Shown here: piece by piece, positions 1-64,000 of the stretch | Position numbering within the stretch: position 1 is the first letter of the stretch | How the letters are laid out: every line of letters starts with the position of its first letter | Source: Ceratodon purpureus | Taxonomy: Eukaryota; Streptophyta; Bryopsida; Pseudoditrichales; Ditrichaceae | DNA length: 64,000 nucleotides | Direction of reading: 5' to 3' | Assembly: GCA_014871385.1 (NCBI GenBank) | Contig: CM026426.1 | Span: 18,547,935 to 18,611,934, forward strand | Notes under the pieces: model-generated | Databases searched by the model: none | Seen by the model: only the letters and a program-made list of their open reading frames with translations | What the model was told of the DNA's origin: nothing | Translations under genes and position numbers: made by a program

Positions 1-178
1 GTACAATCAAAGTAAACATAAGTACACAACGTGGAGGACAATATTGGGGAGGCAAGCACCACCGCTTAAAAGTTAAATGTATATGATATGATAATGGTTT
101 CTAGAAATGGACATTCATAAAAGAGTGGCATTCTAGGGTGGTGCACTGGAAATGCTGCCTTTTAACTATCGTGCGCAA

Positions 179-1093
179 TCAGGCCACATAATCGCTGTCG
201 TCCTTCACTTTGGCCCCACTAGGACCGGAAGAATCGTCATGGTCATCGCCATCGCTCTCGCGTACCTTCTTCACCCTCGCCTTAGTCTTCTTCTTTGACT
301 CGAATGGGTTCATGAATTTCTTTGGGCCATTCGGGTCATCCAAAGGAGTTTTTGGCTTCCCAGGATTGAAAGCCAACACCTTCTGAGTCTTGTCTATAAC
401 CTTCCGCTTGGACATGGCTCTAGCAGGGGGTTTCTCAGGAAATATGTACGGTTTTCCCAAAGCCAACTTCGGCCCAAAGAGATGCCCAATTAGAAGTCCA
501 TCATAAGTAGAGAGGATGCCCGGGTCCGCTTGTCGGGTTCGGACCAATCTCTTCCTACATTTCTCCGCTACTTCAGCAGCCTTAGCATCTGCCTTCATTT
601 TTTTAGACAACTCAACCAATCTCGTGGACGATTCGAACCCACCAACTTAGACCCTAGTCTTTGCGGTTACAAACAATGTTCGAGACGCACCCGATACGGG
701 TACGGGCACATCGTCCTTTGTAGAGGGTGGAACCATTTCCTCCTTCAGGCGGTTGAAGTTTGGAGAAACAACCTTAGAAGTATCAATGGTGGGGTCTCCC
801 TCTTTCTTTGGTACGACCAAACCCACGGTAGTATGAGAGGATCCTCTCCGCAAAATCTTATCACTATTTAGTAAACCGTCTCCATTCAGAAAAGGGGCAA
901 GATGAATCGTATCCTCCTCGTTGGTACCTTCTTCTTCTTCTTCCTCGTTGGTACCCTCCGCAGCGACGGCAAGGGGCCGTCGCCGGGGACAGCCCCATCC
1001 ACCGCGGCGACGGCAAGGGGCCGTCGCCGGGGACGGCCCCACCCTCCGCAGCGACGGCCGCACCCTCCCGCGCAACCCCTCCCCTGCGTTCAA
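179..1093 (-). pseudogene. Charged hypothetical protein, two segments in one frame split by TAA
   Basis: Two minus-strand open segments (1,093-647 and 619-179) lie in the same frame and are separated only by a TAA near 645. The downstream part is rich in Lys, Arg, Asp and Ser and ends in an acidic tail (SDGDDHDDSSG). The upstream part has an acidic Glu run (about 930-970) encoded in a low-complexity GC-rich stretch. No ATG starts the upstream segment, so the 5' end is unknown. The composition resembles the disordered N-terminal region of the SUVR genes at 8 kb and 30 kb, but I see no clear alignment. It may be a decayed nuclear protein or a fortuitous open frame. Family not recognised. Confidence 0.3.
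961..1060. repeat. GC-rich tandem repeat, 44-bp period
   Basis: A block containing ACGGCAAGGGGCCGTCGCC occurs at about 964 and again at about 1,008, followed by a partial third copy. It lies in otherwise moderate-GC sequence and inside the open frame described above. Confidence 0.75.
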
Positions 1094-1944
1094 GGTGTGG
1101 TTTCACCCTGGGGTGAAACCTGTGCGGGTGATTTTTTTTCTAAGTCACAGGACGTCCTGTGGCGCTGGCGGACGTCCCCACGTCGCGAGCGTCCCGGACG
1201 ACCGTGACAACCCTGCATACTACGAAGTACTTGAGTGTACTTAGATGCAGTGTTCCACGTGTCTCGCCTTTTTGAGATCTATTTGGGGTCAGTTGGCTCT
1301 CAGCGTGCACGTATTGGCCTTGGATTTGCTACTCCGCCTTTTCGATGCACGACCTCAAAAAGTGATTGTCGTATTGATGATGCTTTGCTGTTGGGTACCT
1401 TCAGATAGCAAATTCTTTGGACAGTAATGCAAATCAGCAGGCTTTCCCACATGGTATCGGATCTGAAATGCCTTCTTTAGCAACCCTGTTAGGACTTTTG
1501 CTATTTGCTACTTCTATCAGCCTTTTTTCGCCGTTCAGACTTCAAGTCAACACCCATTTTGTGCTAAGATTTCGCTTAGACTATGTGAACGTTTATCAGA
1601 TGAAAGAAATCTCAACAAATTTTGGTGGTTTAGGGTTTGGGTTTGCACAACCTCCTTCTTTTTGTTCGGGTTCTTATTCGGTTTTCTCTGCCTTGAGTGT
1701 TTACGAGGAAGAATTTTGCGACTCTCTAGAGCATGGAGAAACTGGGAAGCTAGTGGGTTTTTGAAGCGATGCTTTGAGAGTGCATTAAGCACACCGGGGA
1801 GTGACGAGAGTTTTCGAAGCGTATTCAAAGGATTACTGAGTTTTAGAAGCGCAGTGAAGGGCTTTGAGGCTTCCACAGGAAACCCTATTTGAAAGTGCAC
1901 ATTAGAAGGTAATGTTCTCTCCGGCATGAATTGAATTTCCTCTA
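1094..1944. other. No convincing gene
   Basis: Open frames on both strands between 1,245 and 1,960 have no recognisable motifs and overlap each other. I support no gene here. Confidence 0.5.
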
Positions 1945-2200
1945 TGAATCTGCTTAACATAACATTTGCTGTGGAAGCTTTGTAGTAAACTGAATGGGGT
2001 ATTCAAGGAATACAATCTGTAACTTACACAAAATAAACAGTATGAAATGAAAGAGAAGGTATTATTCCTAGCAGTAGTTGGCGTTTTTTTTCTTTTTTGG
2101 CGTTTTGTTTAGAGACCGCTACTCTAATCTACAACTGAATTCTAATTGAGAATGGTATATGAAAGACGAAAAAAAGATTAAACAGAATGTTTTGGATTGC
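1945..2200 (+). repeat. Dispersed repeat shared with 50,318-50,610
   Basis: This segment matches 50,318-50,610 in the same orientation over most of its length, including CTGTGGAAGCTTTGTAGT, the TTGGCGTT-T-run and GAGACCGCTACTCT. A shorter third copy of its first ~60 bp sits at 2,258-2,320 and supplies the start codon of the type-1 transposase copy A. The repeat is therefore probably derived from the 5' end of that transposon family. Confidence 0.75.
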
Positions 2201-2300
2201 TGTTATCGATACTCTGCAATTATTGTGATATCCATTAGGCTCCGCTAACGTTTTCATAGCTAACCATCACACTTTCTGTGGAAGCCTTGTAGTATATCAA

Positions 2301-5300
2301 ATGGGAAATTCAAGGAATCAGCAAAGGCGCGGTGGAGTAGGCATCTTGAACCAGCGCAGAGAGCACAAGCTGTACAAGAAGAGCATATACGACCTGATGT
2401 CATTCTTGCAAGGGAACGAGCAGCTGAGCGTCAACGGCAATGTCGGGCCAACAAGCGCTGCTTGGAGGAAGCTTCTAGAAATCTTCCAAGGAGTGACGAG
2501 GGAGCACCATCGCATGATCTGTGGAGAAGAGACATCACGAGAGTCTCCAACAAAATTGTCCAGTTCATCGTTGAGGAGTTTGAAAGGGTGAGACGGGGTC
2601 CTGATTTCAGGGTGGCTATGTTGGAGTCGATGCTTCGGAATAACATATTACTGCCGCATTTGCCGCAGTACTTCTCTTGCCCCTCGGAAGCAAGAGCTGA
2701 GTATTCCTTCATTCAGAGTTACAGGACCGAGTTAGAATCGTTGAAGATTCCAACTTCAACAGAGAAGTTGGTTAGAAAGACAACGCTACTTGAAGCAGCG
2801 GTGTCCAAGGATGTTCCTGGGGTCAGAGCTCTATTAAGGGTCCTCGACACAAAGGCAAGTAACATCTCCAATGCAATTCAGAGGCGCCAAAATCTGGAAT
2901 CCACGGGTGCCTCAATCTTCACCTTGGCCAAAAGGAGAAAGCAAGAAGGCTTGTCGGACAACACTAAAGTTCTAGTGAACTTGTGGTGGACTTCTGAAAC
3001 CCGTGTGAGTCCTAATAAAAAGGATGTAACTTGGAAGAGGTTGGGGCCGAAGATATATGAGCATCACCCTACACATTTCCTCCTAGAATCAGTGGTACGT
3101 TTTGAACTCCACATCCACTGTCCAAGTATTCGGTTATAATGTTGATGAAGTATTCCTCATACTTCACTTTACCTTGTATATATTTTGTGGTGTGTTGTTG
3201 AACTACTTTGACAACGTCTGTATATTGTGAAAAGTATCCATTCGGTGTAGGGTTCGACAACATAGTATCTTCTACAGGATACAATGTTGTTTGAGGTGCA
3301 GCGGATGGGGTACAAAGTAGACCCCACATACTATGTATACTCTAATTTACACTTAGTAGTATATGTTTGATTGTGAGTTATACATGTTGTAGTATAATAG
3401 ATAAATATCATTGTATTTGTAGTGTTTCTTAGTGTATGCATTGCCTATGTTGAGTAGCGTTTATGTATCGTTGAATGATACATAAGTATATAGCATATAC
3501 TTCTCACAGTCTTTCTGCATCCAACCAAGTATGTCGTTGTAGACTTCTAATATGTATATAGTACTATAGTATACTCTGCGATATAAGACAGAAAGTATAT
3601 TCATTGACCTAAGATGCCTTATTTGCTTTTACAATTTAAATATAAATTGAATGTGTTTTGCTCACATACTTACCTTCATTGGACATTCACGGTTTTGTTC
3701 CTTTAGTAGTCGTCTTTTTACTCTCGAATCTGTATGGGGCATGGAGACCAGCAGATAGGATTCAGTGCATTTGAGAGATTGAAGCCGTTTTTTGTGAAGA
3801 AGTGTGGAGACCAAAATGTTTGTTGTTGCAAGTATCACGTAGAGCTAGACTTGCTCAGGGAAGGGTTGAACAGCATGAGAAATGCCACTAAGGGATTACA
3901 TGCCTCCATCTCTTGCGCTTGTGACTGTCAACTCTGTATCAATGCCTCCACATCAGAGTGTTGTGCTTTAGATAATAGTTTTAAAGGGGTGACTATGTTA
4001 TGGAAGCAAATTGTTTGTCCTAAGGCAGAGACTGTTGAACTTCACAAGTTGGAATGTCTAATGGGGTTGTGTGGGGACTGTGGTGCAGATAAGCTTCCAC
4101 TTTGTCCTATGGAAAGAGCAAACTCGACCTAGACTTTGAGATGGAGGTGTTTTGAGAACGAGTTTGTTGGTTTCAATGACAACAGAGAGCCTCGGAAGAA
4201 AATTAAGGAAGTGTTTAAAGAAACCTTGTGTTATGATTTCATTCAGTATTTGTTGCCAAGATTGCAGAAATTTGTGACCCATAATTTTGTTGCTAGATGG
4301 CAAGATATGCAATGCCGGAAAAGTATAGAAACGTTGCCTCATGATGTTGTTCTGTCTCATATAGACTTCGCTGAAAATTACACGTTTGAAATGCAAAATG
4401 AAATACAGTCTATGCATTGGCAATCTTCACAGGTAACGATTCTAGTGCACATAACCTATCGCATGGATGTGGCTACAAGAGAAATGAGGAAAGACACTCA
4501 TTTTTATGTCTCTGATGATCGCACTCATGATACTTTATTTGTCCAGCACTGTTTGCTTCTCCATTGGGCTTAGATGGAATCTGAAGGGGTTCACCCCTCT
4601 CGGCATTGGGTGTGGAGTGATGGGTGTGCCGGGCAGTTTAAAGGGGCCAGATCTATGTATTTTGTGAGTCGTTATCCTGGACTAGCGGGGGGGTGTGAGA
4701 TGACTTGGAATTTCTTTGGGACAGGGCATGGAAAGGGCGAATGGGATGGGGCAAGAGCTGTGGTGAAACGGGCTCTTCGAACAGAGCGACTTCATAATCC
4801 AACCCGGAAGTTACAAGACGCAAAGGACGTTGTGGAGTTCCTACAAGAGTCCATGTCAGGTCTAGTTCAAAGTTCTGTTCAGTCCAAGAGAACCGTATCC
4901 TATAGACACTTTTATAATATCAAGCCGGATGATGTGGACAGGACACATGTACATGGATGCGACACAATTCCAGGTTCAAGGAATTTGCATTCTATACATG
5001 CAGTGTCACCAGCAGACCCTACATTGTTGATGGTTAGAGAGCTAATTTGCTATTGTGCGCCATGCATTGATAGTGACTGCCAATCATGTGAGAATGCCTC
5101 ATATGTTCAGTCCAGGAGGGTTGTGAAATTAGCTCCCACGAATGTTTCTTTCGTGAGGGACCAAATGCTACCTGGACCACAAGAAGGAGGTGATACTGGT
5201 GATGAAGAACCCTGGGATTATGAATCCGATGACAAATCGCTTGGAGGTCTGGTGAACATCGCTGACAACTTTGCTGTTCCAGCAATCCAAGGCAATGAAG

Positions 5301-5617
5301 AAGGTGTTGAGTTTTACATCCTGCAATGTCAAAAAGAGAGACAACTTGTGAGGAAGAACTTCAAGTGCGTATGGGGTGGAGAGTTCGAGCGTGGGCAATA
5401 TGTGATTGCAGGAACATACTATCAGAAATGGGGGAACAGTGAGAAGTCCTTTGTATATTTGAGGAATTCTCAACTTGCATATATTGATGCTGATGTAGTT
5501 CTTGCATGCAAGTTCAACATGCTACCCGCTCTTCACAGAGTGAAAGGGGATAATTTTGTGTACCAGTTGACAAATGAGAGTATAGAGGTCATTAGGACCA
5601 GTCTTCAGGGCTTGTGA
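2301..5617 (+). pseudogene. Type-1 DDE-like transposase, copy A (two exons)
   Basis: Aligns along its length with the copy at 24,319-27,621. Exon 1 is 2,301-3,094 (donor GTACGT); exon 2 runs from about 3,734 to 5,617. The start ATGGGAAAT (M-G-N) is shared with copy B. In order the protein has a charged helical N-terminus, a Cys-rich stretch (CCCKYH, CDCQLC, CxDC), then the core with three acidic blocks: HIDFAENY, WSDGCAGQFK and GHGKGEWDGA. It ends in a second Cys cluster (about 5,050-5,095) and a conserved beta-rich domain (DNFAVPA, FYILQC). The blocks look like a DDE transposase; the exact superfamily is uncertain. Damage: a one-base frameshift near 2,335, TAG at about 4,130 and TAG at 4,571, the last replacing a Trp found in copy B. 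It converges on the SUVR-like gene at 6.1-8.7 kb. Confidence 0.75.
3095..3733 (+). other. Intron of type-1 transposase A, GTAC/TATAC-rich
   Basis: Lies between homologous coding blocks. It starts with GTACGT and is dense in short GTAC, GTATAC and AGTATA words, as is the equivalent intron of copy B (25,117-25,730). No other gene is seen in it. Confidence 0.55.
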
Positions 5618-6140
5618 GCACGGTAATCTTTGATGAACCATAGAATATGATCCCTTGTTACTCAGATTATTGATATTAATGTGACCGGGGTCTCAACATC
5701 TCCTGTGTATAGTAAGTTTGTATCTGACATTTAGACTCGGATTTTGGATAATGGGTTTCCATTTTCTTCTGTTGCTTTTAACGTTTTCATTGGAGGCCTT
5801 TACAAACATTCAAAGTTGCAGCTCTTGGTTTCATTTAGTTGATGAATAAGTTAGTAAATTCGACTATTTAATTCTAGAATTTGGTATCAAATTTCTAACA
5901 TGTGGGGTCTTGTACAAAATCTAGAAGTGAGTGTGTGTTCTTATTGAAATATTTGAGTGTAGGTACTAGTGAAATATCGTAAAGAAGTGCACATATCTCA
6001 ATCAGGTCCGGTGCACAAAACACATAGAGAACCAAACAAGACCCTAACAGTTTGTAGTTTACAGTCAGGTATAATTTACTACGTCTAAGTCATTGAGGTC
6101 TTTCGACAAGCCAAACAGTCTCTTCTTCTCTAGGGCTAAT
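5618..6140. other. Intergenic gap between convergent type-1 genes
   Basis: AT-rich sequence between the stop of the transposase and the stop of the SUVR-like gene. No gene, repeat or structured element recognised. Confidence 0.5.
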
Positions 6141-8689
6141 CTAAACGGCGCTCATGTCCCTGCAGTACGGGCTATTGCAGCAGCAGCTGAACCACGAGTC
6201 TGAATTCTTTGAATCTTTGAAGTTAATGCCATAGTCCCAAGTCAGCTCCTCGCCTACCTTCACTTCCTCTTTCGTGGAAAATGCAACCTACTCACACATT
6301 CAAACAGGTATGCGTTGTAAATCTGCAACAAAAGTAAATGACAATTGAAAGCATATTAGAAAATCAATAAATCGTACTCACATGATAGTATTGTGATTCC
6401 ATAGAATCAATCTTCACCGGAATATCAATAAAATTTGCATCGTAACACCTGTAGAGCAACCAGAGCATGTTCATACACCTTGTTCATACCATGTTCGTAC
6501 ATAAAATTCAAAGAGATAGTTAAAACCACATGTATCACCTGTGGTTCAGGAAACGGGAGACGTTCTCACACTTTGTAGCATCCACACAAGGCCTCGTCAT
6601 CAGAGCGCCTATGTTCATTTCTCCAATCCGCATCTAGGTCCATCGCATACTTCGAATGGAATCGTCGGGTTGAAATCTCCTGGTTACTAACTATCTGGCC
6701 AACATATTCAAGCACAAAGGCACCCGGCGGGAGGTTCTCCAAAGTCCGAATACCCCACTCTTTCCTTGAGTTTGTCCAGAAGATCTGTGCCACCAAAATA
6801 GAACTTTAGGGAAACGATGAATGACAATTCTCATAAACTCTATAGCTCAGTATGAATCCTCTTGTATTAAACAATTCGACAAACCTGTAGTCTCCTAGCT
6901 AAACCTTGCTACACAACCTGGTTAGAGCAGTTCACGCGACATCCATAGTTCTCGCCACATTCCTTCAAAAATGTGCGAGATATATGGCCGCTGCACCTTC
7001 CGTTTGCCAATGCCACACAATCAGGTTCTTTGCAATATTTGTAGACGTCCTCTACCTCTCCCGCCTTTTCTCTTGTTGCCTTATCAATGACAACAAACAT
7101 TTTAGAAAACCTCCCATAACATAAAATAACCAAAATCACTTGGAAAAAGATGAGATTATACAGTCTCGTTGTTGTGTGGATGAAGTAGCCTATCTGCTTT
7201 GTATGGAGGTAGCCCCCTTGGATAGCAGCACAGGGAAATCGCCTCTTCTTCGTCCTACAGCCCCGCCCACACTTCCACTTACAACTTTCATGACTCTCAA
7301 AAATCCCTAGCAACTCCAGATTTGCACTAGCCTGACGTACGCTACATCTCACATATTTAAAGTGTAGGGGGCCAACCCATGAACCCTCTCTGCACTGTAA
7401 GTCAACGGGGCACTTCTCTAGCCCCATAGAAAGATCAAACGAGAAGTTTCTTTTTTTCCATATCACAGGCCTAACAGAAAGATCAAAGGTAATTTTCTTT
7501 TTGTTTCCTGTTTCTCCCTACATCAACTTATTAAACAACGATTCAACCAACACACATACATCTGTAAGGGAGGAGGTCATTAAGTTAAAAAGCAGAGTCA
7601 ATTCAGTCCGAGCCACCTGAAATCAATGGTTCCTTGCGATCTATACATGTTGTGTGAGCGCCATCAACTACCTGTGATGGCGCCCACGGCACCCTAAACC
7701 ATGCGGCAGCAGCGCCAAAACCCCTAAACACATAACGACCTCAATTGAACGTAACTTAATAAACACACTTCTATGCTTCCCTATGTCTCACTACCTCCTT
7801 CCTGTTCGTTTTACTTTTGCTGGTGTGAGATGCTGGTCACCGTTGTCGGAGCCGTCCTCTTCATCTTCCTTGCCAGGCGAAGATATAGGTAGGTCCACCT
7901 TCTGCCTCTTCTGCCCCTTCTTCGCACCCCTCTTTTTATTCTCAACCTCCTTCCCTAGTCCATCCCCTCGAGTTCGTACCTTGACCCCCTTCGCCATGTT
8001 GCGTGTCGTGACCTTCAGAGTTGGAGCTACTTTCGCCACGGCCCTTGTCTTCACAGGTCCTTTGTCATCAGGTTCGCACACCTGAAACGGTGGAACCTTC
8101 CTCACGACTCCCTTATGGCCAAACTCGGTGTCGATTTCCTTTTTGCCCGCCCTCTTCAAAGATGAACCGCACAGACCCTGCCCCCTCAATGCTGCAATCT
8201 CTGCCCTCAGCTTGAGAACGATATCGTGTTGGTCACTAACGGCGGCTAAACCTCCACCACATGGGACTGCAACTCGGTCCGCAACTCGGTCCAGATCTTC
8301 GGCCGCAACTTCATGGAGGGGATGTGACATTCCCACGTCCATACTGAGCTCCATAAAACCATGCTCCACGTTAACTTCCTCGCCTCCAGATTGCATTGCT
8401 GGCGAAACTTCTTTGCCACTTCCTAATCCGAGTTCAGCATCCAATTCTCGGGGAACGAAACCCTCTACAGGACTATCCGGTTCACCTTGCGATTGGCGAG
8501 CACCTCCCTTCACCCTGTCGGAGTCAGGCGTATTCTTAGCAGTGTCCTCTACGAGATCTTCGGCATTACGGCCACGGCACTCCTCAAATCTTGGCTTCAA
8601 GCGCGAGTTCTTAGCCTGACTAGCCTCTCCAACACTCGAGACACCTGTACCCATGGAGACAGGCCCCGAAGGCAGTGGCTGGGATGAAC
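6141..8689 (-). pseudogene. SUVR4-like histone H3-lysine methyltransferase, copy A, carried by type-1 element
   Basis: Likely exons on the minus strand: about 8,689-7,810 (disordered, charged), 7,470-7,162 (start of pre-SET, Cys cluster CKWKCGRGC then PCAAIQGG), 7,110-6,885 (second pre-SET Cys cluster), 6,784-6,539 (SET: EWGIRTLE, LEYVGQI, ending NHR), 6,448-6,382 (CYDANFIDIP) and 6,287-6,141 (ELTWDYG and post-SET Cys cluster ending YCRD). All joins have GT-AG sites and keep frame. The NHRC-x-DANF and ELTWDYG blocks are those that bind AdoMet and form the knot in SUVR proteins, which methylate histone H3K9 in the nucleus. The single lesion seen is TAG at 6,909-6,911 where copy B has Gln. The first exon is not found. 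Pairing with a transposase is repeated in copy B. Confidence 0.75.
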
Positions 8690-9300
8690 CTGTAAAAATA
8701 CACAACTCACACATATTAATGCCTTGACTGAAACCAATAAGTTAAAAAAAACATCTCAGCGGGGTATGCGATTTCACCACTAAAGTACTGAATATACTAC
8801 ATGGTAGTATGGAACACAACTTCTGAAAGTCCGTACACTTATTCCAGGTGTATTCTCATACTCCAAGTATATCATATTTTGGTATAGTACATAATAATAA
8901 GGTATGAACCTACACTGCAATAGACAAGCCCACATATACTATAGGTGTGCTCTCTAACATTTAAGTACATCTCAATATACTACAGCACATTAAGTAAGAT
9001 CTCAGCCTACACTTAACTAGACAATGTCTTATACTACAGGTGTGTTCTTGTACTCGATAGTCCAGTATTTGATATACTGTACTATAGTAAGTATGGTCTA
9101 AACTTATACTTAACTAGGCAGTAATACACTATATTCTCGTAGTGGATACTCTAGCATATCAAAAACATACATAGCTGACTGCTAGAAGTCTATACGTGTA
9201 CTCATGTAGGGTACAGTGCCAGACTTTTCCCTATCCTAATACTTCTACTTAACACATATGAATTAACTCCACCCTGTATGACCCTAAACCCTGAACTCTA
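8690..9300. repeat. GTAC/AGTACT-rich segment upstream of SUVR copy A
   Basis: From about 8,790 the sequence is packed with short words such as GTATACT, AGTACAT, ATACTAC and GTACTC. The same texture occupies the matching position in copy B (30,770-31,440). It is probably intron or subterminal DNA of the type-1 element. No gene seen. Confidence 0.55.
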
Positions 9301-9846
9301 TCCTACACTCTTGTCATTAGAGAAAATTTGAGGTCCTGGGATGCCCAAATCCGAAATTGGAATATCCGGATTTTGTCAAAATGAAAATTGCCAAGAAATT
9401 CCACATGCACTATGCCATGGTGGAGTATAAGTCGGTGACATCAGATTTTCAATGGGTGGGAGCCAATGGCGGATGGTGGTCCTGGATAATGCTTGTACAG
9501 TGAAAAGATAATGGAGTGTCCTTGTTGGGAGTGGGGTGTACCTCGGTTTTGCGGCCTTGGTTGTCCTTGGTGGCAACACCCACACATGTGTTGGGGCCGC
9601 GTAGTGGATGTCCTTGTTGGCAACACCATCACGCGTGCTGGAGAGTCGAGACAGGTAGTGGCGCCGGAATTCGATGAACCTTGATGTGACCATAGATGGT
9701 CAACGGTGATTTTGGGTGGGAAATGTGGGATGATTGGTTGTTTGAGTTTAGGAAGAATCAGCTTGCAACTGTTGCTGTGATGTTGTTGCTAGTGAGGAAC
9801 AGTGTTGAAATTCTTTGAATCGAAAGTTCTTGAGGTAGTTGGAAGT
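9301..9846. other. No supported gene; short TTGGTGGCAACACC-like words
   Basis: Overlapping open frames on both strands carry no motif. The text GGTGGCAACACCCACAC (about 9,570) recurs in modified form near 54,940. Confidence 0.45.
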
Positions 9847-11317
9847 ATGGAGAACCGCCGACCAACTTCGCAGGTTGCTGCAGTTGTTCTTCACAGCACT
9901 CACAACGCCGATGGGGAATGGATTCCAACAAGGTATGAGCGGATGTCATGGGTGAGGCTGAATCCTGGGAGTATTGGGGCTTGGGCTAGAGATGCGCGAC
10001 GCCATGGCGGCGATGACATGACGGGAACCTACAAGGCTCAGATAAGGGTTTTTAAATTCAAGGTAGATCATCGCAAGGTTGTCACCAACAAGCCGGTACT
10101 GCAGTCCGTGTTCGTGAGGCATGCCTACCACAGGCATCAGGTGCTACTGGATCCACAGATTACTCGGGATCGGGTTCCATGCAATTGTGAGTCACAACTA
10201 ACTCTGAGCGAACCATCAATTTTCTCATGTGGCCATCCCTTTATGACGAGGAGTCGTTAATTTTGTGGTTTGCTTTGGGTGTTGGGAACAGTTTTATACC
10301 AGTCGTATTTTGAAGATTGGGTCGACCCTGATTCCATACTCGGAGTGCTCATGGTTGTGCACAGCGATGTTGGTGAGGCAAATTGCAATGGGCGGTCGTA
10401 TAAGGAGCTGCTTGATGTTGGCATCTTTTTTTCTAATCTTGTCTATGTTCCACCTACGCCAGGGCTTTTGTATGGATCATTCGAGCCACTGCTATTGCCA
10501 TCATTCAGTGATCCGGAGTGGCCTCTCCCAGATATGCATACTAGTGAGGCATTTAGAGCTAAACTGTATGCAGACTTTCAGTTTGTAACAAAGTCCACCA
10601 CTGGGAGCCGTATGGGCCACCTCCAGTGGTTTCTTCCTCTACATGTCTTTGTAGACCTTTTTGCTGCAGCTCAAGACACTATGAGACGAACATCCACGTT
10701 GTATATCGTGGAGAATCCCTTGGAAGAAGTGTTCACATCTCTGATGGATCCGGGTTGGCAAACCAAAGTGGTGTTTGGTAAGGATATTGTGCGGTGCACA
10801 ATACCCTTACCTTCTGTAACCTTCAGGTGTGTTGCCACTGTTGTCATCGTTTGATGCTTGTTGCCACTGTTGCCGCTGTTGCCATTGTAATGCCATTTCT
10901 GCATGCTATGGCCGAAGCTCTCTTGTGTGAAGCTCTCGTATGTGTTTATTGCACAGGTACCACGTTGGAAGATCATTGTTATACTCGAACTTTAAACAGG
11001 GGAGGGAGCGTTTGGCGCAAGATGGTGTAACTTGGGAACTAATTGACCAAGTGCGGGAAGAAGACATGGTGGTGCTTCCTTGTTTTTTTCAAGGTCTGCC
11101 AGTGGCACGGTTTGATGTTGGTCAAGGGTGGCTGTTGTCACATATTCGTCGAGAGGTTGCTATCACCTTAGGCGACGTGGCTCCAGAGGAATTCCGCTTT
11201 GTGCCCAAGCGAGTTGGGTATCCAGACGTCAAGGTGAACCGCAGACACGAAGGTTCCAACACTGTATCACAAGTTCTACCACCGTGGACTTTTGAGATAG
11301 TAGCACTTACCAGCTAG
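9847..11317 (+). CDS. Uncharacterised three-exon gene, apparently intact
   Basis: ATG at 9,847. Exon 1 is 9,847-10,186 (donor GTGAGT), exon 2 10,291-10,826 (acceptor GGAACAG, donor GTGTGT) and exon 3 10,957-11,317 (acceptor GCACAG, stop TAG). The joins keep frame and remove the only internal stop (TAA at 10,258). The predicted protein is about 410 residues. It has no signal peptide or membrane span. The last ~80 residues (from GWLLSHIRREVAITLG) have a pattern that could be a ubiquitin-like fold, which is only an impression. No family recognised. It is the only multi-exon frame in the window without damage, so it could be a host gene or a cargo gene of a young element. Confidence 0.55.
10827..10956 (+). 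repeat. TTGCCACTG short tandem repeat in intron
   Basis: The second intron of the gene above contains four or five imperfect copies of TTGCCACTGTTG. The GTTGCCAC word is frequent in repeats across the window. Confidence 0.5.
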
Positions 11318-12187
11318 TTTTGAGCTTAGAGTGGCTAGTGCCGCAGGTGTATTTTAAAGTAGACACGTTGTAAACACGGGAGGCAGTTAAACGGATGTAG
11401 ACCTGGAAAGGTAGTTTTGTATACATCTCAAGCTGAATAGGAACTATGGCTCAGCCATGGTTGAATTCTAGCTAAATGGTGGAGGTTTCATAAATACACG
11501 TTTGTTTTCTACCCAATTATCCATGTTTCAATTTGTATATTCTTTATTAGCTTATTTGTACCATTCTCAGTGTTCACGAAAATGTGCAATCAGTGTTCAC
11601 ACGAATTCAGAAAAACCAGATCACCCCAACACAGTTAACCAAACCTCAATATTTTCTTCATTGGTGGCATAAATTACGATGTAATGTGCCTCGCTTTGAA
11701 TCAGGTGTTCAAGAAATCTGAACAACCTACAAATACAACACAGAGAATATAATTCAGTCTGCCTTTGTTGCCACCGCCTTTAAAATAATCTGCCTTTGTT
11801 GCCGCCATCTGCAAATACAACACAAAGAATATAAACTGCTAGCAACATCTAAACAACGTCGATGCGAGTTGCATGCATGTCAACGGTGATTAGAATCGGT
11901 CCTTTGGTCGCTTATCTTGTCCAATTAGAGTTCACCTATCCTCGGAAAAAAGGCTGATTAAAGCAGTGAAGCAACAACTCCAAAGTATCATTCTTGAGCT
12001 GCAAACTCATTCAACAGACACTAGGCTGTGCCTCATTGGGTAACATAAAAGAACACAATCATACAAGCCAGGCACATATGAACACCGCAAATCCTTCATT
12101 GAAAGATTCTCCAATGCATAGTATGGAGACTGAACTAAATGAATTCGTCAGTAAGCTCGGGAAGAGGAAACAGAGTGTAGAATTGTA
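11318..12187. other. Intergenic; contains a GCCTTTGTTGCCACCGCC repeat
   Basis: No gene. At 11,757-11,815 two copies of GCCTTTGTTGCCRCCGCC-type sequence occur, the same minisatellite unit seen at 14,809-14,910, 44,540, 45,588, 49,655-49,755 and 49,862-49,915. Confidence 0.5.
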
Positions 12188-12275
12188 ACGCGTGAAGTGG
12201 AAACAAGCGAAGTGGAAACAGAGTGAAGTGGAAAGACCATGGAGTGGAAACAAAGGGGAAGTGGAAATGTCCATG
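12188..12275. repeat. GAAGTGGAAAC minisatellite
   Basis: About six imperfect copies of GAAGTGGAAAC(A) with variable spacers, just outside the 3' end of the coil-RING gene. Confidence 0.7.
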
Positions 12276-12462
12276 AAGTCATGAAGTTGTGAAAAAATGC
12301 CAACTTTTTTTTCATCAAAATGTTCAGCACCAAGGCCAGGAAGTGAATGGAGTACAGGCTTAGCTATTATAAACACTACAACCACTTTGGTACTAACGCC
12401 ATAATAATAAAACTCGGCCGCTAACATCTTTAAACTAAACACTAGGTTTGTTCAATACATCT

Positions 12463-14408
12463 CTAAGGGAAACCCTCCACGGTCGATATGCTCTGCTCAA
12501 CCAACAAATCCAGTGACACTGGGGAGGAATGTGGCACTGGTGGCAACTTGCTAGTACTTGGCTCGTTGGAAGAACGGCTTGGCACGTCCTCTGCAGCTGT
12601 TGGGCATGGTTCAACGTCCCGAACAAGGCTTGTACCTTCCTGGAGCCCCCTCTTGAACTCTTCTAGCTTTTGTTTTGTTGTTTAGAGGGCAACACATCTA
12701 GCATTAGTACTTATTTCTTTAGAGAGACAACACGGTTCCAAACAAACACATGGACAATTCCGGCACATTAAATCATAACTAAAACAAGCATGATACTAAA
12801 CAAAAAAGAACCTAGGCTAAAATTCTGAAAAATGCAGGGAGCAAAAAAACACTAAAACTTACTGTGATGCGCCAAGGTTGCAACGGCCACATTGACAACC
12901 TCACCGTGTATGCTGCCAGCGGGTCGGCTAGCAAGTGGTTTGGGATGTGGGAACGCTGGAATAAATGGAGAAATTGGTGGTTGAGGCAATGGACCCTTTA
13001 CCTTGACCTTCGTTTTGGCCACCTTTGGAGCTGGTCGACCTTGAGCATCGCCGGCATCTTCTCTCATTCGCTTCACAAAGCCAGAGTCTGGTAGACTCGA
13101 TAGACATTTGCCTTTGCTGTCACGAGAGACTGGACCAGAGAGCTCCAGCCCATCAAACCCCCATGATTCCAACCAACTTGCATCACCAAGTTTGCCGCAA
13201 AGAGGGCAATTGCGCAGTTGAAACAAAGAGGTAATTGCAGCATCTACACGCTGAGTCAAGGTTAATTTTTAGAAGGACGCCTGCTTCAGACATATTCTTT
13301 CCAACATGGCGTTTTGGCTTGATAGAGTGCCGGGCAATTCTCTCAGATGCACAATTCTTCTCGAATTGGCGCAGCTCCTGTTGGGAACTCCGGTAAGCTG
13401 AACTGTCGCACTCTAAGGTTGATGCCAGCGTTGCTGCTTCCTCTTGGGCGGCCTCCACTGCGTCGTTGTTGGCAGCAATTGCTTTGCTGATCTTCCGTTG
13501 CTCCTTGTCTACATCTGCCTTCTCTTGGAGCTTTCCGGCTATAGCAGGCTTCTTGCTCCTTCTCCGTAGATCTTCCTTCATAGAGTTCAACCGCTCATCC
13601 TCGGTTTCCAACGCCATTATCTGGGCATGCAAACCGAGGTGAGCTAACTTCTTCTTGTCTAGCGTAGATGCAGATTGATGGAGTTTCGAAGTCTGCAACT
13701 GCAACTCCTTAAGCAATGCATCCACTTTCCTAGCACCGGTGCCAACACCATTGTGATGATAATACGTTGCCACCGCCGAGATGATGCCCGCCATCTCTTG
13801 CTTCAACGCCGGAGGACTCAGCTTCTGTGGGTTGTTGGCAGCATGGGCTCGGCGTTCTTGATTCACCTTTGCAGCTGCAGCAGCCCAGTTGACGTTGCTG
13901 TCTCGCCCACCACTGTAGTAATACACACATGCGCGTAGAAAAGTTTGGCTAAATGCTTTGTTGTCGGGAGCATCGCCATATACTCGTTGGTACATCCTCA
14001 CATACATATCCCGTGCTTTGGAGTCTTTACACCGGTCCAGCAAGTAGCGCGTCTTGTTTGCACCCTCCCTCGGCGGCCAAGTCTCCTCATATGTGTTTGC
14101 TGGAACCATCTTCTCCGTGACTTCTTTGGGCGTACAACCTTCCATGCAAACTCCTACCACTCTATGGAAGAATTCTTGGTTGTGGACAGCAGCTGATCGA
14201 CCCAGCAAGCATGGTGCAGCTAGACAAGCTTCTGTCTCAAATTTGTTGGAATCCCCTCTAAGTCAAATGGCGCTTCCTAGGTAGACTCCGTAAGACACTG
14301 TGATGGCACCTCGGACTTGACAACTATTGCCTCACGGTCACTTGCCTCAATTGGCAAAACCGCTTTTCCTCTGTTGGGACGATGGGATCTCTTGCCCAAG
14401 GAAGACAT
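12463..14408 (-). pseudogene. Coiled-coil RING-like protein, copy 1
   Basis: ATG at 14,408 (MSSLGKRSHR). Order: short basic N-terminus, globular domain (DLEGIP at about 14,255; WPPREGANK; YQRVYGDAPDNKAF; VNWAAAAAK), long Glu/Lys coiled coil (about 13,760-13,290), then the end of a RING-like finger (CPLCGKLGDASW, WGF) near 13,200. A donor near 12,860 leads to a last exon at 12,666-12,463. Lesions: TAG at about 14,281 where copy 4 has Trp, a frameshift near 14,235, and loss of the first half of the finger near 13,255, where the frames also change. The homologue at 45,845-48,118 keeps the full finger. Function unknown; RING-like fingers often act in ubiquitin ligases, but ligase activity is not shown by the sequence. 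Confidence 0.6.
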
Positions 14409-14808
14409 GGTGGAAACTATTTACCTCGATTACAACACAGCTACAGCAACCAGAGCGACAACAAGGAGCGGGAGCAAGCTAGAAGTCTAAAGCAGAGCAG
14501 GCAATTGAAACAACTATGGAAACAATGGTGGACACAGTTCAGAGCAAAGCAACACTAAATCTGGCAGGAATGGTTGATGTATCATAAAGAGGGCATGTTT
14601 TGAACCTTAAAAAATTGGGGTTGGTACATTTAGATGATGGAAGCGCACAACACAGCCACCAATGAGATGGACACGGCTTGGGACAGTCCTATGACCCCGT
14701 TGACTTAGTGGGGTAGTCGTTGTCAACTAGGTGAGTAGTACTGGGAGTAGCCTGTTGACTTTCATCCCCTCTCTTACGGCTTGTAAAGAACAGTAGTATA
14801 CTTTGGTG

Positions 14809-14910
14809 TAAGCCTTTGTTTCCACCGCCTTTAAATCAGTTTGCCTTTGTTTCCACCACCTTGAATTAGACTGCCTTTGTTTCCATCGACCTTAAATCAA
14901 TCTTGAATCA
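14809..14910. repeat. GCCTTTGTTTCCACCGCC minisatellite (three units)
   Basis: Three units of about 32 bp, GCCTTTGTTTCCACC followed by a short AT-rich spacer. The block with its left junction (TTTGGTGTAAGCC) is the reverse complement of 49,655-49,765. Confidence 0.75.
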
Positions 14911-14989
14911 GTCTGTTATGTTTTTTCTGGTCATTGATCCACCCCCTTGATCCAATATATCATCAACAATGATTATCCAAGTATTCTGA

Positions 14990-16725
14990 TGAAGCATAAA
15001 GTATTTTGGCATTGAGATCTTTTAGAGAGATATTTTAGAATTAGTACTGTTGGGAACTCCGGTAAGTTGAATTGTCAAGGGACTCTTGGATTTAGTGACA
15101 TCTCTAAGGGGCAAAACAATTTATTTAGATTAATTACTGCCTAGGAGGTTTTTGTGAAATTCATGTTTGACTTGAAATTTAAAGTGATGAGTATCGTAAA
15201 AACTGATTCTGTATTTTTACTGACTCGTCTGACTTCAAAATTTTCTACATTTCTTCGAATAGTTTCAAACATTTATTTTGTGCCTTAGCATGCTAACGTA
15301 CATAAATTCTGCATCAACATCCTCTACGATTTATCAGAACTGTATTCAATATATACTTCCTCATAAGTCCATCATTACAATTCATCCACGTTTAGATTAA
15401 CCCCTAAAGGACAATCATCCACATTTGGGCATTTTTGGAATTTGGGCATGTACCTATGAATGCAATTCACATCGGGATTTTCTGAAATTTTAATTGAAGG
15501 TGGGCCATTTGGAGATCTTCGTGTGGCTATTTTTATTTTTCAATTCCGACATCAGGATCAAATGATATGAAGGTTTAAGTGTCAAACGCTGCTCGTAGGG
15601 CAGCTGCTGAACCACTGTGAATGCAGCAAATTCTGCCCAAAACTGCCCAAAACTGCCCAAAATTGCGAAAATCTGCGAAAATCTGCCCAAAGATGAAACT
15701 TTGAAATTCCACCAATAATTGAGATTTTGATATTATTCAAAAATAAAAATTTCTATGTATAGAGAAGGCAGTAGAGCATGTTCCCACCGTTCGGATTTTT
15801 AATCCAAATTTTTTCATATGCTATTTTTATTGTCAAAAAAAGGCATTTGTTTGTCAATTTCAGTATACCCCCTAGCAAAAAATGATTATTTGGGCAACCT
15901 TCCACAACTTTTTTGAATATGATTTTTTCAATAAAAATAGCTAACTCAGTCTTCTTTGATGTGCATCAAAACCGCCAAAATCTATAATGCAAAAAAATGG
16001 TTTTTTGGGCCTTCAAAACTCTGCTGTTCCTTTTTTGCGCAGGGAAAAAAAACTTTATTTTCAACTTTGAACGTTATGATCTTGCAATTGGTGAGGAATG
16101 AGTGTGTAAGATTTGGTGGACATGTAGACATAGAAGTTAGCTACAAGATCTTTTGGTTAGATGTACTAATTATGACCCCAACTTAGCAAAATCCACCTTG
16201 ATTTGAAGAGGGGCTGTTTTCAGGCAGTTTTGATGAAAAATACCCTCAGAACTTTAAGGGTTAAACCTCCAAGATTCTACACATAGTAATTTCAAATTCA
16301 AGATAACATGAAGAACTATTGAATTCTCAACAGTATGAGCACTTCGAAACAAAAATGACAACTAGGTGATAAAGCCGATGACTGAAAAGAATGATCAGGA
16401 GGTGAATTCAAACCGTGCTTGCTTTTTCAATTGCAAGATTGCTTCAGAAACCAGCATGAAGTTCAAGCAAGACATCTACGTTCAAAGTAAAATGTGACCA
16501 CGATATGTACCAAATCCAAGAATGGTGCTAAAATACTGAAGAGTCTCTGAAAACCCTACATCAGTCAGAGGTAAAGAAACACCTAAGGGCCAAGATCATA
16601 GCAAGTGTACCAAACACAAAACTACTGAAACACTGGTAGACTGTCCTAGCATACAATAGGTGTAGACAGTTACATAAAGAAAATTGATTGTTTGGTGCTT
16701 CATTTCTAGAGTCCCTGGCTTCATT
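14990..16725 (-). repeat. Duplicated segment, reverse complement of 48,300-49,345
   Basis: 14,990-15,395 matches the reverse complement of 48,945-49,345, and 16,275-16,725 matches the reverse complement of about 48,300-48,745. The match continues into the coding tail at 16,726-16,890. The two copies carry different sequence in between (see 15,396-16,270 and 48,749-48,940). Confidence 0.8.
15396..16270. mobile_element. Candidate non-autonomous TIR element (~0.87 kb)
   Basis: Occupies the site where the duplicate at 48-49 kb has a different 190-bp insert. Its ends are TTAACCCCTAAAG and, inverted, TTTAACCCTTAAAG. It contains no coding sequence. Target duplication is not clear. Confidence 0.45.
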
Positions 16726-18480
16726 CTACTGTCCACGTTTCGATTCAAGTTGGCGAAGCTGCTCTTGGGAACATAGGATGGCTGAACTGTCGCGCTCTAT
16801 GATTGATGCCAGCTTCATTGCTTCCTCTTGGGTTGCCTCCAACGTGGCGATGTTGGCAGCAATCGCTTTGCTGATCTCCCGTTGCTCCTTGTCTACATCC
16901 GCCTTCTCTTTAAGCTCTCCGGCTCTAGCAAACTGTCTGCTCCTTCTCCGCATATCATCCTTCATGGAATTCAGCCGCTCATCCTCTGTTTCCAACGCCA
17001 AAATCTGGGCTTGCAAACGAGTTTGAGCTACCTTCTTCTCCTCTAGTGCAGATGCAAACTGCTGGAGTTCTGAAGTCTTGAGATCCAACTCCTTTTGAAA
17101 TGCGTCCACTTTCCTTGTACCAGTGAGAAAACAAAACTGTTAGCCAATAATTGCAAGAAGCCGCCATTTCTACAAAGAATGCAAATACTCTACATGGCAT
17201 ATCAAGGAGTAGTAAGTGTAACTTACACAAACTTGAACTTCCACCAGCTGTTGCCTCCAAACTCTTCTTCACGGTGGAGACATCCTCCTCCATCTCTGCT
17301 GTAAGAGGGAGCCCAAATTGAGCCATCCAAGCCCCAGTGAAGGACGTACAACAGCGTGGACAAGTGGGTCGCTTGAACTCTAGCAACACTGCAATGCACG
17401 TTGGATGAAATCCACACCCACAAGAACCGACAACAATAGCACACGCTACAAATCCATGTTGCCTACATCCTGCGCACAGTCTCAACTTTGACTCTGTTGG
17501 CAACTCAGGCAATGACGTCCCTGTTGGATACAGAAATGGAGCTCTTGCTTGCAGCATCAAGGTGAAATTCTGAAGGCTCAGCAACTTCTCCTTGTTGGCA
17601 GCAATGGCACGAGCTGCTCGCTCAACTGCATTGGCAGCCTCTGGCAACTTGCTAGTCTCAATGACTAGTATGGATTCCTCCGTCTTCTGTTGCGAATCTG
17701 ACATTTCAATGAGCCTCTCCAATAAATCCTTTCCCTCACGCCACTTCTGAGCGGACAGCTGGTTGGTACCTCTTAGTTTCAGCTCATTTGCCACTGCATA
17801 AGCTTCATTATACTCCTCTTGAATCGCACTCATCTGTTCGCCATTGGAGAGAAGTCCTTGTTTCAACTTAATCACAGTCTGCAGCAGATCGTCTTGGACA
17901 GCTATTGCTTCTTCCTGAAGCTTGTAACTATCTCTCTAGGCTGTCTCTACCTCGCGTATAGCGTGATCTCTCTGCAACTTAGGCGATTTAGGTCGTTTAG
18001 AGGAGCTCCTCCTGAACTCCAAAGTTGCCGCTTTGTTGGCAGCAACGACGGCGCACAAGGAGGCCAGTTGCTCCCGCATCGCCACAGGGCCCAATTTGTG
18101 GCGGTTTAGGGACTTAGTGGACATTCAAATTTTGTGCCTCTTCACAGCCTCTGCCACCCAATCAACCTTGACATTGTGCACAAATGTCGCATAGGAAGCC
18201 CGTAAAAACCTCATAGAAAAGGAACTGTTGGTCGGGTGGCCTCCATAGACAAGCCTGTAGTGCTCACAGAACTGTGCGGCTTGGTCCTGGTCAACACAGT
18301 TGTCATTTCAAACCTGTACTTGTCTGATGAAGGCGACCACTTTGTGAGAATTTCGGCGTCAGAATCAGCTGCCACCGTCTGGACTTGGTCTACCTCATGG
18401 GCGCCACAGCATACATTTGTTGTTGAAGATCTTCCGGAATTCCATCCAACATAATCGGCTCTTGGAATTCATCGCTGCCA
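16726..18480 (-). pseudogene. Coiled-coil RING-like protein, copy 2, chimeric
   Basis: Reading on the minus strand: a degraded N-terminal domain at 18,480-18,130 (LDGIPEDL, then RLVYGGHPTNSSFSMRFLRA and VDWVAEA in shifted frames), TGA at about 18,123, basic linker and long coiled coil (18,124-17,600), and a complete RING-like finger (17,480-17,330: CAGC, SCGCGFHPTC, CPRC) with the tail WMAQFG. Beyond a segment with a possible intron (17,225-17,115) a second coiled coil at 17,109-16,726 is nearly identical in type to that of copy 1 (LETEDERLNSMK) and ends at QLESKRGQ stop. The double coil suggests fusion of two paralogues, or misplaced exons after rearrangement. Confidence 0.55.
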
Positions 18481-18689
18481 ATGTCTCCCCTGCCAATAGA
18501 AACAGTGCCGTCTCCAACATCGCTGGGGCCTGTTTCCTACATCTCTGGGCCCACTCCATCTGCTCCATCGTGAGGGTGCATGGAATCCCATCTATACTTG
18601 CGACGAAGTCTCCTCATATCTGCAACCAGATTCAAGCGACCGCAACTTCTGTTAAAACTAGAAGCCACGACTGAATACAACATCTAATT

Positions 18690-19850
18690 CAAAGGCCATA
18701 CACGATGACAACAACACTGTGGCACTTCAACATCTACAACAAGCTGAATGGTTCTAAAATACTATACTAAATAGAATTACCTTCTGTTGCGTACTACTAT
18801 CTGCACTTCCCTTCTGCAACTTTAGAAGTTAACAAATGTATTGAAGCCCTAAAGTTCCGGCTGATTAAAATCTGCAGCCCACCTAAAATAAGTTTGAGGT
18901 ATATATTGGACTCAGTCTATCACTTACACATCTAGACCACAACACATAGTGCTGTTAATACGACTGAAGTCCTACCCATCAGCAACCAACAAGAGAATTC
19001 TAACAAAAGGAAAAAAAACAGCATGGAAACAACCCTGACCTGATTGGAAGGATTACTGCGTAGGAGGTTGTTGAGAAGTTCCAAACAGTCCTAAAATACA
19101 AAATGGTAATTAATCGGTATTAAGTGCTCAATGATCAAACCACACAAGAGAACACAAATACAAATTATACCTTTAAAATTAGTAACAGCGGTAACGATGA
19201 CAGTTAGCAAGAGTGGCAACGATGACAACAAGATTTGAGGCACTTCAACATCTACAGCAAGCTCAATGGTTCTTAAATACTATACTGAATATAATATCTC
19301 TGACAGTTCTAGCATTCCCAAAACGAAATTCAACATCTCAAAAGTTAAAACACATCGTATATGCACCATTACCAATTACTTACTACACCACCGAAACTAC
19401 CAAAAAAAATAAACTGCCAATATAACAAACTGGTTTGCTGGCAACACCCCATACATTGTCCAACACAGTGGCAATGATCTTTGTTGGGTGCGGCATTAGC
19501 AACAGTGGCAACGATGGCAACAAGATCCAAGGCACTTCAATATCTACACTATCGTTCAATGGTTATAAAATAGTATACTGAATTTGAATATCTTTGCCAG
19601 TTCTAGCATTCCCAAAACAAAATTCTACATCTCAAAACACATCGTATATGCACCATTACAGAGTACTCACTACACCACCAAAAGGACAAGACGAAAATGG
19701 AGATAGCAATACCTGCAACATACAAATCCCGCCCATAAAAACAGTCCAAAACACTAGTCTTTGGCTTCAAAGTTCACTGTCCGTTTTGGTATCTAAAATT
19801 AGTAACAATGGCAACGATGACAGTTAGCAACAGTTGCTTCAATTTTGTTT
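18690..19850. repeat. Tandem repeat, ~300-bp unit
   Basis: Units with GGCACTTCAACATCTAC and CTATACTGAAT recur at about 18,720, 19,240 and 19,530. The two later units also share CCAAAACRAAATTCWACATC and CACATCGTATATGCACCATT. The flanking word AACGATGACAGTTAGCAA appears at 19,193 and 19,815. No gene seen. Confidence 0.65.
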
Positions 19851-19879
19851 TGAACAAGCAAGGGAACACTTCACACCTT

Positions 19880-20400
19880 CTTGGCGTTCGTATTCAGTTC
19901 GTTCCCATCCTTGTCGTGACTGGGCAGACCACGGTCATCAAATGTGAAGTCTCCATTGGAACTCCTCTCGAGTCTTAAAGAGTTCACTTCGAGATACGGA
20001 AGCTGATTCGTGTTTCTCAAGCAATTTTGCCTGTTTCAAAGCCAACGGTCCTAGAGATAAAATAGAATTAGGAACAGAAAGTGTAATATTGCAAAGCTAA
20101 GCAATAGAATGGTTACGAGGCACGATTCCTTCGACCCAATAGAATTCGGTGATGAGTGCAAAGGGCCCGGATGAAAATCAATTTCCAAGACAACCATTGT
20201 AAGAACTCACTCGCCAAAACATGATGTTACGACGTGTAGAAGGTGGGTGTTCTTTAATAAAGAAGCAATCAAACAGAGAAAGGTGAACTTCAGAAAAACA
20301 TGAACTTACAACTGAAATTTTGGAGTCGTCTGATCTCCACTTAGAAATTGTGGGCCACTTGGACCACAAATGTCTCATCTGCTTCACTACAAGTCGACAC
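19880..20400 (-). other. Possible exon fragments of an unknown gene
   Basis: On the minus strand an open stretch at about 20,400-20,313 ends at a GTAAGTTC donor. Another at about 20,036-19,880 follows a GAAACAG acceptor and ends in a stop. They could be exons of a host gene fragment; no family recognised and support is weak. Confidence 0.2.
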
Positions 20401-20729
20401 TCTAGACTCCATCACATATTGCTTAGCTGTTGTTGAAAAGTTCCATCAGTCTTTGGAACACATTACGTGATGCGTCGATTCATGTTGGGTGCGGTAGTAG
20501 CAACCTCAGAATTGTAGACGTTGTTTGAAACCCCTAAACCTGCAATGCGATCTCTAGTGCCATGCTTGCTAGAGCACGGGTTGGGAGGAATTCATTGCAG
20601 CTGCTGCTTTGATGCCAACAGCTTGATTTCACTCATTTCAGCCGCCATTGTCTTGAGCTGAACTCCTCAAGCTGTCTCGCTTCACTCAATCGCACTGTCA
20701 TCACTCTGCCAACTGGATGATATTTTTTG

Positions 20730-21490
20730 GATGAGATTTTAATTTTCATTTGATGCTTTTCATTCTTTTCCTTCATCTTTGTGACATTCTTAAATACGAA
20801 TATCATTTTACCATGTTTTCATTTTTTATGGGATTTCCGTTGTTCGTAGAGATCATTCAATAATTTATTTTTATTTTTTTGGTTTTTCTAAATATCTATT
20901 GTTTCATTTCATTCTTTTAATTGAGTCTATTGTTTTTTAATATGATCTAGTGATTAATTTTTAAAATATCTCATGGCATTTTAAAATGCTCTACATGCTT
21001 TTGGTTCTTTTTCTTTTTGTGTGACATTCTTAAATTTCATTTTCTCCTCTTCATCTTTTTATGTATTTTTTGTTATTCTTTTCAATCATTTAGTGATTGT
21101 TTTTTTATTTCTTTTACAGTTTTAAATATGATTTTTTACCTTCCATACTTTAAATTTAATTTACATATTTCTTAAGATGCTTTAGTAATTACTTGTTTAA
21201 GTAGCTTTTGGCATGGTTGAATATCATTGATGCAATTCATGCTTTTCATTTTCAAATATCAAGTTGATGCTTTAGTGTATTTTTCGTTATTCTTTTCAAT
21301 CATTAAAAGATTGTTTTTTTTTTTTTTTTAATTTTGAATATTATTTTTTACATTTCATACTTTTATTTAATTTACATTTTTTTAAAAAGGATCTAATGAT
21401 TACTTGTTGAAGTACCTTTTAGCAACTTTGACTCTCATTGATGCAATTCATGCTTTTTATTTTCAAATATCATTTGATGCTTTTTTAATC
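20730..21490. repeat. AT-rich tandem repeat, ~211-bp period
   Basis: ATTGATGCAATTCATGCTTTT occurs at 21,226 and 21,437, with further conserved blocks (TTATTCTTTTCAATCATT, AATTTACAT) in register and an older, diverged copy upstream. It adjoins the left end of the composite transposon. Confidence 0.65.
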
Positions 21491-21496
21491 TATCTA

Positions 21497-21520
21497 TGGG
21501 TGTAAGTATGCTAGACCCTA
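21497..21520 (+). repeat. Left terminal inverted repeat of type-1 element B
   Basis: GGGTGTAAGTATGCTAGACC plus a few bases, matched inverted at 42,720-42,743; preceded by CTAT. Confidence 0.65.
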
Positions 21521-22079
21521 GTACTTTTTGAGTCACAGTACAGTATACGGCATAGTACCTTAGCTTTGTACTTTGATAGAGCATGATGCCTCAATGTTTT
21601 TGCAAGTCTTGATCTGAGAAAGGAATAGGTAAGATGTCGAAGGTCTTATTATCACTGTTGAAAGGGTTGTAAAACTTAATTGTTCATGTTAATTTTGTAC
21701 TTATGACGGGTTCACTTCATATGTCCCAAGTACAAAAAAAAAGGAAAAGTACAGAAATATTTGTTTGGGATTGCATGGATTTAGCTGATTATCTCGCAGG
21801 AAACAGGCAATGGAATGGCCTTTTCAAAGCCGTTAGAAGATTTGAAGCGGGATTACATATTTGGTGTGAATTTGCATAATTAGTACTGTACAGTTGGCGG
21901 GGGGAAAGTGTATGTAAAATTAAGATTTCTGTGGATCCAAGCGCGGATTTTGGGTACCCAATGGTTGTTCTACAATGGCTAATCAAAGAATACGTGAAAA
22001 AACAATTTTCCCGCCATCTCATTTTATACATGCGATTGCATTCAATCTATACATAAGGTACATAGAGTACATAATGTAC

Positions 22080-22635
22080 AGAACTCCGGTAGATCTTGAC
22101 CGTTCGTGTTGAGCATCGCTCATCTCCACCATCAATTTCTTGCCCCTAGATCCTACATTCCAGGACTCCAAGCGCCGTCAGAGGTTGCCTTGTGTTCTCC
22201 CTGCCACTTTCACACCTCTTCCAGCGTCGAGACCTAGTCAAGTGTGCGTCTTTCTTCTGCTTTGCCTTTCTTCTACATTGCTTTCGCATGCACAGCTGTG
22301 GGTGCGCACCAGTGCCGTAATCACTCAACATACCCTTGTCTTAGCACCTTCATCTTCTACTAGGTTCTAGGTTCATACAATTGTAGGGGTTTTGTTTAGA
22401 GAGAATGAGAGAGCTCAAGGGGTGGTATTTGTATGAGACTATTAGAAGCGGAGGAGGATCTAGCACGTATTTTACAGGTTTGGAAAAACCTACCACACAT
22501 TTGGCATTAGCATTTGTATATTTAATCATGACGTTTTAATTTCTAGATACTTATACTGTTGTTCAACTTGTTCAGGTGGGAAGTCGATGTAACGGTGAAG
22601 TCGAAGAACTTTGAGAGGAATCAAAATCCGAGGAG
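22080..22635. other. 5' region of type-1 element B without a supported gene
   Basis: GTAC words at 22,050-22,080, then a more GC-rich stretch with a 76-aa open frame (22,140-22,370) that shows no motif. Confidence 0.4.
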
Positions 22636-22935
22636 ATGGACAAATTGTTCGACCCTGGTGATAGACAGAAGGCCATACTAAGAACAGCATCTCTTGAAGA
22701 AGACGACGTGGAACTATGGTGGGACAAGCGGGAGTTGGAGGAGCATTTTCAATTCCTTGCAGACGTTTTCGGATTCGAGAAGCCCTTCGAGAATCATGTT
22801 GCCTTGGTGAATGCCAGCGTACTAACCACTCTGCTCCTCATCCGCATCGGCTTGGAACATGAACGGGAGCTTGCGCAAGATGTAGACATCTGGAACCGTG
22901 TTTTTGCAATGTTGTTCCATTTTTATATGAGTTAA
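22636..22935 (+). CDS. Small hypothetical protein, 99 aa
   Basis: ATG at 22,636 opens a 99-residue frame with balanced, protein-like composition (DKLFDPGDRQKAILR near the start, several acidic helical segments, a hydrophobic stretch LTTLLLIRIGL). It lies between the left terminus of the type-1 element and the transposase, on the same strand. The equivalent part of copy A is outside the window, so conservation cannot be tested. Function unknown. Confidence 0.35.
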   Translation: MDKLFDPGDRQKAILRTASLEEDDVELWWDKRELEEHFQFLADVFGFEKPFENHVALVNASVLTTLLLIRIGLEHERELAQDVDIWNRVFAMLFHFYMS

Positions 22936-23593
22936 GGGTTATGTTGATTTTTTGTTCTCTCCCGTAGTGATTACATACTAGATGTGTCTCCAATCTCCCC
23001 TTATAAATGAGGTTCTGATTAGTTTTAGGATATTTTTGTGGTACCTGACGCAACTACACAGAAGCTGTCAAGGGTCCATTTTCAATTTTAACAGGTGTAT
23101 ACTCTGATCGAGTTGAAGGATCACGCATTTTTCTAAGTCACTGCAACTACACTGCTTATTGTTTTGCGGATGCACATTGTTACAAAGATACATTCCTCTA
23201 CATCATATTGGCCGTTTAGAAATTCACATACTGTAAAAAAGATTTAAAGGCACCCTTTCGGATTATCCATATTAGCTGGCGAGAAATCCACAAGATTCAT
23301 TTATAAAGCGCAGAGCTTAAAATTAATAAATATCGTCCACAGGATCAATATTTATCCGCAACATCAACGTCCACTGGTCAATTCGAAGGAAATGACAACC
23401 AATTAAAATATTTACACTCGAGGCTCTTATCAAGCAACACGATAGGCAGTTAATTTAGTATGTGCAGTGTGTACACGGTGTGAGTACATGCAATTTGTAC
23501 ATGCAAAGAGTACACTAAGTTTCCACGTACAGTGAGTACATTCTCTGGTAACGGATAATCAAGATCCTATTTTCTAGGGGCGCCGAGCCTAAG

Positions 23594-24175
23594 ATGCCGC
23601 CGCCACTAGCAATCCCTTGGCCTCCACGTTGGCGCCGCCCTGGATTCCCTCTTCTTTTTAGCCTAGTCGTTGTGCTTTGCTATATTCTGTGTCTACTCGG
23701 TGTCGCTTGGAATTCAACTACAGTTTGTGCATCGCTCTTGTTTTGTTTCCTTGCTAGAATATGCGATTTACAGAACTGTTCGCTAAACAATGTCTAAGTC
23801 CAGGCAGCAGTCCCTCTTTGTCCAGAGACTGATTACTTTGTACTTCCCTGCAAAAGGGTTCCCTCCGGGATTGCTCTCCGCTAGTACCGAGATAGACTCC
23901 CTCCTATACACAGTGGATAGCGAGACTAGTGACTCTTGTTACGTTTCTGAAATCCCGGTCTCTAAACAAGGGAACCCTGACTATTATCTAGGCAAATGCA
24001 ACACCGTGTCTGAAGAGTCCCCGAGGCGTGCACTATTTGCAACCGCAGTTAGTCTAGATTCCTATAGTAGCTACGAGTACCTGCCTTCTCTATCTGACGT
24101 ACAATTTTCCATAGGTTCCGCCACTGATAGCAGCGAGTCCATTGCATTTAGGCGATGACAGGAAACTACAGTTTG
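23594..24175 (+). CDS. Two short ORFs in a candidate 5' exon of transposase B
   Basis: A 67-aa frame (23,594-23,797) with a hydrophobic, possible membrane segment (FSLVVVLCYILCLLG) overlaps a 122-aa Ser-rich frame (23,790-24,158). A GTAAGTTC donor follows at about 24,176, and the transposase start lies just after an acceptor at 24,302. These frames may be upstream ORFs in the leader exon of the transposase, or an unrelated small gene. No family recognised. Confidence 0.3.
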
Positions 24176-24318
24176 GTAAGTTCTTTTCCATTTTCATGTG
24201 GACGCATTCAAATTGTTTCATTTTCATCGCCTCATTGATTATACTTCGCTCATTGCTATAATCTGCACTCTCTATGTAGTAATCATTTTTATGTGTTACC
24301 AGGTTCAGGGTGTCAGTT

Positions 24319-27300
24319 ATGGGGAATACTGCAAAGAGGCAACGAATGCGAGGGGGTGTTAGTCGGCCTGGTCCTGCAGCTTGGGCTGCTGCAGACAAGA
24401 TGGAGGAAGAGCAGAGAGCTGTATCTAGAGTGACGGCTAGAGCACGCAAGGCTCTACAAAGAGCACGTGAGAGAGAGAGAGAGGAGGAAACACGAGAACT
24501 TGCTTCAGACCCTTTACATGATGACACACATGATCAGATGTCAGTGAGGGAGTTGAATCGGATCTCTTTGCGAATAGTGAAGTATATTGTTGGAGAGTTG
24601 AGGAGTTGTCCCGGTCCTTCTAGTAGAAGAGATGCTGTTGAGAGGGTCATGAGGCACAATGCTTTTTGGCCTCTATTACCGCTATATTATCCTAGGCCTC
24701 AAGAAGAAAAGGTCACCTACAGTTTCATAGGGAACTTTAAGAACAAACTGCAGTTGGTGAAGGTGGCAAACTCAAATGAGCGATTAGCAAGAAAGAGTGT
24801 TTTATTAAATGCGGCAATAAGCTTGGGAGTCGATGGAGTGTCAGCATTGTCACGTGTACTGGATACTTCTACGTCTAGCATCAATATAGCCATGAATAGA
24901 AGAGTGTATGGGTTGAGTCCTGAAGAGATAGTGCCTCCGCTTCGCCTCAATCGACAGAAGAGAGGAGGCTTGTCAGATTACGTCAAACTCTAGATTGAGA
25001 TATGGTGGAACGGGCAAACCAAGGTTTCGCCAAACAAAAAGGACGTTGTTAAACACAGGGTAGGCAGAAATCTGTGGGTGGAGCCTCATCCTACGCACTA
25101 CCTTTGCGAGACACAGGTAAGACCTTCCACTGAACATACATGTTGTACATTCATTGTTTACCTCTTCTGCGTTTTCAACCATAGTGTACAAGGTCGTCAA
25201 TACCATCCCAATATATAGAGCAATTTGTACTTGATTTCCTACCAACCTACCGTCGAATGTATTACCGTGGGCACTAAGTACTGCTACTATACAGAGTGGT
25301 ATCACTTGGTTTAGGGGTTGTGTATATTAAATACTTTGCTTCTTGTTTGGTACTGACTTGGAACTCCTTACTTGTACTTATGTAGTTGACGATGTACGTA
25401 AGTGATATTTGTGTTAAGTCCTCTGTACTGGAGATGTACAACTAAGATTAAATGTATGAACGCCAAGATACTATTTGTATATTTTGTATTCACCGAGTGT
25501 AGGAGTCTTCTATGCTCCGTACATTTCGTTATTGTGTTCGAAGTACCGTTGTATTTCTTGTACTGGATGTAAATACAAACACAAAGATAGTGTACTTAAT
25601 ATAATCCTTTGTATAACTTGTACTTGATTTCAGAATATATTGTACCTAGGTTTATTACTTTTAGTACAACAAGTGTCACACTTTTGGAAAATGTATTTGT
25701 GGTTGACAGAGAACATTCTTTTTGCGTTTTATGGAGGCTCATCCAGAGTGCAACGTGCGACAGAGAGCCTTCGAGAGGTTGAAACCATGGTGGGTTCGGA
25801 AATTGAAGGAACGAAATACCTGCTGTTGTATATACCACGTAGAGATGGACTTCATGAAGGTTGGATTGAGCCATCTCAGAGATCAACTAAGGGGATTGCA
25901 TTCAAGGATCATGTGCAACTGCCGATGTCAAGTATGTAAGGGTGAGGCTGAAGGGGCTTGCCATGCACACGAGGCAATTTATAAGCGCATTACAATGATG
26001 TAGGAATCTTGTGTGTGCCCGAAAGGAGAACTGGATGTGTGGCACAAGCTTGATTGTCTCATGGGAGAGTGTCCAGATTGTGGCTTCCATTTATTTCCCC
26101 TTTGCCCTCTCGAGTTGTCTAGTACTGACTCGTTTCTTGTGAAGTGGAAGTGTTTTGAATACTATGAGGTTGGCGTTGATAAGAGGACTGGAAAGCCCAA
26201 GAAGCGGCTTAGAGAGGCTTTCAGGGATACTCCTGTGAAAGAATTTTTGTTGTACATGGAGAAAACAGTGTCGACGTTCATCACCCACAACTTTCGAGCA
26301 AGGTGGCAGGATGAGCAATGTCAATTAATGATGAAGAACGTCCCGGAGGGAGTACTTGTGTCTCATATCGATTTTGCAGAAAATTATAGCTTTGCTATTC
26401 AGAATGAAGTGCAAAGTTTGTACTATTTCAGCACGTTCGTAACCATCCTTGTCCATATTACAATGTGGAAAGAAGGGGATACCGTAATGAAGCAGACGCA
26501 CTTTTACATATCTGATGACAAAGATCACGACTCTGCTACAGTCCAACATTGCTTGCTTTTGCATTGGGATTGGCTAGAGGACTCAGGATTTATTCTAGAG
26601 GAACACTGGGTGTATAGTGATGGTTGTAGCGCTCAGTTTAAATGTGCAACAGCTATGTACTTTGTGGCTAGATATCCCATGCTCACCAAGGGATGCAAGA
26701 TGCGGTGGAACTATTTCGAGACTGCTCATGGGAAGGGAGAGTGGGACGGAGCCGAGGCGGTCGTGAAGAGGGCGTTGAATGCTGAGCAAATCCAGGATCC
26801 TCTGAGGCCATTGGCGAATGCTGCACAAGTTGTCGACTTTCTACAAGTATACTGAGCGGGTTTTGAGTTCCTACAGTCGGACAAAGATCAGTACGGCTCC
26901 ACCCCTCTCTCGTGTATTTTGGCACATTGGAGAGAAGGAGGTCGTCCATAGTGACAGGAGCATCCGCTGCAACACTCTGCCAGGATCTAAATCTCTCTAT
27001 TCCATCATGGGCTTCTCTGAATCTGACCCTACTCTTCTTAGGACACGTGCTTTATCTTGTTTCTGTATATCATGCGTTGATGGCGATTGGGCTAATTGCT
27101 TGAACTCGTCTCATGTGCAGGGCTGGAATGTTGCTAGGCTGGTTCCGAAGAGCGCTTCTTCAGTGGCTGCACAGATGGAGGAAATGGACGATGAAGGTAA
27201 TTGGGTGCATGATGGCGTGTCGTTGGTCTTAGGAGACCTGGTTGAGGTTGGCGATAATTTCATGATACCTGCAGAAGAGGAGAATGAAGACGGCGTGGAT

Positions 27301-27621
27301 TTCTACATCTTGCAGTGCACCAGATCTAAGTTTGAGATACAGGAGCCCCTCGAATGTCCATGGGGGGGCGTCTTTGCCGCCGGGGATGAAGTTATTAGGG
27401 CAAAATACTTCAAGAAGCACGGACGTGGGGATAAAACGTATTTATTTTGCAACGAAGCAGTGGAGGCGCATGTCGATGCACATCTAGTCAGAGCATGCAA
27501 ATTCCCCATGGTACTTGCTTCCCATAGGGCCAAGGGCTCTCCAGTATACAAGATGTCCAGCGAGACCATGAGAGTATGTGAAGATGCTTTGCGCGATTGG
27601 TGGACATTCCATGAGGAGTAG
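24319..27621 (+). pseudogene. Type-1 DDE-like transposase, copy B (two exons)
   Basis: Homologous to copy A at 2.3-5.6 kb. ATG at 24,319 (M-G-N). Exon 1 ends at 25,116 before GTAAGA; exon 2 runs from about 25,730 to 27,621. Blocks in order: Arg/Glu-rich helix, Cys clusters (CCCIYH, CNCRCQVC, CPDC), HIDFAENY, YSDGCSAQFK, AHGKGEWDGA, CISC, and a C-terminal beta-rich domain (GDNFMIPA, FYILQC, CPWGG). Damage is light: TAG at about 24,991 (Leu in copy A), TAG at about 26,000 (Trp in copy A), and a one-base frameshift near 26,846. The gene converges on the SUVR-like gene, exactly as in copy A. Enzyme activity is inferred from the acidic blocks; the superfamily is not certain. Confidence 0.75.
25117..25730 (+). 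other. Intron of type-1 transposase B, GTAC-rich
   Basis: Starts GTAAGA and shows the same GTAC/GTATAC-rich texture as the matching intron of copy A. No other gene seen. Confidence 0.55.
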
Positions 27622-28001
27622 TAAACCACAACTTAGAGTGTCTCTGGATACTACAAGTACTCTTAATGTAAAGAACTTAGTGCTTTTTAATACTTTATGT
27701 ATTTTAATGTAAATTGGAATGTATAATATGTACTAATTTTGGGTACTCTTTGTAGTATTTGAATGGCTCCTTCTGATATTATAAGTATTCTTTGGATACT
27801 ATTTGTATTAATTTTTTAATTCACTGTGAGCATTTATTTTCTAAGTGGATTTGTATTTCAAAACTTCAGTCCTTTGTTAGACAAAAATGCAACTTTGATA
27901 GATCTTTGCAGTCAACTACTGTAAGTACTTCAATGCAGCACTTAGTGTTTACAATTAATTAGACGCAAGATTAATGTCACTTAGTATTTAGAAAAACTCT
28001 T
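27622..28001. other. Gap between convergent genes, TACT-rich
   Basis: AT-rich with repeated TACTAAGTACT, AGTACTC and GTATTC words. Likely shared 3' region of the transposase and SUVR-like genes. Confidence 0.45.
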
Positions 28002-30624
28002 TTACTCTGATCTATGAGATACGACAAAGGTACTACGCCAGTCCCTACAGTAGGTACTCCCACACTTGCATGCAAAGGAAGGCAAATCAGGGTCTTCGTA
28101 GCTAAAGTTGCAGCCATAGTCCCAAGTTAACTCTTCATGAATCTCTATGTCTCGATTTGTGAAGAATGCAACGTGGTAAATGCTCTTGTCCCATTCGTCA
28201 ATCTGCACTGGAACTTTGATCAAGTTGGCATCTTCACACCTAAAGAAACACACATTTTCATTAGACATTATTAAACAAGTTCAAACAATTACAGTAATGC
28301 ATATGAGCCGGCTGGATTACAAACCTGTGGTTTACAAATCTTGCCACGTTACCAAAGAATTGGGAATCCAAGCAGAGCGCAGAGTCGTCATCAAGTTTGG
28401 CTTCGGTGGCCCAATTAGCATCCAATTGCATTGCGAAAGATGGTCCAGGTGGGGCTACAAGATTTCTAAGAATCATCTCAGAATTTGTGAGAATCTCCCC
28501 AACCAACTCAAAGAGAAACAGACCTTTAGAAATGGGTCTACTCGCCCTCACCCCCCATCCAGTCTGGCCCGTATGGAAAATCTCTACTGGATACTTCATC
28601 CCTTGTTGAACAACACGATTACCACATTCATTGTGGCAGCCACACCTAACACTACATTCTCTAATGAACCTGCGTGATCCACGATTACCGCACAAGGCAC
28701 TAAGCCTCCTCTCCACATAAATCACTGATCCACCATGTGAATAGAGTTTTTTTTCCTCTTACAACCAAGGGAGTTGTTGCCACCGTGCTGAAGGTACCGA
28801 TCCTTGAGAATGCCACCCTCCTTATAGGCTATATCTCCACCTGACTCCTTTCCACATTCACAAGGCTGCAAAGATTTTAAACAATCCAGAGTCCTACAAT
28901 TACAACACTTCCCAAGCTTCGGAAAGAAAAGGCTCAAATTCAGAGAGGCCTTCCCATGAACCCTACTGTTGGACATGTAGCGGAATGGCGACATATATGC
29001 ATAGGGATTACAGACTGGAATAGGAAGAGCCTCCATCCCCCTTGACAAATCTCCAGGATCAAACCAGGGCATAGCCTGGTATGGGTGCCAGCCCCAAAAA
29101 AAGCCAAAAAACAGTCAAGGGGCAAGAAATTTACAATTACATAATAACTACAAGTTTTCCACCATAACTCTGAACAGACAGTACATACATACACCCGCAT
29201 GCACGACAAAGCTCAAAGCCGCACCAGGAATACAGAATTGAACAATAACAGAAAAGGGAGTGAATACCTCCGGCTCCTTTTTCAGCAGCCTCGTTGCAAG
29301 ATAGGAGATACATCACAGTGGCTACATTCCATAGCCACATACAGAATCTACTTTTTTACAGACTTCTTCCTCTTCTTTACCTGTGAAACCGCCTGTAGCT
29401 TCTCTTGCGACCTTGTCATAACTCTACCTAGTCCAGCCGGAGACTTTACCGGGGCTTGAGGACAGTCACTGTCATCCTTAGAATCTTCCCCAACCTCTAC
29501 AACACCCTGCTGAAAACCCTGCCTTGCTGCCAAATCCGTGAGCTCTAAGAGAGTGGTGGTCTTCGCACTGTATAGATTCTCTATTGAAGTGGGAAACTCT
29601 TCTTCCTCCTTCTCTGGTTCCATCTTCTTCTTCCTCTTCTTTGATCCACTTGTGTTGCTCTTCTTCTCCATTACCCTCTCAGCATGCACCACATGTACAT
29701 CTTCCTCATCCTGTAGCTTGTCTTCCTCTTTCGTAGGCGATTTCTGTTCTCCGACCTTGTCAACCTCCGGGCCTACCTCCTCCATGTTTGGCACATCTCT
29801 AATCTTCTTCTTCTCACCCTTAATCTTTTTCTTTGCAGGTGACCTCTCCGATGTCTTCGACACTGTCTTCTCTGGTGTTCTGAAGATCTCCTCCTCCAGT
29901 GCTTCTAGTATTAGCTCTCCGGCCCCAACAGTTGTCGTCACTTCAGTCTTCCTTGTATTGCGCCCCTCCAAACACTCGGAACCAGGAACCTCCACTGCTG
30001 CTGTCGTCTTCGACCGCTCTTCCTCTATAGCAATCGTCACCGTTGTTGGAGCTACAGTCTCTTCGATCGGAGCCACAACATGCTCATCTCCAGCAATCTT
30101 CACCCTCAGCAGCTCCTGTGGGCTTATAAACAGTGGGTCACAGGACTTTAGAGTAGGCATACTCGGACCATCCTCTTCTTCCTCGTCTTCCTCCTCTGAA
30201 TCTTCACGCTCCTTGGAATCCACAGATTTCTCACCTTCAGAGTCCTCTTCCTCCTCACCTGAGTCAGTAGTTCGAGAAGAGGACGGCAGCTTCAAGTTTT
30301 GCGTTTCCCGTTCGTCACCGCTGGATGACTCATCTCCACTGAGCAGATCAGGCTCAGTCCCTTTACCTCGCACCGCACCCTTCACCAAACATTCAAAGAC
30401 GACCTCATCCACCTTTTGCAGTTTGGTTCTCTTAGTTTTCTTATTGTTAACCCTTCCCTTGCGGGTCACGTCCTTCACGGTGCGTTGCAAAGGGTTTAGC
30501 AACGCAGCAGGGGAGAGTCCAGGGCCACCCGCAAGAGAGCTTGTTGCTTGGCTCGCGTCACCCTCAGTAAAATGGCCTCGTGAATACCTTGAAGTAGGGG
30601 GAGCGATTTTCTGATACGACAGGC
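28002..30624 (-). pseudogene. SUVR4-like histone H3-lysine methyltransferase, copy B, nearly intact
   Basis: Exons on the minus strand: 30,624-29,381 (about 410 residues, very acidic and Lys-rich, disordered), 29,075 to about 28,325 (DLSRGMEALPIPV, pre-SET Cys cluster CCNCRTLDC, CECGKESGG; then CSVRCGCHNECGNRVVQQG, GWGVRASRPISKG, LVGEILTNSEM, ending FVNHR) and 28,239-28,002 (CEDANLIKVPVQID, AFFTNRDI, ELTWDYG, post-SET CKCGSTYCRD). The motifs are those of plant SUVR H3K9 methyltransferases. The only defect is a one-base shift near 28,747-28,754, a run of eight A in the coding strand; one more A would restore the frame. The copy lacks the intron that copy A has between the IDIP and ELTWDYG blocks. 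The first exon is not identified; a candidate lies at 42,305-42,637. Confidence 0.75.
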
Positions 30625-30769
30625 CTGAAGTCTCGCAGAAAATTTCATTGTTAATTAAAAATTCGAACGACATCTTAAAACAGACAGTACTTCTATGACA
30701 TGACAACGTACAACGGGGGGGTGCAGACAATAGTACTAATAATACTAACAAGTCATACTGCATGCACCT

Positions 30770-31440
30770 AGGAACAATACCATGAGTACATATGCAAAAA
30801 TAAGTCTTACCTCATAGTATACAATGCGTACAAAAGCAGAGTGTTTGTAACCTGAGTATAAGATGCACGTGGAGTACATGAAGAAAAGTACCTAAGCATT
30901 AGTCAACTTATATAACAAGTACTCTATTGTCCTTGTATGTACTTCCAATACATGAACCAGATATATCAATTACTCTAAAATACTCTTACACACTTCCAAT
31001 ACATTCAGCATAGTTAGTTCTAAGTACACTTAATGTACAAAACGACTTCTAATATCACATTGTATACTACGACTTCTGATGAGGTAGGGAGTCAATGTAC
31101 ACTGAAATACATAACCTTTAACCTAGTCAGTATGTGGAGTCCTATAAGTGTACTAGAAGTATATTGCATTGAAATTACAGTGTCCATTCAGCTCACACAT
31201 TAGTACTCTAGACACTGTGAATACGTAACAGTGGCAGTGGACAACACAAATCACGTTGACGAATGTGCTTCTTAGTACTCTAGAGTAGCACGTACTTTAC
31301 ATGTAGTGCCAAACACCGTTTACAAACTATACAATCTACAAAAATGTATAGTTAGCACACCCTTAAACCACAAAGCGAAGACCTAACGTACTTACGGTAT
31401 ACTCTGATTCACTCATAAGAGGCTAAACCATATTTCTAGG
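30770..31440. repeat. GTAC/AGTACT-rich segment upstream of SUVR copy B
   Basis: Dense in AGTACTC, GTATACT, GTACAT and TACTCTAGA words. It matches in position and texture the segment at 8,790-9,290. Probably intron or subterminal sequence of the type-1 element. Confidence 0.6.
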
Positions 31441-31554
31441 TACTAACGAATTAGCAGGAACATATAGATTCCAGACATTAGGTGCAAATTCAGGTCACAA
31501 AAAGGTCGTGTAAGCGACACGTGAGAGAAAAAAACAGGCGCTGCCCGAGTACTT

Positions 31555-31680
31555 TACCTCGTGGCACCGGCTGTGCCACCGTGGTGCCAGCAACCGCCAC
31601 GGGGGCTCGAACCAATGACCTCCGAGCGAGGCGTGTGGAGGGCACATCTACAGTGCCGGGCTGACAGCGGACTGGCGGAG
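31555..31680 (-). repeat. Possible tRNA-derived SINE fragment
   Basis: On the minus strand GGTTCGAGCCC resembles a pol III B box, about 30 bases after a GC-rich stem-like region. No convincing A box or cloverleaf, so not called as a tRNA gene. Confidence 0.25.
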
Positions 31681-32114
31681 CAAGGACCGGATCCCGAGCG
31701 GACTGCTCTTGTCAGCAAACTTTCTGCCAGCACTTTGAACGAGGAAATTATGAGTCCGCCCACCTACCTCCCCCACCGACGATGAGTGAGTGCCGAAGTT
31801 TTTGAACTTCGTAGGGAGAGTGAGTGCAGCCAGCAGGTGTTCGGCGCTACGGGAGAAGCGACGCACTTGGGAGATTGGTTGCAGCCAGCGGGAGTTGGGG
31901 CTGAGAGGATTCCAGCTGATTTGGGAGAGTGGGTGTGGGTTAGTGCGAAGGGAGAGACACGTGATTGTGGAAATTCTGTGCCGGCAGCAAGAGTTAGCAC
32001 TTGCTGGGAGTTGACGAGGTGATTTGGGGTTGTGGGTGTTGTTCACGTAGCGAATTGTGCTTGAGTAGTTACTTGCTGAATCAAGGTGGAAGTGCGGCTT
32101 TCTTCGCTGTCAAC
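31681..32114. other. Boundary between type-1 and type-2 sequence; no gene
   Basis: Open frames on both strands have no motif. Repeated short words (GGGAGATTGGTTGCAGCCAG, GGGAGAGTG) are visible. The type-2 coding homology breaks off at about 32,150. Confidence 0.4.
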
Positions 32115-33779
32115 TCAATGTGCCGTTTGCTGCCAGCGAGCTACAAAACTAGGTAATTTTTTTTTCAATATGATCAATTTTTTTTTCTCAACCTGAAACG
32201 TGGCAACTGGCCAAATCTCCTGCTCTGATTGTACCGAGAAGTACCTCTCGTGGTCCACCTGAATGTTAGTGTCCAGAGCCCGATTCATCAACGTGATGCT
32301 AACACGTTCAAATTTCTTCCCGTTAATAATCTCTGCCTCATCCAGCTTGAGGACAAATATCAACGGAGCCCCTTCCAACTCTGCAAGAATATCCCCACGT
32401 GAGAATGTTTCTGTAATGCAATCGAATTAGCTTCCTTTGTTAAAGACACACAATGCAGTTGCTGGCACCAAACGAACATTCACCATTGCTGTCAACAATA
32501 GAAGAAGAGGATGCATACCTGACTCCATGATGCCATAAAAGATCACCATGCTCTGCTGGACCACCTCAAGGTCCGTGAATAGCGAGTTTTTTTCATCTAA
32601 GACCACCTCCTTTCGCTGCTCCTCGGATTTTTTGGTTTTCTTTGACACTGCTGGCAGCTCCATCCTTCCCTCAGCGTGGTAGTACTGGCCAATGAATTGT
32701 GGCAAGTTCGCATTTAGCTCCTGCCGAAGTTACTGACGTGGTAGGGACTAGGTAGTATGTTGGATTTGGCATCCTTGGTCAAATCCCGAACTGGAGCCTT
32801 CACGGCTTGGTAAATTGCACCATAGCCGCGATAAGACACCCCTGCTTGGTCGCAGGCAGCAAGAATATTACTCGGCCCTACCCTTTTTCCAATTGCCTTG
32901 AGGACGTTACTAGCAATCTTTCTCTTCACATGCTCCATAGATGGCTGAGTTGCGAGGGTGAGACCTTCATGCCTAGTCAGTTCGGCATCTAGCAGTTACT
33001 GTTTGGAAGGCTTTATCCCCATGAAGTCGCTGATTCTCATGGTTGACCCGGTTGTTGTCGTTGATAGCATCCACGAGATGAGGTTGCAAATGCGTCCTAA
33101 CGAGCTTCACTCTGCGTTTTGCCCACCCTGAACCATGATTCAATTCATGAATCCCCCTGAGCGGTCGAGCCCTACGTCGCATCCCCATAGGCGTGTCCCT
33201 CCAAGGGCTAGGCCCCTCCGGTAGGCGCTCACTTGCTTGCTGCCAGCGACGCACCTCGGTCTCCAAGCCCTGCACCGTCACCCTATGATTTCTCTCCATG
33301 CTGCTCATCTCGGTTCGAATAGTCTCCAATTCAACCCGCAATTGCATGCATGTATCCTCAATGTCCCTGTTATAGTCGAGCCTCTCTCTGCTGCCAGCAA
33401 GGTCGTCTCTCACCTTGCCGAGTTCTTCTTCTAAATGTCGGCACTGCATTTCCATCTCACGCCGTGTAGGTCCAATTCCATCAACGAGACCCAATCTCCG
33501 TGCATATCCATACAGACCTTGCTCTCCATGACATATGAATTCCAGGCAATCTCGAAGAGTTTTGAATGGAGGTGGCCTCCCTGTTCCTGGATCAACCGGG
33601 TAAATGCTGCCATCGACCCACAAGTCAATGTTTGTATCCCCGGCTGCCCTTCGTCCTGGAAATGTTGATGGGCAGTGTTGCTCGGATCTCATTGAACCTC
33701 TCCTAACAAGTGGTGCATAGCGTGCATCAAGCTCAGCATTAACACGGTAGCTTGAAGGCTCCACCCCTCGTGCTGCCAT
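32115..33779 (-). pseudogene. Type-2 transposase, copy 1, truncated
   Basis: ATG at 33,779 (MAARGVEPSS). Order: conserved block with DTNIDLWVDGSIYP and CLEFICHGEQGLYGYARRL, a long coiled coil (about 33,510-33,260), a block with ILAACDQAGVSYRGYGAIY (32,870-32,800), LFTDLEVVQQSM (about 32,560), and the first catalytic block LIFVLKLDEAEI (about 32,350), then YFSVQSEQEIWPVA. It stops being alignable at about 32,150, so the rest of the core is missing. Each block aligns with 51,243-54,733, including the acceptor at 32,380. Stop codons occur between the blocks. Part of a type-2 element inserted in the type-1 element B. Confidence 0.65.
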
Positions 33780-34591
33780 CGTGAGTCCAGAATTCCGAAG
33801 TAGTGATTCAAGCTCTCATGGCCCCTCCATCGACCTGGAAGTATGCATAGAATCGTTTGTAACATTGCCATATACCCAAAACCGCAGAGTTCACAACAAC
33901 CAAACCCTATACCATAGCCAGTCAAGGAAATTGCAGGATCAAATGAATAGCATGCAATGTACAAATGCACGACCCAAACATGTCATAGAGAAATTGACAC
34001 TTACACAACCTCTTCAGTCTATGGCAGGACGTGTTGCAAGAATACCCTTCGAATGCTTGCTGCTCGAATTTGTAACTGCTGCCAACGCGTATCTGCACAA
34101 TCATGCTCACTGGTTTAGTTCTCACAATTTCCCTTGACTCTCTCGAATTTCACCTGCGAATTGGAACGTTGGTCCTGCAATACCAAAATTATACGCACCC
34201 AACTTCGATTCACCCCATTCCCAGGTGGGGAGACCAACCTACTGTCGACCGAGCTCCATGGCTTCTTCCCGTTGTGGCAACAAACTTCGAATCTTCAAAC
34301 GGTTGACACCAATCTCCCGTCATCTCTCCTTCGAATCGGGCTTTAACTTCACTAAATGCGAGAAGGCGTGGTTCACCAAACAAGGCAGCCACCTTGGCGC
34401 CACTAGGCACACCGACCCGCCCCGCAACCCCTTCCCGAGACCATTAAGTCGCCCTATTAACTGTGCGGGCAGCGATCCTGGCACCCGCTGCCAGCGACAG
34501 TGCCGCATTTGGGCAGGGAGTTCACCTAGAAAGGGCAGGCTTACACGGCCTTATTTTGACCCCATTTTGCACCTAATGCTTGAAAACTTAC
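33780..34591 (-). other. Spacer between coil-RING gene and type-2 transposase, copy 1
   Basis: Lies between the GTAAGT donor of the coil-RING exon (34,591) and the ATG of the transposase. It may hold a terminal exon, leader and promoter. A GTTGGT...TTGCAG interval near 34,240-34,170 could be a leader intron. No conserved protein block. Confidence 0.35.
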
Positions 34592-34884
34592 CCGCATTTG
34601 GACAAGTTGCTTTTGCTCTCTCCATCCTCAGTTGCAAGGTTTTCCTTTGCTCCTCAGCACATCTTAGCATCTCGGCCCTCTAAAGCATCTCAGCACTAGG
34701 CTCTCCCCACCCAAAACTCTTATGCCAATCCGGATGTGATAAAATATTGCACATGGTTGTCATAATAGACCGACCGTCCGTTAGTCCGTTAGTCCGTCAT
34801 GGTGATAAGACACACCCCCGTGTCCGTCACATAAGGAAATTGACCGGTTGACTCACGGTAAGGGTAAAACGAGTTTACCTAGCG

Positions 34885-35077
34885 CTAACTTTTGCGCGCG
34901 CTCGCGTTCGCGCGCGTCCATTCAGGCGCGAGCATACAGGCGGGTGCGAAAAAAAAAAAAAAAAAAAAAAAATTTCCCGCACTGGCCCGTATGTTTGCGC
35001 TCGTCCGCACTCGCGCGCGCGCAGACGGGCGCGAGCGTATCAGCGAACGCGCACACAGAAACCAGCCAAAGTTCTGG

Positions 35078-35111
<34 letters not shown>

Positions 35112-35300
35112 TTTTTTTTCGCACTCGCTTGTTTGCTCTCGCCCGTCCGCACTCGCCCGATGGCGTGCGCCGGACTTCCACCAAGTTGTTGTTCATTTCA
35201 TTTTGGTGCTACTCCCACCATTGAGTGCGAGCATTCAGGCGCGCGCACACGGGCGCGAGCGTATCAGCAGACGCGCACAGAGAAACCAGCCAAAGTTCTG

Positions 35301-35332
<32 letters not shown>

Positions 35333-36610
35333 CATACTCGCTCGTTTGCTCTCGCCCGTCCGCACTCGCCCGTTGGCGTGCGCCGGACTTCCACCAAGTT
35401 GTTGTTCATTTCATTTTGGTGCTACTCCCACCATTGAGTGCGAGCATTCAGGCGCGCGCACACGGGCGCGAGCGTATCAGCAGACGCGCACAGAGAAACC
35501 AGCCAAAGTTCTGAATTTTTTTTTTTTTTTTTTTTTTTTTTTCATACTCGCTCGTTTGCTCTCGCCCGTCCGCACTCGCCCGTTGGCGTGCGCCGGACTT
35601 CCACCAAGTTGTTGTTCATTTCATTTTGGTGCTACTCCCACCATTGAGTGCGAGCATTCGGGCGCGAGCAATCGGGCGCGAGCAATCGGGCGCGAGCAAT
35701 CGGGCGCGCGCAGACGGGCGCGAGCGTAGCAGCAAACGCGCACACAGAAACCAGCCAAAGTTCTGAAAAAAAAAAAAAAAAAAAAAAAATTTTTTTTTTT
35801 TTTTTGCACTTGCCCGTATGTTCGCGCCCGTCCGCACTCGCGCGTGCGCAGACGGGCGCGAGCGTATCAGCGAACGCGCCCACAGAAACCAGCCAAAGTT
35901 CTGAAATTTTTATTTTTTTTTTTTTTTTTTTCGCACTCGCCCGTTTGCTCGCGCCCATCCGCACTCGCCCGATGGCGTGCGCCGGACCTCCATCAAGTTG
36001 TGGTTCATTTCATTTTGGTGCTACTCCCACCATTGAGTGCGAGCATTCGGGCGCGCGCACACGGGCGCGAGCAATCGGGCGCGCGCAGACGTGCGCGAGC
36101 GTAGCAGCAGACGCGCACACAGAAACCAGCCACAGTTTTTAAAAAAAAAAAAAAATTTTTTTTTTTTTTTTTTCGCACCCGCCCGTATGTTCGCGCTCGT
36201 CCGCACTCGCGCGCGCGCAGACGGGCGCAAGCGTATCAGCGAACGCGCACACTGAAACCAGCCACAGTTTTTAAAAAAAAAAATAAATAAATAAAATTTT
36301 CTTTTTCGCACTCGCTCGTATATTCGCGCTTGTCCGCACTCACGCGAGCGCAGACGGGCGCAAGCGTACGGGCAAACGCGCACAAATAAACCAGCCAAAG
36401 TTCTGAATTTATTTATTTTTTTTTTTTTTTTTGCACTCGCCCGCATGCTCGCGCCCGTCTGCACTCGCCCGTCCGCACTCTCCCGATGGCGTGCGCCAGA
36501 CTTCCACCAAGTTCTTGATGATTTCATTTTGGTGCTACTTCCTCCTTTGCACTCGCCGGTATGCTCGCGCCCGAGTACTGGCGACCGTCTGCACTCGCCT
36601 AGTAGCTTCC
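34885..36610. repeat. GC-rich satellite array alternating with poly(A)/poly(T)
   Basis: Units of about 213 bp (clear at 35,225, 35,438 and 35,651) contain GGGCGCGAGC words, ACACAGAAACCAGCCAAAGT, a long A/T homopolymer, CGCACTCGCCCGT and TTGTTCATTTCATTTTGG. Many CpG and CGCG runs. Arms of opposite polarity (GCGCGAGC versus GCTCGCGC) make the units partly palindromic. Confidence 0.85.
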
Positions 36611-36839
36611 ATCAAGAAGGTGTTCATTGCAATTTTATGCACAAATAATTGTTGCCAGACCAGGGAGCTCAATTGCTCAGTACGCGATGTGATGGAGATC
36701 GATGAGTGATGAGAACATTTTTGTAATATGATATTAGAATTAAAATAGTAGCAAAAGGCATAGATAATTAGATTAGTAGAAGATTTTGGAGTTAGTTTAA
36801 TTTTGTTTAAACTAGAACATTTTGTGTACATTTCCACTA

Positions 36840-37560
36840 TCTTCGCGTTGATTAAATCATAATCTATTGAAACGTCAATTCATTGTTGACTATGTCGTTC
36901 ATCACACTTGATGGCTTTTTATCCATGACTTTTTTTTATATTTCTCCCATTCTATCCCTTTATTTGTTGATTTTTCTATTCTTCTTCCATTCTATCTTCT
37001 CGTCTTCCTTTTCCTCTATATCCAGTGGATGATGTATTTATTTATTTTATTAGCCTTCCATTGGTCTCACATTCTATCTTTTATTTTTATATATTAAAAT
37101 TTCCAATTGTCTTCCATTTTATCATCTCATCCCTTTAACTTCATTACTATTCCATTCTATCTTCTTGTTTTCTTTTTCTTCCATTCTTAGTCTATCATGT
37201 ATTTATTTATTTGTTTATTCTTCCATTAGTCACACATTCCATCTTTTATTTTTATTTATTTTTCTAATTGTCTTGTATTCTATCATCTTGTTATTTTGAA
37301 GTTCATTACTATTCCATTCTATCTTCTTGTTTTCTTTTTCTTCCATTCCTAGTCTATCATGTATTTATTTATTTGTTTATTATTCCATTAGTCACACATT
37401 CCATCTTTTATTTTTATTTATTTTTCTAATTGTCTTGTATTCTATCATCTTGTTATTTTAAAGTTCATTACTATTCCATTCTATCTTCTTGTTTTCTTTT
37501 TCTTCCATTCTTAGTTTATCATGTATTTATTTTATCATTCCAAGTCTATGATGTCTTTTT
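36840..37560. repeat. AT-rich tandem repeat, ~166-bp period
   Basis: TTCCATTCTATCTTCTTGTT recurs at about 37,148, 37,311 and 37,476 within near-identical units; a looser copy precedes them. Lies inside the hAT-like element. Confidence 0.75.
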
Positions 37561-37839
37561 TTTCCTATATTTGTTATGTAAACTTATTATATGTGCCAAT
37601 TGAATGAAACATGGTAAATAAATTCAAGAATAACATGAAATATAAGTTATTTACATATTTAATTAATGAATGTAATCATGAACAAAATATAAAACTATAT
37701 TTAACAAGAATAACTTTAATAGTACAAAAATCAGGATTCAAATCATACAAGAACATATCTACATGAGTTTTGGGAGTTCGGTTTCATTTCATTTTTGTGC
37801 TAGTTTATTCTACGCACACCGACACGCACGCACCCGACC

Positions 37840-38081
37840 TCCACCAAGAGGTTGTTCATTTCATTTTGGTGCTTTATTTGTTCCTATGTACATGCCTACA
37901 TGCACATGCCCAAAGGATGAACTATCACCAAAATGAAATGAACAATTTCTTTGTGAAAGTCTCGCGCCTGAATGCTTGCGCGCGTAGGCACGCGCGCGTG
38001 CCTACGGGCGCGAGCATTCAGGCGCGAGCATGTGGGCGCGCGCATCAACCAAAAAATAAATAAATAAAAAAAAAAATATAT

Positions 38082-38176
<95 letters not shown>

Positions 38177-38260
38177 ATTTTATTTTTCTTATTTTTTTTT
38201 TTTGCACGCGCCCGAGTGCTCGCGCGTGTGCCTACGGGCGCGAGCAAACGCGACGACGGG
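37840..38260. repeat. Inverted GC-rich modules around a TA microsatellite
   Basis: TTGTTCATTTCATTTTGGTG (37,853) and its reverse complement (about 37,924) flank a palindromic region, followed by GGGCGCGAGC words, a (TA)n tract at 38,065-38,175 and more GGGCGCGAGC. Related to the main array. Confidence 0.75.
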
Positions 38261-40055
38261 CGCCACCCATGGTAAACAGTAGTAAACTGTGAGGACAGTA
38301 CTTTTGCTCGCGCGGGGGAGCCCGTCCGATAACCGTCCGTCACGTCCGTCACGTGACTACACGACAATTTTATGGCCCGTCCGTCTATTATGACAACCCT
38401 GATATCGCACCCCTTAGCAGTACATGTACCTCCATGCACAAAAACAACCGATGCACAGTAGGGATGATACAAGTGCATACAAGATGATACAATAATGTCA
38501 CTATTAGGAAACGGAAATTGACACAGAGAACAAGAAGAAATCTCCAGAAATCCGGATGGATCTGAACTCTGTGCACCCTTCTCCTCCGAGTAAGCCATGG
38601 GCCGTGGCCAAAATGACCCCAAGATCTTTCCCTTCTGCAGCTCGAACAACTCCGCCTTCAACGCCTTATACTGTAAACGATGCGCCTCAATTCCATATGC
38701 CATGTTGGCCACAGCTGACTCTGCCGATTCCAAATCTGCCCTTAAAACAAGAAGCCGAGTCTGCTCATCCGATAATTGCTCTACTATGAGCTCCATCTTG
38801 ATTTTCTCCTGATCAACGTCACGTCCTTCACTGAGCATGGCATCGATCTTCAACCCCTTCTCCACCTTCTGGTGCTGATAGCTCTCCAAGACACATTCCG
38901 ACTGCTCCACCTTTACTTACACCTAAAACGCCTCTGAAGTGCCTCCTTCTCTTGCACTCTGCCCGCCTCCATCTCCACAGTCAGTACTGTTACTAACTCC
39001 TGTACCTCCCTGCCCCTTTCCTTCACTAATTCTGCGCATAAATTCAAGTGCATACAATGCAACAAATAAAAACTTAGGTTAGAAAAATTGATAGATCAAC
39101 AACAATTCTACAATGTCGACAGATCCATTTATCACACAATTATTTGAGCAGACTATTAGAAGCAGGAAAGGACGTATCAGCTCAAACGTAGAAGGGAAGG
39201 ATTCAGCTTACCTTGAGTCCAACATCCTCCTCTCCGTGCATACTCTGTACCACCTTCGACATCGACCCCCGACCCCATGCCAGATTCATAAAGACCTCCG
39301 CTTTCACCCAGCCTCGACTTCGTCCTCCCCTCCTCTCCAGTCCTAATCCCTGAACTCCATGGTGGACTTTCTCCACGAATCCCTGGTTCCACCTTTATTT
39401 TCGCCCACTCTCTACCACGAACCTCTAGAGGCTTATCTTCCTCAATGGTCTTCCTCAACGCCATCAACTTCTGGACAGATTGCTCGTACCGGTTCACCTG
39501 CCTCTTGTTAGTGTCAGCCCCAAAGGCACACCAATCCACCTTCCCTTTCCCCTCATCAAACTCAATCGCAACGCCCTCAGCAAAATGGATCTTCAGGTAT
39601 GGAGGGATCTCACCCGGTGGATGTTGGTAGAGAATCGGGTGAAGATATTGAATCCTCTTCACCACCCCCGCCTCTTTGCACCCTGCCCACGCGTAGCCTT
39701 GGCGTCCACCATCGCCATATGGCTCTCCAAACAACTCCTTCAGTAGAGCAGGAGACACCCTCCCTTTCCGGAAACGATGTGGGTTGTCTCCCTCGCTCGC
39801 AAGGGTCGGGTACTCCCTCTTGAAATCCTCCCGTGTCAATGCTCGCGGTGGCGGCCGCAACCTCCCAATCTCCAAGCCCACCTGGTCGGTACGCTCTATC
39901 TTCGGTTTTATGATCTTCTTCACCCCGGAACGTCTTCGATTCACGCCCAGGTCCTCAGAGATCTCATTGTCCTCCCCTGGCCCCCCTTGTGCACTCTAAC
40001 GCGACTTCCTCCCACTATGAGTGCTACCCGAACGCCGTCCAGCAGACCCCTCCAT

Positions 40056-40389
40056 CGTCTTCAATCAGTCGTCGCACTTTGCCCTCAATCTCTCCCTCCT
40101 CTAAAGCCACCAATGTACTGCACCTGGACTAATCAACCCCTCTCTCCACCAACCAGTACCGGAGAACACGCTCCTCTCTGAGAATCCCTCCCCATCGCTA
40201 CCACCCATTCGCCCCAAGACCCTAAACCCTAACTATCTCTAGAAATTCCCCAAGCATCGACACACCCAAAACGTTGCTCATGCTCGTCCCCACGCCGTCA
40301 CGCCAAGACTCCTCACCTAGTTCACCCTCACCGCAGCAACGACTCTCTGTCAACTGGGTGTGACACTACACTCCCGAACAATGAGGAAG
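40056..40389. other. Upstream region of coil-RING copy 3
   Basis: CT/CC-rich on the + strand, no gene. Possible leader or promoter of the minus-strand gene. Confidence 0.3.
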
Positions 40390-40575
40390 AAGACGACCAC
40401 CGGTGATCACTTGTAGGTGATGGTGAGGAAATGGTGATCACCGGTCATCACCAAACAGACCCAATGAGCAAGCGGTTACCACCGGTTATGGGAACTGCCA
40501 CCGGCAGTCACCAGTGCCTCACGGTAGCGAACCTTCGGTCACCGGTTACCACACGGTGATTTCTAGAACCTTATC
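40390..40575. repeat. Cluster of ACCGGT / GGTGATCACC palindromes
   Basis: Within about 190 bp there are some nine copies of CACCGGT, ACCGGTTA or GTGATCAC, several of them palindromic. May be a terminus or a protein-binding cluster; unknown. Confidence 0.55.
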
Positions 40576-40679
40576 CTCTGATTACCGGTCCAGTGAGTGG
40601 CAAATACATAATTACATAAACCCCAAACTGTCAATATCTCCATCATGTTCCGAAACCTTTAAATTGTCTTGTACCCAAG

Positions 40680-41350
40680 CTAACTAAGTTATTATAAATG
40701 GTGAATGGTGTTTTAAAGTGTGAATGATGAATGGTAAGTGCTGAATGGTATTATTAATGGTGGATGTTGAATAATAATATAAAGTGTGAATGGTGTTTAA
40801 ATTATCTATAAGAATGCTATACAATCTTAAATTCCTTCTGGACTCATGTTAATATATTTCTATTATATTTCCATGTCTAAATCACAATAATATAATATAA
40901 TAGCATTAAAATTTCTAAAAACAAATTTAAAGATTACATGAAAAACATTCTCCCGCTAAATTCGATACTATATTTGATTCACTATGACCCACTTGGAATA
41001 CGTTTTAAATGATTTTATTTATGCGTGGTATTAAAAAAAATACAGTCTATAAATACTAATACTTATGTTATAGAATAATGATAATACTAAATATATACTT
41101 GCACCAAATATATTAAGATTTTTTATTCATCATGACCCACTTAGAATATACCTCCTCATAATAGTTTCGTAGGTTTTTAAATAGAAAAAGAACATAAGAG
41201 TATTCAAAAAAATTAAAAATAAGATGATAGAGTGGAAGAGTGGTGGAAAATATTAAAATACAACGTTATAATGGGAGGGTAAAATAAAAGGAAGGAGGAG
41301 ATTGAATGATGGAATAATGAAATAATAAAAATAAGAAGATCGAGTGGAAG

Positions 41351-41383
<33 letters not shown>

Positions 41384-42304
41384 TGGGAGAATAATGGAGA
41401 TAAAAAGAAGGGGAAAAGGGAGGGGGGGGGGGAAGAGGAAGATTGAATGGAAGAATAATGACATAATAAAAAAATAAGAAGTTAGAGTGGAAGAGAAATA
41501 GAACAAATTTGAAAAAGAAGATAGGATGGGAGAGTAATGTCGAAAAAAAAGTATGGGGAGATTGAATGGAAGAATAATGAAACAATAAAAATGTATAAAG
41601 ATAGATGAAGACAATGAATTTGATTAAATGAAGTTATACTAATTAAAACTTGGAACCATTTAAAATATATCTAAATTATATATTCACGCGTAATTACAAA
41701 TAATGAATTAGAAGTGTATGTGACTGGAATCAATATATATTTAGGTCTACATTATTTATAGCAAACTTTATGAATGTTTTTTTTACCTTCTATGACTAGT
41801 AATGATCCTCAAAACATGGTGATTTTAAATGAATCACTTTGGAAATTGTGGTAATAATATAGATACAACGGTGAACAATGCCGGATATTGATTTTATTAC
41901 ATTTTGGAGCCCACTAGAACATACTATTGTTTGAATTACATGCGTATTCACATAAAATTAAAATAAAGTAATTTTATAAATACCCTTACTTTCTAATTTT
42001 AATATCATATTCAATGGCATTTGGGTCGAATAGAATAAACAACTATCATTTGATTTACATGCATTACGATGAAACAAATCAATTTGAATAGCATTAACAC
42101 ATTAAATGTATATACAAGTATTACTGAATACTTCATTGGGCTAACAAATATTCGATACATTCCCCAAAACACGTTTGACATGATTTCTCATCCATGCAAC
42201 ATCCACATTAATATTATGCAGTTTTCCCAAACCATAGCATATTGCCTTTTAAATATTTTAGATAGACAGATTTGGATGAGACTTAAAGCATTTCAAATAA
42301 AAGT
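40680..42304. other. AT-rich region without genes
   Basis: Holds a GTGAATGGTG minisatellite (40,700-40,800) and a strand-asymmetric purine-rich tract with a long A run and G run (41,220-41,600). Open frames there are low complexity. No gene supported. Confidence 0.5.
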
Positions 42305-42637
42305 TCATTGGATTACATTCAGGCTTTGGATACCAACTAGGAAAATAAATCGCATAAGATTCGATGCTCCCATTCTTGGCCCTGTTCGAATACGTGTCAC
42401 GGCGTCAATGGCTGCCATGGTCTCGAAGTTAGGTAGCCTCACGAAATGGGCGTGATACCATGCTTGTCGACCATGTCTGATTACCTTTTTTATTGTCAGA
42501 CCATGGGATTCTCCAAAAGTCCAGTGTACTACTCCGAATATAGTTAACTTACATTCCTTTGCTGCCACATTCCCCCTTTCCTGATTAGAGGATTCAGATC
42601 CACCAATTTCCACCGTCGATCTGAAATGCGTGGCCAT
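42305..42637 (-). CDS. 110-aa ORF just inside the right terminus of the type-1 element
   Basis: ATG at 42,637 (MATHFRSTVEIGGSES) opens 110 residues of normal composition, beginning about 106 bp inside the right terminal repeat and reading inward. SUVR copy B lacks a first exon and reads in the same direction from 30,624. This ORF could be that first exon, separated by an intron now swollen by the nested type-2 element. Alternatively it is an independent small gene. No family recognised. Confidence 0.4.
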   Translation of the reverse strand: MATHFRSTVEIGGSESSNQERGNVAAKECKLTIFGVVHWTFGESHGLTIKKVIRHGRQAWYHAHFVRLPNFETMAAIDAVTRIRTGPRMGASNLMRFIFLVGIQSLNVIQ

Positions 42638-42719
42638 AATTGAAACCCTGTCCCAATAGTGAGTACATGTGAGTACCTATGTGTAGTTTTAGTACTCCCC
42701 TATTTTGCCACAAGTATAT

Positions 42720-42743
42720 AGGGTCTAGCATACTTACACCCCT
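42720..42743 (-). repeat. Right terminal inverted repeat of type-1 element B
   Basis: Reverse complement of the terminus at 21,497, followed directly by CTAT. Confidence 0.65.
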
Positions 42744-42751
42744 ATGTGCAT

Positions 42752-42905
42752 TTTTCTCAACTTCTCAATTCCAATTTTATATTTCTAATGCTTCAATAAT
42801 CTAACATTTGGGTCGCAATGGATCTTCGTGAAGTAGTGTCTTTTTGATTTTGTTAATTTTCTATCTTGCGCATTTGTCTCAACTTCTCAATTCCAACTTT
42901 ACATT
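42752..42905. repeat. Direct repeat, 38 bp, two copies
   Basis: A block with TCTCAACTTCTCAATTCCAA occurs at about 42,758 and 42,873 in the right flank of the type-1 element. Confidence 0.7.
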
Positions 42906-43329
42906 TCTTTTTAAGCTTTTTAAAGTTTTAATAGTTTGACCATAGACATTTGTGACATCATTTTCCAGATGTGGATTATCTGAGAGCGATAAAATGCTTC
43001 TTCATTTGCGCCGAATCACTAGTAGATGTTTTCATCACATTACACATAACAACTCTCACTCTAATGCTGTCGACCATATTACACTTAACACCTCTCTCAC
43101 CATTGAAGTCTTTGTAGAGCCGGCAGTTCTTGTTGTGGGATGGGCATGGAGATGTAAGAATGCTTGATTAAATCATCTTGTTATCTCGTCAACACTCTCA
43201 CTTTTGATGTTTATTGATTGATATGCAACTCCCTGTTTATTTTACAGGGCTCCATGCACGAGGACACGGACACAGGTTTTTAAGCCATGTTGTGTTTATT
43301 TAGCTTCACTTCTTAATCCTCACTTCTTA

Positions 43330-43735
43330 AATTAATACACCAAGTATTGCAAAAAATCAAAACACTAATTAATGCAAAAATTCTTGCGTAAATCTAAGCA
43401 CGAATTGATACATAAGTTATTGCAATTTTTTTTGCATACATTTCTAATCAACTTGGTACATAAATTAATGCACTAACTAGTGCATAAATTAATGCACTAG
43501 TTAGTGCATAAATTAATACACAATTTAATCATAAATTATTGCATATTTTGTGCAAAAATTAATGCTCAACTCAATGATACGATTTTTTGCACCATTTAAA
43601 GCAAAAATTATTGCTCAATTAAGTGCAAAAATTTATGCAACCTTTAGTGCACAAATTAATGCAACCTTTAGTGCACAAATTAATGCATCCTTTAGTGCAT
43701 AAATAAATGCAACATTTAGTGCAAATCTCTAATAA
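43330..43735. repeat. TGCA-centred minisatellite, ~24-bp unit
   Basis: At least twelve imperfect units of TTTAGTGCACAAATTAATGC; the units are partly palindromic (TGCA, TTAATTAA-like). No coding potential. Confidence 0.8.
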
Positions 43736-44224
43736 TTTTGCACTTCTATAATTTAAAACAATTTCTATTTTAAATTGTTTACCATTTCATTCTTTTAATT
43801 TTTGGCAACAACTAGTTAACTTAAAATTGACGAGTAGATCTTTCAATATCATAGCTATGTATTTCTATGTTAATAAAAAATGTAGTTAAGTTATCATTAA
43901 TATTTGATAATCAATTTTCAAAATCGTTTAATTAAAATTTTGTAATGAATAGAATGTAAACAAAATTCATTTGAAGGTTGATTAGAAAGTAAGACTTATT
44001 CATTAGGATATTTTGACTTTGCAAAAGCAACTTGACATAGTTGTGACATTATCCTTAAAAATCCTTATACGAATCGTAGCCATTCGGTATAAGAATTTAA
44101 AGGACTTAGAATTTTCATTTGATTGTCGAAAACATTTAAATCTACTATTGATAATTAAATGGCGGAATCAAATGGTAGAATTAAATTAATTAAATGGCAG
44201 AGTTAAATTAATTAAATATAAACA
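43736..44224. other. AT-rich intergenic sequence
   Basis: No gene. The segment GTAGCCATTCGGTATAAG at 44,077 with about 90 following bases recurs in the same orientation at 49,768. Confidence 0.5.
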
Positions 44225-44515
44225 TTTAAATCTACTATTTTTAATTTCCTTTCAAAAAGGGACTAATTACTGTATGAGAACGGAAAAAGTAAAAAGAATT
44301 AAAAAAAGGAAAAATTTGCACCATCAACTGCGCATCGGAAAGCGTGGTGGGGTGGGTGTCGGAGGGTGGATTTGAACCCAGCACTAGCACCCTGGGGTTG
44401 CCACGACAGTTCGAACCCGAAGCCTCGGATCACCAAGCCACCAAGGCTTTCATTGATGATGTAAACTTTGTGATTGTAGTTATATCCAAACTGAGTTGAT
44501 AAAAATACAGAAAAA
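44225..44515 (-). repeat. SINE-like repeat, inverted copy of 49,370-49,650
   Basis: About 280 bp matches 49,370-49,650 in the opposite orientation. On the minus strand it contains TGGCTTGGTGATCC and, about 60 bases later, GGTTCAAATCC, which resemble pol III A and B boxes. Likely a tRNA-derived SINE or a short TIR element. Confidence 0.5.
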
Positions 44516-44539
44516 ATAAAAAAAAATAAAAAAAATAAA

Positions 44540-44800
44540 AATTTGTTGCCACCGCCTGCCTTCAGTAAATTGTCTTGCCCCTTGACATTTCACTATATCT
44601 AAGAGTCCCTCGACAGTTCAGCTTCCTGGAGTTTCCAACAGTACTAATTCTATAATATCTTTCTAGAAGATTTCAATGCCAAAATTCACCAAAAGTATAA
44701 CAATATAAGCACATCCAAAGGGATCAAGGTTTAAGCTTTAGACTCCAATGTGAAACCTCAAGAGCCGTATAACCACTTTTACTTGGAATTTGGTAGTTTA
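44540..44800. repeat. Dispersed repeat with AGAGTCCCTCGACAG core
   Basis: Copies at 44,600-44,790, 49,255-49,345, 51,025-51,200 and, inverted, 14,990-15,110. The core GACAGTTCARCTTACCGGAG with the next ten bases also occurs in the coding sequence of coil-RING copy 1 (about 13,378-13,410). Confidence 0.75.
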
Positions 44801-45039
44801 GCAATTACTAAATGGGTGAAGTACTGATTTCCTTGATTGATTAATGTTGCTTGATTAATTAGTAATTGTGCATTAGCTTTAGACTTCAATGTAAATCCTC
44901 AAGAGGCCAATTTCCACTCATACCTGGAATTTGATTAGCAAATAAACTTTTACTTTTACTTTTCCACTTTTACTTCTGATTGGCAAATTTTAAGTTCTAA
45001 AAAGTAAAAAGTCCCAGCTTTAGGGTTTGGGCGTCCACG

Positions 45040-45240
45040 AATGAGGTCAAGGGTTTAGCAGAGGGTTGTGGCCGTGATTATTAAATAACCATAGGGTTGT
45101 GGCCTTGAGGGTTTTACCACAGCGTTGAGTTCGGGCCGTGTGTGTTGCTACCAAAGGGTTGTGGCGGTGTGTGTTGCTACCAGAGTAATGTGGCCGTGCG
45201 TGTTGCTACCAGAGGCTTTTGGCCGTGTGTGCTGCTTTAT
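45040..45240. repeat. GTGGCCGTGTGTGTTGCTACC minisatellite
   Basis: Five or six imperfect units of about 32 bp. Confidence 0.7.
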
Positions 45241-45329
45241 TTAGCATAGTATTTTAGAACCAGGTTTGCGAAGGGCAAATTCCGTGAGGTGCGCGAGCTT
45301 GTTGCTGTGCTTTCAGTAATGCTGTGGTT

Positions 45330-45830
45330 GCAGAATGTCAAACCTATTTGTGCATGGCTCGTGAATTGATTTCGGCATGTTGTTTTCTTGCTCTGTGTTT
45401 AACTAGGGAAACACCCTTCCAATGAACTCACAAATCTGATATGGGCCACATTGCATTTGATTGAGTCTTGACTGATAATGTTGTTGTTGTGATGTAAAGG
45501 TCTTGGGCGGCCGAGGGGAGTTCGAATTGGAGCAACCGGGTCTTACGCTTTCAAGGAAACTACTAGGTATGTTTAGAAACCTATTACCTTTGTTGCCACC
45601 GCCTGCCTTCAGTAATGTTGTGGTTGCAGTATGTCAAACCTATTTGTGCATGGCTCGTGAATTGATTTCTACATGTTGTTTTCTTGCTCTGTGTTTAACT
45701 GGAGATAATAGTTTACTGATGGGACGCAACGTCAAGTTTAGTTAGAAAATATTTTTTTAGGATCAAGAGGGAATGGCAATCCGATGATAAACCTATTTGT
45801 GCAGCAGAATGTCAAACCTATTTGTGCAGC
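45330..45830. repeat. Tandem duplication, ~280-bp period
   Basis: ATGTCAAACCTATTTGTGCA with about 60 following bases recurs at 45,343 and 45,630, with short third and fourth copies near 45,790 and 45,810, just upstream of coil-RING copy 4. Confidence 0.75.
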
Positions 45831-45844
45831 GGTGATCCAAATCT

Positions 45845-48118
45845 TTGGTGAAAGGGAAAGCTGTGGCACAAGGGGAGGAGCTGCGGCGCGATTCCGCGAA
45901 GGGGAAGACGGATCTGCCGAAGGTCAAGACAAAACCACGGCCGGAAGGGATCACCAGCTATGAGTGGGAGACTCCCTTCAATCTGGACGGGATTCCACAA
46001 AAGCTCCGTGAGCGCCTCCACGCTAAGGCTTCGTTGCTGCTGGGGAGGGACGACGCCAGGTACCCACCTACCTTTTTCGTGGAGGCGTTCGGGCTGAGCA
46101 ATGAAGGACCCATGCTCAACAAGGTCACCAAAGCTATGGTGCCTCGCTCTTGATACGATCATATATGGCCTCCTGGCGATGGTGTCAACAAAAATTGACA
46201 CTACTTCAGAGACTGCTGTGATGAAGTAGCCTTGAAGAAGTACAACCAATGCTACATGGAGGTGTATGGGGAAGCTCCGGACAACAAGGCCTTTAGTCAA
46301 TCATTCTTGCGGGCTTGCATTTACCATTTCAAGGAGGGGCACCCAGTCAATTGGGCCGGGGCAGCGGCTCAGATTCTGGAGGAAGGTTTCCAACATGCAT
46401 CCCCAAATCCCTTGAAGCTGCGACCCCCAGCTCTCCGTTACCAGGTTGAGCAAATTCTCAAGGAGGTGGCAACGTTCTTGAAGGATGGAGGATGCGATAC
46501 TTGGGGTGATGGTGGAGGGGCCGCTTCTGTTGGCAACGTCAAGGAACCGCACCAAGAAGGAAGTACTGGTGGCGACACGAAGGGTTGTGCTACCACTAAG
46601 CTCGAAGAATTGCTCGAGGAGGTGGTGCGTAAGACGGCCGAGCTTCAAGCTGCAGAGAAAGAGCTGGAGACGAGGCAGCAATCCCTGTTGCAGATGGATG
46701 AGAGGATTTGCCACTTTGAGGCCGAGGATGAGCGCCTCCAACAGCATGCAATGCTCTTGCGGAAGAAGAGTAAGGAGCTACAGCGGGCTGGGGATGTAGA
46801 GGAGAAGATTCTGAATGATAGGGAGATCCGCTAGGTCGGGGGGGAGATTCAAGCAAACATCTTGGAGTGGGATGCGGCTGACCTCGCCAGGACTTCAGCA
46901 AAAAAAGATGTGGATGTGGCTGCAATGAAGTACAAGAAGGCGGAGTAGGAAATTGCAGACCTCCAAGAGAAGTGCAAAGCCGAAAAACTTGCTCAAGCCT
47001 CCATCAAGCCAAAGGCGCCTGCTGGAAACAACGGAGGAGAGGCGGGTGGGGACCCTGTTCTTCACCTGGACAAACCTTGTCCTCGGTGCCACCTCAAGTT
47101 TGTTGCGAACACCGTCTTCCTTTTTTCTTGTGGTTGTTTGTTCCCCCCTTGGTGTCTGTGGGCAGAGCTTCTTGCAGGAGGTTGTGTGTGTCCTCTGTGC
47201 AAACAAGAAGGTGACCCTCGGTGGATGGCAGCATGGGGGTTTGATGTGTCGGCACCAAAGCCAGAAGTCGGCGAAGACACCACTACCAACGTGACCTCTA
47301 CTCCAGTTGTGGACCCGTATGCATATGAATCTGACGAAGACGCTGACATGCCTCTCTCGAGGAAGAGACCAGGGTCTGGTTCATTTGAGTGTGAACTGCC
47401 TCTAAAGATGGCGAAATTGGATTCAGAGCCCACCCCTGTGCCTGGTGAGGGTGAATTGTCTCAGGCTGGAGCGACATTGAACTCAGAGCCCTCACCTGAG
47501 CTTGGTAAGGCTCAACACAGAATCTCCACTCCTTTATCTTGTCCTACAGAATACATTTCGGATTTTCCTTGTTTTCTGCCCCCCCTAAAACTGCCCGAAG
47601 AGCTTCCTTGTTTTGAGACACTACAGCTAAAACCTTCTAACAAGAAAACGCAAATTTCTTTTAAAAAGATACAAGCGGTTGCTAAGGCTGTGGCGTACTT
47701 ATTTCTTCACAGTACGTTCCTCGTCACACTTTTTAGTTTCCACCATAGTTATTTGTAGCCAGTTAGTTGTAGAGCTCTTTGTTTGCAAGGCTTGTAACTA
47801 TAATAACCGGTATTGTTGTTGGAAACTCACTTACCACAGGTTGTTGCTAATCTCTGGAATGGGTCTGGTCTGTTTCCAACAGCAAATGAGCAGGTAGCCG
47901 AGGGGGAGGAGGAACATGGCAAATCAATGGGTGAGGAGGTAGAGAGGCAGTCGGAGCCGATGGAGGTTGATGTTACCGTGGCCAAACCTATCACTGTAGG
48001 ACTCCCCCGCGGACTATCTATTCCAAGTGGAATAGTTGCGGATGTCCCCATGGGAACTGACCGAGCACAGGGTCTTCGCGCGGAGTCTCCAGTTCCCGTA
48101 TCTTCAGGCTCAAAGTAG
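45845..48118 (+). pseudogene. Coiled-coil RING-like protein, copy 4
   Basis: One frame from 45,845 to about 47,700 with no frameshift, then a GTACGT donor and a last exon at 47,839-48,118. Order: basic N-terminus, globular domain (NLDGIP, WPPGDGVNK, YMEVYGEAPDNKAFSQ, VNWAGAAAQ), coiled coil (46,600-46,990), and a RING-like finger at 47,080-47,225 (CPRC, SCGCLFPPWC, CPLC) with the tail RWMAAWGF, then an acidic/Pro-rich region. The finger has Pro where the other copies have the metal-binding His (FPPWC versus FHPTC or YHPWC). Four nonsense codons: TGA at about 46,151 and 46,192 and TAG at about 46,832 and 46,947. The second TGA aligns with Arg in copy 1. The ATG is not clear. Confidence 0.65.
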
Positions 48119-48119
48119 T

Positions 48120-48748
48120 CTCCTCAAGGTTTTCCCAGGCTCAAGGCTCCTCAAGATCAGCAAAGCGATTGCTGCCAACATTGCCACGTTAGAGGCAACC
48201 CAAGAGGAAGCAGTGAAGCTGGCATCAATCATAGAGTGCGACAGTTCAGCCATCCTATGTTTCCAAGAGCAGCTTCGCCAACTTGAATCGAAACGTGGAC
48301 AATAGAATGAAGCCAGGGACTCTAGAAATGAAGCACCAAACAATCAATTTTCTTTATGTAACTGTCTACACCTATTGTATGCTAGGACAGTCTACCAGTG
48401 TTTCAGTAGTTTTGTGTTTGGTACACTTGCTATGATCTTGGCCCTGGGGTGTTTCTTTACCTCTGACTGATGTAGGGTTTTCAGAGACTCTTCAGTATTT
48501 TAGCACCATTCTTGGATTTGGTACATATCGTGGTCACATTTTACTTTGAACGTAGATGTCTTGCTTGAACTTCATGCTGGTTTCTGAAGCAATCTTGCAA
48601 TTGAAAAAGCAAGCACGGTTTGAATTCACCTCCTGATCATTCTTTTCAGTCATCGGCTTTATCACCTAGTTGTCATTTTTGTTTCGAAGTGCTCATACTG
48701 TTGAGAATTCAATAGTTCTTCATGTTATCTTGAATTTGAAATTACTAT
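48120..48748 (+). repeat. Duplicated coil-RING tail and 3' flank
   Basis: From 48,155 the sequence is the reverse complement of 16,890-16,275. It carries the last coding piece of coil-RING copy 2 (AIAANIATLEATQEE to QLESKRGQ stop, ending 48,305) and its 3' flank. Confidence 0.8.
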
Positions 48749-48940
48749 TTTTGACACAATTTTTAAACAGGTTGATAGACTCTAAGTTTTTTTTCTTAGA
48801 TTTTTTGCACGGTTGAGTTTAATTGATGAAATGTAACTTAACAAATCTTTTTTCCAATCCAATTTAAAACTTTAAAAAATAGTCGCTTCCAAAAAGCCTA
48901 GGTGGCAATACTTTTAAGAAGTTGTGGTGTCAAAAACAAT
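48749..48940. mobile_element. Candidate 190-bp MITE
   Basis: Begins TTTTTGACACAA and ends with the inverse of GTTTTTGACACCACAA. It interrupts the homology between this region and 14,990-16,725. Confidence 0.45.
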
Positions 48941-48944
48941 AACC

Positions 48945-49369
48945 TTAATCTAAACGTGGATGAATTGTAATGATGGACTTATGAGGAAGTATATATTGAA
49001 TACAGTTCTGATAAATCGTAGAGGATGTTGATGCAGAATTTATGTACATTAGCATGCTAAGGCACAAAATAAATGTTTGAAACTATTCGAAGAAAATTAG
49101 AAAATTTTGAAGTCAGACGAGTCAGTAAAAATACAGAATCAGTTTTTACGATACTCATCACTTTAAATTTCAAGTCAAACATGAATTTCACAACAACCTC
49201 CTAGGCAGTAATTAATCTAAATAAATTGTTTTGCCCCTTAGAGATGTCACTTAATTCTAAGAGTCCCTCGACAATTCAACTTACGGGAGTTCCCAACAGT
49301 ACTAATTCTAAAATATCTCTCTAAAAGATCTCAATGCCAAAATTCACCAGCCAATTTTTTTTTATCTTT
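48945..49369 (+). repeat. Continuation of the 15-kb duplicated segment
   Basis: Reverse complement of 14,990-15,395, ending with the AGAGTCCCTCGACA repeat. Confidence 0.8.
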
Positions 49370-49650
49370 TTTATTTTTTTCTGTATTTTTATCGACTCAG
49401 TTTGGATATAACTACAATCACAAAGTTTACATTATCAGTCAAAGCCTTGGTGGCTTGGTGATCCGAGGCTTCGGGTTTGAACTGTCGTGGCAACCCCAGG
49501 GTGCTAGTGCCGGGTTCAAATCCACCCTCCGACACCCACCCCACCACGCTTCCCGATGCGCAGTTGATGGTGCAAATTTCCTTTTTTTTTAATCTTTTTA
49601 CTTTTTCCGTTTTCATACAGTAATTAGTCTTTTTTTGAAAGGAAATTATA
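49370..49650 (+). repeat. SINE-like repeat, inverted copy of 44,225-44,515
   Basis: Contains TGGCTTGGTGATCC at about 49,452 and GGTTCAAATCC at about 49,513. With its partner it flanks coil-RING copy 4 as a pair of inverted repeats. Confidence 0.5.
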
Positions 49651-49654
49651 AAAA

Positions 49655-49915
49655 ACAAAGGCAGAGTAATTCGAGGCGATGGAAACAAAGGCAGATTGAT
49701 TTAAAGGCGGTGGAAACAAAGGCAAATTGATTTAAAGGCGGTGGAAACAAAGGCTTACACCAAAGATCGTAGCCATTCGGTATAAGGATTTAAAGAACTT
49801 AGAGTTTTCATTTGATTGATGAAAACATTTAAATCTACTGTTGATAATTAAATGGCTAGAAATCAAGGCGGTGGCAACAAAGGCAAACTGATTTAAAGGT
49901 GGTGGCAACAATGAA
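49655..49915. repeat. GGCGGTGGAAACAAAGGC minisatellite blocks
   Basis: Three units at 49,665-49,755 (inverse of 14,809-14,910) and two more at 49,862-49,915 with GGCGGTGGCAACAAAGGC. Between them lies the GTAGCCATTCGGTATAAG repeat. Confidence 0.7.
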
Positions 49916-50317
49916 TGAAATTAACAAGAAGAAAATTAAGCCACAATCAACCTTCTGTATAAAAAAATGGCAGGTTTTAAAACAACTCTTCTTCTACCTC
50001 CGACCACATGGGTACAAGAGGCTTGATCAGTTCTTGGATGAGGTGAAACACAACCTCAACCACATTATGGGAGATTGAGTTGGAAACTTCTTACCATTCC
50101 ACAAAGTAGATGGGAGGTTACCTTGAAGATTTGGAAACTGTATCAAAACTAAAAATCCTTAGTATGTTGTGTACAATTCAAACCATGGCCAAACGTTTGC
50201 TATCTGGACATTTGATGGTTCGAGTACCTTGAGGACCTTCGTATATCAAATTCTCAAAATTAATAGTTGGTTTACTCAAGTTGTACACATGACAAGGGTA
50301 AAAATACCATCCACGAA
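49916..50317. other. No gene seen
   Basis: Moderate AT content, no motif-bearing frame. Confidence 0.5.
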
Positions 50318-50610
50318 TTCGCTTAACATAACGTTTGCTGTGGAAGCTTTGTAGTAAACTGAATGGGGAATTCAAGAAATACAATCTGTAATGAAATGAA
50401 TGCAATCTGTAATGAAATGAATACAATCTGTAATGAAATAAACAGTATGAAATGAATGAGAAGGTGATATTCCAAGCAATAGTTGGCGTTCTTTTTTTTT
50501 TGGCGTTTTGTTTAGAGACCGCTACTCTGTTCTACAACTGAATTCTAATTGAGAATGGTACATGAAGGACAAAAAGAAGATTAAACAGAATGTTTTGGAA
50601 AGATTAAACA
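50318..50610 (+). repeat. Solo copy of type-1 5' repeat with a 23-bp triplication
   Basis: Matches 1,945-2,200. AATACAATCTGTAATGAAATG is repeated three times at 50,375-50,445. It includes ATGGGGAATTCAAG, the start-codon context of the type-1 transposase, without the gene. Confidence 0.7.
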
Positions 50611-51242
50611 GAATTTTAGTCTAAAAACACCATCCATGATACTCCTAGTCAATTCTGCACGATGTTGATAAGCACCATGAACTCATTTTTGCAAAATGAA
50701 CTATTCAAGTGCAGTGAACATTGTTCCAAGTGTGAAGCAGATCTATATTTCAAGTAAAGGCATCTTCGGAATAATAGGTAATTCAGATTCATATTTGACA
50801 TTGGCGTTTGCTTGATGGGGAAATTAGTACATGAATTAGTACATTAGCAAGATATGCGTTGGAAACCTGCCAGCACAAGAATTATATCTGGAAACAAGAC
50901 TTTTGCATATTGTAATGCAATTTCATATTCCAAATAACAAACTGAAAACCACAAAACCAACCTGCTCTTCTTTGTCATGAACAGTTCCTAACGGGAAATT
51001 AGTAGCCTCACGATTCCACCAACTAAATTCAAGAGTCCCTCGACAGTTCAACTTACCGGAGTTCCCAACAGTACTAATTCTAAAATACTCTCTTAAAGAT
51101 CTCAATGCCAAAATTCATCAAAAGTATAACCATATAAGCACATCCAAAGGGATCAAGGTTTAAGCTTTAGACTCCAATGTGAAACCTCAAGAGCCCTTCA
51201 CTTCAATGGTAAACAATTTGCAACCTTGACGTTAACTTTAGA
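50611..51242. other. Intergenic, includes AGAGTCCCTCGACAG repeat
   Basis: No gene. 51,025-51,200 is the dispersed repeat also found at 44,600. Confidence 0.5.
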
Positions 51243-54200
51243 CTAAGTATCATCATCGCTATTTTCTATGTGGCTTTGTTGATCTTCGGAGGACTCCACG
51301 TTGCCAACAACATTGTTATCGATGGAATCTTCTGTCACGTCCACCCTAACCCAAGCTCTGCCAACCCGTGTTCTATCTTCCCTCCACCTTCTTGCTCCCT
51401 CCACCGCATCTGATGCGTTATATGCCATCCTCTTTTTCTGTAATGCTGCTGCTATGAACTCGTCATTTTCCATTGACCTAACGTTGTTGATTCTTTGCAG
51501 TCGTTCCTTCTTTGCAAACCGGTGCTGTATATTCCGGTACCTATGTTGATATTGCTGAACAATAGCACTTGTCCTGTCCTTAGTGCCGTTGTGTTGAGTG
51601 TGGTGTTGATTAGCAGCCTTAGCTGCATGATGCGATTTTTCCATACCTTGATTGTTCCAAACAGCAAGGCTCCCGTATGTTTCCACATACCAAGGACCGT
51701 GCCTCACAAGGTTATGCTACAAAAAAAGCCAGTTTCATGAATTATTGGTACATCCTAAACAACACGGTAGTAATGACTAGAACTGTTGGCAACAATTAAG
51801 ATCAAATAGTAATGGTGGTTCAAATCCAGAATCATACCATATAATGAGTGACGTGGTCTTCCCCAAAACACTTCAAGTAAAGGCGCCCCCATTTCTCAAT
51901 TTTAGGCCTAAAAGTGCTGATCTGCTCTTGATTCAAGGTAAGGCCCACCAGAGATGGAAATACTTGTTCCAACGCTTCCCACATTTCCACCCTATCTAGA
52001 TATTGCCTACCCTGATCTAGGGTGTTGTTTTCTGAGCGCAAAACATCCTTCCACACTCGATCTTGCCCTGACCAAGTGGACGGTTGGAACATCTTAGCTG
52101 CAGTCACGCCATTGAGGGAAGGTTTGATAGCGACACTATTGGAAGCACCGCTGAGTGTTGCATCCTTCATTATGCGCACCTTCCCACCATGAAGCCGAGC
52201 TGCAGACAGTGTCTTTTCCATATTCTCTATAGGAGCATGTTGACGGACTTCATTCTCCATGTTCCAAATGAACATGAAGTGCATGTGAAGAATTTTCTCA
52301 ATCATTCTTGTCAAAGCATGCAATGTACAAATATGGACTCTTTCAAGTGGAATAGGCAGTATAGGTTTCCATCGCGATTCTTCTACAATAGGAGACGGAT
52401 TGGATCTGATATTACTTGCAAATAGACCTCCATGCCACGTATGTTTTCTTCTCTTTGTCTCAGAGGTGGCACCTGCTGCTGTTCCCACCACAGGTTTTGT
52501 CCTCTCTTGGTTACAGTAGATGCAAGAATGTTTCGCGTTGGCACCATGCTTCAATCCATACAAGCATTTGATTGTCTTCATATCTGCAGATAAATGCCAC
52601 TCGACTTTGAAGTTGCCAACACCCTCAACAGAAAGCAGCTGGCCCCCTTTTTGAGCTTTGATCAATGCTGGAAATGCAGTAAGTTCAAACACCCATTTGA
52701 GGACCTCATGTGATTCTTTGGCAACCTCAAAGCAAGCAACAAGCCATATTTCTGTTTCTGACTGAACCAAAAAATACCTATCGTCGCTTTTTTCAATGCT
52801 GGTGTCTAAGGCACGATTCATAATTGTCAAACTAACCCTTTCATACTTCCTTCCATGCATAATCTCAGCTTCGTCCATCTTCAACACAAAGACCAAAGGC
52901 GTGTTTCCAACTTCTGCACATCCCAAGTTCCCACCAGCTACCACATTTGAGCACCATGCAATCATGACAAAGCGTAGAATTGCTAATCAATAAAAAACCC
53001 GTTGGGAACACATAGCTAACTGTCCATACTTGTCTACGGTTGCTTCTGAACGAAGTAGTTACCTTTGGTGGTAAAACCGTACAGCTTCACCATACTCCGT
53101 TGCACAGCTTCGATGTCAACAAACAAAGAATTTTTTGATGTCAAGACAACTCTTTCAATCTCTGATTTCTTCTTCTTTCCTTTGGTCGTTCGAACTTGTG
53201 TTACAAGCTCCAGTGTATTATTTATGGAGTAATAGTCACTAACAAGATCTTTCAACTTTGAATTTAATTTTGTTCGCAACAAACTGACTGTTGAATGCAT
53301 TGCCCAGAGTTCAATTTTAAAAGTACACAACAATCACATGCATGCATGTCATTTGATTAGAACCAAAAAATTGCAAACCAGATGATTTTTTCTCACAAAT
53401 TCTAGTTCCCAACAGTGTTCTCAACAATAAGACTAGTATCAAGGTTAACTAGTACTCTGCTTCAAAATAAGTGTTCCCAACAAGTGTTACCACATACCTT
53501 GTGAGGATTTGGCAAAAATGTTGCCTTTAAGCGTTTGTCAACAAGCTGCACTCTCCCTTTAACTGTATTATAGATCTCACCGTATCCTTTTTGAGAGACT
53601 CCAGTCATATCACATGCTGCCAGAACTGCTTCTGTTCCCACCTCCTTCCCAATTCTCTCAAGGTAGTAGTTGGTCATCCTGGTTGCAGCAAAACTATTTC
53701 GCGGATTTGACACCAATGCCACTGTTTCTCCTTGTGACATTATTTGAGGAAGAGCATGGCCTGTCCCCTCTTGTATGTCCCTGTCGCCACACAACCGCTT
53801 CCTACCTTTTGATGTCTTGTTTCCATCATGTATGGATTGAACTACCCTGGGTGCAACAAGCTTCTAATTTTGGCTATACGAGCTCTTGCAGCTCCACCTG
53901 TCTTAGCTAATTCAGATAAACCCTTGGATGCTCTCAATTGTGCTCCTAGTGGAGTACTAATCATTTGTTCAATTTTCTTCCTCAACTTCGACAAAGCCCT
54001 CCTCGCTTCTGTTAGTTCATGTTGCCCATCCGCAAGTTGTTGTTGGTGCGCTTCACATACTTGTCGCAAACCATGGGTTGCTTGCAACATTGCCAACGAT
54101 ATTTCTTCTGCATGTTGATTAGCCGCTTCTTGTCCCTGCTGTCGGAGCTGTAGTAAGTTGTTCCTGTAATTGTACTCGTTACGCTCCAAATGATCTTCAA

Positions 54201-54733
54201 GTGCTACACATCGAGACCTCAAAGATTCAGATTCGTTCTTCAACATATTAATCTCCTCTGTACTACCGGCAAGAAGGTCAGCTGAACGCATTGCCCATCT
54301 GCTATTTGCAGCATCAAGTTCGGACTTCAGATTGGCAACGGAATTTTGCAAGCCAACCTTTTCACGGATACAATCAGTCCTTGCCTTTTCTAGCTCTTGT
54401 TCCAACCCCACTATTGCATTGTTGGTGCTAACGAGGCGTTTTGTATATCCTAACAGGCCAGATTCGCCATGACAAAGGAATTCCAAACAACTCTTCAATG
54501 TCCCAAACTGCGGTGGCTTCCTAGTGAGTGGATCTGTTGCTTACAAATTTCCATCCAACCACAGATCCATGTTGGTGGCACCAGATGCTCTCAAGACTGG
54601 AAATTCTAATCTGGAGACTTGTTGATCAAGTCGAACCCCTTTCTTGACAATAGGTGCGAACTTGCTATCAAGAGCTATAGATGCCGTGTATCCACTACCC
54701 CTTCCCCTGTTGGCAACATCCTGAAGCGCCATC
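51243..54733 (-). pseudogene. Type-2 DDE-like transposase, copy 2, nearly full length
   Basis: ATG at 54,733 (MALQDVANRG). Exons: 54,733 to about 53,490 (NMDLWLDGNL; CLEFLCHGESGLLGYTKRL; coiled coil 54,430-53,930; VLAACDMTGVSQKGYG), about 53,300-53,063 (LFVDIEAVQRSM), 52,913-51,838 (core) and 51,716-51,243 (end). Core blocks: FVLKMDEAEI, HLSADMKTIKCLYGL followed by CIYCNQ, IPLERVHICTLHALTRMIEK, and NNQGMEKSHH in the last exon. These give candidate catalytic D, D and E in an arrangement I know from a transposase-like family widespread in animals; its name is not certain. Lesions: TAA at 54,541 (Tyr in copy 1) and a frameshift near 53,850. Introns keep frame. A coil-RING gene lies upstream on the same strand. 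Confidence 0.7.
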
Positions 54734-55458
54734 TCTAACAACAAAACTGAGACAATCAAGTGGCCACCTGGAAAGGACCCTGTATAGGGCGGAAAAGAAT
54801 TCTATTTGTAGAACAAAGTCTGGACATGGTTGGGATTTTCCGGGAAACATTTTCATTGGTTTTGTCCCCAATGGTGGGAAATTTTTACATGTCCACAACA
54901 ATACCTCGACCTGTCCACATCTCTTGGCCATTCTGTTGGTGGCAACACACACACACGTGTTGGCACCATGTGTACCGTATATAGTATACTCATGGCTCCG
55001 CATGGCCACGCGGTTTCAACATAAATTAATCCCAGTTTAATTTGATGTACATTTTCCCAAAAACGATGTATCAAGGTTAAATACATAATATATTTGGCTT
55101 GATATTTTATTCTATTCCAGGTGCTCATTACTGTTACCAACGCAGTACATGCGGGACAACCCAAATGCTGCTAACAGGGCCCACTACTTTTCCACACAGT
55201 GCCAACTTCCCCATGGCTCCACATTTTGATTGGTCGATGGATTTGATGGCAACTTGCTGCAAGTACTCACACTGGCCAATTTCTTTGATTTTTGGAAAAG
55301 TTTAATTGCATTTCCAAGCCAAAAGTACTGGACACTCCTTCACCCAAAATTTTCTCTAATGTTAATACTACATGAATGTCATATATACTGCATACAATAC
55401 CTGCAGTATGTTATACAACCAAAAAACGGGAGACATATTATAAGGTATGATATCTCAC
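54734..55458 (-). other. Spacer between coil-RING copy 5 and type-2 transposase copy 2
   Basis: Corresponds to the spacer at 33,780-34,591. Starts at the GTGAGA donor (55,458). A CA microsatellite lies near 54,945. No conserved protein block; a promoter or leader of the transposase is likely here. Confidence 0.35.
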
Positions 55459-56990
55459 CAATGTCCGGGAGTTTTCCCTTTGCAATTGTGGTCCTCTCGG
55501 AGATCACCTGTTGCCGTTGCACCTCACAGTCAAGCTCCTCTGCCTTTTCTCCAATGGCAGCGTGGGGCTCAACAAAACCAAAACTCTTGTACCAATTAGG
55601 GTGCACTATGGATTCACAAGATTTCTCCTTACATTTCCAAGAAGTCTTAAACCATGTAATTGCACACCACGGATGGTAAAAGTGTCTACAGCTACAAACG
55701 AGAATGTCACTAAATGGGAAAGGAAGGTCACACACAACACAGTTTGCTATTTTAATGTAACCATGATCATCCTTGGGGAATGAAATGGAGGATGCGCTAG
55801 GGTGAGGGTGAAGTGCAAATCCAAGCTGACCCCTCTTCAACGAATTCAATTGAGAGGTTAGACAGACTAACTGACCCTGCAAGAAATTTGTCCTCTTCAC
55901 CAAGTTTTCATGCTTGTCCACCTTCACGACTGTTCAGACGAAATGCTCTCAAATTCAGCCTGTTGCAACGCCAACGTGGTGTTAAAAAACTCCAACGTCA
56001 TCTTCAATTTGCTTGCCTCAGCTCCATCTGGATCAGCTGCGATCTTGGCCCGGCAATCTTCACAAGTCTGCCCCATTGTCCCTAATACCATGCGCATGCT
56101 CTCAACCTTTTTGCACATATCCTCCTTCTTCTTCAACACTTCATCCACATCCTTCTTGATAAACTTCAGCTCCATGCGGATGACAACCAACAATTCGACG
56201 ATCTCTGATTTCTTCTGGCTGATGACGACATTAGCTTCTCCAACCCTACCAGCAACTGTCACTGCTTGACTCTCTAGAGCCTCGTTCTTCACCACATAGA
56301 TCCCCTTTAGCAGGTCGTGAAACCCTAATCAGAAACTGATAGAAATCGCAAAATAAGAAACAGTATAAACACACTAGAAATAAATGAAACTTTATATAAT
56401 CACAAGGATGAATGATTGAAGTTTACCTGTAGTAGGTCGTCTAGACTCTCCTCAGCTGCCACCTCTTTGAAGGATTTATCTGTGAGCTTCGCCTTAGATT
56501 GCAAAGCCGTGACCATTTTTTTCCTCCACGCACTGCGCTGGTTGCAATTAGTTTGAAGCGCAAAGGCAGCCCAGCTAACATCCAGTTTCTTCACAACATC
56601 CGCCACAATCCCAATGGCGAAGTCTTTGCCAATAAGTTTGTTTTTGGGACCGTGGGGATGCTGATAGACCACAGGGTAAATTCTCTGGATGGCTCTCTTC
56701 TCTTCTAAATTCTTGCAATCCCCAAAAAAGAATCTACTCTTACCTTTCTGGGCTCCAAAAACTGCCTCCAGCTTATTCTGTTTTATCACCACTCTATCTT
56801 TTTTCAAGTGCGGGTTCATACCTTCGGCGGACAACCCAAACTTGTCACGGAAATCCTCCAAAGTGAATGGCGGAGGGGGCCTACCTCTCCTCAACACAAG
56901 TATCCTATCGTCTACGTCATCTAAAGCTACAGTAGATTCGGGGTCGTCTGCACTCTCCCCAGCTCCTGGTCTGCTATTCTGCTTCCCCAT
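55459..56990 (-). pseudogene. Coiled-coil RING-like protein, copy 5
   Basis: ATG at 56,990 (MGKQNSRPGAG). Exon 1 to about 56,430 carries the globular domain (FTLEDFRDKFGLSAEG, VYQHPHGPKNK, VSWAAFALQTN) and ends at a GTAAAC donor. Exon 2 from about 56,325 carries coiled coils and the RING-like finger at 55,745-55,620 (CVVC, CSCRHFYHPWC, C-x4-C) with the tail HPNWYKSFG, ending at a GTGAGA donor. One frameshift near 55,930 breaks the coil. The homology with copy 3 continues across the splice donor (PDIG versus PNAG before GT). It is the best preserved finger with its His. Same strand as and just upstream of the type-2 transposase, so both probably belong to one element. Confidence 0.65.
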
Positions 56991-57830
56991 GTAAAACTCT
57001 TCAAACTCCGCCAGGAGTCCCTTCAAACTCCTCCAGCACTCCCTCAAAGTCGAGCAACCTCCAACCTCTCAACCACCTCTAGCAAGTAACATCCCTAAAC
57101 AGAAATCCTAAACTCCGCTCAAACCCACAACCCACCCATAGCCGCAACTTCAGAACGATGTTATTCAACAATGTCTACTCTAGAATGAAATGAAAAAAAC
57201 TTCAATAATCTCGAGCTATGGGAGCAAATCGCATATAACTTTATCGATGACAGACTCCCTCGCAATGCAATAACTATGTATAATGTTACTAGTCTAAGAC
57301 CAAGAAAATTATCAAGAAACCGAAAGTTAAAAAACTTACTTGATGTTTCTCAAGATTTGTAGCAGCGAGCGACCTAGGTTGCAACAACTTCAACGAAAGC
57401 AATCACGCGAACCACCTCCTTTGCTGGCCTTCTGAACCAGCAAGTTGTACCCACGGTACATTAAACCCTAAATTGTAGGAAGAGAAACCCTCAGCACCTC
57501 ACCAAACCGATGCAAATCGCACCGCAGTGACACAACGCACACCTTGGGAGCTCGGATGCGCCATGGCCAAGGATCGAGGGCTTCAGCGAAAAATTTGTTG
57601 GGGTAGCAAGAGGCGCGCGAGACAGCAGGGAGACGAACATGGCGCCCACGGGAGATTTCGAAACCTACCTGCCGAGCTTTCCCCCCACGCTGCGATTTCC
57701 CGCTATCCATCCGCCACGTGTTGAGCCCTGACACGCCCACCCACCTCGATATCATATACCTTGTAGTACAGCATATACCCACTAGTTTTGCCCATTTTGT
57801 ACCCGGTTTAGTGTACATTCACCCCTCGTC
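56991..57830. other. No gene; left junction of the copia element
   Basis: Overlapping short frames without motif. TTGTAGTACAGCATATACCC near 57,770 precedes the first copia homology at about 57,835. No LTR, primer binding site or inverted terminus recognised. Confidence 0.45.
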
Positions 57831-60800
57831 AACAACTTCGAAGGAAGTAGCAGCGATGAGGAGTTTGTTGAATCTGAGACGAGCTTAGCAGTGAATCTTG
57901 TAGAGTTGAATATAATTGACAGCAACAAGATTAGCACGAAAGAAGACTGGTACGTAGATAGCGGAGCATCTAAGCATGACACAGGACTCAAGAACCTGTT
58001 AAGCGAGTTAGAAGACGGTTGTCGATCAAAAGTAAGCAGTGCCGGAGGTGACACCCTTAATGTGGCACGCAAAGGAAAGGTGGATTTCTCCACTTGTTCC
58101 GGAGGAATACAATTTGACGATGTTCTCTATGTGCCTAGCATTACAAAAAACTTGCTATCTGTGGGTGCTATGCTGACGGAAGAAGCAAATCAAAAATACT
58201 TTTCGATTCAAACCATGTGTGGATACTCCCAAACTGTTCCACTCCTGAAGACCATCAAATTATTTCAGTTGGAGCAAGGGACCGAAAGAATGGCTTGTAT
58301 AAGTTTCGGCCACCTCATCAGCTGAACTACTCTAAGAGTCACCTCTTTATCAACAATGTGAAGGTTTCATCGAAGGATGCTCTAGGTTCACTTTGGCATT
58401 CTCGCTTCTGTCATATTAGCTCAAAAGTGCTTACCTACATGGCAGCAATAGCAAAGGTGGAAGGATTGCCCACCCTCAGCTACAAAACTCCATTTTGTGC
58501 AGCATGCTATGCCGGCAAGCAAGCACGTGTTCCAAAACAAAGCGCTCGAAGTTCTGCCAGTGACCCTGGCTCCCGTCAGAGCGGCACGACCTTCCATCAG
58601 AGCAGCACAGGCTCAAGTCGAACGTCAGCTCCTCTTGAGCTTCTAAACTCAGACATCTGCAGTCCATTAGCAATGAAATCACCATCTGGTTCTAGGTACA
58701 TACTCTCAGTCATTGACGACTTTAGCAGATTAACGTGGATTTTCTTTCTACAATGAAAATCTGAAACCTTGACCAAAATCAAGCAGTTTAAGACTATGAT
58801 TGAGCTCCAAAGTCCTTACCGTGTCAAGGCAATTTGATGTGACAACGGCGGAGAATACATCTCCCATGAGTTTGTGAAATTCTGCCATGACTCTAGAATT
58901 TCTCGCCAGCTTACGCAGACCTATACCCCTCACCAAAACGGTGTGTCAGAAAGAAAGAACTGGACACTTCTTGACAAGGCACGTTGCATGGCATTTGCGA
59001 GTAAGGCCCCTCCTTACCTGTGGACCGAAATCGTTGCCACTGCGAATTATGTGACAAATCAAACGTCGACCCGTGCCAACAGCGGTACTACTCCTTTCAA
59101 ACGCTTCACAGGTAAGCCTCCACGCATTGACCATCTCAGAGTTTTTGGGTGCAAGAGTTATGTCTTGGATACTACACCTCATCTAAAGAAGTGGGCTCCG
59201 AGAGCTCGCGAATGCATCTTCATAGGTTACAACTTAACCTCCCATGGCTATTGACACTTTAACTGAGCCACTTGACGCATTCTGGTGTCTAAGGATGTTC
59301 GTTTCCATGAACAAAGTTTTCCGTGCGCCACTCTTTCCAGTTCTCAGTCCCCAACCTCGACGTCTCAGGACTGGGAGTTGCCCATCATGGCTGACGATCC
59401 CACTCTAGTCAGCAACTCGTTTTCTTCACCATCGACGAACATAGGTCCAAGGCTCGGCGTTTCTACTTCTCAATAGTCTGGGAGTTCCACTCCAGTTCGT
59501 CAACTTGAAGCTTCAGTTCCCGCGAATCAAGCTTCCGTTACTCTCACTCCTGATCCTCTCAACTCTTGCGCCTCACCAGTTCTCGTTCCCTTCAAGGTAT
59601 CTCATCTAGCAGCTACTGGTGTTTCCACTGAGAGCACTAACTCATTGCCACCGAGCACCGGATCATCGCCACCACTCCGAACGTATCATCGTCGCCCGGA
59701 AATCATCTCTGCTCCTGCATTTGGTGTTCCTCCAAATCCTTCTCTCATCACTACCAGGAGTGGCCGTCCATCAACTTGTCTCACTCATTACCACCTGCAT
59801 CTCACGAAAGCTGTGCCTACGGCAAGCCTTCCTGACTCTGTTGCTGCTGCTCTACTCCACCCTGGATGGAAAGCTGCCATGGAATGTGAGCTGCAATCCA
59901 TTTACAAAAATGACACTTGGGACATTGTGCCCTTGCCATCTGATCGAAAATCAATTTCCATCAAGTGGGTGTATGTCATAAAGACAAACTCAGATGGCTC
60001 AGTTGCCAAGTTGAAAGCGAGACTAGTGGCCCGGGGGTTCCAGCAGAAGGAAGGCATGGACTACACGGAAGCTTTTGCGCCGGTGGTGAAATGGAACACC
60101 CTCAGAAGCGTTGTAGCTCTCGCCGGTCACCATGGCTAGGACATCTACCACCTCGACGTCAAAACTGCTTTCCTCAACGGCACTATCACTAAGGATATCT
60201 ATGTTAAGCCACCTCCAGGTTTTACTTCCCCTCACTCTACTCTTGTGTGCAAACTCAAGAAAGCCTTATATGGGCTTAAACAGGCTCCTAGATGCTGGTA
60301 TACAAAGATGGACACCTACTCGTCCAGTCAAAGCTTGCGCAAATCATCTGCAGATTCTAATCTTTACTACTTCAAGGAGGTGGACGAGATTACCTTGCTT
60401 CTACTACATGTAGATGATGTCAACATCGCCGGGACCAACACACCACACATAGCACTTCTCCGATCCGATATCCAGCAAGCTTTTGATATGACAGATTTGG
60501 GGTTGCTCTTGTACTCCCTTGTCATCAAATTTCTCTCCCGCCAGACGGCATCTTCCTCACGCAACGACAATACATGCGGGAGACTTTGAAAGAATTCGGC
60601 CTTGACCAATGTAAGCCAGCGACAACACCCATGATGGAGAAGCTGAAGTTGGTTCCTGACATGCAGGCTCCTGCTGCAGATTTTAGCCTCTACCAGCGCA
60701 TGGTGGGGAAACTGATTTTCCTTACTCACATGCGTCCTGACATAGCATACGCGGTTAGTGTGATCAGCAGGTTCATGGCACACCCTCACCTTCCCCATGC

Positions 60801-61347
60801 CCAAGCAGTCAAGCATCTCTATCGATACTTGCAAGGAACAATTGATCTTGCCTTGGCGTATCGAAAGGGAGAGGAGAATAACCTGCTTGGTTTCATAGAC
60901 GCGGACTGTGCTGCTGATGCACACGACAGGAAATCCACCACGGGTTTTGTCTTCTTCTTGGGGAGCACGCCTGTTACTTGGAATAGCCGGAAGCAACCAA
61001 CTGTGGCCCTCTCTCCGATCGAGTCGGAGTATATGGCGCTCACAGAAGGTGCCAAGGAGGCTCTTTGGCTGCGGCGTCTGCTCTACAACCTCAACATACA
61101 GGATGCTCACACTCCTACGGCCATCTTTGGTGACAATCAAAGGAGCCTGAACCTTGCGCAGAACCCAGTCTACCATAGGCGAACGAAGCACATCGAGGTG
61201 AGACATCACTTTGTGCGTGAAAAGATTCTGTCTCGTGAGATTTGCCTTGATTACATGCCCACGACAAAGCAGATTGCCGACATATTAACCAAAGCAACTG
61301 GCAGAACAATTTTCGAGAACCTGAGAGCCCAATTGGAGTTAGTTTGA
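57831..61347 (+). pseudogene. Ty1/copia retrotransposon polyprotein, 5'-truncated and broken
   Basis: Starts inside the gag-pol frame. Order: protease (WYVDSGASKH, about 57,950), pre-integrase zinc region (H-x-x-C...C-x-x-C, 58,390-58,500), integrase with DDE blocks (SDIC, CDNGGEY, GVSERKN; 58,640-58,960), reverse transcriptase (59,840-60,500; HVDD where YVDD is usual) and RNase H (FIDADCAAD, KHIEVRHH; 60,890-61,210), ending at TGA 61,347. Damage: frameshift near 58,217; TGA at about 58,754, 58,835 and 59,252; TAG at about 59,474 and 60,137; frameshift near 60,528. No gag, 5' LTR or recognisable 3' LTR. An old dead copy, coding for nothing functional. Plant-type copia by sequence pattern. Confidence 0.9.
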
Positions 61348-61516
61348 ATTGATCTACAATAGCTCTCTCAGTAGTCTGAGAGTGAGTTTAGCAAGTCAAA
61401 ATTCCAACAAAGAAAGTCTTGAAATAGAATAGTTTTCATTCAAAACAGGCCGAAGCTCGTAGTAACCCGGACTTTCGTCCACAAATATTTGCTCTATTCT
61501 CTAAAATTTCTAAAAG
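61348..61516. other. 3' flank of copia element
   Basis: Contains CTCTCTCAGTAGTCTGAGAG, a short palindrome, directly after the copia stop. Could be the beginning of a degenerate LTR. Confidence 0.3.
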
Positions 61517-61903
61517 CTAAGACCTGCCTCTCCAACCCAGTATTGAAAGTATGGTATGTATAGTCTTGATCTCACGAGGTAGGCACAGGCGAGCTATATC
61601 ATCGTCAACAACGATCGGATCAGTCAGCAATAAGTGACTCCCAGGAGCTAAGTCTTCGTCCATATACGTGTTCGCTGTATCGAGTGTGCGGAAAGCAGCT
61701 GGTGAAATTTGGTCTTCCCCCATTACACCCAAGAAACGCTGCTCAAAGAATTTTGCCATCGTCCCTGCAAGGCGGTGCAATGTATGGCTTAGCGTCCAGA
61801 GAACAAGCAACACAATTTGCTGGATTGTCATTTCACCAACAAACCCTATAAGCAATTTTCCTGTCAACCTCTCCACTGGGATCGGCATCCTTGACCTTAT
61901 CAA
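61517..61903 (-). CDS. Hypothetical ORF, 128 aa, no ATG
   Basis: A minus-strand open frame with protein-like composition (MPIPVERLTGKLLIGF; FFEQRFLGVMGEDQISP; a hydrophobic segment IVLLVLWTLSHTL). The first codon is TTG and an in-frame stop lies just upstream, so it may be an internal exon or a fragment. No family recognised. Confidence 0.3.
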   Translation of the reverse strand: MIRSRMPIPVERLTGKLLIGFVGEMTIQQIVLLVLWTLSHTLHRLAGTMAKFFEQRFLGVMGEDQISPAAFRTLDTANTYMDEDLAPGSHLLLTDPIVVDDDIARLCLPREIKTIHTILSILGWRGRS

Positions 61904-63090
61904 GCGCTCAGCTCATGCTGCCCAGCCCTGAGCGTAGGAGGGTGTTGTGGCTACTGCCGCTCCTGGTGGTACACCCTGCCACGTACTTCACGAGTACGCT
62001 CCAGCAACAGTAACAGTACGATTTAGCCTTAAGTGCGAGTAGTGGCACTTCATTAGCACTAAGCAGTTTCTTAAGCAATTGCGTAACAGCAAGTAGTGGG
62101 CCGTTTGGCCATGACTATACATATACCTGTAAGTCTTGAATTTTAATCTATCTGTTTTCATTTGTCCAAAGCTGTGCATTAGATCCGCCACACAAATATC
62201 ATTCACGCACATACACATGTGTCATATAACTTACAGCATGTACTAACTCAGTCATCGAACTACAGCAATGATTGACAAGCCTGAGAGATGTTGTAAGCTT
62301 ATGAGATGTTGTGAGAGATGCTTCCCGAGCTAACCTTGCACATGGATGCCGCCCTGCTTCCATTGTGGCCCAACTGAACTTGTGATCTATATTATAAAGT
62401 TGGTACCGGAGAATCATGAGTAGAATTATAAATTGAAGATGTGTAGGAAAGTCAATTTATGAAGAGAATATCTGGTCCACTCCGTATGTAGTCAATCCAG
62501 GAAACCCAGTTAACACCATATTCATTAATTTGGGACTTTTGTCAGTCCCAAATTAGTTTTGTACTAAATTTAGACCATTAATTGTGTCAATTATAATGGG
62601 ACTTTCCTTATATTGGGACTAAATATGTATCGAAATTTGACGGAATGAGCAATTATTGCCCAACATGTAATTGAACATCAACAATAATTTGATCACTGAA
62701 TTATGAAGTCCCATATATTGATGATTATCATACATAGGATTATCTATGAAGGTCCATGGTTTAGTTGACAATGAACCAAGTTAGTGTAATTACCACCTCA
62801 AATATTCTTCAAATTATGTTATAGTTGAATAGATTGATATGAGCAAAGTATATGTGCAAAGTAATTTTTTGACAAAGACCATGGAGACTTATAAAACACA
62901 AACGCCATTCCGAATTCCGAAGAATACATTTGTAAAATTCAAGTGAGTGATAATTTGCCACAAAATTTTATTCAATAACAATCTTTCCAAACTTGAACGC
63001 TTGGAGGGAACAAAGTACACAAAAGTAATTTGACCTCAATACACCATATTCTGGTATGCGTGATGATCACACCATGAGGAATTTTATCCT
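61904..63090. other. AT-rich sequence without genes
   Basis: Several GGGACT/AGTCCC words at 62,520-62,720 form an imperfect inverted set. Nothing else recognised. Confidence 0.45.
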
Positions 63091-63094
63091 ACTA

Positions 63095-63825
63095 AACTAA
63101 AAATGCCGCAGCACTATCTATCTATCCTCACACCACACAAAACCCTGACGGTACTAATACACTATCTAAGTATGTAGCTCACACCAAGCCAAATAGATGG
63201 ACACATTAAATTTTATAAAACCTTACAACAGTAGTGGCAACAGTATCTTCCTATCCTCACATGCTAACTTGTCGATACTAGGACAACATCTAAGTATTTA
63301 GCTCACATCAAGCTAAATTACAGCAATATTAACTATATAAAACATCACAATAGTAGTGGCAGATGTATCTACCTATCCTCACATGCTAACTTGTCAATAC
63401 TAATTCACCATCTAAGTATTTAGCTCACATCAAGCATAAACGCACTATAAACTATATGAAACATCACAATAGTAGTGGCAACTGTATCTACCTATCCTCG
63501 AATGTTAACTCGTCGTTACTAATACACTATCTAGATATTTAGCTCACATCAAGCCAAATTGATGGACACATTAAATTTTATAAAACATCACAATAGTACT
63601 GGCTGCAGTATCTACCTATCCTCACATGCTCACTTGTCGATACTAATACACCATCTAAGCTAAACGATGGCACATCTAACTTTATTAAACCTCACAATAG
63701 TACTGACAACAATCTCTATTTATCCTCACACATGACTAACTTGCCAAAATTAAGTATTTAGCTCACATCAAGCTAAATCATGGACACATTGAACTGACTA
63801 AAACCTCACCACAGTAGAAGTGATA
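63095..63825. repeat. Minisatellite, ~122-bp unit, about six copies
   Basis: CTATCCTCACATGCTAACTTG starts units at about 63,117, 63,251, 63,373, 63,493, 63,616 and 63,719. Each unit also has TAGCTCACATCAAGC and CACAATAGTAGTGGCA. The spacing is 104-133 bp. Confidence 0.85.
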
Positions 63826-63839
63826 ACGTTTCTTTGGAT

Positions 63840-64000
63840 CACTGGAATACGAACTTTCGGATTGACAGTTCCGGACTTTATCTTTGATTTCCAACTAGTC
63901 ATAAGAGAATCAATATCAATCCACTCTGGCATGTGCTCTTCATCAGCTTCCCATTGCAGGGATCTTCCAGAATTCCACCTAATATAGCATTCGAGGACAT
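63840..64000 (-). CDS. Partial ORF running off the right edge
   Basis: The minus strand is open from the window end to about 63,815 (RWNSGRSLQWEADEEHMPEW). Too short for the usual length cut, no family recognised. In another frame the first 30 bases resemble the DGIPED block of the coil-RING family (18,428-18,460), so it may be a fragment of a sixth copy. Confidence 0.3.

Follow-up and report, generated by a model that had tools for sequence, protein, structure and literature searches.

A terminal inverted repeat DNA transposon family of the moss Ceratodon purpureus that carries a SUVR4-like histone methyltransferase gene

Two transposon copies in the window

The window, namely the whole 64,000-nucleotide stretch analysed here, is part of a 110.5-Mb contig of the 362-Mb Ceratodon purpureus genome. 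It contains two copies, A and B, of a mobile element, each with a plus-strand transposase gene and a convergent gene for a SET-domain protein, and these four genes were found where the preliminary description had placed them. The limits of both units required revision. Copy B, previously given as 24.3-30.6 kb, extends from 21498 to 42741, as judged from its ends, its target-site duplication and a relative, and copy A, previously given as 2.3-8.7 kb, consists of two separate parts and lacks its left end. The features of B are listed below.

21494..21497, unstranded: left target-site duplication, CTAT
21498..42741, plus strand: element B from end to end, a complete transposon of 21,244 bp when its nested insertions are counted
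21498..21519, plus strand: left terminal inverted repeat, GGGTGTAAGTATGCTAGACCCT, perfect 22-bp ends
22615..22935, plus strand: small open frame, kept in the 14.5-kb relative
23787..24158, plus strand: small open frame with a QRLITxYF stretch, kept in the 14.5-kb relative, with a diverged version in the distant locus L074
24319..25116, plus strand: transposase exon 1, with one in-frame stop; its ATG and GT donor were identified by eye
25707..27621, plus strand: transposase exon 2, decayed, containing the blocks HIDFAENY and SDGCSAQFK; left border approximate
28002..28239, minus strand: last SET exon, with CEDAN, ELTWDYG and the post-SET motif CxCx4CRD
28325..29114, minus strand: pre-SET and SET exon, with one frame shift; 5' border approximate
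29348..30611, minus strand: N-terminal charged SET exon, no Pfam domain above cut-off
31476..34578, unstranded: another transposon nested in B, with CATTAGGTGCAAA ends, missing from both copies that cover this place
34744..38406, unstranded: stretch rich in tandem repeats that was inserted into B or expanded there, missing from the same two copies
38002..38916, minus strand: third gene, 3' part, with a coiled coil and a RING match below the Pfam cut-off
39177..39995, minus strand: third gene, N-terminal domain without a Pfam match
42720..42741, minus strand: right terminal inverted repeat, a perfect inverted copy of the left end
42742..42745, unstranded: right target-site duplication, CTAT

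The homology of two other copies (C6:110.3 Mb and C12:16.19 Mb) begins at 21498, the left border of B, and a 14,491-bp relative without the two insertions of B aligns piecewise to 21498-31471, 34576-34743 and 38407-42741. With up to 2 mismatches allowed, the end pattern of B occurs genome-wide 65 times in forward and 67 times in reverse orientation, against 0 and 0 for a control pattern. A 4-bp duplication flanks 8 of the 10 copies fetched by their ends, in addition to B (CTAT) and a sister copy of A (ATTT), and is absent at 2 of the 10 end pairs checked. Sola elements also have a 4-bp target duplication, the one feature on which they were compared with the SET element. The QRLITxYF stretch resembles a PIP box.

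The features of A are as follows.

1213..9290, plus strand: left portion of element A, without its true left end; position 1213 is approximate
2300..3094, plus strand: transposase exon 1; 3' border approximate
3710..5617, plus strand: transposase exon 2, with two in-frame stops
6141..8698, minus strand: SET gene of several exons, decayed
55356..57824, plus strand: right part of element A; an alignment of 2,473 bp with the sister copy shows 88.9% identity
55379..57068, minus strand: third gene, RING-like end and N-terminal domain
57805..57824, minus strand: right terminal inverted repeat, GGGTGAATGTACACTAAACC read inward

The two parts of A are divided by a 46-kb insertion that contains B. The left part is homologous, in pieces from 1247 to 9290, to the sister copy (L070/L071), which is 11,108 bp long and has both ends. 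An inverted-end candidate for A that was derived from the window alone (19.8 versus a maximum of 18.6 in 15 shuffles) proved to be wrong on comparison with this sister copy, and a short repeat (1941-2196 and 50310-50598) considered as a solo end is part of the left region of A.

Copy A belongs to a different subfamily from copy B and, in agreement with the earlier view of two diverged copies, the plus-strand protein segments of their transposases are 33-59% identical. Both window transposases have in-frame stops, and that of B also has a frame shift. However, exon 2 of transposase B is a 639-aa open frame in several relatives, and, of the 10 sequences that best match region 4574-5614 of transposase A, the window copy among them, 8 contain no stops there. 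Five in-frame stops were recorded by eye, and all are TAG; the idea that TAG is recoded was dropped because the relatives have open frames at the positions compared.

The transposase matched no Pfam family above cut-off and no sequence in the PDB, and the 639-aa exon did not match the Harbinger or MULE transposases in Pfam at E values up to 0.1. MuDR elements encode a MULE transposase and generate target duplications longer than 4 bp. Among 30 transposase sequences, the SDD and SDGC blocks have an invariant Asp, and that of HIDFAENY hardly varies. There is a CISC pair, and inspection of B and A by eye revealed no H(3-4)H. Hence, of the earlier designation as a DDE-type transposon, the second word is upheld by the ends and duplications, and the first is reduced to conserved Asp-containing blocks. 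Cut-and-paste chemistry is predicted for the transposase.

The pre-SET, SET and post-SET blocks described previously were recovered, with NHRC-x-DAN, ELTWDYG and C-x-C-x4-CRD present in both SET A and SET B. Pfam detected the SET domain in both (E value 1.4e-18 for the joined exons of SET B and 1e-16 for SET A) and the Pre-SET domain in B only (3.4e-11). In the VGE block, the E of SET B corresponds to Q in SET A. SET A contains in-frame stops and both genes contain frame shifts; the pre-SET/SET exon of B is uninterrupted in the 14,491-bp relative. The best PDB relatives of the SET part are EHMT2/G9a, which is an H3K9 methyltransferase, and EHMT1, with SETMAR also among those of SET B. The core of SET B is 45-51% identical to the four SUVR4-named proteins in the tree set. 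In this tree, which took in no identified host SUVR genes, SET A and SET B are not grouped together, leaving room for either separate captures or fast divergence.

Plant SUVR4 proteins have the same pre-SET, SET and post-SET arrangement with NHRC and ELTWDYG. However, the moss genes are multi-copy and lie inside transposons. WIYLD is an N-terminal domain of SUVR proteins, and it had no match in the two N-terminal exons examined (487 aa and 441 aa), upstream of which further 5' exons may lie.

Pairing of transposase and SET genes across the genome

Among the matches listed, a SET match in convergent orientation was found 0.9-3.8 kb downstream at 97 of 137 transposase places. These pairs are distributed over 12 contigs, and there were 0 listed SET matches on the same strand and 0 within 8 kb upstream. 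Random placement gave a mean of 0.36 and a maximum of 3 pairs in 1000 placements. When 39 more SET places were added, 107 of the 137 listed transposases were paired, and all of the pairs were convergent. Shared ends and 4-bp duplications were present where these were checked. The earlier proposal that the SET gene is cargo and not a chance neighbour, and that the pair should recur with common ends, is therefore borne out. A passenger gene, whether a segmentally duplicated one or a SUVR gene of the host lying by chance beside transposase copies, would be compatible with the window alone, where two copies 22 kb apart could reflect tandem duplication, but is refuted by at least 97 pairs on 12 contigs with common ends, their own target duplications and co-varying distances.

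Unlike a single-copy SUVR gene of the host, the SET gene is present in many copies, with at least 150 scored matches among 649 candidates in the genome. The top matches to a plant-like query (P0098) were places already in the SET list, so that no host SUVR gene stood out from the element copies.

Of 22 closest-subfamily loci, which include the window copy, 21 have the last SET exon (one of them only in part), and SET A was found in all 10 A-subfamily loci fetched (window copy among them). Of three more distant loci, two have a SET gene. Transposase and SET distances between copies correlate, with an r of 0.84 for the 19 usable loci among 22 in B and of 0.91 for all 10 loci in A. Median dN/dS values, obtained from non-independent pairs with dS >0.02 and with decayed copies included, were 0.21 for the transposase, 0.39 for the SET core (5 copies) and 0.40 for the last SET exon. 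Many copies with open frames exist in the family, though both window copies are decayed.

Some transposase copies may lack a SET gene. Thirty of the 137 listed transposases have no partner among the places compared, the 39 extra SET places included, and L074 has no SET gene within 4 kb. Together with the two end pairs that lack a duplication, this indicates that the SET gene may not be needed by every lineage.

Relatives of the third gene were found in convergent orientation within 15 kb downstream of 55 of the 137 listed transposases, with 0 on the same strand and 0 upstream. The transposase, SET and RING-like genes have a single order and orientation in paired copies of diverged subfamilies. 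We conclude with high confidence that this is a family of terminal inverted repeat DNA transposons in which these three genes travel together. It comprises several subfamilies, which are 11-14.5 kb where measured, with ends GGGTG...CACCC and 4-bp target duplications. No relative of the transposase or of SET was found in IMG/VR, and the sole relative in the contig-collection search (L001) is a eukaryotic-looking contig from a cyanobacterial bin that ends before the position of the SET gene.

Possible roles of the SET protein

Silencing marks are usually seen as a host weapon against mobile elements, and here a plant transposon family carries a silencing-type enzyme. The likeliest role of the SET gene is self-directed H3K9 silencing, to which we assign a probability of roughly 0.45. 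The transposase would cut and paste the element, and the SET protein, the catalytic motifs of which are under purifying selection, would methylate H3K9, with the copies of the element itself and the regions around them as the likeliest targets. Both the enzyme activity and H3K9 as its target are predicted. Recruitment might occur via the long charged N-terminus or via contact with the transposase. Such self-targeting could benefit the element, as the activity and harm of resident copies would be dampened (self-limitation), and the element would endure in silent chromatin, where only new or escaping copies would be openly expressed.

It is possible, if rather doubtful, that the SET protein serves in counter-defence by interfering with host silencing, whether by competing with SUVR/SUVH proteins, by methylating other targets or by placing a mark that keeps out a stronger one. 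In PMC12730594, the chromatin enzymes and regulators that transposons carry (TET/JBP dioxygenases, Vandal proteins and SET genes) are described as a means of counteracting silencing, and the abundance of open-frame copies hints that repression of the family is incomplete. However, an H3K9-type core under purifying selection fits an active silencer more simply than a decoy.

The constant order and orientation of the three genes in diverged subfamilies, as well as the bias of the listed copies to one contig, would also fit a model in which SET, with the RING-like protein, steers new insertions to silent chromatin or is a transposition cofactor, methylation being secondary. We consider this improbable, as the catalytic motifs are retained and the bias, among the matches listed, could stem from lack of recombination on that contig. 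The same bias (82 of the 137 listed transposase places are on a contig that makes up 30% of the assembly), and the nested insertions in the window, whose elements have ends of two or more kinds, are consistent with an enzyme that represses other mobile elements, or host genes beside insertions, and so gives an edge in a crowded repeat-rich chromosome. However, nesting is usual in such chromosomes and the sequence gives no sign of target choice, making this improbable too. Self-restraint, camouflage and inter-element warfare are directly testable, as there is one gene family to remove or assay.

Returning to self-directed silencing, a transposon-owned H3K9 methyltransferase, probably more numerous by far than the SUVR genes of the host, and its RING-like partner might even have contributed to the growth of the giant, probably sex, chromosome and to its silent, repeat-rich state, but we regard this as unlikely.

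Comparison with other mobile elements

Transposon-borne SET genes are already known, as the HarbingerS and MuDR families of Phytophthora include a gene for a SET histone methyltransferase (Kojima and Jurka 2014, cited in a passage of PMC12730594), and the moss family adds a variant. In all of these, a DNA transposon has its own SET-domain histone lysine methyltransferase gene. However, relative to the families as that passage presents them, the moss element has no Pfam transposase match, 4-bp duplications, GGGTG ends, a plant SUVR4-like SET and a RING-like gene.

Fungal DNA transposons encode TET/JBP dioxygenases, with the gene order kept in some families (PMC12730594, in part). There too, a chromatin-modifying enzyme is recurrent cargo beside the transposase, but the enzyme oxidizes 5-methylcytosine, and the superfamilies and hosts (fungi) are different. 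Dinoflagellate and charophyte retrotransposons with captured cytosine methyltransferases, as outlined in part of PMC5890265, are a further case of a silencing-type enzyme on a mobile element, the green lineage included. However, they combine a retrotransposon with DNA methylation, whereas the moss element combines a DNA transposon with histone methylation. Primate SETMAR, in the account excerpted from PMC6326780, is a single gene formed by transposon insertion downstream of a host SET gene. It likewise brings together a SET domain and a transposase but is not mobile cargo.

Maumus, McDaniel and Carey are said to be authors of work on the C. purpureus genome. The Lanisha/CMCT group (Maumus, McDaniel and Carey 2020 for Lanisha, cited in part of PMC12730594) is described there as having mostly CA..TG ends and, from the second D to the last E, the motifs C(2)C and H(3-4)H. 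Lanisha is a cut-and-paste DNA transposon lineage, as the SET element is predicted to be, but, compared by that description only, the ends of the SET element (GGGTG..CACCC) differ from the CA..TG of the group. Another nested element (D) fits the description of the Lanisha group, as given in that source, better than the SET element does.

The SET gene is cargo of the transposon

Six-frame reading found two transposase genes on the plus strand, each with a convergent SUVR4-like methyltransferase (SET) gene, where the preliminary description had placed them, and exon reading found its quoted motifs in both SET genes. Pfam recognised SET in both SET A and SET B, and Pre-SET in SET B. The transposase had no Pfam match above cut-off and no match in a PDB sequence search; transposases A and B share 33-59% identity over their plus-strand protein segments. 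Stops and frame shifts in the transposase and SET genes mark both window copies as decayed.

The SET gene had been proposed to be cargo of the element, and this is borne out by its pairing with the transposase, shared ends and co-varying distances. Genome searches listed 137 scored matches to a B transposase segment (among 1287 candidates) and 150 to a SET B exon (among 649). Among these, 97 of the 137 transposase places have an opposite-strand SET match 881-3789 bp downstream, and none has a same-strand partner or a SET match within 8 kb upstream. Random placement gave a mean of 0.36 pairs (maximum 3 in 1000 placements) against the 97 observed. The partners make up 97 of the 150 SET places listed, and adding 39 SET places from a further search raises the paired transposases listed to 107/137. 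Flanking sequence was fetched for 22 closest-subfamily loci, window included, and 21 of them have the last SET exon, one only in part; eight more distant loci had no SET exon within 1.5 kb. At list ranks 23-40, 14 of 18 transposases are paired, some at longer spacing. SET A is carried by all 10 A-subfamily loci fetched, including the window, and SET by two of three more distant loci; the third of these transposase loci, L074, has no SET within 4 kb. Copies whose transposases differ more in DNA also tend to differ more in SET: the pairwise distances correlate among B loci (r 0.84 over the 19 usable loci of 22, permutation p 0.0002) and among A loci (r 0.91, p 0.001; 10 of 10).

Element B begins at 21498, where two other copies start to match the window. 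The 22 bases at this end have an inverted copy at 42720-42741, and CTAT flanks the element on both sides. A genome search allowing up to 2 mismatches found the end sequence at 65 forward and 67 reverse places; the reversed sequence, used as a control, gave 0 in either direction. Counted by eye among the places listed, at least nine facing end pairs are 14.4-15.2 kb apart, and further pairs are spaced more closely or more widely, at about 12.5 to 45 kb. Eight of 10 element copies fetched by their ends are flanked by 4-bp duplications, whose sequence varies from copy to copy; the other two have none. A B relative at 18.46 Mb on C6, the contig of the window, reads through as 14,491 bp and aligns piecewise to window 21498-31471, 34576-34743 and 38407-42741; the stretches 31476-34578 and about 34744-38406 are therefore additions in window B. 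Another A-subfamily copy, the sister of window A (C6:45066452-45077559, 11,108 bp), has GGGTGAATG ends and an ATTT duplication. Window A is cut in two, with sister-matching stretches within 1247-9290 and then 55356-57824.

History, selection and possible role

A tree was built from 50 of 53 SET cores (three were too short). In it, SET B and 23 other sequences, 56-79% identical to it, form a well-supported clade (0.998), with named plant proteins outside. SET A lies apart from this clade on a long, weakly supported branch, and a transposase tree, built from 74 of 95 sequences, places A and B in separate subfamilies. Judged from these sequences, the SET gene may have been captured once, followed by long co-divergence, or more than once. 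P0150, a database relative of SET A (77% identity over 218 residues), is open at the sites of two stops in window SET A.

Median dN/dS, from non-independent pairs with dS >0.02, was 0.21 for the transposase (220 pairs among the 29 distinct sequences of 35 matches), 0.39 for the SET core (10 pairs among 5 copies) and 0.40 for the last SET exon (127 pairs among 17 distinct sequences of 24). Stops occur in 9 of the 29 transposase and 6 of the 17 exon sequences. Over 6.6 kb, two copies from separate contigs share 99.2% identity, and four A-like places have identical score and frame length; both are signs of recent movement.

Because the catalytic core is kept, the simplest reading is that the SET protein would direct H3K9 methylation at its own element; counter-defence ranks next. 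Transposon-borne SET is already known as a kind, PMC12730594 citing HarbingerS and MuDR of Phytophthora. The present family is set apart from these by the lineage of its host, by its transposase and ends, and by its cassette of three genes. A literature search that did not extend to Repbase Reports, the Ceratodon genome paper or most subscription papers turned up no report of a SUVR-like gene in a moss transposon, and the family may already be named in either of the first two.

The third gene and small frames

Along with transposase and SET, the elements carry a third gene, on the minus strand. Its N-terminal domain belongs to no Pfam family and is followed by a coiled coil and, at the end, a RING-like match below Pfam cut-offs. 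Its N-terminal part gave 123 listed matches (among 667 candidates). Among the matches listed, it lies convergent within 15 kb downstream of 55 of the 137 transposases and on the same strand or upstream of none; 49 have both SET and the third gene, and for 74 of the 123 third-gene matches a SET on the same strand lies no more than 15 kb away, on the side expected.

Ahead of the transposase, both B and its 14,491-bp relative have two small frames on the plus strand. A small frame at window 23787-24158 and L074:1836-2204 contains a QRLITxYF / QKLITSYF stretch, which we take to be PIP-box-like, and is common to the SET-bearing family and L074, where no SET lies within 4 kb. Going by this motif, it might link transposition to PCNA.

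Neighbouring elements and genome setting

Further features of the window are as follows.

9315-55361: element D, 46 kb, CATTAGAGAAAATTT inverted ends, inserted in A and containing B
12852-14262, 16726-17935 and 46199-47758: coiled-coil genes with RING-like ends, outside A and B, mutually diverged relatives
15003-16877 and 48154-49343: inverted copies, ~98% identical, in two pieces (399 and 595 bp)
31476-34578: smaller element nested in B, CATTAGGTGCAAA ends
51.8-54.7 kb, minus: transposase-like gene with CIYC and HICTLH motifs (by eye)
57786-60136: pieces of a Copia-type polyprotein (Pol beta-barrel, gag pre-integrase and RVT_2), at and beyond the right end of A

The genes of the 31476-34578 element are akin to those at 51.8-54.7 kb, and the motifs of the latter resemble, compared by description, those given in PMC12730594 for the EnSpm/Lanisha group. 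The coiled-coil genes are probably cargo of other nested elements, and the inverted copies are possibly the ends of another.

The search of the 362.5-Mb assembly (151 contigs) placed the window at C6:18547935-18611934. C6 is 110.5 Mb, 30% of the assembly, and the other contigs with fetched loci are 16-27 Mb. For Ceratodon purpureus, a review (PMC8000587) gives a 360-Mb genome with U and V chromosomes of >100 Mb, ~30% of the genome, and we infer that C6 is a sex chromosome. Among the matches listed, C6 holds 82 of 137 transposase, 93 of 150 SET and 93 of 123 third-gene places.
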